DNA of 64,000 nt from Chlamydoabsidia padenii (taxonomy: Eukaryota; Mucoromycota; Mucoromycetes; Mucorales; Cunninghamellaceae), in NCBI GenBank assembly GCA_025330725.1, contig JAIWND010000023.1, positions 124,001 through 188,000 on the forward strand. The letters run 5' to 3'. Below, piece by piece: positions 1 to 64,000 of this stretch. The translations under genes and the position numbers were made by a program. Numbering within the stretch: the first letter of the stretch is position 1; the number at the start of each line of letters is the position of its first letter. The notes beneath the pieces were generated by a model. It ran no database searches. It was not told where the DNA came from and worked only from the letters and a program-made list of their open reading frames with translations.

Positions 1-1096
1 CACTTGTAGTTGGAGCATGAGCAACCACCGAGATTCACAATCTTGGATCCAAGCACACCGGTACCTTCCATGACAAGAGCATCACCATAGTTTTCAGAGA
101 CCTTGCCGAGAGATTTACCACTACAGGTCTTGATGGTCACTTTCTTCCCGCCAGATTTGTAAGCATCAGGGGTGGCGATCCAGTAGTAAGTGAAGGAAGA
201 CTTGCTTTGGAGAAGTTTACGATGTTCCTTCTTGGCAGGTTGTTTCTTGGTGTGGGATGTCTTCTTCTTTTTGGGATGAGATTTCTTCTTGGCATGATGA
301 GTGGGTTTCTTGTGAGAGACCTTGGAGGCGAGGTTGGACACCTTTTTGGAAATGCTGTTGTTGCCGGGCTTGACGCAGTAGGTTTTGCCATTGTCGAGAT
401 TGTCGCAGCTTCCACGGTGGACTTTGGGATTCAGATCATAAAAGGTGTTCAAGCTGATTCCATTGGCCTTGGCAAGTTTGACACAAGTGTCAGAGCTGGT
501 GACTAGAAGAATTGAGAAAAAAAAAAAAAAAAGATTGTCAGTCATTAGCTAGTTGATGGGGGAGTGTGTCAATTACCTTTGTGAGTTTTAGCGCAGCCAC
601 TTGAAGAGTGATCCCCACCAGAGGATTCGGATCCAGTACCAATACAGTATTTCTTCCCATCATTCAAATTTGTACATTTATGATTAACTTGAGGATTCCA
701 GGAGTAGAATTGATCAAGCTTGATACCGTACTTCTTGCTGAGGTTGATACAATTGTCGTTTCCACTAACTAACAGAGATAAAGAGAGATCAACAAAAGGA
801 TGATTACGATAAGATAGCTTTTTTTTTTTTTTTAACTTACCAGTATGGTACTTGTTACATTCAGCACGTTTAACTAATTCAATAGTAGTTTCAGAGATAT
901 CAGCATCCGAGGAATAGTTATCACGTTCAACAAGTTCAAAGTCGGCTTCAGGAGTATCTTCGTCACCAAAGGCAGAGAGGTAATAGTCAGAGTAAGCTTG
1001 AGGAGTAGTAGCAATATCAGTAGATTGTTGGGCAGATACAAATCGAGCTGTTGCAAGCACGAAAAGTCCAAGAGTAGATAAGGTGGGTAGGTGCAT
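1..1096 (-). CDS. Secreted protein with two LysM domains and a C-terminal 3D/double-psi barrel-like domain (partial, runs off the window)
   Basis: Exons read on the minus strand are about 1096-841, 768-577 and 502 to the window edge; all junctions are GT-AG and keep frame. The N-terminus, MHLPTLSTLGLFVLATARFVSA, is a typical signal peptide. Two LysM units follow, each with Asn/Asp-Cys, a 'WNP' or 'LNP' core and a closing 'KxYC' Cys, one per later exon. A basic Lys/His-rich linker then leads into a segment with 'YYWIATPDAY', 'TIKTCSG' and 'ALVMEGTG', which resembles fungal 3D-domain (double-psi beta-barrel) proteins. LysM domains bind chitin or chitooligosaccharides, so an extracellular or wall role is inferred. 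The rest of the barrel, with the Asp residues that name the 3D domain, lies beyond base 1. Confidence 0.8.
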
Positions 1097-2598
1097 TCTA
1101 ACAAGTCAGGAAGTAATTGTTGAAGTAATGAAGGTGGTGAATGACAAAAGTAACAAGTAGAGTGTCGTGTAATAGTCAACGGTAGTACCGCTGAAAAGGG
1201 TTATAGAGAATAAGAATGAGGGGAAGGGGGGGGATTGGGGTTGATAAAAAAAAAGGATAAAGAAGAAGAAGAAGAGCGAAAGAAAAGGAAACCCGCCAAA
1301 AAGTCTATATTTATTGAAATCCAGCACCGGGATTTGAAATTTGAAAAAGTTACACGACGTAGATTGCATTACTTTGTTCCTTGTGGCCAAGATATTTTCT
1401 TCGAGTTCCATTTTCCTATTGCCCATTGTAGGATATTTTCCCATTTCTTTTTTTGAACCACTTGATCGATTTACTCAATGTTGGGGTTTCAAGTCCATTT
1501 GAACAAAGGCATGAAAGCAAATAAAAATCTTGACCCCTTTTTCTTTTTTCTGTAGAGTAGATGACAGGAAGGAAGTCTTGATCTAAAGAGAAGCCAAACC
1601 TGTTTGACATTCTGCTTCTTTCCCTATTTCGTTTTGAAAACGGACATGGAAAAACGAACAAAAGAAACAGTATAGATTTGGTAATGTCGGGATTTTAAAA
1701 TTTTCGAAATGAATAGTTATCCATGTGTCACTACCAAGGAAAAATAAGCTCGTGGGATAGGGACAAGGTTGTTTAAAAGCTCATTCTATTGGTCGAGGTA
1801 TATTACCAACCCAATCGCACCTACTCATCTTTCTTTTCTCTTTTTCCTCTTCTTCTTTTTCTTAAGTGTGGAAAAAATGATGTATAGGTGAAAGCATATT
1901 ACTTGGTAGCACAGCTTGTAGAAACGAGTTGGTCAAAGCCACGATTTGGAACATTGTGATATTAACAACCTATAGACTTGTTTCTTTTTTTTTTTTTTTT
2001 TGTTCTCGCCAATATGCAACAAGTGTGTAGTTCTACAAAGAAGTATTGTGAATAGCGTCTAAACTATAAGTGACGCATAAGTGTGATGTTTATAGTCTAA
2101 ATGCTTTTTCTTCAAATCAGCCGTAACCATTTTTGCAGAAATGCCCTGAATCGGGAAGATTTTTTGAATGGGAGTCTGGGGTCCAAAAGTTTTGAAATCC
2201 CGCCATTTTTCATTTTTTCATTAGAAAGTTGGAGATAAATTTTGAGGCAGCTCTTCTTCCCTCTTTTTCATGTCAAAATACTTACCATCGGACCGCCTAC
2301 TATGCCATCAACCACTATTCATCCATGATATAATAACTGCTACTGTCGAAAAAGATCAACCACTCTTACTCAAGACAAGACGTAATCTCCTATTCCTAAA
2401 AGTCAAGTAGGTTTTACAATACAAGGCAACTATTTATTTATTAACTGAAACCTCTTTAACAAATAGACTTGTTGGAACCATAGTATTAATACAACATAAC
2501 CAAACCGACAATACAGGCAAAAACGTTTGTTGTATCCTACACATTGGTAAGTGAAAGAGAAATCTTCTTTTCATGGTATTGACTCTTCTTCTTTTTAG
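1097..2598. other. Intergenic region between LysM gene and OB-fold gene
   Basis: I see no convincing gene here. It holds the upstream region of the leftward LysM gene and the unresolved 5' part of the rightward OB-fold gene. Three copies of the recurrent motif lie at 1328-1339 (exact), 1688-1699 (CGGGATTTTAAA) and 2191-2202 (CGGGATTTCAAA on the minus strand). Confidence 0.6.
1328..1339 (+). promoter_or_regulatory. CGGGATTTGAAA motif upstream of LysM gene
   Basis: This is an exact copy of the recurrent 12-mer, 231 bp upstream of the LysM start at 1096, which is farther than at most other genes. Function is inferred only from recurrence. Confidence 0.4.
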
Positions 2599-3353
2599 AT
2601 GACGGCAGCGCGACGATCCCAATACATCTCTCGCAACGGGTATATAATCGGGAAGGTGTATCAAATATGAAGATTGGCGTTTGGATAACGATTATTGGGG
2701 AAGTCCAAAAACTTGGTGACTCGATTATCATTTTGGGCAAAGGGTAAGTCATGTTTTATACTATCAATAGGTATTCATTCATTCTTCGTTTATGTAATAA
2801 TAGATATCAAGTCGAAATTGAACCCATGGTGGAACTAAATCATTGGCTCCAAGTCCTTGTCAACAACCAAACCCGGATGAATGATAAAAAGCAACCTCTA
2901 TCTTCTTCCGATTATTCAGCAGCTCAAGGAATGAAACGACAAAAACGATCCGGGTCAAGTCTATTTGTTTCCTTGTCATCTCAACCATCACCTATTCGTG
3001 GATCCACCGAAGATCTATATCCATCACCTATACGGGTCGACGAAAACGATCAAATTAGCTGTAGTCAAATCACTCGGGAAGCACCGTGGCACTGGTCACC
3101 AGATCATATTGCAGCTACATCAACACCCCTCATGCAATCTCTCTTTGGCTCACCATATCATATTAGACCTTTGACATCAGGGAGGTCTTCTCCACTTTGC
3201 AACACTGAAACTGCTATCATCACTCAACAACATAATAATAACGATGATGATGATGATGATGATGACGACTTTGGTTTTGCTGATGATTCTCAATTTGAAG
3301 CCATGGACTTTGATGATCTGGAAAAGAAGGCGTTGGAAAATAGGGCACTATAG
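2599..3353 (+). CDS. Small OB-fold-like protein with acidic disordered tail (RMI2-like?), 5' exon not resolved
   Basis: Two exons are supported: about 2599-2743 and 2804-3353, with intron GTAAGT...TAG keeping frame. The first carries a hydrophobic strand pattern around 'KIGVWITIIGEVQKLGDSII', continuing as 'YQVEIEPMVEL' after the intron. The remaining roughly 170 residues are low complexity and end in a nine-Asp run and 'MDFDDLEKKA'. The strand pattern resembles the OB fold of RMI2-type subunits of the RecQ-Top3-Rmi complex, but identity is weak, and TEN1 or another small OB protein is possible. The reading frame is open at 2599 with no upstream ATG before a TGA, so a 5' exon is missing or the start is the internal ATG near 2667. 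Confidence 0.45.
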
Positions 3354-3912
3354 GATGTAGCTTCCCACTTGATTAAGGTGTGATACTCTAACAGCGACAA
3401 ACGACACTTGGTATATCAAAGCGTTGCAATCAACTCGGTAAACAACACATTATGCAGCATTTGACTTGGACTTTATTTTTAATCCCCGTGGTGAAACCTG
3501 TTGGCCCGTGGATGTTATTAAATTATACCCCCAGTGATAGACTTGTTGCCAATTATCCCCCCTTCCCCACATTATTTTATAGTTTGATTACTAGTTTATA
3601 ATTATGATATGTATATAGTATTAGCATTGATTTGGATAATTTGATTGATAAAATTAATAAAGATACGATTTTTAATTTTACACTAATGGAATTGACCGAG
3701 GTTACTATTGTAAGGTAGCCGCTGAATACCTGCAAGCAAACATAAAACAAAAAACAAAAGAAAAGATAGAGCAACCTTTTACACGATCACTTGTTTTTTA
3801 AAATTTATAGATCAAATAACATAAATCAAGTTTATTAGGTAAAGAAGAAGAAGAAGATTAACAAATATATACTAATGTGCTATAATAAAGCCAAAGGTCC
3901 AAGTAGCATACA
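3354..3912. other. Intergenic, AT-rich
   Basis: This is the 3' flank of the OB-fold gene and the upstream region of the glucanase gene. I see no gene and no copy of the recurrent promoter motif. Confidence 0.5.
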
Positions 3913-5665
3913 ATGGGGCTATTCAAAAAGAGCCCTCCAGATTCATCAGAATACATTATAAAGGAAGCCATTCATAATACCAAAGACCGTCATCCACCAT
4001 CAAATCAATCATGGTGGCAGCATAAACGCACCCGCTTTGTAATCATCGGTGCTTTGACAATTATTGTCATTGCCTTGGCTGTCATCGTACCCCTTATCAT
4101 TGTCCACCAGATCCAACAAGTCCATAATAATAGTGTTCACCCTGAATCATCCCCAAATCCAGATCCAGAGAATATCCAAGATAATAGTACCACCACTGAA
4201 CCACCACCACCACCACCACCAGTGAATCCATTCGATGATTCAGCACAAGCCAATAACCACGTACCACCATTGAACCAAAGTTTCCCATATACAAGGACAC
4301 CCATCCGTGGCATCAACCTGGGCGGCTGGTTAGTCCTTGAGCCATTTATCACTCCGAGCCTATTTGAGCAAGCACCCGACCCCACCAAGAAACCCCAAGA
4401 GCGTCATGAGACCAAAGACCATGTGGCGTTAGACGAATGGACTCTGTGTCAGCGGCTAGGTCCTACCCGATCCCGAGAATTACTGGAGCATCACTATGAT
4501 ACGTTTATCACCGAATCAGATTTTAAAACAATGAGTGAAATGGGGTTTAATCATGTACGTATTCCTATTGGTCACTGGGCCATCCGTCCCTTGGCCCGTG
4601 AACCCTTTGTCCCGTATGTGTCTTGGACTTACCTTATCCGTGGCATCCAATGGGCGAGGAAGTATGGTCTGAGGGTCATGGTTGAGTTGCATACCGCGCC
4701 AGGATCACAAAATGGCTGGAATCATTCCGGTCGTTCGGGTGAGATTCGTTTCTTGCATGGCGAAAACGGTCAAAAGTATGCTGAGGACACCATGCGTGTG
4801 GTGAGAGATATTGTCACTTTTTTTAGTACCGATCCAATCACTCGACAGCAAGGTCAGTCGTATCCGAGTCAATGGGCCCACGTTGTGCCGATCTTTGGTG
4901 TGTTAAATGAGCCCGCCATGATGACCATCAAGAAGGAAGATGCACAACAATGGTATCGTGAGTCGTATGCTACCATTCGTAATATCACAGGTGGTAGTGC
5001 AGGTCCAGTCTTGTCATATCATGAGGGTTTCTTGGGGTTGGATCGTTGGAAAGGATTCTTCAAGAATTTCGAGAGGATAATATTGGGTAAGAAGGGAAAA
5101 AAGAAATCCAGGGATTTTTTTTTTATTATGAAAAGCCAAAACATTCAAACGCCGCTTTTTTTTTTTTTTTTTTTTTTTTGTTCCTCATACAGAAACGCAC
5201 ATGTATTTGATCTTTAATCCCGATCTAGTCAATATGGAAAGAGAAAAACAGGCAGCTTTCCCTTGTGACACTTGGCGCTCCCAGCTTTTACAGTCTACTA
5301 AAGAAGTAGCCCCTACCATGGTGGGTGAATTCTCATTTGCAACAAATGACTGTGGCAAGTATGTGAACGGTGTAGGTTATGGTACACGTTATGAAAATAC
5401 GATGGAAGGCGGGGATTCAAAATGCACCAATTGCAATTGCACCAATGTGAATGACTGGGGCTCTTGGACATTAGATTACAAACGCTTTTTGAATACCTTC
5501 ATACAACATCAAATGGATGCATATGAAGCTGGTGTAGGCTGGTTTTTTTGGACTTATAAAACAGAACAGCATATTAACCCTCATTGGGATTACTCTTTGG
5601 CATGGGAACAAGGTTGGGCACCAAAAGATGTCAATCAACGTGATTTCTTTTGTATCAACTCCTAG
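3913..5665 (+). CDS. Type II membrane-anchored exo-beta-1,3-glucanase, GH5 family
   Basis: Exons are 3913-5086 and 5193-5665. The intron has a run of about 22 T just before CAG, and splicing restores 'RIILETHMYL'. The protein starts with a short cytosolic segment and one membrane helix (about residues 42-66), then a Pro/Asn-rich stalk, then a GH5 exoglucanase domain. Family landmarks are 'RGINLGGWLVLEPFITPSLF', 'HVRIPIGHWA', 'HTAPGSQNGWNHSG', the acid/base Glu in 'GVLNEP' and the nucleophile Glu in 'VGEFSFA'. The C-terminal 'GVGWFFWTYKTE' is also typical. It should hydrolyse or remodel beta-1,3-glucan at the cell surface. The length of about 550 residues and the N-terminal anchor resemble the membrane-bound Exg form rather than the secreted short form. 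Confidence 0.88.
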
Positions 5666-5913
5666 TTGTTGTTCATTTTGATAATGCTTTCAAATGATCA
5701 TGTTTTAATAAAGAAAAAAAAATTAGTCGAGTATCAATCATATCAGCTACATTAAGTAAATCATTAAAAGTCCGATCAATGCAAAAAGGATTAAAGAAGA
5801 AATCGCATGAATCCGATCACTTTATGATATATATAGGGCTTTTATATTTTTTATTTATCAGTCATATGGACGCACCGATGATTCAAATCTTTGATTTTTT
5901 CTTTTTCACGTCA

Positions 5914-5920
5914 TATAAAA
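5914..5920 (+). promoter_or_regulatory. TATA-like box
   Basis: TATAAAA lies about 35 bp upstream of the first ATG (5955) of the leader that precedes the SOSS-B start. If it is used, transcripts begin near 5945 and include that leader reading frame. Confidence 0.4.
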
Positions 5921-5954
5921 GAGCTTTTTAAATTCATTTCAACTTTCCTTGGGG

Positions 5955-6254
5955 ATGCCCACCCCTTTAACAAACAACAACAACTTGTCAGTCAATTCTT
6001 GGAATGAGAATATGGCTGGCAATTCTTCTTTGAGAGGGAAGGTTACGGGGCTTCGGCCAACGACAAGTGAAAAAGAAAAGGAAACCACATACTTACACAC
6101 AATACTAACTGATATTTCATCCTCCGCTTATTCGACGAAAATTCAAGTTACTCCTAAACGTCCAATCCTGACCCAGGATTTTAAATCTGCTGACTTACAA
6201 AATAAAATAAAAAAAGTGAATGTAACTTTCTTCCTCTCCTTTTTATTCTCATGA
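5955..6254 (+). other. Upstream open reading frame overlapping the SOSS-B start (ATGA)
   Basis: An open frame of 99 codons starts at ATG 5955 and ends at TGA 6252-6254, so the stop overlaps the SOSS-B ATG at 6251 as ATGA. Its product is Asn/Thr/Lys-rich and not recognised. It could be a translated upstream ORF acting by reinitiation, a non-coding leader, or part of an alternative spliced 5' exon. A canonical splice that fuses it to SOSS-B was not found. Confidence 0.35.
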
Positions 6255-7009
6255 CTTCCCTGGCAAATCAAGCGACACATAAACACACATTACTAAAGGA
6301 TATACGCCCATCAATGCGCAGAATTGACATTGAAGTGATTGTATTGCAACAAGGTAAAGTTAAAAAAAAAAAAAAGAAAACCCCTTCCACAATAATGAAA
6401 TGACCAATTAACTTTGTTGTATCAGAAAGTGAAACCATCGTCACTCATAATGGGGAAATGATTAACAGGTACTTGATAGCTGACAAATCTGGTGTTATGA
6501 TATTAAAAGCCTGGGGCGTTACAGGTGGAGCCATACGCTCAGGTGATATCCTACGTATTAATGGAGTGTAAGTAAAAAGAAAAAAATAGTAATCCTTCAG
6601 CCAAAAAGTAATCTTATCAACTCTACTCTACAACAGGGACTGTAAGTATAATTATGGACACCCGTTCTTAGAAACCTCCAGACTTGGTAAAACAAAACGA
6701 CTTGGTCAAGATACCTTTCCCTTTGCAGAGGGACCCAACTTTTCTCAGCAAAGTGAAACAGGCTCACCACGACTTGGACGACTAACAACAACAACAACAA
6801 CAACAACAACACCATCAGTACCTGGATGGACAACTGGACTTGACAAGAGTAGTGGCAAAATGAATGATCTAGCAAAATTATCGGATTCGACAAGCACTGA
6901 TGGTTTGAACAATACTATCCGGGATCCAAGGAAACGACCACGAGTATCATTGGATAATGAAATGCAACGGCAAGTACGTCGACAGGTAAAATATAATGAA
7001 ATAGTATGA
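6251..7009 (+). CDS. SOSS complex subunit B / NABP-type single-strand DNA-binding protein
   Basis: Exons are 6251-6353, 6426-6567 and 6637-7009, giving 205 residues, close to human NABP2 (hSSB1). A single OB fold spans about residues 13-110: 'LLKDIRPSM' aligns with the family 'VKDIKPG' start, followed by 'YLIADKSGVMILKAWG', 'IRSGDILRING' and 'YGHPFLETSR'. 'EGPNFSQ' matches the 'EVPNFSEP' end of the OB fold. The tail is Thr-rich and basic, as is usual. The family protects single-stranded DNA in double-strand-break repair and in SOSS/Integrator complexes. Common yeasts lack it, so its presence supports an early-diverging fungus. The start at 6251 gives the natural family N-terminus but overlaps the stop of an upstream ORF. 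Confidence 0.85.
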
Positions 7010-7154
7010 TATCCCCCCTCCCCCTTACTCCCTGTTTTTAACTATCTTTAATAATAAAAATATTTATATTTATATTCACATTAACCCATATCTACCCTTT
7101 TCTTTCTTCTTCTTCTTCTTCTTCTTCTTTATATATACCTATATACTATACAAC

Positions 7155-8512
7155 ATGGACCAAACAGTACACATTGCCGCCAACATTCTTAAAAGAAGAC
7201 ATAACCTACCGACTGAAACTGAAAATTCTTTAATGGATTTGCGGTTTGCTGCTTTGAATGAAACTATGCCTTCTCAGGTAAAGTACTTTGGTCGGAATTG
7301 GAATTGATCTCACTCACCTCTCTTTCTCTCTCTCTTCTTTTTTCTCCACCTTAAACTCTAGCGACGAGGACTTTGTTGGAAACTCTTATTACGTGTGGAT
7401 CAAATATCAGCATCTTGTTATATCTCTTTGGTCAAACGTGGTCGTAGTCCTATTGATGCCAAAATCCGCAACGATACCTTTCGAACAATGACAACTGATG
7501 CTGAATTCCTAGAACAGGTCTCTGAAGATATGCTCATCCGGACCTTGAATGCCTTTGTATGGATCAGCTTACCAGGTAAAGGAAAAAAACAAAAACAAAT
7601 GTGATTGGATTATACTAAATCGGAGTGAATAGATGAAAACTACGATAATCGGGAAGAAGCTTATTATCGGGCTAAATTTCTCGGCTGGTTTCCGGATGGT
7701 GGACTTACTTATGTACAAGGTATGAATGTCTTGGTGGCGCCCTTTTTGATGGTGATGCCTGAAATGGAAGCCTTCTTTGCCTTTTCCACTTTTATGTGGA
7801 GGTGGTGTCCATTGTATATCCAACCCAATCTAAAAGGTGTACATTGTGGGGCAAAGGTAAAGTTTTAACTGCAACTTTGATTGGTTTGATCTAATTCCCA
7901 TTCTTTTAAGCTATTAGACATGTGCCTGAAAACTCTGGACCCACCACTCTACTATCTTTTACTAAGCAAAGGTATTACTGCCAATGTATATGCTATTCCA
8001 TGTAAGTAGACTAGTGTAACAACTTGACTCAATACTAATAGATTATTCTTTTTTTTTTCTCACTATAGCGGTGATGACATTCTGTGCCTGTACACCACCA
8101 TCTAAAGAATTACTACTACTTTGGGATGTTATGTTTGCATTTGGACTCCATCTAAACATCCTCTTTATCATTGCCCAACTCGCATTGATGAGACAAGATC
8201 TAATTATTAGCAAAAGGTAGGGAATCCAAAGGGGCTGGAATGATCACAATGAATGGTACTCATCTTCTTTTCTTTTGATTATCTAGTCCTATGAAGTTAA
8301 TTCGCAAACTGCCTCACCTACAAGCGAAAAAAATCATCAAGATCACTTTGACTTCAATCAAGATCATACCACCCGATCTTTACGATAAATTGGTACGACA
8401 TGCTTACGATGAATCTGTTGCCGACAGTATTGGGATTCAACTATCTGCTGGTGTCACCCAATCTGAAGACCTACACACTTTACCCCCTTACTTGGCTGAA
8501 GCTCTTCTTTAA
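7155..8512 (+). CDS. BUB2: Mitotic checkpoint GAP Bub2/Cdc16 (TBC domain)
   Basis: Six exons: 7155-7277, 7362-7575, 7633-7856, 7911-8001, 8069-8216 and 8287-8512, all GT-AG and frame-consistent. The protein is a TBC/RabGAP domain with Bub2-specific segments: 'RRGLCWKLLLRVDQIS', 'AKIRNDTFRTM', 'LIRTLNAFVW', 'YVQGMNVLVAPFLMVMP', 'GVHCGAKLLDMCL', 'VMTFCACTPPSKELLLLWD' and 'SPMKLIRKLP'. With Bfa1/Byr4, Bub2 is the GAP for the Tem1/Spg1 GTPase that controls mitotic exit and septation at the spindle pole. The total of about 340 residues fits the family. It starts 146 bp after the SOSS-B stop; the gap is T-rich with a (CTT)n run at about 7104-7127. Confidence 0.9.
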
Positions 8513-9870
8513 TAAACCAATAAAAAACATCTTGTTTATTTTTAACCCCCGACTTGTCTTTGATTTAAAATTCTGCATTAGGATTTGATGTTGGGAGGAT
8601 TCCAGAAATTCTACCTGATCCACCCACTTTATTGTTTGTTATTACTAATGTATACTGTCTATCTGTCTTTAAAGGATTTGGGCACCACTAAAAAAGTTGG
8701 TGTCAAAGTTTACAAATGTGGCAATGGGGTCAGCCTTTTTTTGATTGGTTTCTTCTCCTGGTTATTTTTAGCCTTTACTGATTCGTTTACTTCTTGATCG
8801 TTGTGTTGCCTCTCGTACATTAGGTTGTTTTAAAAAAGGGAAACATAAAGTCAAATAAAGTAGAGTACAGTCTTATTTTTGTACAATGAATTGTCAAAAT
8901 CTCCTTGAAGGAGAGATCGGACTACCCTTACCCCTGACTTTTTTTTTATGCATGATTCAAATTCAAAACCCGACACATGGGTCCATGTTACATCTTTCTT
9001 CTTAAAAAGGGAATAGAAGACGAATGAAAGACAATGGGTGGAAGCACCCGTGAACCAATGAAACTAAAAGGGAGAACATGACACACAGACTTTCTCTTTG
9101 TATCAAGTTTTTTTTTTCTTACTTGCTTTTGTAACAAAGCTGGGGTTCAGTTCTTCTTTTAGTACAGGTCGCACCATCACCAAAAGCCTGTCAATCAGGC
9201 TCACTGATCACGCTTTCTGACCCAAAGGTCAAAAGATAGGTTCGAGACCTCCCATGGGAGAGAACAAAAACGTGACATCTCAAAATGGTAATAGAACAAA
9301 ACTTGAATTGTTCTAAACATCTATTTTGTTCTATATGATTGGTTTGAGGCTTTTTTCGTCGAATTAGGTAACTTCTTAGAAAAGCTAGTGCGAATATGAT
9401 TGGACAAGGAATAATTGAGGGAGAAAAGGGAACCAAATTGGAATGAGATCGATCGAGATTTGGCTCAACGCTCGCCTACCTACTCGATCTTCGTCTTCAT
9501 TTTTTTTCAGTTGATTAGGAAAGAGGAGAGAAAAAACCATGGATCGATGTGTTGCATAAATCTTCTTTGTCTTTTCCTTCTTCTAGACCACTTCAAGTTT
9601 ATAGTGTAGAGTCGATCGATGATGATGGATTCTCTTCTCTCCTATTTACTAAATAGGCCACACTATCATCTTTTAGTACATACCCTTGATCGATTTCACG
9701 GTTTTTTGTGAACGGAGCTTTTATTTGCAGGCTCGTTCCTCATTGGTATAATTTAACTTGAAAAATTATCGGGATTTGAACTCGACATATAAAAGTTCTG
9801 CTTCCATCATTTTTCCTTTTTCTTTATCTTCTTTCTCTCTCTCTCTCTCTCTCTCTCTACTCTTTTCATT
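8513..9870. other. Intergenic, 1.36 kb, no supported gene
   Basis: A 70-codon hydrophobic frame near 8585-8797 has no clear homolog and no splice partner, so it is not annotated. From 8797 to 9770 I see only short AT-rich frames. A degenerate motif copy (TTCAAAACCCG) lies near 8962. The proximal promoter of the next gene has the motif at 9770 and a (CT)n run at about 9834-9858, just before the ATG. Confidence 0.5.
9770..9781 (+). promoter_or_regulatory. CGGGATTTGAAC motif, 89 bp upstream of the 9871 start
   Basis: It matches the recurrent 12-mer at 11 of 12 positions, in the same orientation as the gene. It is followed by 'CATATAAAAG' (TATA-like) at about 9785 and a pyrimidine-rich leader. 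Confidence 0.5.
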
Positions 9871-10675
9871 ATGGGAATACCTATTTGGTCACCAAAAAAA
9901 CAACGACACGAACTATTAAAACAACAAATACCAAGTCGACAACAATTATTACAAGCAACTTTAATGAATCAACTTTCTCGTCGACGACGCTCTTCAGCTG
10001 AGCCCAATGACATCACACCTAGCATCGAACGACAACAAGAAGCGGACCGACAGATGGAAAAACGATTTGAAGAAAAAAGAGAACTGTTGGATCAACTTAA
10101 AGTCACGGCTTCTCTTTTGGACCAATTCCTCTCCATGTCTGATTCGACCTCTCAAGGATCAACCATACCTCCTTTTATCACCGATGGTAAACATATCTCC
10201 CTCTTTTTTTTTTTTTTCTTCTTCTTCTTCTTCTTCTTTTGGGTTGCGTTAATCTAAATTCATACATTTTGTTGTTTATGATATAGATCTTATTGCAGTA
10301 TTGACAGCTACATCGGCGTCATTGGCCACCACTGGTCGATTATCATCATCACCATCATCACAGTCTTCTACAACAACAACATCATCATCATCATCACCAC
10401 CATCATCGGCTACCATCAGACCAAGAAGACATATTAACTACAGATCACTTCGATCTATCCACTCTCACAACAACGATACCACGTTGACGGGCTTGGTTGA
10501 TGCGATGATTCGATCCCCTCCTCATGCCGCACGATGGGCGGACTTGGAATCGGATATTGCATCGATCCATCAACGTGTCATAGACCAGCTGATACTTTTA
10601 GGTGCTGGTCTCTCAACTCGAACCCAATCATCATCCTTTTCTCTTCCCGACGATCGAACTTTCCTACACTCTTGA
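9871..10675 (+). CDS. Hypothetical protein, coiled-coil and Ser/Thr-rich
   Basis: Two exons, 9871-10186 and 10287-10675, joined in frame by a GTAAAC...ATAG intron with a pyrimidine-rich tract, give 234 residues. The first half is basic and Gln-rich, with a probable amphipathic helix of heptad-like pattern near 'RQMEKRFEEKRELLDQLK' (about residues 60-80). The middle is a Ser/Thr run, and the end has a shorter folded-looking part, 'ARWADLESDIASIHQRVIDQ'. I do not recognise the family and propose no function. It is likely real because the intron keeps frame, the start follows a TATA-like box and a (CT)n leader, and the recurrent promoter motif is at the usual distance. Confidence 0.6.
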
Positions 10676-10974
10676 TTTAATCATCATTAATCAACCCATT
10701 AGTATCATCATTATAGTATTATTATCATGCAACCATTCATTCATACAATCATTTTATTCATTCCATAGGTATATCCCCCCCTTTTATTACTATCATTTTA
10801 TCAATAAAGTTAATAAACAGTAATTTGGTTAATATTGTATAGGGGCTATTTTTATTGGTGTGTAATGTGTGTGTGTGTGTGTGTGTTTGTGCGCGCATAA
10901 AACTATATGTGTATATAAATAAAGGGTGAAAGAGATAGCAATAATAAAAAAAAAAAGACTACAATTTTTTTTTT

Positions 10975-12364
10975 TCATAAGAGTGGGTGATTATGATGTT
11001 GTGTGGAGTCCCCAGACCAAGCATGTTGCACCATACCAATTTCTTTTTGAGATGCAGGACTGGGTGGACTGGTGAGATCGATCTTGTGCCAATCAGTGCC
11101 CGCAAAACTACTGGCATGTCCCAATACGGATTCCTCCAACTTGATCAATTCGGCCACAAATCCAATATTTGGTGAAACCCAGGGTCTAGCCTTGATAACA
11201 TGTTTATACGCCCGTCGAAGTGACCAATGTTCGGATAAAACAAAGTAGGCCAAGATCACCGCCACCGACCTGGATTTCCCGGCTTTACAATGGACATAAA
11301 TAGCTTCGTGATGTTTCTTTGCATCCTCTACACCATCAAAAAAAAAAAAAGAGAGAGAGAGAATGATTAATGTGTCCCCTATTCCTCAACCTTTTTATTT
11401 TTATTTTTTACTTTTACCTATAATCTTGACAGCTTTTCGTAAGGTTGATTGTACATGTTGCATTTCCACTGTGTCTCTTGCTGCCAATTTGGAATAGTGG
11501 AAGGAATCTTTTAACCCCGGTACATCGTCATCACATTCTTCGGCCATGTTGAGGATCCGTTGAATCGATCGATCTTGAAGTCCTTGCATTTGTTCCACCG
11601 TTGATATTTCAGGTCCAAGGTATAAAAAGTCAGGGACAATGGCAGAGACTATAAACGCATATTCATTTTCAGTCATGGGTGTTGGTTCTTGTTCGCTTTC
11701 CAATCCATCATCGTCATAGTCGTCAGTCCCATGATGAATGATTTGTCCATGTGATCCAGTCGCCTTGTTGTTGTTCGATAATGGTGGTATATTGGTGGTG
11801 GTCGAGTCGCTTGTTGTTGACAGTTGTTCGACAGTTCCTTTGGGTAACATTTGATCAGTTAACTGGTGATTTACATGTCTCGTCAAGGTCGCACGTGGAT
11901 TCAAAGGTGGATCAACTGGTGCTGCTGTATTCCGATCTTGTCTTCTTCTTTGTTGATTTCTGATTGTGTTTGCATTGTCGATACCTGTAGTGATGGTGGA
12001 AGATTGGGTTGCTTGTGGAGGTGATCGATGCTTGTTTCGTACATTGGTGGTATCTAGAGTGAAAAGGGATGACCGACGTTGCATATTGCTATTAGTGATC
12101 AAATGAGGAGCTGATGAGAATGTGGTGGCGCTTCTTGATAAAGCAGGCACTACCTTAGGAATACTGAGTCCATTACTAATTGTTGATGTAGTTGTCGCCG
12201 TTGTTTCTGATGTTGTATTACTGTTGTTCCAAAATTTAGATAGATCGTTTTGTCGTGAAAAGGAGTTACTATTACTAGTTCCAAGCCCCATTCCCAAGCC
12301 CATAACCCTATCATTATCATCATCAGTCGTAAAAAGTTGCTTTTCTTGATGCTGCTGCTGCTGC

Positions 12365-12397
<33 letters not shown>

Positions 12398-13278
12398 CCT
12401 TGTTGATCTTGTTGCTGTTGTTGTCGCTGTTCCTGTATTGGTGGTTGTCGTTCCAAGTATTCCATAGCCATATCCTTTTGTTCAAACGCCACAAATCCAC
12501 CCCGAAGCCATACCACCTTTGCCTTGACCTTCTTTTTATCATCACCTTCTAAATCACCAGAGAAGAAAGCGGTCAGAGCACCCACTAAAGTCCAAGCCGC
12601 AGTTGTTTTATCTGTTGTATCCATATAATCATCGTAAACTACCACCATGACATTAGAGTTGATGTTGGTTGATGTTAATCCATGTAGCCATCGAGTATAA
12701 TGATCAATCCCCTGAGGTGTTGTGATAAAGCTTTCCAAACTAAAATTCGATACAGTTCCCCGTCGATACCGTTTTAAAAGCAAAGAAGGCATGTTGACAT
12801 GGATAGAGTCCCGGATCCTTGAAGAGTCATAGTCGGGTTGGTATCGGACATCAATCAATAGTGGCTGCTGTTGTCGAAGCATCCGTATGAGTTCATTTGG
12901 TGTTACATAGCTTGCCTGGTCAATCGTAGTGATCAAAGTATCACTTGCCGTACCATCTCCGTGTGGACTTGCCCCAGTGGATAATCGTCTTTGGATGGTG
13001 TTAAATGATGATGGTTGCTGTTGTTGGTGTAATGCTGTTTCTGGTGATAAAAAGTGACAAGAATGTGTCAAGTCTTGTTCTGATGACGACTTTATGTTAT
13101 CATACACAGGGTATTGTGTAGATGGGCTGGTATCAAAGGCTTGATGAGAAGATGTAGTAGACGGTGGTTCCTTCTTTATATTGATTTTGGTGGAGAGTGA
13201 CGTACTTGATAGTTTGTCAGCAATATCAACATTTGACCTATAACGAGACCCACCTTTGTTGTTTGGATGGAAGGTCAT
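10975..13278 (-). CDS. Dual-specificity (MAP kinase) phosphatase with N-terminal rhodanese-like domain
   Basis: Two exons, 13278-11418 and 11327-10975, are joined in frame. The order is a disordered N-terminus, a rhodanese/Cdc25-like domain ('TPNELIRMLRQQQPLLIDVR', 'IHVNMPSLLLKRYRRG', 'VVWLRGGFVAFEQ'), a long Gln/Ser/Thr-rich linker with a 15-residue Gln run, then a phosphatase domain from 'PDFLYLGPEIST'. The catalytic loop 'VHCKAGKSRS' (HCX5R) is in the last exon and intact. The rhodanese site lacks its Cys ('VVVYDDYMD'), as in MAPK phosphatases where this domain docks the kinase. It therefore probably dephosphorylates a MAPK. The closest architecture is that of fungal Pmp1/Msg5-type or animal MKP proteins; the exact ortholog is uncertain. 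Confidence 0.82.
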
Positions 13279-14198
13279 GAGTTGATGTGTGTAAAGTGAA
13301 GAAGAAAGAAAAGAAAGAAGGAGGTTTTTCTAAATAAAAAAAAAAAAAAAAAAAAAAGAAAGGGTAAAAATAACTTCCCCGCCGCAAATAGTACCACCCT
13401 CAGCTAGCGGGATTTAAATTTTACCAAACAAACAAGAGAAAGATCATCCCTTCCAAGGAGTCTCAGGACACTGCAAAGAGGCCGGTACGTACGTATATAT
13501 ATATCTATATAAGAAAAAGAAAAAGAAGAAGAATGCATACCATGTAGTTTATGATTGGTTATCACAAGGGAAAGTACAGAGTACAGAACAACAATGTATC
13601 TTGATGCTGCTCATCTTAATTGTAAGAGGTTTCAGCATTAACCTGGAAGATCAAGATCGATTGGGGATGATTCTGCCGGGATTTCAAATGACACCAGGAA
13701 AAAACAGTTCAGGTACGTCCATCCATTTCATCGTGTCAATCGCTACAGATTAGAATAGAATCACCACCAGCTATAATGCTCTTGATTTGATTCATGTGCA
13801 ATTGGGGATGCATCAAGTAGGATTTTTTTCTTTTTTGAAAAAACCAATTGTTTCAAATCCCGCATTTCAAGCATAATGCACCTTCCTAGATCTTTGAATA
13901 CATGCCATTGTTATATCCATTTCATGCCAAATGGTATCCATCATGAATTGAAAAGAATGATTCCTATTAAAGATGCCATTCATCATTTTGAATTCCCCCT
14001 GTTACACATAATGCCCCCCCCCAAAAAAAAAGAGTTGATATCTGTTTATTGTTTTATTTGTTTAGTACACCATCAATGGTGATAAAAACAAAAGTTAAAA
14101 AGAAAAAGATGTATTAAGTACGCTAGGGGGAGAATAGTAAAGTAGTATAAAGGGTATAAGCAATAATAAACAGACAATAACAGGGTGTAAAGGAGGAT
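13279..14198. other. Intergenic between phosphatase start and CCCH gene end
   Basis: No supported gene. It holds an A-tract of 24 near 13335, a (TA)n stretch at 13495-13503 and three copies of the recurrent motif (13408, 13677 and 13851). The last two have no obvious downstream gene; a 68-codon frame starting 13876 on the plus strand has no recognisable features. Confidence 0.5.
13408..13419 (+). promoter_or_regulatory. CGGGATTTAAAT motif, 129 bp upstream of phosphatase start
   Basis: This is a variant of the recurrent 12-mer, in opposite orientation to the phosphatase gene (start 13278, minus strand). Confidence 0.4.
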
Positions 14199-14874
14199 CT
14201 AACCATCAACTGAAGCATTACCACCACTCATCGATCCACATTTGTTGTTTAAGAAGTTTGACGAGTTACGAGAAGCCAACCAAAGATAATCACTAGTGGG
14301 AGATGACCATTGAGGAGGAATTTGATGCGATCCCACGTTCAAACCCAGTTTTGAATGCCATATAGTCTTATTCGGTTGAGTTGGTACGTGTTGATCGTGA
14401 GACTTTGCAAAGAATTTCGATTGTTGTTGACGCGATTGATTATTTTCCAATATTCCATTATAATCATCGTGGATAAAAGTACATCGAAGACCATAAGGAC
14501 AAGTACCTTCCAAATGATAAGCACGACAGACTTGAGTTTTATATCGACTGTGTTTTGATTTCTTGCGCAATTCACTATTGCCATGAGCGTAACTGCATTT
14601 TTGTCCATATCTTTGACATTGAATTTAAGAGAGAGAATGATGATTAGTATGATTATTCCTTTTCTTTCCCATCCCTACTGTTTTAATTATGTAAGACTTG
14701 CCTGCATTCACCTAGTTCACTCCAATTACGACAGTGTTCAGTTTTGTAAAGAAGTGATTGCTTCATCTTTGCATAAGTATCAGCTGGTATCATGTTTTTG
14801 GTGCCATTGACAGATGATGATTGCGCATGATTATCATGTAGTGGTGTAGAGTAGTAAGAGAAGTTAGAATACAT
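14199..14874 (-). CDS. Tandem CCCH zinc-finger RNA-binding protein (TTP/Cth1/Tis11-like)
   Basis: Exons are 14874-14702 and 14610-14199, giving 194 residues. The intron begins with GC (AG|GCAAGT) and is the only join that completes the first finger. Two fingers of exact C-X8-C-X5-C-X3-H spacing are present: 'CRNWSELGEC' with 'CSYAH', and 'CRAYHLEGTC' with 'CTFIH'. Each follows a 'YKT' lead-in ('YKTEHC', 'YKTQVC') characteristic of the TTP family, with the usual short inter-finger spacer. These proteins bind AU-rich elements and promote mRNA decay. The start at 14874 is the first in-frame ATG after an upstream TTG frame. Flanking regions are Asn/Gln/Ser-rich and unrecognised. Confidence 0.85.
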
Positions 14875-15097
14875 ATAGTCCAATGTTGTATTTGTATTCA
14901 ATAGGCAAAAGAGAGAATTAGATCACCAAATGAGACAGTAAAAAAAAAAAAAAGTAAAAAAGGAAGAGAAGGGAAGGGGGGGGGAAATACCCAATTCATC
15001 AATTTATATTAAAAACAAGTTGGGGGAAAGGGAAGAGGGCGATACCAGATTATAACAAGTCTATTACTATCACCTAAAGTTTACATAAGAGGAGGAT

Positions 15098-15531
15098 TCA
15101 TACACCAAGTTGGTCACATTCTTGATCACCTCTAATACAAGTATACCAATCCTTGCCTAGTGGACACTTGATATCCGCTTCCAATCGACAAGGACATTGC
15201 TTGGGTTCCGCCACACAACTTTTAGTATTTTGACAAAAGTAGCCTTGTACACAGTCTAATTCCAATTTATATAAATAATGTCAACATTCATTAGTATAAG
15301 TATTAATGGGAGGGGATCATTTGTTTTGTCTTGTTCATTACCTTGTCCTGACGATTGTTGCTTCTTCAAGAGTCGCGCTGGCACCCTATAACCAAATGTT
15401 TGGGTTTTCCCAGATGGTCCTTGTTCCGATTCGCTGTTGCCAAATATGATATTCTTTAAATCAAAGGTATAGACTGGCATAAGGTAGAATAAAGAGAGAA
15501 GGGTAAAGAGAAGAATGGTGTATTTGTGCAT
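15098..15531 (-). CDS. LCL2: Long chronological lifespan protein 2 (Lcl2)-like secreted protein
   Basis: Two exons, 15531-15342 and 15255-15098, give 115 residues, near the family length. The N-terminus 'MHKYTILLFTLLSLFYLMPV' is a signal peptide. The last exon has the Cys pattern of Lcl2: 'DCVQGYFC', 'SCVAEPKQCPC', 'IKCPLGKDWYTC' and 'QECDQLGV' at the end. In yeast Lcl2 is linked to ER-associated degradation and lifespan; its biochemical role is unclear. An exact copy of the recurrent promoter motif lies 94 bp upstream of the start. Confidence 0.8.
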
Positions 15532-15625
15532 GTGGGTAATCGTTGAATGGATGCAAATAATTTAAAGAGTAAGAAAGACGGCAGACTTCAAAAAATATAA
15601 ATGCTCAAATCACAGCCTTACATTA

Positions 15626-15637
15626 TTTCAAATCCCG
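15626..15637 (-). promoter_or_regulatory. CGGGATTTGAAA motif, 94 bp upstream of LCL2
   Basis: This is an exact match on the minus strand, in the same orientation as LCL2. Confidence 0.5.
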
Positions 15638-15771
15638 ACAATCCCTGCCAATCAATGCAAAACCCAAATCCATCAACATCCATTTATGCTATGAAAAAAA
15701 AAAAAAAAAGAGATACTTTATTTATCAAAGATTCAACAAAGATATGTACTAGTAGACTACTTTAATGTAAA

Positions 15772-18634
15772 TTATCCAAAGGTGGTGTCGTTTCGAGGAC
15801 TTTTTCGTTTCTTCTTGCCGTTTTTCTTGCCTTTGTTCTTCGGTTTATGTTTGTTGTTGCCTTTGCCGCGGGGTGTCTGTTGCTGTTGATCATCAGGAAT
15901 ACTACATACCGGAATTGTTGGTGATCCATACATTTCATCGCCATCCTTGGCTTTTTGAGAGTCAGATGGTTTTACACGAGAAGACGAGCACGCCTGATGA
16001 TTGGTGGACACAGGTGCAATAGTAATCGTAGACATGGAAGGGATATCAAGACTTGGTATCGACTGACTGCTGGGTTCGATTTGTTGATTGTAGTTTGTGC
16101 TGTTACTGCAATCAATGGCCAGTTGGCTTACTGTATCGCTGATTTGTTGATCTGGTATTAGAATATGTGATTCGACAATGAACTTGTTGTTAGTAATGTT
16201 TGTTGCAGTCGGTATGTTGTCATTTGGATCGTCAGCATTGTCCTCGTTCAAGTTGTTATTCTTCATTTCATCAAAAGTATGAGAAGAATCGGCATCGTTG
16301 TCATATTCCAAAAGTAGCTCTTGCCACATATTCCAATAGATACTTTCATTATTAGAGGTTGATTGTTTGCCTTGTTTCAGTAGTTCTTCATGCGTTCCCG
16401 ATTCTGCCACATGACCGTCCTTCATACTAAATCCAAGAAAAAAAAAAAGTTAATAAAGTCATCATTAGTGTAATTCTTGATCAATTAGTACTTACACAAG
16501 AATTAGATCAGCATTGACAACGACAGTAGACAGTCTGTGAGCAACTACAATTGTTGTGCGATTCTTGGTAATATTTGGCAAAACTTGTTGAAGATGTCTA
16601 TAAAGATGGGAAATCATTGTGAGTATTACCCCCACAATTTATTATGTAATCACTTACTTATCCCGTGAGTTGATGGCTTCATTTAATATCAAGATAGGCG
16701 GATTATTGATAATGGCACGTCCTATTCCCAAAAGTTGCTTTTCACCTGTACTGAGCCCAAGACCACCTTCACCCACCACCGTATCATAACCTACACCAAT
16801 ATATAAACAGTAATGTTTATTGCAGATCTATTTCAATGCTTTGTATTGTTGGATTACCATTAGGGAAGGACATAATCTTGTTGTGAATTTGGGCTGCTTT
16901 AGATGCTTCATAGACTTCTTGGACAGATGCAGGACTGTTACCATAAAGTAGATTGGTCATAATAGTATCATCAAAGATTACACACTCTGGAGGGACAACA
17001 CTAATTTTTCGCATAAGAGATGATTGATTGATGCTGCTAATGTTTTGTCCGTCAATAGAGATAGTGCCAGAGGTCGGATTATATAATCGGAAGAGTAGAC
17101 GTATGATGATTGATTTTCTACCGAGGAAGAAGAAAAAAAAAAGGGGGGGGGAGGGGGGAAGAAGTTAGTTTCGATTGTATTACCCAATGGGATGACTTAC
17201 CCTGATCCGGTTGGTCCCACTAAAGCAACTGTAGATTGAGATGGTACAGTAAACGAGATACCATTCAATGTATTGTGATGGTCGTTATAAGCAAAGGTAA
17301 CGTTATCTACATAAATAAAGAGAGATGAGTAATCATATACTTTTAACAAGACCATCTCTCCCCACCCTTTATCATTTTACTTACCAAATTCAATAGTTCC
17401 TTCTACTATATCATGGCCAAAGGCACTAGGCATATCCTCCACAGTTTGTTGTTCCTTGGACAGATCTAACATGTTTTTAATGTCAAGATGTTTGAAAAGC
17501 TTGATGGAAGTTGCATGTAGTGTGTGTTGATATAGTCCTGATCCTTCTTGTATGATTTTAAATCCCACGTAACCCAATAGAGCAGTCCATGCAAAGTTGT
17601 CTAAGGATAAATCAAGGGTATTTATGATTAAAGTCTTACCATAACCCATTCATTGAATGAATGATTACCTTTGCCAATGTGGTAAGGAGTACACGCACTG
17701 ATAACCATACCAAAGACCAGTAATACAAAACTGAGTTGTATCAGAGACTGCAATCGTCGATTTTTTAGAGGTCAAATAAAAGATAGAGGTTGCTTAAACA
17801 AAGGTGAGTGGTTTGTTTCGGATATCTTGCCATGATGCAAGCTTGGTATTGTTTCATTCATGTTTGAATAACAGGTTGTTTTTGATATTGTTGAAGATCC
17901 AGAGATCATGTGAGCCACCGAGAAAAGGACCAAGAGCCATTGTATAATATATCGAGTAATAAACGTACCAAAAAGCACCTGATCGTAGAGAGACCCTAAG
18001 AGACCTATATAGTATATATATATATATATAAAAGAAGAAAAAGAGAAACATTAGTCTTTGTGTCACAACGTCATATATCGCTGATCGGTCCTACTTTACC
18101 TGGTTCAAGATGTTCGACAGTCTGGGTTCTGAGCCATCCCATACTTGTTTCCACCAAGAGAGATATCCACCAAAAAGCATAATGCATCCAGTATATAATT
18201 CCAGATCTGTCTAGTTCATCGATCAACGTCCAAAGGCAAAGTATCCAAGATGCAAACAAGCCTGCTGCATATAAATTCCACATTGTCGAGGTCCACAAGG
18301 GATCATTCAGAGCTATAACCGTGAGTACACCACAGTCAATAACCAATGTCAAAAGCACAACAAGACAAAAAGTAACAAGTAACTTGGTCAAAGTAGTCCA
18401 AGGTCGTGATCGTGTTGGGTCATTAATGTTCAACCATGACGAAATCCGGGAATGGAGTATTCGACCTGATAAAGATAAAGCCATGAGGAATAACAGTAAT
18501 ATTGGTGATACAAGTAGTTCAAAGATAAAAATGACAAGAGTTTTGTTTGTAGAAAGTTCAGTTGTCTTTGCAATGGAGAGGGGAATAAAGTAAAAAGAAG
18601 AGGGGAATGAATCTTTCTCTTCCCGCATTTTCAT
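15772..18634 (-). pseudogene. Decayed ABCB6/HMT1-like ABC half-transporter
   Basis: The gene is split by introns with conserved phases. N-terminal helices (18634 to about 18110) are followed by an exon that reads 'HSPLFKQPLSFI', then TGA, then 'PLKNRRLQSLIQ'. The stop (about 17776) falls where the family has a Trp before 'PKK-RR'. Downstream 'VISACTPYHIGK' matches the start of the ABC membrane domain. Inside one exon the sequence jumps from 'SIKLFKHLDI' to 'KNMLDLSKEQQ', removing roughly 200 residues of the membrane core. In the nucleotide-binding domain Walker A (GPTGSGKS) and the H-loop (AHRLSTV) remain. The Q-loop Gln is Pro (VVPPE), the signature is LSTGE, and Walker B Asp is Asn (ILILNEA). 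A Lys-rich tail of about 190 residues follows the usual 'MWQ' end. Intact members export metal-thiol or porphyrin compounds; this copy cannot. Splicing around the TGA is possible but would not restore the membrane core. Confidence 0.75.
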
Positions 18635-19208
18635 TTTATGAAGGTGAAATTGAAATTACGCTAGGTTGGAGTGTGTAGGCGTTAACGGAGACAGTACCTT
18701 TGAATGTTCTTATCCCACTCAAGTAAAAAACAAGTGATTTAGTGACCTATGTGCCTTCACTTTGTGTAGAACAGATTATCTACATGATAGTCTCTTGGTG
18801 AGTACTGAAAACTGAAATCATTCAGTGGTTCTTCCTGTACTGTACCTCTGCTTTTCTTTTTTCTCTTTTTATCCCCTCCCCCTTACATTGATGATGATGG
18901 CTAAAGAAAAGCCTACAAGCAGAGTTACGAAACCTACCGGCTGACTAATAGCTTGATCCAGTGTTGTTAACAGAGGAGGGTTGCTGATGTATCAAGATCT
19001 CTGCTTCGCATAAAAGGCACTATGAAAAATTCGATCCCCGCCACCAGCGCGAAATTGTGGCCGACACAGTGACGTTGGGGGTAGCCTACAATGCCAATTT
19101 CAAACACCGGTTTGTCTTATTTTTAAATCCCATTTTCCAGTTTTCTCTTTTTCTTTTCTCTTCTTTTCTTCATCTCTCCTGCTTGGTGAAGGCTACATAC
19201 ATCTCAAC
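18635..19208. other. Divergent intergenic region: ABC remnant / ARPC2
   Basis: No gene seen. A degenerate motif copy, TTTTAAATCCCA at 19121-19132, lies 76 bp upstream of ARPC2, followed by a pyrimidine-rich leader. Confidence 0.5.
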
Positions 19209-20551
19209 ATGATATTGTTAGACTACAACAATGCTATTATTCAAGACATTCTTAAAACCAGATTAAGCGGGTAAATAACTATTTGCTGTTATTCTATTGT
19301 CTTGTCATCAATACTCACTTTTTTTTTTTTATTACCCTCTCTCTTATTATCTCATGTAGTGAAAAGAACGACGTTTTAGACATGACGGTAGTGGACTTTG
19401 ATGGTGTTGTTTATGAAATCAAGACGCCCAACAAAAGGACGGAACTTTATATCTCTCTTCGCTGGATGTGCTATGACGAATTGGTGTCTTTTGGTGCTCA
19501 AAACATTCTACAACGTGTTTATGGGGAATATCTTGCTGCCACTCCTGAACCCAACTACAACGTTACTCTGATAATTGACTTGGATACTGTACCAGCTGAT
19601 GAAGGTAAGACTCAGGATGTGAAAATGGGATGAAAGGACAACTAGACTAATATAATTGGGGGACGGGGGAATTTGATTTGGTTTGTTTTTTTTTTCACTA
19701 TAGAAATCCGTGCTGCATTGGTTCAAAAAGTATCCTTACTGAAACGTAACTTACTGGCTGCACCATTCGAAAAAGCATTTGCGGAACAAGAACAATATGA
19801 AGATGCCGATAAACCCAACCCTACTTCTGAACTTATGGCGGTACATTATCGTGAAGAAGAAGCCATCTATGTCCAATCTAGCGCTGATCGTGTTACTGTT
19901 CTCTTTAGCACCAAATTCAAGGATGAAACTGACAAGATCTTTGGCAAAGTCTTCTTACAGGTAAATGTATAACTAATGATGATATAGTCAAAGGGTGGTG
20001 GTTTATACTGACTGTTTTTTTTCTTTCTTTCTTTGGTCTTTTTGTAGGAATTCGTTGATGCTAGACGTCGTCGGGCATTCTCAGCACCTCAAGTATTGTA
20101 TACAACTCGTGAACCTCCTCGGGAACTTGCTCACTTGAATCTTGGGGATAGCGATGATGCAAGCTATGTCACATTTGGTAAGTGGTATGGATGAAGTATA
20201 TGTAGATCAATGATGACCAATTCTTTTGTTTGTTTATAATATTATATAGTACTCTTCCCTCAACATTTCGAGCGTGGTGATGCTCGCGAAGAAACTATCT
20301 CTCGTATCCAAATCTTCCGCGACTATCTCCATTATCACATCAAGTGCTCCAAGGCCTATATGCACACTCGTATGCGTGCTCGGGTACGGGACTTTTTAAA
20401 GGTGTTGAATCGTGCTAAACCTGAAGTCATCACTGAAAAGAAAACCATCACGTAAGTTTTAGAAAAAAAAAAAAAGAAGAATAAAGGATGGTTAGGGACT
20501 TGACGTTTTGTTTTTTTATATTATAGTGGCAAAACCTTTGTTAGAACTTAA
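19209..20551 (+). CDS. ARC35: Arp2/3 complex subunit 2 (p34, ARPC2)
   Basis: Six exons: 19209-19270, 19360-19604, 19704-19960, 20048-20177, 20250-20451 and 20527-20551. The translation follows ARPC2 from start to end: '[15 protein letters not shown]', '[11 protein letters not shown]', 'QRVYGEYL', 'DLDTVPADE', '[13 protein letters not shown]', '[11 protein letters not shown]', '[12 protein letters not shown]', '[20 protein letters not shown]' and the end 'TGKTFVRT'. Length is about 306 residues, as in the family. With ARPC4 it forms the core that contacts the mother actin filament in branched actin nucleation, which in fungi serves endocytic patches. Confidence 0.95.
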
Positions 20552-20919
20552 TAACCATGCCCCTTCTTTTATCCCCGTGTATTCTCTACCATCTTCCTTC
20601 TCAGTATTATTAAATATCTGTCTTCACTTTTAGTATAGTTACTAGTTTTATTAAATAAACACTTTGGACACTATGCCTTTTTGCTTTGTGTGCCTTTTAC
20701 TTATCTTTTATAAAGTTGGATAAAACATTAAATGGGGTGGTTATTTACATACTGTAATGCCGATCCGTCAAGGATGGCGGACATTGAATATTCCACAAAG
20801 TTAATTCCTTTTTTTTTTTTTTAACTTTCCCTTTTCTTTTGTGCTTTATACCACCAAACATTAACTCGATTCCCATATTTACTATACTATTTACTATAAC
20901 CCTATAAATACCAGATACC
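20552..20919. other. Intergenic, ARPC2 3' flank and remnant promoter
   Basis: No gene. A TATA-like 'CTATAAATA' at about 20902-20910 sits just before the ATG of the decayed kinase gene, perhaps a leftover of its promoter. Confidence 0.4.
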
Positions 20920-21810
20920 ATGGGTGCCATTTTCTGCATACCTGAAGAAGTCGACTTTTGGCAAAGAAGGTAAAGAAAGTACTCGTAATTATTGACAAAC
21001 TGTTACTCATCCTATTTTTTTTTTTCAATAGTGCAACTAGCACACTTTTACTTACTACGAGTCATTGGCAAAGATGCTTTTGGTAAAGTGCGGATAATAC
21101 AACATCGATTAACTGGGCGAGAATATACACTCAAGTATATCAGCAAAACACGTTGTATTGAACTGATGCTACTACAAAACGTTTTGGCGGAACGACGACC
21201 ATTGGAAAAGATCGAACCTGCCAAGATGAAGAATATTTGTTTATTGACTTGAACTTGATGATGGGGTGGGTCGATACAATTCTTACTGGATCGGTTTACG
21301 ACACAAGTGCGATTTTATGTGGCGGACTTTCTTTGTGCATTGGATCATTTTACATGGGCGAATGATCACTCATGGGTAATAATGTATAGGAAGAGTGGAA
21401 AGGGGGGGGGGAATGCATGGTTATCAATTTGAACATGATGATAGTGATAGCATTTGGTATTATGCAATCATCATCATGGACTATGAAGAAAAGGAAAAAG
21501 AGGAGTGGGAGAAGAAGAAGGAGGAGTAATATCATGTTTATCATACTAACAAACAGACTTTCTTTATTTTTTATGCAATAGGGATATCAAGCCTGATAAT
21601 ATTCTACTGGATGATAAGGGACATGCTCACCTATTGAACTTTTAACATTGCGACTCAATTCTATCCTCACAAAACCACAATGTTTCTCTCGTGCTGGATC
21701 CTTGGTATACATGTCTCCGGAAATTGTTGATAAACAGGGTTATTCTACCTTTGTCGATTTATGGTCCCTTGGTGTAAAGTAAGTAGGGATGATCATGATA
21801 CCTGTGCACA

Positions 21811-21845
<35 letters not shown>

Positions 21846-22671
21846 CCCCTTTCCCTTTCCCCTTTTTATTTTATTTTATTATAGCAGTCTTTTACAGGAA
21901 CCTCCAAGCTATACTACATGGTGACATTGAATTCCCGGATAATGTATTGGAACTCATTAGCTCGGACTACATGAATGTCCTACGTGGGGTAAGTCAACCA
22001 AATATTGATTCTAAATAGATTACTGATGCTTTTTTCTTCTTCTTTTTTTTTTGGTAGTTGCTTACTTGATCTCCTTCTGATCGATATGGTTGTGGGCATG
22101 GCGGAATATCAAATCTCAAGAAAGATCCTTGGTTTCATGCTATAGATTGACAAGCAATCGTACAGAAAACAGCCATTCCACTATTTGAACCAAATGTAAG
22201 TATATAAAAAAGTAACCTCTATGTTGTAGATGACTAAAACTTTTTTATAATAGAAAGACGAACTCAACTTTGATGCGATGCATGAACTAGAATTACTATT
22301 GGAAGAAGTACCCATTACGACCTCATAAACGAATCGCCAAAACAAGTATGGATCTCATACAGCCAGACACCAAAGACATCGTCGATGGTTGGATGAAAAG
22401 TTTTTACCATTTGATTATACCCGAACCGACGATGATTGGATGAATACATGACACGACAGCATCTTCATTAGCCACATCAACCAACAATGAAATGACGCTA
22501 TTAACACATGTAACAAACGATGTACGATCTCCTTCAAGTGATGATGATGGATTAGGAATGGCAGGGGCTCGACTATAACGAAGAGTAGGAGGCGCACTCA
22601 ATCACTATGAAGAAGCAAAATACAAGGCTCAAGGTTATATGCTGACTATGAATGGCACCAACTCGATCTGA
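20920..22671 (+). pseudogene. Decayed YANK/STK32-like protein kinase
   Basis: A first piece (20920-21252, one intron) reads 'MGAIFCIPEEVDFWQRR', then 'LAHFYLLRVIGKDAFGKVRI' and 'YTLKYISKTRCIE', matching the N-lobe of STK32/YANK kinases with the glycine loop changed to GKDAFG. It ends at TGA 21250-21252. The frame then shifts: 'QDEEYLFIDLNLMMG' and 'QVRFYVADFLCALDH' are in different frames. After an intron, 'DIKPDNILLDDKGHAHL' is followed by a TAA inside the place of the DFN/DFG loop. 'GSLVYMSPEIVDKQGYSTF' and 'DLWSLGV' are in yet another frame, and 'ILHGDIEFPDNVLEL' and a C-terminal 'NFDAMHELELLLEEVP' can still be read. There are at least four frame breaks, and 'NHPFICNLRY' is missing. Introns remain, so this is not a retrocopy. 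Confidence 0.8.
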
Positions 22672-23306
22672 AGCCGGGGTAATGTCTTTGTTTGTTGTTT
22701 AGTTAGATTACATATATTACTACTGTTTATTATATTATACATACTTTTTTTTAATAAATCAATGTTTACATAAACTGTATGCTTTTATGGGGTGATGATG
22801 ATGGACTTTCAAATAAAAAGCGGGGTTTTATGGAAAAGGCAATCAATGAAATGGTGAATTAAAAACTAAAAGTAGCTCCCAAAATGAAATTGAAAAAGGG
22901 AAAAGTGATCATCAAAGCGTCCATATATGGATGTCTTATTCTATCACATTAATGCATTATGTTGAATGAAATGACAATAGTACGCGTTACGCATGGTACA
23001 TTCACATGAACAAAGAGAAAGAGAGCGCAATTCAAACTCCCATCGATTTACCCCTGAATTCCATTTTTGGTGTATAACCATCATCCTTTTCTCCCTTTCC
23101 CGCTCCTCCATTAATCAAAACATGATACAATTGAATAAAAACTCTTTTTTTTTTTTTTTTTTTGATCCTTGAACTTGGGATGAAACGAGATTTAATGATG
23201 ATCTGTGATTTTTCATTATGATACCCCTTCATTTACTTTTTACACTATATATAATCCAATTTTTTTTTCTTCTTTCTTTCAACCACAATCAATCATATTT
23301 TATATA
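22672..23306. other. Intergenic, kinase remnant to globin-fold gene
   Basis: No gene seen. A TATA-like 'CTATATATAATCC' at about 23246-23258 lies 50-60 bp before the chosen start at 23307. Confidence 0.5.
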
Positions 23307-24509
23307 ATGCCTCAATCACTTTCTGATCTGACTTCTTCAATCACCAATCATAACATCAAACAAGTATATCACAACAAGCATAAGAATCATATGCATCAAC
23401 ATAAAGTCCGCACCACTCGTCCAAGATCATCCACTTCCTCTTCTTCCGCATCCTCCTCTCCCTCTATATCCTCCTCCTCCGGTAGTATCGACACCACCCT
23501 TTCATCAAACGAAGTGTCTCACCATGCCATTGGTTCACCTACCCTACAACAAATAGAATGGGTCAGACATGCATGGGAACGAGTATGTGAACTCCGACAA
23601 GAAAAAGACAGCCCTAGTGTCTCGCCCGCCCATGCCTTTGGCCTGTTATTTTACAAGGCTCTATTTGATCTGGACCCTGCATTAAAATCCAAATTAGGCA
23701 ATGTCATGCAACAAGCCCGAGTCTTGGCTGCCATTATGTCTTATCTGACTCGGTCACCCACCATCAAAGGCGAAGCGGGTTCTTTGAAAGAGTTGAATCC
23801 CCGATCAGACCAAAAAAGAAAAAACAAGACACCATCAGGTCCCGATGATGAATGTGATGCTACCGATGTCTATGTTGATTTACTCGAACATCAAGCCACT
23901 CTGTCCAAAACCTCTCCTCCTCCTCCTCCACCCATTCATCATCGACAACATTCTACTGAAAAGCAATTTAATGATGATGTTTGCCCCTTTTATCAGCAGG
24001 AACAAGAAGAAAAGTACCAACAGCAATTATTACATCAACAGCAACAGCAACAAGAGCAAGAGAGACAAAGAACATCTATTCAGAAAGATCGACAGTATCA
24101 ATTACAGCGCAAGATTGCCTTGCAACATCAAGAAGATAATCACTGGTTTGCTTACAAATTGCGAGAGCTGGGGGTTCAATACGTCGAGGAATATGATCTG
24201 GACCCTGAAAATCTCGATGCTTTTCGTCCTGCATTATCCTCCGCTTTGAAAGCCCGCTTGAATGATGAACTTACCCCTGCCATTGGCCAAGCATGGAATC
24301 AGGTATTGTAGGAAAAAAAAAAGAAAAGAATGTACCTTGTTTACTAATCTTTGCTCTTGGTTGATCAGGTTGCCAATTTTACATTTTACCATATAAAGAC
24401 AGGTGTGGAAGCACATGTAGCCTATCATCGTCGAGCAAGACGTCTTTCTTCCGGATCCTATTGTTCTATTGAAGCAGGTGAAACCAATGGTGCATGCACT
24501 ATTCAATAA
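23307..24509 (+). CDS. Globin-fold protein without canonical proximal histidine
   Basis: Exons are 23307-24302 and 24369-24509 (378 residues). The start at 23307 is used because the TATA-like box at about 23246 would place an earlier in-frame codon upstream of transcription. The N-terminus is Ser-rich. A globin fold follows: 'IEWVRHAWERV', 'FGLLFYKALFDLDPALKSKL', 'QARVLAAIMSYLTRSP', then a roughly 150-residue insertion with poly-Gln, then 'LRELGVQYVEEYDL', 'FRPALSSALKARLNDELTP', 'AIGQAWNQV' and 'FTFYHIKTGVEAH'. In heme globins the residue before '-x-x-GV' is the proximal His ('KH..GV'); here it reads 'YKLRELGV', so that His appears to be Leu. It may be a heme-free sensor globin or have unusual heme ligation. 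The function is unknown. Confidence 0.68.
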
Positions 24510-24706
24510 TTCTCCTTCCCTTCTTTTTTAAAAAACGACCTCACATACACAAGACAAGTTTTGATAATTTGTTGTATAATACATGCTTCCTTTTATTATT
24601 AGCCAAATGTAGTTTTCTATCATTCCAACACAAACAATCATCATCTAATAAACCAATTTGTAATAATCTAAACTAATGTGAGGATAACAGGGAATGAATA
24701 AAGTAA

Positions 24707-26750
<2,044 letters not shown>

Positions 26751-26833
26751 AGTTTATCAAGTTTCGAATAATGGAGAAAGTGAAGAAGGATCAACGTGAA
26801 TAAATTTTCGATTTCCCACGATTTCAAATATGT

Positions 26834-26845
26834 CGGGATTTGAAA
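26834..26845 (+). promoter_or_regulatory. CGGGATTTGAAA motif, 83 bp upstream of thiolase
   Basis: This is an exact match in opposite orientation to the thiolase gene. A half-similar 'GATTTCAAAT' lies 15 bp away at 26819. Confidence 0.5.
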
Positions 26846-27165
26846 AATGAGATTCTAGTGGAATGCCATTGACAAAGCATTTTTGTATTTTATCCAGCCC
26901 TTTAAACATTGGTTGCAGCTGCTTGCATGAAATGGCTTCAGCCAGTAGTTCTTGTCTTTGTCATACTCATCCTTATACTGTAGCTCATGGGAGGAGGGGG
27001 AGGAGGTAACTTTGCTTTTGTCTTAATGATCAGTTCTTACTTTTTTTTTTCAAGTATATACAACGCGCCCATTAAAGAGTATAGTAGTCCTGAGAGGTAC
27101 ATACAGACTTCGAACCTGGCGCGTACCAACCAATTGGATTAGATTAACGGAAGGAACGGATCGAG

Positions 27166-27177
27166 CGGGATTTGAAA
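27166..27177 (+). promoter_or_regulatory. CGGGATTTGAAA motif, 83 bp upstream of GDSL esterase
   Basis: This is an exact match, in the same orientation as the gene. Confidence 0.5.
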
Positions 27178-27260
27178 CTCACTACTCGTATAGGATGGAC
27201 ATTTTCATTTTTTTAGTTTTTTTTTTCGCTTCTCTTCCACTCCCGACTCTACTTACAACC

Positions 27261-28412
27261 ATGAATCATCCTTATAATCAAATTGTTTTATTTGGGGTAA
27301 GCTATAAAAAGTGAAAAAAAAAGGGTGGCCAATGTCAATGACAAATAGAAATAACTAATTTGACTTTTATTTAGGATTCCATTACTCAGGTACGTTTATG
27401 TAAAACCACTGAAATAGGACAAGAATGAAATACTCATACTACCTTTTATTGCTATTGCTGCCAAAATAGATGAGTTTTGATCCTTCGTTGTTTGGCTTTG
27501 GTGCTAGTTTGGCAAGCGTAAGTATATTTGTAGGATGGGATAGGATGATATATCTAATGACCTCTTTTTATATACATATATAACAGGCATATCAACGCAA
27601 AATCGACGTCTTGAATCGGGGATTCTCAGGTATAAAGATGTTTATCACTCTTTCAAACATTTCACTAACTTGACTTGCTTGTATTGTTATTTAGGCTATA
27701 ACACAGAATGGGCTCTTCCTATCTTTCGCCAACTATTACCAAAAAAGACCGACCAACACAACCAAGCAGCACGAATCGAATTGATGACCATCTTTTTCGG
27801 TGCCAATGATGCAGCCTTGCCAATCTCCTTTCAACATATCCCATTAACTCGATTCAAGACTAATTTGGAAACTATGATCAGCGCTGTGAAGGATTCCAAC
27901 TCACCTTATTATAATCCGAACCTTCGACTCTTACTTATCACCCAACCTCCTCTGAATGAACCACAATGGAAGAAGACTTGTGATGATAATGGTGGTCCTT
28001 TAAACCGAACTGCTGAAAGTGCCAAGACGTATGCCTCCATGGTGAAAACAGTGGGTCAAGAACAAGGTATCGTGGTGGTGGATCTCTGGTCAAAGGTGAT
28101 GGAACAAGCAGCCGCGCAACCCAATGGACTGGAACACTTTTTGTTTGATGGCTTGCATCTCAATTCAAACGGTTACAAGGTAAGCAAGAATAAAGTGGGT
28201 GGGGGGGGGGAATAAACAAATAGCTTTTGATATACTGATTGATACACTTGTAGGTCTTGTTTGATTTATTGATGGAAACTATTCAAACGCATTATCCTGA
28301 AGTACACCCAAACAACATTGAAATGGAATTGCCTGCTTGGAGGGATTTGGCCAGTATCAATGATTTGGATCGAGCTCTGTCTTTCCCTTTGCTCAACAAA
28401 AAGGATGCATGA
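27261..28412 (+). CDS. GDSL/SGNH esterase, isoamyl acetate hydrolase (Iah1)-like
   Basis: Six exons: 27261-27296, 27375-27389, 27470-27517, 27587-27629, 27695-28179 and 28254-28412. The 15-nt second exon encodes only 'DSITQ', which holds the nucleophile Ser of block I ('FG|DSITQ'). Other SGNH blocks are the Gly in 'NRGFSGYNT', the Asn in 'FFGANDAA' and the Asp/His pair in 'DGLHLNSNGY'. Length is about 260 residues, similar to Iah1 of yeast, which hydrolyses acetate esters. The true substrate is not known. The protein has no signal peptide, so it is probably cytosolic. Confidence 0.88.
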
Positions 28413-28664
28413 ACTGGACTTATTTGGACGTCGGTAATTAAAAAAAGCACATTATTACAAGTATTTTCCTTGGATCCTTTACTTATTTGTGTATTCTCAC
28501 CTCCCCATCTCCCCCCCTTTTTTTTTTACCCGCAAACGGGACAAACATTGTCAATAAAAGGTCTTTTAACAAACAATACAACCAACAATTCTTTTTTTAT
28601 TCATTCCTTACTTGACTTGTTTTCTTCACCTCTTCTTCCACTATCGCCTCAATCAAAACACTCC

Positions 28665-30211
28665 ATGGCACCTTTACCACGTATACACCTCAGTCAGCGC
28701 AATTGGATCAAACCAGCTACGCCTACACCAGAAGAAAAACGAAGGCTACCTTTGTCGGATTGGGATGTGGTCATGTACAAGTCTTATACACCATTACTCT
28801 TCTTTTATGACAATGCTCAGAAACAGGACGATTTTATGAACACCACAACTTTACTCACCGCCTTACGATCTGTCCTTGACGATTTTTATCCTCTTGCTGG
28901 TCGCTTGGTTGATACTGGTCAAGGTCGTGATGACATTGACTGTAATGATGCTGGTGTATTATATCAAGTAAGTAGCGTAATCAATCATTTTTTATTTTTT
29001 TTATTACTAACTTGATCAACCAATAGGAATCAATTTATCAAGAAAGACTGGAGGTCTTTAAAGAAGATGGATATTTACCACATCAATTGGATTACCACCA
29101 CATGTTTCCGATTCACTTTTACTGCTCACCACAAGATCCACTATTGGCTATTCAGGTGACTCGATTCCTGGATGGTGGAGTTGCGTTGGGGGTGATGATC
29201 TTACACAAGGTGGCCGACACTTATTCAGCTTGTCTCTTTCTGGACGCCTGGGCCAAACAAGCTTGTGGATTGCCTTATGCTAAAGGATTATTTGATCGAT
29301 CATTAATTGCAGCTCCTCTCGACTCGCCTATTACCGACGAAGCCATTGCACACTATCGACAAGAACACAAGGTGATCAATGCCTCTCAATATAGACTTCA
29401 AGCCGATCCTCATCAGCAGATGTATTCACGAACCACACCTAATGGTCCTATTCCACTCAGAAGTGTGGTACTGGAATTTTATGCCGATGGATTACAACAA
29501 TGCAAGGCGGATGCTCATACACAAGAAATGACAAATAGCAGGATCTTTATGTCGACTAAGGATGCTCTATTTGGGATGTTATTACGGGCGGTGGTACGGT
29601 CTAGGGATATCTCAAATGATACAGAGATGCGCATGATAATGGGTGTCAATGGTCGATCTAAAATGAAAACTACCAAGGATATACATTACTATTTTGGCAA
29701 TTGGATGGTGTAAGTAGAAGGGGGGGCATTGATTTAACTTTCTTAATCTCTCTCTTTCTTTTCTTTTTTTTTTCTTCTTTTTAGCACAAGATCAGTAATC
29801 ACCAGTCAGCGGCAAGTGAAATCAACTTCTTTGGTGGAAGCGGCAGCTGCAGTCCGACGGCAACTTGTCTCATTACAACCTTCACTCTTACACAGTCTCA
29901 GTAAACTATATACGATGAACGAAGATATGACGGTGCACTACTTGACCTATGAACCGAATTCCAAGACTCAACTAACAGTAAGTGATGTATCCACCTTACC
30001 CTTCTGGAGATTGGACTTTGGTTTTGGTCGACCGGATAGAACTCGAGGCTATATTACTTCTGGTGGCAATGGATGTTTGGTACTATTTGGTCGGAATGAT
30101 GGAAACAAGGGCGCCATGTATGATGTCCAAATACAAATGGATGCAGATTCTATCAAACGATTCATTGATGATCCAGAAGTGGTAAAATACACTCGGCGTA
30201 TTCTTTATTGA
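28665..30211 (+). CDS. BAHD-type acyltransferase
   Basis: Exons are 28665-28967, 29027-29709 and 29785-30211 (about 470 residues). The catalytic HXXXD is present as 'HKVAD' in 'VMILHKVADTYSACLFLDAW'. The structural DFGWG appears as 'DFGFG' in 'WRLDFGFGRPDRTRGY'. The N-terminus 'PLSDWDVVMYKSYTPLLFFY' and 'LRSVLDDFYPLAGRL' are typical of the family. BAHD enzymes transfer acyl groups from acyl-CoA to alcohols or amines; the fungal substrate cannot be told. The start ATG is preceded by a T-rich leader. It lies 252 bp after the GDSL esterase, so an esterase and an ester-forming enzyme are adjacent, possibly by chance. Confidence 0.85.
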
Positions 30212-30535
30212 TCACTTCATTCCCCCTTCCACCAGTCTTAATCATATCAGTATTATATATAGTATCTTTTTTAACTAAACTTTAATCAATTAATCAATTA
30301 ATCAATAAAGCAAACATCTATTTGACATGTAATAAAATGAATTTAAAACACACATAGTTTTATCAATGATCCCTTCCCACAAAGACACATTTACCCCTGC
30401 ATATTATCTCTTATAAAACCAGTACGTTATACATTTATATACAATTCTATCACTTATAGTTTATTCGATTAATAAAGGCAGGATATAATGATTAACGTCT
30501 ATTCTATCAATACTAATAATGATTATCTATAAAGC
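30212..30535. other. Convergent intergenic region
   Basis: These are the 3' flanks of the BAHD and Nudix genes. AATCAATTAATC repeats are at about 30284-30304. No gene. Confidence 0.5.
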
Positions 30536-31023
30536 CTATTGGTAAACATCCTTCAAGATTCTTCGAAAGACACCTATTGACAAAACATCCCGCCCACCCA
30601 TCAAATAATCAAGTTAGTTTTCTTGGAGTCCATGTATATGATCCCACTTACCATCCATAATAAAGCTTGTTAAACCCCAGATTTCGCGTTCGTCCAATCC
30701 CAAGTGCTCCGGCACCTTGAAGACAGTATACTTGTGTTGACTATCCCTAAACCCACGGAGTTCACGCACATTAGGTTGAAGTAAGTAATCCATCGGCAAG
30801 GTGAAGACAGAAGATACTTCGTCCGGGTTATAAGGTAGCTTTGTTGGGTCCATGTGCTGGCGGATAAACCCTATAAAAGGATGTACCCGTAATGAGCCAG
30901 AATAATTAGGGACGGCGGCGTAGCGTCCAAGAATGTCGATACTTGACCCTGGTAACCCAATTTCCTCCATCGTTTCCCGAAGTGCTGTATGTTCTAATGA
31001 TGTATCAGTGGAATCTATTATGA

Positions 31024-31057
<34 letters not shown>

Positions 31058-31414
31058 TTAGTTCGTCTTTACAGTTAACTGATATATTTATTATTACGTT
31101 ATTACCTGCCTTGCCCCCAGGGAAACTAGATAGGATTGATATAAAAAATAAAATAGAGTGAGTGGTTTTCCATGATGATAAAGGGAAATGGTTGTTACTT
31201 GCCTGATTTCACCTCGGTGTGTTCGCATGTTGAGATTTCGTACCGTAAACAACACACTAGGTTTATGGTTGACAATACATAAAGGAAGGAGGACCGCCGC
31301 ATCTTTTGCATCTGGCTTGAATTTGAATTTGTAGGTGGGAATGTTTTGTAGGCGTTTTTCAAATAGAGATAAAGTGGCAGAGTCGAATAATAAAGGAGCT
31401 GTTTTGGATAACAT
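30536..31414 (-). CDS. Nudix hydrolase, coenzyme A diphosphatase type (Pcd1/NUDT7-8-like)
   Basis: Four exons: 31414-31203, 31125-31106 (20 nt), 31014-30652 and 30573-30536. The first intron has a GC donor (AG|GCAAGT); using it gives 'HRGEISFPGGKADSTDTSL', which matches the family 'HxGEVSFPGGKxDPxD'. The Nudix helix continues as 'TALRETMEEIGL'. The downstream 'YAAVPNYSGSLRVHPFIGFI' is also typical of the CoA/peroxisomal Nudix group (UPF0035 signature near 'LPLCIVNHKPSVLFTVR'). It should split CoA or its derivatives into phosphopantetheine and 3',5'-ADP. The start is the ATG at 31414; an upstream in-frame ATG at 31462 would add a hydrophobic 16-residue lead. No C-terminal SKL-type signal is seen. 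Confidence 0.85.
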
Positions 31415-31503
31415 GATGCAAGAGTAATTTAAAAGGATAGTAAAGAGAAAGAAAAGGGACAAAGGAGGTTTTTTATTTTTGTGGAGACGGCATCAATCTA
31501 CGT

Positions 31504-31515
31504 TTTCAAATTCCG
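31504..31515 (-). promoter_or_regulatory. CGGAATTTGAAA motif, 89 bp upstream of Nudix gene
   Basis: One mismatch from the recurrent 12-mer; same orientation as the gene. It is also the left end of a segment resembling the 54-kb tandem repeat. Confidence 0.4.
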
Positions 31516-31756
31516 CTCACCCTTGACTCTTTAGTCAGAGCTGGGAGGAGCACTATTCGCCCAATTGTTAACGGATGCTAATGATCAAAGTGGTGATGTA
31601 GATAATATAGAATACTTTACCGCAAAATCCAAACATCAAAATCCTACAGCAAACACTTACCTACCCACCCACCAAAACTCGTCTGCAATCTACGAGCAAC
31701 CCCTCGCCCAGCATTCCCCCCCCCGCGAGTTGGCCTGAAATCTACGGCCCCGCCCG

Positions 31757-31887
31757 TAGTCGGGATTTGAATTGATTTTCAGATACTGCATGAATTTCTT
31801 GAATAAACGCACCCCCTTTCACGGTCAGAGCTGATCTACATGACGAGCAAATCACGTTTGAAAAAAAAAAATCCAAAGACTTTTCAC
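31757..31887 (+). repeat. Dispersed repeat, copy A
   Basis: It is clearly related to 62739-62874 in the same orientation. Shared blocks, in order, are 'GTCGGGATTTGAATT', 'CTGCATGAA', 'TTTCAC-GTCAGAGCT', 'TCTACATGACGAGCAA', 'TCACG', 'TTGAAAAAAA' and 'ATCCAAAG-CTTTTCAC'. No coding capacity. The two copies differ at scattered positions and by small indels, so the duplication is not recent. Confidence 0.75.
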
Positions 31888-31954
31888 CCTTGTGTCACTT
31901 GGTCCTGGTTTGCGTTGACTCCTACCTGTCATTTGCAAAAAAAGTGGGACGAAG

Positions 31955-31957
<3 letters not shown>

Positions 31958-31992
<35 letters not shown>
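31958..31992 (+). repeat. T35 homopolymer
   Basis: An uninterrupted run of 35 T in intergenic DNA. Its true length may differ because such runs are error-prone in sequencing. Confidence 0.8.
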
Positions 31993-31993
<1 letters not shown>

Positions 31994-32125
31994 TGTGGAT
32001 GGGTTGTGTAGACTTTATTATAACGAGTAGTAAAAAGTGTTCACTTTATTTATTTTATTTACAAAGGGAGATGAATAGGTGGCAAATACTAATTTAAGTA
32101 TACTAAGTAAAAGAGTGTGGATAAT

Positions 32126-33870
32126 TTAAAGCCATGGCATCCAGTTACACTCCATTTGAGCCAGTTTTTGAGGGTTTGTTGCCTGAGATATCAAATCAAT
32201 TACATTTTGGTTGGTTGGTTTGTTTGCATTAATCGTCTAAAAATATAAATCAAGGTTAGTAAACCATCATCTAGCCCTTTTAATCATTTACCTTTTCAGT
32301 ATCCGTTTTGCAAGATAAGAATTGAGATTTGGTCAGAATTTGAGCAACGTTGGTGTTGATTCGGTCGCGCATTTGTTGTTCCACTATAGCATTCCGTTGT
32401 TGGAGTTGTTGTAGTTGTTGATTTGTGTTGTTTGTGTACCAAGCATATACTTCATCACGGACAAAGATACTGAGATATTGGTCGAGCTCCAGTTCGGGAT
32501 CAGTCAAGCTTCGGGCAGTGGCCATGAGACAGCTGGTAAACAATCCTTCGATGCCAACCTGGGTGATAAAGTCTTGAATGTTTGGTGTGAATCGAAAAGG
32601 TACCACTTCACCGTTGCCGAATACAGGATTCATTTGGTGGAAACCCGGTAATACATCCATCATCCAAATACCACCTGTTGCCCGAGAGATTGAGATCTTG
32701 TGAGGAGTACGATGGCCAACACTGAAGATATAGGTCATAAAGGTTGCTGTGGCATACTGAGCTGTGAATTGTTTGCGTGCCATCCAATAATCGGTGAAGG
32801 ATCCCATCTCACGAAGCATGTACTATTCATTGATAAAATGATAATTATAAAGAGTGAGATGATGTCGATAACTTTTTTTTTATCTTTTTCTTTTCTGCCT
32901 ACCTTGCTTAGAATGTTCGAGGGGACCATGCTTGAGCATATTTCATCGTTGATTTCCATGCGCAGATTTAGTAATTCCGATTTTTGATTCATAACCTATA
33001 AAAACAAAATGTAAGTCAGCAAGGGGTAAGATTACTTCATTTCCCGTATCATTCGTTACCTCTTTTCCAGATCTGATATTCTTTTTCAGTTTATCAGCAA
33101 AGTATACCATGGGATCATCCTTGTGTATTTGTACAGTATCGCAGTGATCTTCATAAATATCATGTAAGGTGTAGTAGGAGGGATCATCTTGTACCATACG
33201 CACATTAGGAGCCAAAGGGACAATAGCAGGTAGATGGAAGGCCAAATTTCGCACACGACTTTCGCTTCGACGTTCGAGGACATTGTTGAGGAGTCGGAAG
33301 AGTTGCATTAATCGCTCTTCACGCCTGAATTGTCGAGCAGAAGGGTTTTGGATTACAAATGGATGTAAGCTGCCATCATGGCCACGGATCGTCAATCGTC
33401 GGTAACAGTTACCGTAACTTCGTACAACTTCCACATCAGGTAAGAATCGATCGATACGCAAAAAGTCATTGGCATTGTCCTTGAGCTAAAAGATGATAAA
33501 AAGGTGAGTTTGACCTAATATATATACATATATATATATCCTATGCTTTACTTACCAGTAGATATTGTCCAGGTATTTCAACATCATCAAACTTTTGATG
33601 TTGGAATTCCACCAAGTAATGAGAGAGAGCTTCCAATTTGAGTTTCCTAGGTCGAGCATCAAACATTGCTTCAAACTTATCCTGCCACAATCGAAGTCTT
33701 GCCACATATTCTTCCAAGTTGAGCTTGTCTTTAACAAAGTCATTCACAAATGCCGTTTTCATATGTCCCGGGTAGAGTGTGTCAGCGAATCTTGTAATAT
33801 TGGCCACCGTAGCATGTGTTAATTGAAGTGTGTCATTCGGGTTCGTCAATCTTGTAAGCAATTGCTGAGT

Positions 33871-33945
<75 letters not shown>

Positions 33946-36900
33946 GGGCGTGTTAGTCAGATGCGCGGTTCTAATGTAATAGGCATTAGAATTGTTCATT
34001 ACCTGAGCACCTTCATGATATAAAGCTGCCACCAGTCGGTACATATCTTCATCTGCTTGAGGTTTAAACTTGAGTTGAATTTGATCCACCATGGTTTCCA
34101 TTGACAATGCAAGAAGAGGATACCCTGTTTTGAGCATAGCCATAATTTCGTCCAGAGGATGTGGAGCAGCAGTGGGTTGAGATTGAGGCTGTGGTTGACT
34201 GGGATTTGGAGCAGGCGATGTAGATGTGGCTGTTGTCGTGGGTGTCGATGTTGGTACTGCTGATGTTGATGTGTTAGAAGTGGCAGAAACAGTAGATGTA
34301 GACTGGCTTGCTGATGATACAGTAGCCTGGGCAGTTTCAGTCGCGTCTGTCGTACTATTAGTAGTATTGATAGCAGGTGATTGATCTGATGTAGCTTCGG
34401 TACCATTCTTTTCTTCAGTAGTAGTTGAATCCTTCTCGTCGTTTGATGTCGCTGTTGTCGTGTTTGCAGGTAATGTTTCTGGCGTTGATTGTGCAGCAGG
34501 GGTATCAGTCGAGTTTTCCGTATCCGCCTTTCCATTTGGTGATGTTGCAGTTGCTGGTTCGTCCACTTCCATTTTTTCGACTTTCACGTCGCCGGAATCG
34601 TCCTTTGTAGCTTCATCTTCAATATCATCTGTCGTATCCATATCCTCCTTGGTCTTCACATCTTCTTCCTCGGTGGGTGTTGCATCGTCTTTAGGTTTAG
34701 TTGATTGATTGGCTTCAGCTGATTCTTGAGGTGATGATGATGATAGTGCTTCTGTTGTAGTATCAGTCGCCGGATTCGATTCATCAGTCGATATCTTTTT
34801 ATCGTCTTCCACCTTGATCTTCGTTGCACTTTCTTCTTTCACCGCAGTTGTTTCAGAGTTACTTGTTGTAGAAGTAGACCCATTCGTTGTCGCCTTGTTG
34901 GCGCCAGAGTTACCACTAGTATTACCATTGGAGGCAGCAATAGCAGCGGCAGCAGCAGCGGCAGCAGCATTAGATCGCTTCATCATATCTTCTTTAGCAG
35001 TTCGTAATTGGAAGTGTAACGCCTAAAAACAAGAAATGGAGAAGCAAAATATAATATTAGTAATAATAGAAATGAAAATAATTAGATACATACCTGAGGA
35101 TACTGCTTCGCAATACGGATCAATATAGCACAAGCATGTTTCGCTTCGCGATGTTGTAAAGCAGCCAAGAGTTGAGGAATAAAAGTGATCCAATACCATA
35201 CAGGCCATTCACCTTTGTAAGTTTCAAAAGCCCGCCCAATCATTCCTTGATTATCATCGAGACTAAGCAACCAGAGGACACGCAAAAGATATTTTCGAGA
35301 TTTGGCATTCTTGTAGATACCGGCGGCTTGCAAATAACAGCTAACCGCATTATTCGCCCAGCTGAGATCCTTGGTATTTTCCTTGAATCGACGGTCGTTG
35401 TATCGCCCCCATTCCGCCCAAGCCTTTGGTAGAGACATATCAATTTGGACCGCGTTGACATAAGCTTCGTTTGCTTCATTAAAGTGATCCAATTTGGCCA
35501 AAAACATCCCCTTGAGTGTGAAAAATTCCGCCTTTTGTTGTAATTTGAAGTACATGAGGTTCGTGTTGTTGATCACATCCAGTCCAGCCGTTAGTTCATG
35601 ATTTTGATAGTAGCACTTGGCTTGTTCACGGAGTTTCAAAAACGCTTCTTGAATTTCAATGTTGGGCAGAGTGTAGATCTTCGTCAGAGAGTTGATGCAA
35701 ACATCGTACAATTGGTGTTTACGCGCCACATGAGCAAATCGATTGATTATCCACGCTGTTTCATGATAACCCCTATAAGCAAAAGAATTACCACTTCCAC
35801 CATTAGCCGGTCCACCTTGAGCACCACCACCCTGAGGAGTTTGCAATAGAGGGATCAGGGGTAAGTAAGTTCGGTTGATCGCACTAAAGATATGTTGCCG
35901 CCATGCCACCAAGTTGCTCCAAACATTAATGTCATCCCAAGTATTAGGTAATCGTTCCCTCCATGTCCCCAATACGCTTCGCAAGTCCGCCGATCGTTGT
36001 TCCAAGTTCTGTGCTGTAGTTCCCATCAAGCTTGAGAATATTTGACTGGCCTCTTGTAGTTCCAGGTATTGTTGGAAGGTTTCCAATAATGGCAGATGAC
36101 TTTGTGATACAATCGGAGGTAGAGCGTGCCAGTTCTTCAGAGATAGTTGTACACCTTCTTCACATATACGAGTAAATTCAGGAGGGCCAGATTCATTTGT
36201 TTGTGACTTTATAAGAGAGAGGAATGCTTCAAATACCTTATGTCGAGGAGTAGGCACATCCGCCACCTGCTTCAATGATTGTTCCAAGAGTTCCCTTTCA
36301 GCAGTCCAATCAGATAAGCGCCACGCACATTCTAGTAAGAGGTTGGTGTTGCCATCGTGTTTCGCCAAATCGCTCAGAATATCCCACTGTTGAAGTTTTT
36401 GTGTGCAACCAATCCAGTCGTCTTCCCAAAGCATGTATTCCGATTCCGTAAAGGGGAGGACACCACTACGCGCCTTGATTTGAGCGTTTTCATACATGTT
36501 TTGAGCCTGCATCCACATACCGCTTTGTTCACAAGAGACAGCCACATTGGTTTCATTGTAGGTGTTTCGACGACGCCAGAGACCATAAAACATATCTTGT
36601 TCCATCAGTGCCGAGTAGAGTTCACCAAGAGCATCCAAAGTTCGTTCACGATTGTTTTGATCATCTTTGGAAGAGTCAGGCACCTTTCCAGTAGAGCTAG
36701 TACGCAACAAGATGTCTATTGCGGTGTGCCATGCATTGTGAGTACGACCAAGATATTTGACCAAATGAGGAGGAAGTTTGATGACAGTATGAGCGTGAGC
36801 AATGCCAGATAATAGAGCTTGAATAACATTAGGTCGCTGGTCTGCCTGCTTGATATGATAATCCTTGGCCAACAAAGTGATGAGGACTTTGGTCAAATCA

Positions 36901-39900
36901 TGAGTTTCCGTCGCATTAAGAGCTGACCAACACCGAGGGAATAGTTCCACCCACAGACCAAACGCCGAGTTGGGATCCAGATACTGCAATTGCTTTGTTG
37001 TAAGAATGGCCTGATTGACATCGTAACCTTGAAGATCACGCAAGAATTGTTGTTGATCCGCCACCAAGTCATGTAAAGCTGGAGGCGCATCCACAGCCAG
37101 CGCTTCTTGATCCCCATCGTCACCATTAGACTTGGAATTTTTCACAATGGTCTTGATTGGTTTGATTTTCAAAGTATGAGGAGGAGATACACGTGAATTC
37201 ACCTTGACCGTACCAAAAAGAATGTCCAATGCTTGATGTAACCAGAATGAGTTTGCCAAGAATTCCCAGTTTTGTACCCCCAAGATGTAGTTCAGGCGAG
37301 TATACAAGGATCGACCGAGGCTTCGATCAAATGTTCGCATGAACTGTATACGCACGTGAGGATCAGAGTTTCGAGATCCCAGTAAAAACGCCTGTTCCAA
37401 CCTGACCGTCAATTCAGACCGCACAAAGTTGGGATTGTTGTATATCTTGATCACCAAATCCAAAAAGTCTTGTGTAAGTTGGCGATTGTTGCGACTTTCG
37501 AAGGACATCATTTTCACCAAAAGACCAGCCTTTTCTTTAATTGTTGGGAAGGTTTCAGGTGGACCCAAAGTCCATTCGGTGAGCATGTCCAAGATGGTTC
37601 GCAAAAGTTGAATGTCGGGCGATTTTTCAATCAGTTGAATCAAACATGTCAAAAACCACCGCCTTTGATCACCGAGGTAAGAGATGCGTTTCTTGAGAAG
37701 ATTGAGACCAATGATGAGAAGATTGACTTGAGAATCCACATTGCCATTCACCCCGTTGTTAGCGTTTGCCATCTGAGCTGCCGCCGCCGCCGGTGTTGTT
37801 GCTTGCTGACCAGGTCCTTGTTGTTGAGCCGCCGCCGCCGCTGCTGCTGCTGCTGCTGCTGCTGCATGTGCCGGGACAGTATGTTCTTTGGTGAGTTTCT
37901 GTAATATCTTGATAAAGCCAGGAATAAAAGGATCCAGATGTTCACTTCGACTGCTGCTTGCCGCTTCCAATAGCTTCATCACCGCATACATGTTATTCAT
38001 ATTAGTCATTCCATCCGTAATAGTAGAGTCGACTAAAGCCACAAAACCAGCAATATCAGGATGTTGTGATTCTTGTTCGGTCGTTTCCGCTGATATCGTT
38101 TGGTGAATCGCCTGGAAGATACGGATCAGAATAGGATGAAGAGCTGTTTGGATGCGGACGTTGTCTGATTTGATACTCGTTTCCAAGAGTCGATAGAGTT
38201 GATTCATGTTGACAATAAACCATTCCGCGGGCTTGTGAATAATGTCGATATTTAACACCTCCAAAGTGCTGCACACGCTAGGGATCAGGACGTCAGACAT
38301 TTCCTTCAAAGTCAACGTTCGTTCGAGATGAGAGAATTTGACATGTACATCAGACCACATTGATGGGACCAAGATTTCCTTGATAAGATCCAGGACCCGT
38401 TGAGCCAAACGTCGCTGAAGGAGATCGGTCGGAGTTGATATGATACAAGCCAATCGCACAAGGTAACCCACCACATTTTCCCTAAGAGTAAGACTTGGTG
38501 CGTATTCTTTCGAGCTGTTACTGTCATCCCCCGCAGACACCGCCTTGATTTCGCCAGATGAGCCTTCCACCTGTGCTTTTTTTCTTGGAGAGTCACCACC
38601 AGTCGAGTCGCTTGCAGCCCTCTTTTCTGATCCAGCTGGTGTAGTTGATGTCCCTGAATCCGCTGATGACTGTTGTTGATCCACTGTCGAAGATGACTTG
38701 CTGTTCTCCAACCGAGTTCGTTCCCATTTCAAGATCAGTTCTGCCAATTCCACCGTCAGCAGTTTATGTTCAGGAGTAGCATTTTGTAAGAGACCAAGTT
38801 TGGGGAGAGTATTTACAATTTGAGGTAAAAAGTGTTCCCGGTAATCGTAAAACAAGTCAGGATGACGGACCAGGAGCTGATACACATTCACCATTTGAGA
38901 AATACTGTGAGTGTCTTCCACCACCACTTTACGAGTAAGACGGACCCAAGTTGGGACACGCTCAGAGCCTTGAAGAGGGACACGCTTGGGCAAAACCGGT
39001 GCGAGAATATCCAAACCTTGTTTCACCAGACCACGAGCTTCAGACAGATGCGCACGAAGAAGAGCAGCGTATATTTGAATAGCAATCTTGCTTGGAGTTT
39101 CATATGCAGCAATAAACCTAGCAATCAGGACGTATGCAGCTTGTTTACTAGTGGCATCTTCCAAACGCAGATAGTTCCATCCAAATTTGATCACCTCCTT
39201 CCGCATATCGGCCAATAGAGGAGCAGCGTATTGTACAGTCATAGCCACCATTTGCAGTAGTTCAATCCGTAAAGAATCTTCGGTGTATTGATTATCTTCA
39301 TTAGCTGGATCAGACATCAATTGACCAAACATCTTGAAGTTGAGTTGTTCCGTCATCTTGGCATCCCATATTTTTTCGTAACCACCATCTTTACGAGAGA
39401 AGGCCACCAAGAGTGAAGGATTAACGACATGTCGGAGAGTCATCATGTTGAGATAGGGTGAGATGGATCCATCCGAGAATTGTTTCAAGAAGCGCTCCAA
39501 GATCTTTCGTTTTGTTGTAGCAGCAGCATGTAGAGCAATGTCTTCCAGGAAGAAGGAGCGCAAAAAGGAAAGATCCATTACCGATTCTTGAGTAAAGAGA
39601 GACACCAATTCAAACACAATATCAATGTCGTCAGCACTGTTGCGGAAGTAAGTGATGAATATCCGAGCAATGTATAGAGATTCCCGAGTCACTTGTACAC
39701 CTTGTTGATCATCCTTCTTCATACGTTCGAAACGAGTCGGTGCGCGCCAAAGTTGCAAAATGCAGTCCAATACAGCCCGTTGTCCATTCAACCAAGATGG
39801 ATTAAAGTGCACCAATTCCTTCACCATTAGTACACCTTGATAATGTAAAGTGTCGTCTTCAGTGTTGAATGTTTTGGCGATCAAATCTGTTGGGTTTTCG

Positions 39901-42900
39901 GCTATCTCCTTTCGAAGTTGAGGTGCATTTTCAGTTGCCAGAATCGACATGAAGAGTTGAGCGCATCGTGGTGTGTTAAGGCGTTCATAAAAATAGGCAA
40001 TGGTTTCTGTCGGGTATCGATTTAAAAACTTGATTAGATTAGGCCTGAAGGGACTTGATACCGAGCGACGCAGATGATGTTCCATGTCCAAGACCACCGT
40101 GACCAAATCATCCAAAAAAATATGTGCTGCCGAAGGAAGAAGATGGAAGATGTTGAGAATCGCTACAATAATCTTGACTTCGTGATTTTCGTTCAAAGAT
40201 TTGCCTGCCACTTCTTGAAGCACCTTGGGATCCGCCCATTGTTTCAAGTGATCCAATAGTTTTTTGCCGATTTCAACCTTGAAGTAGTTTGTAAGCAGTT
40301 CCAGTAGGCGAGCCAATCCCTCCAAACCAGCCACACTTAACGTCTTGTGATTTGATAGTGTCGTCAAAATGGGCCTTAAACCTTGTTGTAGTAGTTCCTT
40401 TGGAAGTTTGTGTTGTTGTGCCAGTACTTGTTTCAATCCCCGATGAGCAGCTTCAACCACTTCCGGTGATTTGGAATACAAAGACTTGAAAAAGACCTGG
40501 ATTATACGTGCCCTGGTGTGTGTTTGACGTTGATTAGAGAAGTCGGAGCACGCCATAGCAGCAGACAAAAGCTTGATACAAACAATACGAAGATTCATCA
40601 AGGAGGTGGCATTCTTGTATTGAGAGCTACGGCTAACCAAAGCTTGATCTTCCGCATCAGCAAGAGCCAAAGCTTCATGGAGCAACCTAATCAGTTCATC
40701 ATTGAATTCCAAGAAGGGTGGGCGCAAGGTCAGACAATAGGTGATAGCATCGATATGTCCAATCTGCATGGCAAAAGGCAAGGCACGCAGGGGTTTTGCA
40801 AAGATAGGAGCCACCAAGCGTTCCCTGACAGGCGCCAGTAATTCGGTTACTTCATTCCCAGTAAGATCAGCCAGCAATTGGAAAGAAGATTGGATGGTTT
40901 CCCGCACCGTACTGTTGGAGTTGGATAATTCGCTGAGCAAGAGAGCAATGAGATTTTGGAATTTTTGTTGAGCTTCTTGAGATTCATCGTCTTCGGGTCG
41001 GTTGCACACCTTGAGCACATGCGACAGAGTTTGAGTAGCTTCAGCAGTATTAACATTGGCCATTTCCGGAGAAGCATCTTTAAGCACAAACAGCAAAGCC
41101 CGAATGAATTCCAGTTCATGTTCGCGCATCCATTTGGTTCCCATGTCAAGTTGAGAACTCATTATAGAGATACCGAGACAACCACCACGTTTCTTGTACC
41201 ATTCTTGTTTGTAGCAGCAGGAGCAGAATTGTGAGGCAAACACACGGAATATAGGAAGCCGCCAGACATGTTCTTTACCACCCATAATAATACTAGCTGT
41301 TTCGAAGCAGAGTTGTAAAGCTTGCTCCGCCCGTTTTCGCAGATCAGCATTTTCAGAAGCAATCACCTCAACGATAGCATCCACCAGAATAGTTGTATTC
41401 AGATTCTGCACCGTGAGCCGTTCATCCATCATTTCAGACAAAGGTTTAGCGCCACTGTCCTTCGCATCCATCGCTTCACCAACATGGAGCAAGGTAAAAT
41501 GTCGACAAATATGCTGGAAGAAGGTTGTTGCATCTTTAGAGAGTTCTTCAATGGTCGAAGCCTTCATACACGCCACCATAATTGTACGTAGAGAGTCTTC
41601 TTGAGCTACCCGTTTGGCGAGATACCGAGTATACCCATTTCCCGGAAGACGTTTGGGCATCATATCGCTTTCCCGGAATTTGTGTCCTACTACAGTATTG
41701 TCTTCGTCCGCCGAGGTGGTGTTTGGTGTTTTGGATGAGTCGGCAGATTGGGTTGTAGTGGCGGATTCAATATTGTTGGCATTGGTGATATGTTCCTGTA
41801 CACGCCGATAGAGAGATTGATCCAAATCATCGGTGCCTTCCTCCAAATCCAGCAAGATAGCAATATTCGCTTTTAAAAAGTCGTATGCTTGCCGCTTGTA
41901 AAAGAGGTCCACATCCCGTTTTTCCAAGGTATTAACAGCAACTTCCAAGCATTTGTCCAAAGCCAAGGTATAAGGTGTATTACTTGCGTCGAATGTGATT
42001 TCCACCGAGACCCCGCTTTCACCCCGTTCATTGTATTCCAACCGAGGTGGACTCTTGAGCATCCGCCGATTCCTTCCACCAAGTTTACCCAATATCCGCA
42101 TGGCCGCATGACTGTGCTGTTGATTATAAGGCAAAGGTTTTAGGTGACTCCATAAAGCATCCATGAGTTCCTTCATAACAGGTGCCATAATGTGATCCAA
42201 GAATTCAGGATTTAGATTGTCATTGCATAATTCCATCGTTCGCAAACCTTGAGATACCAGCTCTTGATCGGCACGTAGAGCAATGACCAAAGGACGCATC
42301 AGATATGGCAGATACGGAAGCAATGTACTGAGTCGTACCGGTACAGCCAAGCAAAGTTCAACAAAAAGGTTCCGCATAGCTGGCTTGTGGGCCAAAGTGA
42401 GTAGTGAGTTGAGATTTTCCAAGACAACCTGCAACAGCGGCGACACTTCCTTGTATAATAGTTCGAATCGACCACCACCGATGCTTTTGAAGAGAGCCCT
42501 CAACAATAAAAAGTAGTTCGCCGGTTCCTTCGCTTTGGCGGAGAGTTTAAAGCATGACATGACCAAGTTGCTGAGGTAAGGTTGTAGTATGGACTCGTTG
42601 GCGTCAGGGAAGAGATTGATTGCCATAAATGTCAGCCTGAAGAGGTGAAGCATTACTGCAGAATAATGTACATCGTCGCCGCCTAATCGTTCCACCCTGT
42701 CGATAAGGAACTTCACCAGGATTCCAGCAAAGCCTTGTGACGATATATCGTTCATTAAGAAGTATTGAGCGATATGTAGAAGAGAGGTGTTGACCAGCAT
42801 ACGTTGGAAGAAGAAGTCGATTTGTGAGGCAAAGATTTCTTGAAATGCAGCAGGATCCAGCAGAGTAAAGACTACAGAAAACATGTCGAGTATTTCTTTT

Positions 42901-43569
42901 TCAGGCACAGGTTGAGTTCCCAATTTCAAAGCAGCATCATTGCATCCAACAGAGTTGTCATCCTTTGTCGTGTCATTGGGTTCAGCAGCATAATTTGGTG
43001 GAGATCCATCAGCACCATAGCTGTCGACATTGTAGTATTCAAAGCACATCAATCCTTCCCGGAATAGTCGTATGAAGATTTCCACATCATCTTGAGAGAA
43101 GCCTCGAGCAAATTGACCATAAACTTGTAAGTTGATTTCATCACCATTAGCAGGAGGATTACAATGACGCATACCAATAAAGAGAGGTTTTAAGCCAATA
43201 GCAAGGTTCTTGAATAAGAATCGACCATCTAATGTAAAAGGTGAAGTAGTTAGTATGCAATCATTTTTATATATATCAAAGGGAGGTTTGACTTACCTTT
43301 GATTCCATCATGAGACGAATCAGGTACAAAAGTAGCAGTGTGAATGGCACGAGTTCGATCAAAGTCAAAATCACCTTGGTCACCTTCTTCGTCTACCTCC
43401 ATAGCATCTGGCTTGTCTGTGGTTTGCTTCTTCTTTTGATATTGTCGTAATGATGTTCCAAATTGGTTATTGAGGGCTGCAAACTTGCTTGCAAAGGCAT
43501 CCAATATCCGCATGAGTAGTTCCCGACCTGTCGTAAAGTAATACCTAGACATTAGTATTTCGTTACTGG

Positions 43570-43639
<70 letters not shown>

Positions 43640-45436
43640 TTCAGCTTTATTTGGAATCTTGATGATACAGTCAATCAAGTTGAGTAATAATTTGCCACAC
43701 ATGGTTTGGATACTTGGTGCCAAAGTACCATCATGGAGATTTCGAGAGTATATATAAACAGTCCGGAAGAGTTGTGAGGTAGAGAGATCGGATCGGATAT
43801 GATGTACCAAGTCTGCAAGCATACTATAAGCCAAAGGCCTTTTAAACAAATGCATAAAATGTTAGTATACAGGTAGATTTTGCTTACCAGTTCTCTTTTT
43901 GTTAATTTTACCTTAAAGTATCATGAGAAGTAACGCCAGTTCCGATTAGCACCTTTTCGTTTAAAAGTAGATCAATCTTGGGAACAAATGATGTACGGAA
44001 GTCAGTTGATAATATATGTCTAGTTGCCACCAGTAGTTCCTATATAAATAAATCAATACAATTATTAAGTTTTGCCAATAGATTGATGCCAATTACGTTT
44101 TTTCCTATACATACCTTTCTAGTTGCTGAAGATTCCGGGGGACATTCGCGCAGCAGTCGAAGTACGAAGTCAGGAATTTGTGTTTGATATGGTCGTAAGA
44201 GTGTTGTATAACTTCGTAGTATATATGCCAAAAAAGACATGGTCTAACAGAAGAAGAGAAAAGTAAGTATTTGATCACATATAACATTATTGACTTACCT
44301 TGATTTGAGCAACAATAAAATCATTGTAGACATTACGATTCTTGATTTCTGGACTAACACCCACAAAGACTTCTCCCCGTGAGGCAGCGGCATTGGAAGC
44401 TTCGGCTTGAGGTCTGGCTTGTAGGCTCAAGGTCTATATAAAAAAGGACAAAAAGAAAAAAGTTAGCGAGACAAGTCAACTAGATCTATAACATGATCCT
44501 TACCGAGAAGATGAGAGGGACGAATTTCATGATGTTTTCAGCAGCATAACGCCGATGAGATTGGAATAGTAATACAACAATGATTGGACATTCGGTGAGC
44601 ACCTTAAAGCTGAATAAACTTTTGGGTAGCACTTTTGATGGTGTTTCAGGTAAGTCGGTGGCAGGAGACATAGGTCGAGGTGATGTTGCAAGTAATGCGT
44701 TTGGACCAGGCTATAGTTTAAAATAATACATATATATACATAAAAAAATGTTGTCAGTTATATGGCATACATTAGTTATTTACAACTTACTGTAGCAGAA
44801 CCACCAGCAGGAGTACTGATAGCATCGAATGCATCCTTCACCGTTTGCTCCATGTTCTGGAATATCTCTTGTACGATATCCAAAAAAGGCTGTACTTGAT
44901 CTTCTAATACATGACGGAAGGACCTGTGCAAGTCAATGATGATTTTGACGCAAACCACGGCGTTGTCTTCGTTTTCGACGCGTAGAAGGTGCATAAGGGT
45001 TCGACATAGTTCTGTGGCGTATTCTTTTAGTGGTTCGGTTTGAGGTAGTCGATAGATGATTTCGAGGATGATGTTCCGTAATTTCTAAGAATAAGAATGT
45101 TAGTCATTATACATTATGTTATTGAGAAGAGGTATATAGTATTTACCTGTTCAGGTGCAGTGCTGACAAAGACGGGTGCACCATTTTGCAATATATCGAG
45201 GAAGACAGGTATGAGTGTAGACAGGAATCTTGAGTATTCGAGGGTTTGGAAGACTTCAACTTGATCACGTAGTTCATTGGCGATCGTTACTTTTAACCCA
45301 ATACCTATTGAGAGAAGAAGAGGTGTTAGAGGTGCATTTTGTTTTTTGTTTTTCTGGTTTTCTGGTCAAATCATTCAACTTTACCCAAATTCGGATCACC
45401 CAATCTATGTGCATAAACTTGTAGTGTTGTTGTCAT
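32126..45436 (-). CDS. TRA1: Tra1/TRRAP, PIKK-family pseudokinase scaffold of SAGA and NuA4
   Basis: This one gene fills 13.3 kb. It starts 'MTTTLQVYAHRLGDPNL' at 45436, runs through many short 5' exons, then one 8-kb exon (35082 to about 43172), then C-terminal exons ending 'NPQKLAQMECNWMPWL' at 32126. I estimate roughly 4,000 residues, against 3,744 in yeast. HEAT repeats fill the N-terminal two thirds and a FAT domain follows. The PI3K-like domain ('YWMARKQFTAQYATATFMTY', 'PHKISISRATGGIWMMDVLP') lacks the catalytic HRD/DFG residues, as in all Tra1. A FATC tail closes it. Tra1 is the activator-binding subunit of SAGA and NuA4. Oddities: an approximately 230-residue Ser/Thr/Glu/Ala-rich insert near the FAT domain (34134-34986), poly-Ala/Gln near 37780-37870, and two introns with homopolymers over 60 nt. 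Exon joins were checked only in part. Confidence 0.93.
33872..33943 (-). repeat. 72-nt homopolymer in a TRA1 intron (poly-T in sense)
   Basis: A run of 72 A on the plus strand, read as T on the coding strand, ends just before the acceptor 'TGACTCAG' of a TRA1 intron. It is an extreme polypyrimidine tract. Confidence 0.85.
43573..43636 (-). repeat. 64-nt homopolymer in a TRA1 intron (poly-A in sense)
   Basis: A run of 64 T on the plus strand, read as A on the coding strand, follows directly after the donor 'GTA' of a TRA1 intron. It is therefore the reverse polarity of the usual T-rich acceptor tract. Confidence 0.85.
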
Positions 45437-46050
45437 GGTTAACCGTTACCTTTTGAGGGTATACTTGACAGTTCCAATAAGCTATTATGGTTCTTAGAGA
45501 AGTAGACAAAACAAACGAATGACACAATTAGACAAACTGTTCGCAATTACCTGTTCGATATTAATACTTACAAAGATCAAATAGAGTAAGTGTAAAGCTT
45601 GAATTGTTTCGTATCGATACAAAAACAAGAGTATACAGCACTATCGTTATAGGAGGTTAAGAATGATCAAGTATAGGGTTAACGTAAAAAAAAAAATAAG
45701 AGGACCAAGAAACGAAAAAATTGAAAGAGTCCGTCGACTAAGGACAAAATCCAACTCACGTGATGTGACTGAAATTTTCAACATCCGTCCCAAAATTCAG
45801 GTGCCGCTGTAATGCAAACTGTCATGGCACAATATCTCCTTAATTTCATTCCTACCCTCGCCTCCTTCAAACACTTTTTATATTGTAAAAAATGCGGCTG
45901 ATATATTGTGTATAAGGTTGGTTTATTCTCTTTTTCTTTTCTTCTCTTTCTCGTATATCTGGTGTTGTCACATAACGATCGCCTACTTTTGCAGCAGTCC
46001 TTTATTTGACTTTCAACCGCAATTCATCATAAGATATCATCAAAAAAACA
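45437..46050. promoter_or_regulatory. Divergent promoter region, TRA1 / LEA2-type gene
   Basis: No gene is seen. The region lacks the recurrent CGGGATTTGAAA motif, unlike many others in the window. It does hold a CACGTG E-box. Confidence 0.5.
45756..45763. promoter_or_regulatory. TCACGTGA palindrome (E-box)
   Basis: An 8-bp palindrome with core CACGTG, the usual site of Cbf1/USF-type bHLH factors. It is 320 bp upstream of TRA1 and 287 bp upstream of the LEA2-type gene, so it could serve either. Binding is inferred from sequence alone. Confidence 0.4.
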
Positions 46051-46993
46051 ATGAAGAGCAATATTCCCTTTGATCCAGAATATATGACGAGCTACAAAAA
46101 CGAAGGTTTCTACCCATCATCACAAAGTAGTAAAAAATCGACAGTTAAGATTCCAGCTAGAGCATTAATACCAATTCATCAAGCGTTTTTCCCTTTTCTT
46201 TAGAAAGAAATACATGCTGTCACTCTGTCTGTTGTATATGTTTGCCTTGTTGTCCCATGTGGATTCGGTGGTTCTGCTGTGTTGGTCTAATGGGATTTGT
46301 CGGGGTTATTGTAGTTGTCGGTACTTTGGTGGCGCTGTTTAAAATCCCCACAGTGGAATATAACGGGCTGGTCGATGATCCTCATGGAGCACCTCGATTC
46401 AAAGTGGATAATGTTTTGGCACCCACTGCATTTGAAATCAACTTGGGTTTTAATATGGGTGTTATTAATCCAAACATTGAGCATGCTCACTTTGAGAGTC
46501 TAAAAGCAACGGTAACATGAAAGAGAAAAAAAAAAAAAAGGAGATGGGCCTCACATATCGGCGTTTTAATTTTGACTCCTTTCATTCCCAATATAGGCAT
46601 ACTATCCAACTGCACCTCGCCAACCAGTGGGTGGAGGACAGATCACCGAGCTGACTATCAGTCCGTACTCCATTACAAACTTTACATTCCCTTTCCAAAT
46701 ACAATATAATCCTAATAACGAAACGGCTGAAATGCTTCAGGACATTGTTGATCGATGTGGGTTATCGGGATTTCCCTCCCGTGATATCACAGTCTTGTAT
46801 GATCTGACACCAACCGTCCGACTCTTTGGCTTGTTTCCGTTGTCTGTTACTATTCGAAGACAAGCAAATATACCTTGCCCCATTGATGTAAGTATTTCGC
46901 GTACTTATATATGTAACATTATACATTGACTATTTATCCCTTTGCCCCTGACTTGATATACAAAAGGCTGGCCTATTCCAAGGATCGACCTAA
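46051..46993 (+). CDS. Cys-rich single-pass membrane protein with LEA2-type domain
   Basis: Exons are about 46051-46129, 46204-46511, 46597-46887 and 46967-46993 (234 residues). Donor 1 (A|GTAAAA) is chosen because it alone keeps frame with a normal site; exon 4 is short and less certain. A Cys-rich patch ('CCHSVCCICLPCC', 'WFCCVG') precedes one strong membrane helix ('MGFVGVIVVVGTLVALF'). The outside part ('FEINLGFNMGVINPNIEHAHF', 'YYPTAPRQPVGGG', 'ISPYSITNFTFPFQIQY') follows the pattern of LEA2/WHy domains in fungal membrane proteins. The Cys patch may be palmitoylated. Its role is unknown. Confidence 0.65.
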
Positions 46994-47594
46994 TCTATCA
47001 AAATGCTATTCTTATCTCATTCTCATTCTTCCCGATCCCACCCCCTTCTCTGAGATCACCCAATATGGGATCATAATTATATACCTGACACTTATCAGTT
47101 TTTTGTATGCATAATACAGATAAAACGGAAATCAAGTCCTCCTCTATCTTTAATCTATTAATACCCCTTTAAATCGCATTATGGGACTACTGTTTCATGG
47201 TTACGATACAGATTTCCTTTTCCTTTTTTTTTTTTTTTTTGAGTTGCAGGTTTTCAAATCCCGATTGACTCGGTGGAAAGTATCTTTCATCATTTCCCAA
47301 AAACTGCAATGAGCGTGATGTCAGTAGCTTTTGATCTCATTTGAAGAGTAGCAAGCAAGATGGTTTGCACCCGAATGATGTGAAATCAAAGCAAACTTTT
47401 CTTTTTTATGCAGAGGGAGGGAGGAGGAAAAAATTTAGTCAGTTTTGAGGGAAAAGACAAATGTTGATTGGTCTGGCTCCTGGGAAAAAAGTCGGTTTTG
47501 AAATCCCGATGGCGGCCAAATAAAAAGCTTTCAAACGATTTCCCCTTTTTCCTTTTTCTTTCGCTCCCATCCTTACATTAATCAATCATACCAA
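46994..47594. other. Intergenic with two motif copies
   Basis: No gene. A T-tract at about 47223-47240 is followed by exact motif copy 47252-47263 (minus), then motif 47497-47508 near the next gene. Confidence 0.5.
47497..47508 (-). promoter_or_regulatory. CGGGATTTCAAA motif, 86 bp upstream of L-serine dehydratase
   Basis: A variant of the recurrent 12-mer, in opposite orientation to the gene. Confidence 0.5.
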
Positions 47595-49323
47595 ATGCTT
47601 CACTTGTTTAAAAAAAGTAGCTTTACCAAAGTGGCCCGACCTGTTGCCGGTCGTTTATTTTTGGGTCGTATACGTCATTATTCAGCTCCTTCCTCCGCCA
47701 CTGAAGTCCAATATAAAGAAGATCCTAACGCTGATCACCACGCCGTTGTATCTACGTTTGACTTGTTTTCCATCGGTGTAGGTCCTTCCTCTTCTCACAC
47801 AGTTGGTCCAATGCGTGCTGCCAAATTCTTTATCAACGACCTAAAGGAACATCAACTGTTGGAAAAAGTGGCTTCTCTTCGAGTTGGTAATAATATAAAA
47901 AAAAAACTTTTTTTTTTTTGTTGGGAATGTCTTCTTGTTATGGAAATATTTACGGTGTTTTACTAACGGTCTTAAAACTCTTATTTGTTTGTTTTTATCA
48001 CTTTTATATAGATATGTATGGGTCTTTGGCATTGACTGGTAAAGGTCATGGGACTGACAATGCTATCTTGATGGGTATCGAAGGAGAAGTAAGTATGACA
48101 TAGGTTTGATTTCATATGATTTACATGTTACTAACACACAAATTTAAATTGTCAACAAGTCACCCGACAAAGTAGAAACATCCACTATCCTGTCTCGCAT
48201 TCAAGACATACATACTAACAAAACGATTCAATTGGATGGCACTCATCGCATTACTTTTGATCCGGCCAAGCATTTGGTCTTCAACTACTTTAAAAGTCTA
48301 CCTCAACACCCTAATGGTATGCGACTATGTGCTTATGATAAGGATGCCAACATGGTTGCCACCAACGAATACTTTAGCATTGGTGGTGGATTTGTCGTCA
48401 ATGACGCTACTCAAATGGATCACGGTGAAAACGTATACTACAAGCAAGAAGATGAAAAGGCGGACGAGGTGGTGGCCGAACGCAAGGAACAAGATATCGC
48501 CGTGGTCAGTTTGCCCTTTAGAAATGCTGAAGAACTGATCGCTGTCTGTAAACGGGAAAACATGACGATTGCTCAGGTTGTCTACGAAAACGAACTCAAA
48601 TGGTCCACTCCAGCCGAAATCAGGGAAAAACTACTGCGTATCTGGAATACTATGGATGACTCTATTCGAAATGGTGTCATGGCGGATACAGAAGGTAAGT
48701 CGATGATTTGATAATAGGTCCTCGGGAGTTACTAATACGATTTTTTGTTTGTATAGAACGTCTACCTGGTGGTCTGAATGTCCGTCGCCGTGCACCAGGA
48801 TTATACAGGAAACTATTGAAAGGTTTATATGGCCCTGTACCTACCAAGACTACTTATCATGACTCTCAAATTGCGCTCCCTACTTCTGAACCGGTGGTCG
48901 CCGAATCCTTTGATCATCGTCACCACAAAAAGTCATCCCCTCTCTCCTTGTCTGTCTTACCCAAGCGTCAACGTAAAAAGTTTTTCTTGCCAGGTAAAAT
49001 AACTACAAGAAGAAGTGGGTGATGTTGTTTGATACTAACTCTCACTGTTATCTATTTGTAGCTTTGGATTATCTTTCGGTGTATGCCATCGCGGTCAATG
49101 AAGAAAATGCGGCCGGTAATCGAATTGTCACTGCTCCTACTAATGGTGCTGCTGGTACCATCCCATCTGTCTTGAAATACTATATGGAATTCGTTTCGGA
49201 AGACCCGGAGCATGATGTAATGGAATTCTTACTTACAACTGCTGCTATTGGTATGTTATTCAAGCGTGGTGCCTCTATCTCTGGTAAGTAATTCGGTGAT
49301 CTGAATGAATGAAACCTAACTCG

Positions 49324-49354
<31 letters not shown>

Positions 49355-49823
49355 CTTCTTCTTCTTCTTCTTCTTCTTCTTCTTCTTCTCTCTAGCTGCC
49401 GAAATGGGCTGTCAAGGGGAAGTTGGCGTTGCATGCTCAATGGCTGCAGGTGGATTTGCTGCTGTGCTCGGTGGAACTGTAGAACAAGTTGAAAATGCTG
49501 CTGAAATCGGAATGGTAAATATAAAACAAATAATGGGGAAGGGTTGGACATATTCTCAACTTGATTTTTATTGATAGGAACATAACTTGGGACTGACTTG
49601 TGATCCTGTGAATGGTCTTGTCCAAGTACCTTGTATTGAACGTAATGCACTCGCCGCTGTCAAAGCTGTAGCAGCCGCCCAATTGGCTTTAAATGGGGAA
49701 GGCGATCACCGTGTCTCTTTGGATCAGGTGATTGAAACCATGCGTCAAACCGGTATGGACATGATGTCCAAATACAAGGAAACTAGCCAAGGTGGGTTAG
49801 CAGTTAACGTGCCTTTATGCTAA
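47595..49823 (+). CDS. L-serine dehydratase, iron-sulfur dependent, single chain, probably mitochondrial
   Basis: Seven exons: 47595-47886, 48012-48088, 48160-48694, 48757-48993, 49062-49283, 49396-49514 and 49578-49823. A Lys/Arg/Ser-rich N-terminus suggests mitochondrial import. The beta part has '[21 protein letters not shown]' and '[17 protein letters not shown]'. The alpha part has '[20 protein letters not shown]', '[18 protein letters not shown]' and '[19 protein letters not shown]'. The Cys residues in the last two blocks are the expected Fe-S ligands. The reaction is L-serine to pyruvate plus ammonia. This is the bacterial SdaA type, not the PLP enzyme (Cha1) of yeast. A basic insert of about 50 residues between the two halves ('[14 protein letters not shown]', 'KRQRKKFF') is unusual. 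The intron before exon 6 carries T and (CTT)n runs. Confidence 0.92.
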
Positions 49824-50210
49824 ATCACCGACTCGACTCTACCTTTATTTGCCTGATCATCCATTATCACTTGGTTAATAAGATTCCCATCTCTTTTAAA
49901 CATTTAGCTTATATATTTTTGATCTTGTTTTTTTAAACCTTTGTACTTTTATTATCCTCTTTATACATAACCACATCTTAAATCACAATAAAACTTACTT
50001 TTTTTTATGACTCAAACTTATCGGATGACTTCAAATAAATAGTGTCCGTCTCGGTAGGAAGTCGTTGGCTAGCCAATCATTAATGTTGTTCAACTGAACC
50101 AAGTAGAAGGGTTTCACAACTATCGATTTTCAAATTCCGATAGTAGGTCTATAAAAATCAATCTCATCTTCTTGTCTACGAATCTTCATTATCTAATAAT
50201 TTATTCAATC
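49824..50210. other. Intergenic with promoter motif
   Basis: 3' flank of serine dehydratase and the promoter of the DUF1772 gene. Motif TTTCAAATTCCG at 50128-50139 is 71 bp before the ATG. Confidence 0.5.
50128..50139 (-). promoter_or_regulatory. CGGAATTTGAAA motif, 71 bp upstream of DUF1772 gene
   Basis: One mismatch from the recurrent 12-mer, in opposite orientation to the gene; the same variant as at the Nudix gene. Confidence 0.4.
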
Positions 50211-50758
50211 ATGTCCCACTTGGTCTACGCTCGAGGAATATCACTTATTTGTACGTGAACAAAAGAAAGAAAAGACAATCATTAACAATCATCTTTTCTT
50301 CAGCGAATGGTTTGTATGCAGGAATCGGTCTCTGTATAAATACGGTTAAGTAAGTGTATCTTTGTTTTTTCAACTTTACTCAAAGGACAAAAAAAAAAAA
50401 AAATAGTGTGCCCAGCATAAAAGCATCCAATGATCCTTTACCAGCCTTCACTTCCACGTATGAAAGGGGGCATAAAGTGGCTCTCACCAACATTGCACTT
50501 TCCTCCGCCGCTCATTTCTACATTTATTACAAAACACGCAATCAACGAGCTCTCTGGTGTGGTTTGCTCAGTGTAGTCTCCGTCCCTTACACCTTGTTAT
50601 TGTTAAAACCCATCAATGATCAACTGTTTGCCTTGGCCCATACGAGGTCCACTGATTTTAAACAGATTCTTGAATTGATCAATTCCTGGGGTCAACGTCA
50701 ATGGTTCCGAACTATCGTGGGAAATTTGGCTTTTGTATTGAATGTATTTTACTATTAG
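50211..50758 (+). CDS. DUF1772-type small integral membrane protein
   Basis: Exons are 50211-50250, 50304-50349 and 50407-50758 (145 residues, frame kept). 'NGLYAGIGLCINTVNVPSIK' is the N-terminal signature of DUF1772/anthrone oxygenase-like proteins. 'KVALTNIALSSAAHFYIYY', 'LLSVVSVPYTLLLLKPINDQ' and 'TIVGNLAFVLNVFYY' give about four helices, as in the family. A few members take part in polyketide oxidation, but most are uncharacterised. No polyketide synthase is nearby, so no such role is inferred. Confidence 0.75.
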
Positions 50759-52440
50759 TCTTATTGAATAAAAATAAGTTGCCAGCATGTGAACCCCCCA
50801 ATCATGCATTTTCAAATCCCGAATATAGCGTTGTTTGAAACAAAATAAACCCTCGATCAACGAACCAAAAACAACATAAATTGAACTCCCGACCGGCTTC
50901 GGGTATACATCATGAATAAGCGGAGAATGACATATCAGTTAGTATTATGTGGAACCGTTGGTCGAAGCCCCGTACCCTTCCTTCTCAGAGGAGGGGTTCC
51001 AGCCATATTCTCATCCAAGAATTGGGGCGTAGGTATTTTAGCTGTCCATCTAATTTTGGTTGCATGAGCAATAAAAATAAAATAAAAAAAGCATGAATTT
51101 TACACGATTCATCATGTATATAAGTGTTATCCATCGTGATACATAAATCATTTATAATAGGAACACCTTCATTGATAAACGTATATATATTGACCAGCAG
51201 GCATATGATAAAACAAGACTTTATTGACTGTAAGATTAAATATAACACTATATCCACAATAAAACTAATCTACCACCATTGTTATTCACAAGACATCATA
51301 TTTTGATATTGCTGGACCAATGATTGGTTTGACATTCAAATATATCCCCAATTGCAATCAAGAGGTGTACCATCGTCGCACTTGACTACCAAATCCACCC
51401 TCAATGTCCACCGCGTTTGCGATAGCATTATTATTCTTTTCAACCAAAGCCTATTGTATTCCATTCGGAGAACGTCGTCCTTTTCACCAGTTTGTTGTAT
51501 CAGCCAAAAAAGAGACTCGTCCAAGGTCAATTTGTAGGCATCTATTCTACATCAACATGAATTGAAAAGCGTTAGTATTATATTCATGGGTAAGGTGATT
51601 GTACAAGAAGATAGAGTCAGTATACATTACTACCCCTTTCTCTTCCTGCCTTTTTTTTACCTTTGCCGTGTTGATCCTGTTTGGATAATTTCCGAGAGAG
51701 CCCATTACTACTACAGAGTCAGTTATTTCGTCACCTCTTTTTGTTTATCTTCATCATTCAGTCGTTACAACAAATGGGAGTGCCCTGTTGAAGAGAATCA
51801 AGTTGAATGTCTTTGGAATGGGAAGGCAAAGAAGAAGGATAATGCTTTCTCGCAAAGTTATTAAAATCCCGCGATTTTTGAAAGTCCTTTTTGTCCTTTT
51901 CTTCCCTCTTTTTGTTTTTTGTTTTATTTAACCTTCCCTATACACAAACCTCCCCTTTAACCCCCCTCCCACCCTTTACGAACCTGTGCTTGACAGACAA
52001 GTTGGCTATTGCTTGCCATGATTACAAGATGGATTAATTAACACACAAAAGTAATCCATGAATCACCTAATGGCTGTCTATATGAAAAACATGTTTTGTG
52101 ATGGCTGCAATCTCATGACTTCCTCCCTCTTATTGTGATTCTGGTCATAAAGGTAAGTCAATGCATCTTGAATGATACTCTGCCAAAGTTGTTACTGTTT
52201 CATACTCTAACTGAATTGTCGATTATTTACACTAGGTTTATGCTCCCTCTTTGCCTCTGATATGTGAAGTCTCCTGTTAGTAATTAAATGGATAAGTTGG
52301 CAGATTTTGCGAGGCGGCTACCTTTGTGTAGAATAGTAATTAGGCCTAGCCTTTTTGCCGTGGCAGGACGTAGGCGACATCGTGTCCTGTTCCAAACCTG
52401 GATCTGCTAGCGAATGGGTTGTGCTGGTAAAGCGGGATGT
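50759..52440. other. Gene-poor region, first part
   Basis: An exact motif copy lies at 50810-50821 (minus), and a weak 'AAAATCCCG' copy near 51863, with no clear gene next to either. Apart from the possible exon at 51336-51541, I find no coding signal. Confidence 0.45.
51336..51541 (-). CDS. Possible 3' exon or gene remnant, unrecognised
   Basis: On the minus strand, after an acceptor-like 'TAGAATAG', 68 codons run open to TGA at 51336-51338. The composition looks coding: 'LDESLFWLIQQTGEKDDVLR', 'EYNRLWLKRIIMLSQ', 'LRVDLVVKCDDGTPLDCNWG'. I found no upstream exon with a sensible donor and do not recognise the family. It may be the end of a decayed gene. Confidence 0.25.
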
Positions 52441-53250
52441 CTGGTATGTTGAAGCATTAATGTGGATCTACCTATTCTCGGGCATGTTGCATTCGCCACC
52501 AGTTACGGCGCTCCATTTGATTCATGGGGATGGATCATGATGTTCAATGTTTATGGGTACTTTATTGTAAGTAAAGAAAAAGCAAAACAAAAAAAGACAA
52601 TGTTACTAATCATACTTCTTGCCCTTATTGCAGGCTTATCTTCTTGCGTTATGGTTGGGCTTTCTTCCTCGACTGTTGCCTCTGGTGTTTCGTGATCTCT
52701 CTTTGTTTCTCGTACAAAGTAAATAAAGAAGAAAATAACATGAAAAGACAATGTTACTAATCACATTTCATCTGATTGTAGGCTTTGACTTCTTGTTGGT
52801 TGTTTCATACTTGTTTTATGTAATTTGGCAAGGAACGACGTGAATGACAAGACCATCTCCAACACCTACTTGGAACGACGACGAGCTAGATTTCCAGCTT
52901 TTGGAACGGAAACGTAGCAATGGATGGCAAGATACGAATCTCTGGCGGAATTCTTTGGCTACACTCATGTGGAAATGGTGGAAGAACTACAAGCTGTGTT
53001 GGAAGGGCAAGCGCTTTTAGTTGGTATACAGGGCTACAACGTACTATCAAGAAACACTGGGTGGCACTGAAAGGCAAATCCTTACATCATTATAATGAAG
53101 ACTCAAATCCTGTTATGGCGGCTGTTGACGAACTGAAGTTAATCAAGCAAGAAAAAATGGCAATTGGTGAACTGGCTTCTTTTATTTTATTACAGTGGTG
53201 TTTATTATATTGCCATATTGTGTTGATTATTATCCCTTATGCCCCGTAGA
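52441..53250 (+). pseudogene. Possible decayed multi-exon gene, family not recognised
   Basis: Coding-like pieces in different frames are separated by intron-like ends. One piece has 'LPILGHVAFATSYGAPFDSW' and 'WIMMFNVYGYFI' before GTAAGT at 52567. A hydrophobic piece, 'YLLALWLGFLPRLLPLVFRD', lies between CAG at about 52633 and GTAAATAA at about 52719. After TAG at about 52782 a 'TSCWLFHTCFM' piece is broken by stops, and the frames 'DDELDFQLLERKRSNGWQ' and 'KHWVALKGKSLHHYNED' overlap. No single open frame connects them. This could be a membrane-protein relic, but chance reading cannot be excluded. Confidence 0.3.
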
Positions 53251-53467
53251 TCATAGATTATATATATCTATATAATCTTATTAAATATAACTACTTGTCT
53301 TATTCACTACCCTTTACTGTCTTTTAAATTGACAGGACTAATGAATTTTTGACGTACAGCTAATTACCCAATTACATTATACGGGTTTTTGTTGGACTTC
53401 TCATTCCTATACATAGATTTGAAAGGGAGCGGGTTTTTAATAAATATGTACAATAACCTTGATGCTT

Positions 53468-53543
53468 CTACATGTCTTCACTCCACCTGCATGTCTTGAT
53501 TTTATCTATATGTCTTCTCTTCATCTATATGTATTGTTGTATA
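53468..53543 (+). repeat. 19-bp degenerate minisatellite, four units
   Basis: Four units of exactly 19 bp run head to tail: CTACATGTCTTCACTCCAC, CTGCATGTCTTGATTTTAT, CTATATGTCTTCTCTTCAT and CTATATGTATTGTTGTATA. The shared core is CTRYATGTMTT. Related ATGT-containing strings continue irregularly to about 53700. Confidence 0.7.
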
Positions 53544-53829
53544 TATAAATGCCTTTATTTTATCTGGGTGTCTTTTATTAATTTAGATGTGTACTATATG
53601 TGTTTCTACTGTCTATATGTACTGCTACTATTTTAACTGCCTGCATGGACCTGTATTGCAATGTATCTATCGGCCTCACCATTGTTTATATGTACGCCTT
53701 TGTGGCACCAGTATCGGATCTATATAATTTTCAACATTGCGGTATTGACCTGTAGCTACACATAATCACTATATCCATCTATGTAGATAAAAGTCGATTT
53801 AGGATGACAAAAAGGTGTCGAGGTCGTTC

Positions 53830-54540
53830 GCATGAAATTTGGTAAAACTTCTTTTCAAAACCCACCGACCCTCGCCTTGAATCTTGGGAGAGCTCTATTG
53901 TCTCAATGAATAAGTGATGCTAATGACAAAAGTGACCATGTCCATTCCTTGGCCTATTTCCAACAAAGTTTACATAATGGCCAATATACCAAATATCTTG
54001 CACAGAGCAGTATAGCTTCAAGATCGTTTCAACCTGACTTTTGTGAAAAATGTTGCAGAATGAAAATTGACACACCAGACCAAACTTATTTCAAATCCCG
54101 CTTACCCTCGCTTTTAATCTTGGGAGTGCTCTACTGCCTTAATGAACAAGCGATGCTAATGACAAAAGTGACCATGTGTATTCCTTAGTCTATTTCCAGC
54201 AAACTTTACATAATGGCCATTGTACCAAGTCTACTGTATGGAGCAGTATAGCCTCAAGATTGTTTTACCCTGACTTTTTTTTAAAAAAAAAGTGGCAGAA
54301 TGAAATTTGACAGACAAGATAAAACTTATTTCAAAACCCGCTTACTCTCGCCTGGAATCTTAAGAGAGCTCTACTACCTTAATGGACAAGCGATGCTAAT
54401 GACAAAAGTGACCATGTGCATTCCTTAGTCTATTTCCAACAAACTTTACATAATGGCCATTGTACCAAGTCTACTGTATGGAGCAGTATAGTCTCAAGAT
54501 TGTTTTAACCCGACTTTTGTAATAATAAAAAAAGTTGCAG
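53830..54540 (+). repeat. 240-bp tandem repeat, three copies
   Basis: Copies are about 53830-54058, 54059-54298 (240 bp) and 54299-54540 (242 bp), with the first bases of a fourth at 54541. Each contains, in order, 'ATGAAAWTTGA', the promoter-like TTTCAAA-CCCG, 'ATGCTAATGACAAAAGTGAC', 'CATAATGGCCA', 'GAGCAGTATAG' and an end 'GTTGCAG'. Copies 2 and 3 are most alike, and copy 1 is more diverged. No long open frame is shared by the copies. It may be a satellite or a tandem non-autonomous element. Confidence 0.85.
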
Positions 54541-54993
54541 AATGATATTGTGTTTTGAGTCGATTCAACGGTACTCATTTTCAAGCCTGGCCGGGGTTCA
54601 AATTACGTGATTTCTGGGGGAAGGGAAAGGCTCATACATGATACTTCTCTTCACCTAGATCTTAATCGTCAAAAGAATTAGACCATGATTCATCAGAATC
54701 ATCATCACCACAATCAATATGTTCACTTTACTTTACCTATAGAGTTATTTAAACTTTCTCAATAAAGTTCTTTTACTTCACCCTTACCAAATGACATTCA
54801 TGCAATATTGTAATCGCCGAATGAAATGTTAAAGAAGCAAAAGTGAGACAAGTAAAATAGAAAGTGATAGTTAAATGTTTTTTTTATTTTATTAAAGATA
54901 TAAAAAGCCATATTATATATTATGCTAGTGTAAAAAAAAGTGGTAAGGGCTATAAAGTAGTGAATGGTAATCATACTGTTTGCTAGTGGGCTT
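54541..54993. other. Intergenic, no gene seen
   Basis: AT-rich DNA between the tandem array and the zinc-finger remnants. A string 'GGGGTTCAAATTACG' near 54594 vaguely resembles the motif or a B-box but is not supported as either. Confidence 0.4.
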
Positions 54994-55320
54994 TTTTTAT
55001 ATGTTGGATGAGAGTAGACTTCCTGGTACTGTATAGCTTTTGTCACACCCTTCAACTGGACAATTATGGCGTTCCTAATCAATTAAAAATGGTTAGTCGC
55101 ATTATCAGAATCAAAGATCCATTAACATTATTTCGAGGTGAATTTATTTTATATGTTGCGTGAGTAGACTTCCTGGTATAGCTTTTGTCACACCCTTCAA
55201 ATGTGCATGTAAATGGTTCCTAAACAGATCAAAAAGTTAGTCATCGCATTACCAGAATCAAAGGTCAAATAAAACTTGCCTGAAGGTGCACCGCTTTTAT
55301 TCCTATCCTTGATACGGCGT
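54994..55320 (-). pseudogene. Duplicated C2H2 zinc-finger exon remnants
   Basis: Two related units, 54994-55116 and 55147-55263, share 'TAGACTTCCTGGTA', 'TAGCTTTTGTCACACCCTTC' and 'CAGAATCAAAG'. Read on the minus strand after a TAG acceptor, they encode 'EPFTCTFEGCDKSYTRKSTH' (right unit) and 'ERHNCPVEGCDKSYTVPGS' (left unit, then a stop). Both have the C-X4-C half and 'GCDKSYT' of TFIIIA-like fingers but lack a full finger helix with two His. The piece upstream ends CAG|GCAAGT (55281-55278), a GC donor. The locus looks like a tandem exon duplication of a zinc-finger gene, now decayed; a functional short gene is less likely. Confidence 0.5.
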
Positions 55321-55960
55321 ATATAAAAGCGGTAAGTAAAATGGACGAACGGGCGGGGGTTGAAATGCATGAATAGCGGGATTGAAATGACACCTTTTAT
55401 TATGTTTAGGAACTACAATTGATGGATCTGGCAAGTCTTAAACCACAAAATGATATCTTAACAATCATGTCAAAGCCGTACATTTATATTCGATTAGCGT
55501 TGGTAACAGTTTGACCAATGACCCTTTTAGTTTTAGATTCTCCTTGTTATGCCTATTTTATTAAACAAAAACCATCAATCACATATTTACCACTTTGACT
55601 TTATATAAATTTTTTCTTTATATTACCAAACTGTTTTATTCTATGGGATAATGGAGGAAACGGATTGTCTTGGATATTATGCTTATGTTATCACGCCTTC
55701 CCGTCTGGCTCTTGATCGATCCCATGCCGTAAAGTTCATGTAACTGCCATTTATGTGTATTATACCTTTCCCATTTTCTGCAGATGATGTTGCATATCTT
55801 TTATGTTAATATCGTCTAGACATACCCCGTAAAGGAACTTGGCCATGTCCAATATTGAAAGGCCGCTTCAATAAGATTTGAATGGTCTTGGTTTAAAAAT
55901 CAGGTAAACTGGGTTGGCAATTTTTTTTTTTTCGCTTTTTTCTTTCATAACGCATCGAAA
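55321..55960. other. Intergenic upstream of Ap4A phosphorylase
   Basis: No gene. A shortened motif, CGGGATTGAAAT, is at 55378-55389. A T-tract lies at about 55921-55932, close to the next start. Confidence 0.45.
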
Positions 55961-57136
55961 ATGACACTGGAAACATTGATCAAGGAAAAGTACGCTGTTG
56001 CTAACGCCAGTAATGATCTTACCTTTTTTGAATCCATCTCCACTCAAATAGTAGCCAATGGTATACAGGTAAAAAACGTGTTTGCTATTAAAAAAAACCC
56101 CAACTCACACTCTCACCATTTTAGTTTCACATTAACCTAGTACCATCCTTGGCCCAAAAACCCAAAACCAACGACAACAAAGACGACAAGAAGGACAAGA
56201 CTGACAGTAAACCAGAAAACCCCTTCCTGAATCCAGACCCTGCCTTGGTGGTCCAACAATACGACAAGTACAACCTTTTATTGAACAAGTTCTGCGTCTT
56301 CCCTCACCATCTTTTGATTACCACCAAAGATTTTCAACCTCAAACCCAACCTCTCTTTCCTCCTGACTTGATGATTGGCTGGAAAACACTAATGACTGCC
56401 TATGGTCCGTCTTCTCCTGGTATTCTATTCTATAATTGTGGACCTGACTCTGGTGCAAGGTAAGACATGCGCGGGCAATTCATATTATGGGATATGAACT
56501 AACAAACACATCTCTTTGTAGCCAAAGTCATAAACATTTACAGGTGATACCTCTTCTCGAGGATGGCGTGCAACCACCTATCCAACAAGCTATAAATAAC
56601 ATTGAAAACTCAAAAGCAGGTAACCATAGATGCACACAACAAAGAACTCGCGGTTGATATTAACTATCTTTTTATATTATATTATCCTAGGTGAAATCTA
56701 TACTTTGGATCAACTTCCATTTGTACATGTACTGACCCCACTAGATCGTGCATTCATGGACGATAGCCCGGACGAAGCCGTTGAAGACTACCTCGGTCAA
56801 ATGTTTTTTGGACTATTGGACGCCATGTTCCAACAATTGCGCTTCTTGGATGACGATCAACAAGCTATCAACAGGAAGACCTCGTTTAACTTTATCATGA
56901 CCAGCAAAGTCATGATGTTGGTGCCCAGGCGACAAGAATCAGGATATCTAGAGGATAATGTGGTAATCTCGATGAATTCATTGTGCTTTGCCGGCTTTCT
57001 TTTGGCTAGAGATGACAAGGAATTCAATGCTTTACAACAAGTGGATTGTATCATGGATTTGCTCACTCAAATTGGATTCCCCAAACCTACTGAATCATCT
57101 GAACAACCTGAAGAACAAGGATCATTGGCGACATGA
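55961..57136 (+). CDS. Ap4A phosphorylase / ATP adenylyltransferase (Apa1/Apa2-like)
   Basis: Exons are 55961-56068, 56125-56459, 56522-56619 and 56691-57136 (328 residues), with all joins in frame. The HIT-type catalytic motif is 'SQSHKHLQVIP' (H-x-H-x-Q), preceded by 'ILFYNCGPDSGA'. 'NPFLNPDPALVV', 'YNLLLNKFCVFPHHLLITTK' and 'VVISMNSLCFAGFLLAR' also follow the family. The enzyme phosphorolyses diadenosine tetraphosphate to ATP and ADP (or sulfurylates ADP) and is cytosolic. A Lys/Asp-rich insertion ('KTNDNKDDKKDKTDSKPEN') before 'NPFLNPDP' is longer than usual. Confidence 0.92.
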
Positions 57137-57345
57137 AGACTGGGATTCGGATATATCTATGCACTAGTACTTTAGAATTAAATTTATATATATATATATA
57201 TATATTCCGTTTTTTTTATTTTTATTCACCAACTAATAAAGACTCTCTTTGTTTTATCATTTGTATGGGCTTTTGTGTGTGTGCATGATTTAGTGGCGGG
57301 TACACTTCAAACAAAAATTGCAAACCCCGATCCTTCTTGTGATGG

Positions 57346-57357
57346 CGGGATTTGAAA
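57346..57357 (+). promoter_or_regulatory. CGGGATTTGAAA motif, 68 bp upstream of EAF7
   Basis: This is an exact match, in the same orientation as the gene. Confidence 0.5.
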
Positions 57358-57425
57358 TGCATTTATGACTTTATTTTTTCTTCTCACATTGATTCCCGCT
57401 TCTTCTTACCAAAACCATTATAATT

Positions 57426-58402
57426 ATGCCAGATATCAAGGTTGAATCTAGGGAACAATCACTACCTCCTGTTGCCACCCCTTCAAGTGATGGTACAGGA
57501 ACCATGGCTTCAACTGAATGGGATGCTTCTATGGAACTTGCTTTGTTGAATGCTATTGCCAATTGTAAACCTGTGGGTAAGCAGCACCCCCACCCTTTTA
57601 CCAATAACAATAACCAACTCTTTTTTCTTTTCTTCATTATTATATAGGACTACATAAACACTTTCGTATAATGTGTGTACACCGGAAATTCAACGAAACT
57701 AGTCCCTCTCCATGCAGCATCAACGAGATCTGGGAAAGACTGGGTGATTATTATGGAATGGACGCTTTGGACGAACTGGTAAGGAAAAAAGAAAGAAAAA
57801 AAAAAGATAATGTCACACACTTTTACTCACTTGCCATTTGATAACTTGTAGGAAGAAGAAGACAAAGAAGAAGAAGAAGAAGAAGAACAGCAACACGGGG
57901 ACGACGGATATCGCGAATTCTCTCTACCTAGCAACTTTGAAGGCGACCAAATCATGTCTGATCATCGGGGGGACGAAGACACCACTCGTGAAAATTCACC
58001 GGCAATTGAAAGACCGCCATCAAGACGAACCAGAACAAGGCGGGATGTATCACCAGCCGTAACAGAATCCTCTGTGGCTTCGACACCAGAACCAGATGAA
58101 GGTAAAGAGTTTACACTCATTGCAATGTGATTGGATAAATATCATGATTGGTTCTGTGCAGAAATAATTTAAACTCACTTTTATCATCTTTTTTTGCACT
58201 AAAAGGTAAAGCGACATCATCATCACGACGAGGGCGGACCACTAGGAAGTCAGATGCAGGAACACCTGAACCTGGGATTACTCGCGGTACTACATCATCA
58301 TCAACATCTTCCAGTAGTAGACGATCTAACCGGGTTTCTTCCTCTTCTTCATCATCATCATCGAAAAGCACAACAACAAGACGGCAAAGCAAACGAAAAT
58401 GA
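57426..58402 (+). CDS. EAF7: NuA4 subunit Eaf7 / MRG-binding protein (MRGBP)
   Basis: Exons are 57426-57576, 57648-57778, 57852-58101 and 58206-58402. The conserved core spans about residues 28-95: 'TEWDASMELALLNAIANCKP', 'GLHKHFRIMCVHRKFNE', 'CSINEIWERLGDYYGMDALD'. It is followed by a Glu-rich stretch and a C-terminus of Ser/Arg/Thr repeats. Eaf7/MRGBP binds Eaf3/MRG15 through Eaf5 or directly, in the TINTIN module of the NuA4 histone acetyltransferase. TRA1, another NuA4 subunit, is about 12 kb away, which looks coincidental. The low-complexity tail is basic and may contact DNA. Confidence 0.88.
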
Positions 58403-58638
58403 TTTGGGTACACAACACTGTTTTAAAATCAAGTCAACAAATGGGGTGCACAAAAAAAAGGTCCCAACACCGATCACCCCTTTCTTTCCTGACCCCTTTA
58501 TCACCCCTTCCTTGTGCATGGTCAACTTTTTTTTTTTTAAATACCAACCTATCATATTATCTCCCCTCATACTATTACAACGCCGACTGAATAAATTTTT
58601 ATCTTCCCCAATTCAAATTTTTATAATCCTCTTCCTTT

Positions 58639-58682
<44 letters not shown>

Positions 58683-58708
58683 TTGCATATACCTACTACA
58701 ACAAGAAG
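58403..58708. other. Intergenic, with T40 tract at the FAD2 5' end
   Basis: A run of 40 T (58641-58680) is followed directly by AG, 27 bp before the FAD2 ATG. It looks like the acceptor of a 5' UTR intron whose donor I could not place. Confidence 0.45.
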
Positions 58709-60016
58709 ATGGCTACCAAAAGAAACGTCTCGAACGGTGGTGATGGAAAAGAAGATGGTCCAATCATTGATGAAGCTATCGAACGTGGTTGGGAAATCCC
58801 TGATTTTACAATCAAGGAAATCCGTGATGCCATTCCTGCCCATTGTTTCCGTCGTGATACCTTCAAGTCATTCACCTACGTATTCCATGATGTGGCTATC
58901 ATCCTTGCTCTGGGTTATGCTGCTACCTATATCGATACTCTATCATCTCTGCCTGCTCGTGTTGCTCTGTGGTCTCTCTACTGGATTGCTCAAGGAATCG
59001 TTGGTACTGGTGTCTGGGTGATCGGTCATGAATGCGGCCATCAAGCTTTCAGTCCGTCAAAGGTAATTATAAGCAAAGATATAAAAAAAAAGGTCATTTT
59101 ATACTAATGTCATCTATTCCTTTCCTTATAGGCAATTAATAACGGCGTCGGTATGGTACTTCATTCACTTTTATTGGTGCCTTACCATTCTTGGAGATTC
59201 TCTCACTCTCGTCACCACAAAGCTACCGGACATATGACAAAAGATCAGGTAAAATGGAAGACTCAAATATGGACGGAGCACCTTTTGCTAATACAACTTG
59301 CCTATATATAGGTTTTTGTCCCTCATACTCGTAAAGCCTTGGGACTACCTGCTCGTGATGTCGACCCTGAAGGTGATGGACCTCATTCTGCTTTGCATGA
59401 AAGCCCTATTGCCGTACTTATCAGTTGGGTGGGAATGTTTGTATTTGGCTGGCCTATGTATCTCTTCACCAATGTTGCTGGTCAATCTTACCCCGGCTGG
59501 GCTTCTCACTTTAATCCTTACTGCGAAATCTTTGACAGCACTCAAGTGGCCGATGTATACAAGTCTGTTTTGGGAATGCTCGCCACCATTGGTGGATTGA
59601 TTTATGCTGGTCAAGTCTTTGGCTCGTTAGCTATGATCAAGTTTTATGTCATCCCTTACCTCTTTGTAAACTTTTGGTTGGTCCTTATTACTTTCCTCCA
59701 ACACACTGATCCTGCTTTACCTCATTACCGTGAAAATGTCTGGAACTTCCAACGTGGTGCTGCTTTGACTGTCGATCGATCTTATGGTGCCATCCTCAAC
59801 TACTTCCATCACCATATCTCGGACACTCATGTTGCCCATCACTTCTTCTCCACCATGCCTCATTATCATGCCGAAGAAGCCACTGTACATATCAAGAAAG
59901 CTCTCGGTAAACACTACAAATTTGATCCTACTCCTATTCCTCAAGCTCTTTACAAATCTTGGATGGCTTGTCGCTTTGTTGAAGATGAAGGGGATGTTGT
60001 CTTCTTCAAAAACTGA
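58709..60016 (+). CDS. FAD2: Delta-12 fatty acid desaturase (oleate to linoleate)
   Basis: Exons are 58709-59062, 59132-59248 and 59312-60016 (391 residues). The three His boxes of membrane desaturases are intact: 'HECGH', 'HSRHH' and 'HVAHH'. The flanking '[16 protein letters not shown]', '[16 protein letters not shown]' and '[20 protein letters not shown]' are diagnostic for delta-12 rather than delta-15 or delta-9 enzymes. Hydrophobic blocks give four or more membrane helices, so the enzyme sits in the ER. It uses cytochrome b5 as electron donor; no b5 domain is fused here. Linoleate feeds the gamma-linolenate pathway in Mucorales. Confidence 0.95.
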
Positions 60017-60210
60017 ACTCCGACCCCCACACACCCCTTATTTTACCTCACCTCCTTTATTTTTAACATTACCGAAGATAATCCATTATCCTTATCTTCT
60101 ATACTCTTCTCATCTTCATTTTATACATATTTACTATTCATAAATAAAATTTGTTTTTTTTTAAACTATTACAGGAACAGGGTGTCTATGATTGGGATTT
60201 CTGTCAGAAT

Positions 60211-60222
60211 CGGGATTTGAAA
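60211..60222 (+). promoter_or_regulatory. CGGGATTTGAAA motif, 63 bp upstream of tubulin cofactor E
   Basis: This is an exact match, in the same orientation as the gene. Confidence 0.5.
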
Positions 60223-60285
60223 TGATAAAATGGAACTGTCTCCTCTTTTTTTTTTTCGTCTTTCTTCTTCCTTTATTTTAAATCA

Positions 60286-60482
60286 ATGTCAACCATCTCC
60301 CATGATATACAAATAGGTACCCGAATTCAAGTCGACGAAGACCGTGCTACAGTCCGATATATTGGAGAAGTAGCAAACTCGACTGGCCAATGGTTAGGTG
60401 TGGAATGGGATAATGATACCAGAGGAAAACACGATGGTTCTCACAAAGGCATCCGTTACTTCTCATGTCGGTAAGTCTATTT

Positions 60483-60513
<31 letters not shown>

Positions 60514-62515
60514 CGTTTTTATTAATCTTTACTTTCTTATTATTTAGGTCAGATACATCTGGATCTTTTATTCGGTACCACGCTAAAAAAGTGTTACTTG
60601 GATGCTCTTTTTTGGATGCCTTGACGTCGAAATACATTATCGATCTCACTCAAGACCCTAATTCTGTTTATGATCCTACTAAGGATTCTGGTACGGTCTA
60701 TCTTGGTGGCAACAAAAACATTGAAGTGGAAACGGTTGGATTTGGGAAAATCCAAAAGGCACAAAGGTAACTAATAGAGAAAATGTCGTTTTACGCTTTA
60801 ACCCAAACTGGTCTCTCTCTCTCTCTCTCACTTTTTTTTTTTTTTTTTGATAGTCAACTAAGCGATCTCAAGGTGGTGGGATTATCTGACACGAAAATTG
60901 TGAGCGAAGGAAAAAATCAAGTCATTGCAAAAGCCAATTTGTGTAAGAATAAGAATCAATGATGACGTTTGGATACTAAGCTCTCTCTCTCTCTCTCTCT
61001 TTTACCAGCAATAGAAGATTTGGACTTGTCAAAAAACCTTGTAAATGATTGGAAGACAGTGGCAAACATCGCATCTCAATTACCACAGTTAACGATCCTA
61101 CGCTTAAAGTAAGTTTACCCTTCCTCTCACCTAATCCAATTTAGAACTGACTTCTTTCTCCTGTTTGTTTTTTTTAATAGCTATATACGACTTCTTCCAC
61201 CAGATAATCAGCTACTGAATTCATCGCCATCACCCTTCCAACATTTGAAAACATTGGTGCTATGCAATACCCATATCACTTGGCATCACATTCTGCAACT
61301 CGAACCTCTTCTTTTGCATTTAGAAGATCTTCAGCTCAGCGGAAATGGAATCAGCAAACTTGACTACTCACCAACTCAATTTCAGCAACTCAAATGCATT
61401 AACCTGGAGGACAATTGTATACAAGACTGGAAACAAGTGGATCATCTCGGCTCATTACCAAAGTAAGTTGATCTACCTATGATACATTATGATCGTCAAC
61501 TAACATTCTATCGATAGTTTGGAAACACTCTTCCTGAACGGCAACCATATACCATCTATTGATCTTACCCCTGACTCTTTTAAAAAGTTGGCCTATTTGC
61601 GCGTGGATCGAAATCAACTACGACATTGGGATAGTTTTGACATTCTTGATCGATTGCCCTCATTAGTCAAGCTACGTTGCCATGAAAATCCTGTTTTCAA
61701 AGGTATGTTTTAGGTGGGTGTGTCCATTGAACATTCGCTTAACTCTCTGTTTCTTTGTTTTTATATATAGGCATACATGTCGAGGAAATTGCTGCACAAG
61801 TGGTGGGTCGGATTCATGGTCTTACAACACTAAATGGAAATACCGTAAGTAAAATCACATGAAGACAAAAAATGGGATCATTTATATTATCTTTTTATGA
61901 TGTTAGCTGACCGGTCGGGAACGGATTGATCTGGAACGATTTTACCTTAAACTTTGTACTCGTGATGGCGATACGCAGGATAAAATTGTAACGAAACACC
62001 CGAGATACCTGGATTTATGCAGAGGTAAGTTTTTTTTTTTAATATTTATACAAACATAACCTCATGACATACCCCCTTTTTTTTGTATGTGCATAGTGCA
62101 CGGGGAACCAGATATCGGACCAGGCAAGAATAACATTGGGTTAGGAATGACATCTACATTGAACCAGCGCTTGATTACCATCACATTATCACAACTACCT
62201 TTGTCAACAGAACAAGATTTATTACAAAAACACCAAACGAATGATTTGCCTGCCCCTGTACACACAATGACCAAACGAGTCCTTGCTACCATGATCGTCC
62301 GAAGTCTCCGCCATTTGATCCAGAAACTGTTCGGTGTACCTGCGTCTCGACAACACCTGTACCTGATACAACAACCATCTGAAAATGAACAGTCATCTGA
62401 AAATCAACAATCCTCTCAACCACATTCGATGATCATGGACATGGCCGATGATTTGCGAGACTTGAAATATTACAGCATAGGTCAAGGCGATCATATAGTT
62501 GTATTGGATTACTAA
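60286..62515 (+). CDS. Tubulin-specific chaperone E (TBCE/Pac2)
   Basis: The gene has about nine exons; the first are 60286-60470 and 60548-60766. The order of domains is that of TBCE. A CAP-Gly domain comes first ('ATVRYIGEVANSTGQWLGVE', 'WDNDTRGKHDGSHKGIRYF', 'GSFIRYHAKKV'). Leucine-rich repeats follow ('LEDLQLSGNGISKLDY', 'LETLFLNGNHI', 'LAYLRVDRNQLRHW'), then 'LTTLNGNTLTGRERIDLERF' and a ubiquitin-like C-terminus ('YYSIGQGDHIVVLDY'). It joins cofactors C and D to release alpha/beta-tubulin. A Ser/Glu/Gln repeat inside the ubiquitin-like part ('SENEQSSENQQSSQ') is unusual. (CA)n and (CT)n microsatellites are in introns 1-3. Confidence 0.9.
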
Positions 62516-63495
62516 TCTGTTTGATTATATGTAGTATTATATTGTAGTTGTAGCTTATGGTATATCCCTTTAAAATTGTCTTTGTTTATAAATAAAACTG
62601 TAGTTGCTTTCAACTCAAGATTGTATGGTCCTTTTTTTTTTTTTTTTTTTTTTTTTTTGCACATGTAGGCAACGATTGGCAAAAAGGCAACCTATTTTCC
62701 CCCACCTGAACTCTACGCCCAACATATTCACCCCGAGTAAGTCGGGATTTGAATTCCAAAAGCCGATTCTGCATGAAAATCCCATTTGGCAAATTTTCTT
62801 TCACCGTCAGAGCTAGTCTACATGACGAGCAATTCACGATTGAAAAAAAAAAAAAAAATCCAAAGTCTTTTCACTATAATACATTCTTCTACCATGGTCC
62901 TCCTACTCTACGGCCAACAATTACCACCTGTGCCCACGCCCAACGTCTACTTACCCTATACTTGGCCAAACTCTACGACCAATATATTTTCCCCCACAGT
63001 CGACCCTACCTCTGGCTAATATGTCAAGGGATTTACTTTCTTTGGACAACAACCAACAGTTAGATACATAATGATACATAATAAACAATAACTTTTACAC
63101 CGCTTTGGCTATAAATAAAGTTAATAATGTCTTTATAGTTTAATGCAATGTATAGTCAAGCAGATAGAGGGTGTATGGGGAATACATGCACACATCGTGG
63201 GAAACGGAGTTTTGATCCCATAATAAACCCAAAATCAGGTATAACCATAGATTAAACAAGGCCGAATTGGTCCACCGCATCACGTTTAGTTCGATGTTTC
63301 CTTTTTTTATTTAAATACAAATTGCAAAAACAAAGAAAAACTATAAAATAAGATACTACTAATCATCAAAAATAAAAAATAAAAAGAAGACTACAACTAT
63401 ACAAACTATTTCCTAGAGAAGTATATATAATGTCATCCACTATGTAAACGGATCAAGCAAGATCACCACCAGCGCCTTTATGAATCAAATCGCAC
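62516..63495. other. Intergenic with dispersed repeat copy B
   Basis: No gene. It has a T-tract at 62632-62658, then repeat copy B (62739-62874). Three partial internal repeats start 'CTCTACG-CCAA' (about 62711, 62908 and 62971). Downstream (63060-63480) I see nothing but AT-rich 3' flanking sequence. Confidence 0.55.
62739..62874 (+). repeat. Dispersed repeat, copy B
   Basis: Homologous to 31757-31887; see that copy for shared blocks. It starts with a motif copy (CGGGATTTGAAT at 62743) and ends in an A-run of 16 and 'ATCCAAAGTCTTTTCAC'. Confidence 0.75.
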
Positions 63496-64000
63496 CTATT
63501 GAGCACTTTCCAGAGCTCTACAGGCAAAAAACTTGACATCACCATCCGCATCTTCACTGAGTTTTTCCAATGCCGGTTTAACTGTTGTGTCATATAATCC
63601 AGCTGCTTGTTCATTGTTCTTCAGTAAGGGTATCAAGGTTTCCAATGATTTCGCCACGTTGAATCGAATATTCGGGATAGGATCATCCGATAAGCTGATC
63701 ACTGTAGGTAGGACATCATCACGGATCACTTGTACTGATAGTGTTTCCGCCATTGCCTAATCATAGCAAAAAAAAGTCTCGTTAGTTTACCATCATCATC
63801 AACCCTCTTCCTTTCCAACTTACTGTCAAGGCAAATAGTGTTGTCATTCTGTGCAGGTAATTTTCATCCATGGTCATTTTCAGTACACGAGGAATAATCA
63901 CAGTTTTCGCCCATTCGGCACCAAATACACCAGTCAGCTTTTGTAGATTGATGGTGGCAGCTTCACGGATAGAGAAGACAAGATCACGAAGCCAAGACAT
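63496..64000 (-). CDS. TPD3: PP2A regulatory subunit A (HEAT-repeat scaffold), C-terminal part
   Basis: The exons 63756-63496 and 64000-63834 join as '[20 protein letters not shown]'. The segment matches the last two or three HEAT repeats of PP2A-A: '[20 protein letters not shown]', '[10 protein letters not shown]', '[16 protein letters not shown]', '[20 protein letters not shown]'. It ends at 'CRALESAQ'. The subunit bridges the PP2A catalytic and B subunits. The rest of the gene continues beyond the window. Confidence 0.9.

Follow-up and report, generated by a model that had tools for sequence, protein, structure and literature searches.

A 12-bp word ahead of many Chlamydoabsidia padenii genes is probably a general promoter element, apparently one not yet described

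Why does one 12-bp word, CGGGATTTGAAA, stand ahead of so many of the genes sampled from Chlamydoabsidia padenii? An earlier note on the 64-kb stretch of DNA analysed here (hereafter the window) had drawn attention to the word and proposed a general promoter element or a broad regulator. The results obtained in the window, in a larger sample and in the whole genome support that interpretation.

Genome-wide abundance and consensus

A genome-wide count, which the earlier note had suggested, returned 2,353 exact copies of CGGGATTTGAAA in 34.2 Mb (1,163 and 1,190 on the two strands), compared with about four expected by arithmetic for even bases and none for the reversed 12-mer used as a control. 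With up to one mismatch allowed, the count rose to 8,400 copies genome-wide, versus 69 for the control. The positional sample comprised 284 kb (0.8% of the genome), made up of the window and of stretches selected blind to the motif; it yielded 268 PWM matches at a score of at least 9.5, and 200 non-overlapping sites once a 240-bp repeat family had been removed.

The consensus from this sample, RKCGGGATTTGAAWW, is wider than the exact 12-mer, correcting the earlier description. It features an invariant CGG triplet followed by an A/T-rich half. Across the 200 sites, T and G are equally frequent at position 0 (86 each), position 5 is mostly A or G (A in 116 sites), and position 6 is mostly T. C is rare at position 12 (6 sites, against 191 with A or T) and at position 13 (16 against 178).

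Copies within the window and their downstream genes

Ten exact copies occur in the window, against 0.01 expected from 100 dinucleotide shuffles, and all ten lie where they had been reported. Sequence matching placed two of them at 1328..1339 (+) and 13851..13862 (−). Other exact copies precede genes: 15626..15637 (−) lies 94 bp ahead of the probable ATG (15531) of an LCL2-like gene, 26834..26845 (+) ahead of an acetyl-CoA acetyltransferase (thiolase; ATG 26750, − strand), 27166..27177 (+) ahead of a GDSL-type gene (ATG 27261), 57346..57357 (+) ahead of an EAF7-like gene (ATG 57426), and 60211..60222 (+) ahead of a tubulin cofactor E-like (TBCE) gene (ATG 60286). The copy at 47252..47263 (−) is the distal partner of a near copy 245 bp away, at 47497; 50810..50821 (−) has no convincing gene model adjoining, and 54089..54100 (−) falls within a unit of the 240-bp tandem repeat.

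Nine of the ten near copies listed previously carry one mismatch, and the tenth, at 13408..13419 (+; CGGGATTTAAAT) ahead of an ATG at 13278 (−), carries two. The one-mismatch copies precede the 9871 gene (9770..9781, +), a Nudix-like gene (31504..31515, −; CGGAATTTGAAA; ATG 31414, − strand) and a serine dehydratase (47497..47508, −; ATG 47595), or lie at 1688..1699 (+; CGGGATTTTAAA), 2191..2202 (−; CGGGATTTCAAA), 13677..13688 (+; CGGGATTTCAAA), 31761..31772 (+; CGGGATTTGAAT; 257 bp from the copy at 31504), 50128..50139 (−; CGGAATTTGAAA) and 62743..62754 (+; CGGGATTTGAAT). One further copy of this kind, absent from the previous list, was found within the tandem repeat at 54329..54340 (−; CGGGTTTTGAAA). 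Gene models place all 20 window sites with at most one mismatch in intergenic DNA, as the earlier note had held; only the site at 62743 lies between convergent genes.

A spacing of 63–94 bp ahead of the ATG had been described for nine genes, and it agrees for eight of them. The final models give the same ATGs for the 9871, thiolase, Nudix-like, serine dehydratase, EAF7-like and TBCE-like genes; the GDSL ATG is present in the first-pass model only, and the LCL2 model starts at 15480, the 94-bp distance being measured from the in-frame upstream ATG. For the ninth, a DUF1772 gene, the gene models contain no convincing gene at the place indicated. Window protein names combine the wording of the earlier note with a reading of the predicted sequences. 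Outside the window, 20 of the 31 site-bearing genes were scanned for Pfam domains and 14 of these 20 matched, representing many kinds: a P-type ATPase, a SET/MYND protein, a mitochondrial carrier, a cyclic-nucleotide-binding protein, an orotidine decarboxylase and RCC1-like proteins, among others. These genes are diverse and have no evident common function; the earlier note had likewise seen no common pathway among the window genes.

Position relative to predicted gene starts

Starts were predictions of a purpose-built gene finder rather than annotated ones, and this gene finder misses some short first exons (e.g., that of the GDSL gene). First-pass settings over-merged genes and were replaced by second settings for the final models. 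Among 79 sites in the 284 kb, only 4 fell in exons, where 43.5 were expected, whereas divergent (15 vs 4.3) and tandem (30 vs 11.8) intergenic regions were enriched; convergent intergenic regions held 6 (4.5 expected), introns 8 (8.1) and contig edges 16 (6.8).

Enrichment 50–130 bp upstream of start codons, the test proposed earlier, appeared in this 0.8% of the genome as a peak at −150..−50 of the predicted starts. The 268 PWM matches gave 33 hit–start pairs in this interval around 71 well-defined starts, compared with 0–2 pairs for ten column-permuted PWMs (20–56 matches each), and the peak was also present in the 77 non-window starts alone. At −50..0 the element was nearly absent. With a score of at least 12 and the repeat family removed, 44 of 101 predicted starts had a site at −170..−45 (35 of 77 outside the window) and 57 had none, so that the element precedes roughly 45–50% of sampled genes, not all. 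Effects were weaker when starts were taken from plain long ORFs (19 of 89 genes with a site).

Both orientations are used, possibly with a mild bias: at a score of at least 14, same and opposite orientations numbered 14 and 14 for the 71 well-defined starts and 17 and 26 for all 101 starts, and outside the window the numbers were 13 and 22. Many sites (153 of 198 with full flanks) lie away from −170..−45 of any predicted start, and the pyrimidine tract described below is weak there. Of 28 genes with a site in a secondary zone at −420..−250, 16 carry a proximal one too, where 12.2 were expected. Eight of the remaining 12 show a C+T excess of at least 0.3 at +40..+75 of the distal site, which suggests missed first exons. 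Same-orientation pairs of sites numbered 2 at 105–135 bp, 14 at 205–235 bp and 6 at 305–335 bp, suggestive of a spacing peak at 200–250 bp that is partly repeat-driven.

A pyrimidine tract coupled to the element

Downstream of the motif, and before the ATG, the sense strand carries a pyrimidine tract that is densest 40–75 bp from the motif centre: C+T exceeds A+G by 0.52 at +40..+75, against 0.00 at +8..+35. The difference, 0.522, fell to 0.192 (sd 0.074) after distances had been reassigned among genes, and none of 5,000 shuffles reached the observed value. The tract is thus coupled to the motif beyond the effect of distance to the ATG, a feature that is new relative to the earlier note. The coupling held outside the window alone (0 of 2,000 shuffles) and under three alternative settings of the gene finder (0 of 2,000 each), was weaker with plain long-ORF starts (64 of 2,000), and was not significant in the window alone (9 of 24 genes; 150 of 2,000). 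In each of three distance bins (n = 16, 16 and 14) the tract follows the motif, and the farthest bin has a second pyrimidine peak near the ATG. A cruder measure, based on where the best 20-nt pyrimidine window is centred, does not separate the two reference points: its sd is 23.0 bp from the motif and 20.1 bp from the ATG.

Window promoters illustrate the arrangement. Tracts were located at 60236..60279 (+; 93% C+T; between 60211 and the ATG at 60286), where initiation presumably occurs, at 9796..9870 (+; 92%; between 9770 and the ATG at 9871), at 57369..57410 (+; 83%; between 57346 and 57426), at 47539..47574 (+; 94%; between 47497 and 47595) and at 27202..27254 (+; 85%; between 27166 and 27261). 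Because they begin 18–37 bp from the motif centre in these five promoters, the motif–tract spacing is inexact. Among eight loci outside the PWM and tract analyses, four showed a one-sided C+T/A+G imbalance of 0.83–0.89 at 40–75 bp out, pyrimidine-rich when read outward, and the other four had no tract in that interval.

The pyrimidine tract is probably where transcription begins. When sites are aligned in the motif frame, a purine-to-pyrimidine flip resembling divergent initiation appears. Bidirectional initiation was rejected as a general claim, since the gene frame puts the strong tract on the gene side only; divergent gene pairs show a modest opposite skew upstream.

Alternative explanations

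Could the copies be what is left of a dispersed repeat or of a transposable element? A 240-bp tandem repeat does carry the motif in its units, at 53803–54518 of the window and in the loci L011, L013 and L025, and 3 of the 14 pairs spaced 205–235 bp look repeat-derived, with another downstream sequence in common. This family, however, is the only recognised one and holds 13 of the 268 sites, and the 200 non-overlapping sites left without it keep the consensus unchanged. Flank columns beyond about −1..+13 contain at most 0.07 bit, and the 268 sites have no common flanking sequence outside about 15 bp; the element is therefore not a transposon remnant. Given the strong positional preference as well, we consider a repeat origin highly improbable, and descent from one transposable element, which the earlier note had raised against its own proposal, was rejected on the flanks and the family removal. 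A 5′-leader signal acting at the RNA level would account for an element within 150 bp of the ATG but sits poorly with the use of both orientations, the near absence at −50..0 and the location upstream of the pyrimidine tract, and merits equally little credence.

A different proposal makes the motif the pathway- or phase-specific site of an ordinary transcription factor that controls a large regulon. Large regulons exist, and the 57 of 101 starts without a site would suit it; yet about 45% of genes have the site ahead of them in stretches picked without regard to the motif, the downstream genes are of diverse kinds, and coupling to a near-start pyrimidine tract would be unusual, which makes this reading unlikely. 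Less probable still is a cell-cycle CDE/CHR-like element bound by E2F–DP/LIN54 (DREAM), whose E2F-like half would be KCGGG and whose other half would be TTTGAA, the classical CHR. In worms, promoters bound by DRM are marked by hybrid E2F+LIN54 motifs (PMC3093354, excerpt). The element has in common with these a TTTGAA beside a G/C-rich half, and six E2F/DP domain matches are present in the genome. LIN54 requires TTYRAA (PMC4974476, excerpt), but this is missing in either allowed frame at 73 of 200 sites, and its presence in 127 is no excess over the 132 predicted by column independence; the CHR/LIN54 reading was rejected on this frame test. Position 0 holds T and G equally often, so the E2F core GCG is not required, and the E2F reading was rejected too. 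Searches run without a positive control gave no LIN54 or LIN9 DIRP match in the genome. Read as its reverse complement, TTCAAATCCC, the motif looks like the tRNA T-arm, whose B-box consensus is GGTTCRANYCC, and matches 9 of its 11 positions, raising the idea of extra-TFIIIC sites. Several papers listed in the literature check also deal with tRNA. The obligatory GG before TTC, however, would correspond to the rarely observed C at motif positions 12–13; the motif lacks this GG, and a Pol III B-box is scarcely credible and was rejected. A 6mA target was likewise rejected: the methylation motifs given for Mucor and Phycomyces are AAAACA and VATB (PMC11258239, excerpt), whereas in the motif's ApT the A is not constant (A in 116 of 200 sites).

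A proposed general proximal promoter element

We favour, with a probability of about two in three, the reading of RKCGGGATTTGAAWW as a general proximal promoter element of C. padenii, bound by a putative Reb1-like factor that opens promoter chromatin. An abundant sequence-specific protein would bind the motif as double-stranded DNA and displace or exclude a nucleosome, in the way that Reb1, Abf1 and Rap1 open promoters in budding yeast and NF-Y does in animals. The pre-initiation complex would then assemble just downstream; in some promoters the motif–tract gap contains a TATA-like word. Initiation would fall within the pyrimidine tract or next to it. Where a promoter has another copy about 200–250 bp upstream, that copy may mark the far side of one nucleosome. 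As to the type of protein, our guess is a Zn2Cys6 zinc-cluster factor, since an invariant CGG with an A/T-rich half is presumably a zinc-cluster type of site. The element has this in common with Gal4-type half-sites, and the genome contains 46 Zn_clus domain matches; unlike in Gal4-type pairing, there is no enrichment of a second CGG/CCG half at motif positions 15–17.

The closest known systems are the sites of yeast general regulatory factors (Reb1, Abf1, Rap1, Cbf1, and CACGAC in Candida), which are likewise short, sequence-specific and located just upstream of initiation in many unrelated promoters. The element shares their presence in a large share of unrelated promoters and their proximal, orientation-independent placement, but is known here from sequence, with a putative binding protein. 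It differs from Reb1 sites in sequence: the Reb1-type consensus, CGGGTAA, occurs in 1 of 101 promoters here (1 of 57 without the element, 0 of 44 with it), and a Reb1 site was rejected. One general regulatory factor site gets replaced by another in yeast evolution (PMC2897762, excerpt). The CCAAT box of NF-Y (the Hap complex) is also proximal and general, with a different sequence. CCAAT, which is used in either orientation, is about equally frequent whether the element is absent (31 of 57 promoters) or present (21 of 44). NF-Y maintains the nucleosome-depleted region and so keeps start choice (PMC6624317, excerpt).

Among the matches listed in a literature check of open papers, none dealt with general promoter elements of early-diverging fungi, and the element looks like an undescribed one. 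A bolder version, to which we give somewhat less than even odds, extends it to a whole lineage (Cunninghamellaceae or Mucorales), in which it would be the dominant element of this general kind. One dedicated, undescribed DNA-binding protein would then open chromatin at about 40–50% of genes, in either orientation, and set starts a few dozen bp away (the tract being densest at 40–75 bp), with paired sites about 200–250 bp apart bracketing one nucleosome. A 2,353-copy word with a control count of zero, coupled to a probable initiation tract, offers a direct handle: it allows the binding protein to be isolated and promoters to be analysed piece by piece, and it lets the evolutionary history of such general factors be followed outside yeasts. 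The element would also aid gene-start annotation and promoter design in Mucorales.

Abundance and consensus of the element

A pattern search of the window returned exactly the ten exact copies of the 12-bp element described in the earlier note, where dinucleotide shuffles gave a chance expectation of 0.01; of the 25 most frequent 12-mers there, all but this one were simple words. The genome-wide count proposed at the same time revealed a strong excess over the reversed word: the whole genome (34,228,448 bases in 95 contigs, the window included) carries 2,353 exact copies (1,163 forward and 1,190 reverse) against zero, and 8,400 against 69 sites with at most one mismatch. The finding is real and larger than first reported. 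A desaturase encoded in the window matched a Chlamydoabsidia padenii (Mucorales) protein at 100% identity and one of Halteromyces radiatus at 89%, which confirms the placement in Mucoromycota assumed in the earlier note.

The consensus, built from 200 non-overlapping sites at 12 bits after the removal of 13 repeat-family sites, is RKCGGGATTTGAAWW. With the CGG triplet numbered 1–3, positions C1, G2, G3, A10 and A11 were each present in at least 98% of the sites, and T7 and T8 in 91–94%; G filled position 4 in 68%, a purine (A or G) position 5 in 88%, and any base but T position 9 in 93%. Flanking columns beyond about −1 to +13 carried at most 0.07 bit each, so the copies are not pieces of one dispersed element, which argues against their being remnants of a single transposable element, a reading considered earlier. 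The exception to these unrelated flanks is a ~240-bp tandem repeat family, found in the window (53803–54518) and in three other sampled loci (L011, about 6300–7350; L013, about 5700–6650; L025, about 3500). Its units each bear an element copy, usually CGGGTTTTGAAA; in the window array they are 72–90% alike to the middle unit, and no predicted gene of at least 100 codons lies over that array. Upstream regions at two different loci, L030 8166(−) and L025 471(+), were near-identical across roughly 100 bp, with element copies differing only at positions 4, 9 and 14, all degenerate. Several copies (C12:702902, C15:193453 and C34:847983 in the genome, and locus L001) are followed by a GTAAAAGTCATCGCAAG-like stretch, which could point to another repeat family or to a promoter module that has been conserved.

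Position relative to genes

Gene context was assessed in a 284-kb sample (0.8% of the genome) comprising the window and 22 10-kb stretches from contigs C1–C8 and C10, picked blind to the motif. Gene starts are predictions of a purpose-written hidden-Markov gene finder (exon, intron and intergenic states on both strands) trained on the long open frames of the sample. It produced 139 models, of which 101 included a start and ran to 100 codons or more, and 71 of these had a first exon of at least 90 bp; some short first exons were missed, blurring motif–start distances.

Sites carrying no more than one mismatch (79 in all) avoided exons (4 observed against 43.5 expected by length) and were concentrated in divergent-gene gaps (15 against 4.3), tandem gaps (30 against 11.8) and contig edges (16 against 6.8), with 8 in introns (8.1 expected) and 6 in convergent gaps (4.5 expected). 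At 9.5 bits, the position weight matrix called 268 sites, whereas 20 matrices with permuted columns averaged 35.4. Around the 71 well-defined starts, site density rose at −150 to −50 and was almost nil at −50 to 0, so that the upstream enrichment on which the earlier proposal hinged is present; the −150 to −50 interval held 33 hit–start pairs, against 0–2 for each of ten permuted matrices, which had fewer hits overall (20–56). An element lay within 200 bp of the start in 37, 32 and 30 of the 71 genes at 9.5, 12 and 14 bits, respectively. Orientation relative to the gene was evenly split at 14 bits for these starts (14 same, 14 opposite), with 17 same and 26 opposite for all 101 starts at 14 bits and 13 and 22 for the non-window loci at 12 bits.

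Among 31 non-window genes with the element and at least 200 codons, the longest exon was scanned in 20. Pfam matches came from 14 of these and included P-type ATPase, SET/MYND, leucine-rich repeat, SPX/ACT, HAD, mitochondrial carrier, cyclic-nucleotide-binding, CRAL-TRIO, orotidine decarboxylase and two RCC1-like proteins. Genes lacking the element were likewise mixed (10 of 36 scanned, 6 matched). As first suggested, no common pathway is apparent in this small sample, in which a subtle class bias is possible.

After repeat removal, element pairs in the sample were scarce at 40–160 bp and commonest at 200–240 bp. Genome-wide, same-orientation CGGGATTTSAAA pairs numbered 2 at 105–135, 14 at 205–235 and 6 at 305–335 bp; three of the 14 have downstream sequence in common and could derive from a repeat. 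Judged from spacing in the sequence, paired elements could possibly bracket one nucleosome.

Pyrimidine tract downstream of the element

In the gene frame, the motif is followed by a C+T-rich run whose density peaks 40–75 bp from the motif centre: with one site per gene (44 of 101 genes), the C+T minus A+G excess was 0.52 at +40 to +75 and 0.00 at +8 to +35. Reassigning motif–ATG distances among genes lowered the difference to 0.19 (sd 0.07), and the observed 0.52 was reached in none of 5,000 shuffles. When genes were binned by ATG distance, the tract stayed with the motif and moved relative to the ATG; the farthest bin had an additional pyrimidine peak close to the ATG. The shuffle test gave 0/2,000 for non-window loci alone and for each of three alternative gene-finder settings, 150/2,000 for the window alone (9 genes) and 64/2,000 for a gene-finder-free long-ORF set (19 genes). 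A coarser statistic, the midpoint of the most pyrimidine-rich 20-nt stretch from motif to ATG, scattered at least as widely about the motif (sd 23.0) as about the ATG (sd 20.1), and in five individual window promoters tract onset lay 18–37 bp from the motif centre. Four of eight loci around exact copies outside these fits had a one-sided imbalance of 0.83–0.89 at 40–75 bp, and the other four did not. Motif–tract coupling is real on average, with loose spacing.

Some promoters carry a TATA-like word between motif and tract (ATAAAA in 3–6 of 44 per 20-bp window), which elsewhere occurred in 0–1 of 44 in windows at −45 to −15 but in 4 at −60. Weaker near-start pyrimidine tracts also occur in motif-less genes. 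We infer that transcription initiates at the pyrimidine tract. At L020 (5175–5325), the orotidine-5′-phosphate decarboxylase gene and its divergent neighbour, 150 bp apart, have one element copy in common (5236), from which pyrimidine-rich strands run outward both ways.

Candidate readers and interpretation

Several known sites were compared with the motif. LIN54/CHR binding needs TTYRAA (PMC4974476); this word occurred in 127 of 200 sites (either frame), no higher than the 132 expected under independent columns, so it is not the conserved feature. Six E2F/DP-type DNA-binding domain matches were found in the genome (contigs C7, C56, C19, C67, C1 and C8), and searches for LIN54- and LIN9-type domains, run without a positive control, gave no match. 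The motif fails at the GG of a tRNA B-box, and the Reb1 word CGGGTAA was present in 1 of 101 promoters. The genome has 46 zinc-cluster domain matches, and therefore candidate readers of the CGG triplet exist.

Among the matches listed for open PMC papers containing the word, its reverse complement or four sub-words, no title named a fungal promoter element; among those listed on promoter motifs, chromatin or transcription starts in Mucorales or early-diverging fungi, none was evidently on this element. Yeasts exchange general regulatory sites during evolution (PMC2897762), which makes an unfamiliar site in Mucorales plausible.

Overall, the element behaves as a general proximal promoter element would, in line with the earlier proposal of such an element or a broad regulator. 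From its sequence features, it is a candidate general regulatory factor site, which in the strict sense would entail nucleosome removal by a dedicated protein. Though of a kind already known, the element is a strong, clean and testable finding in a neglected lineage.
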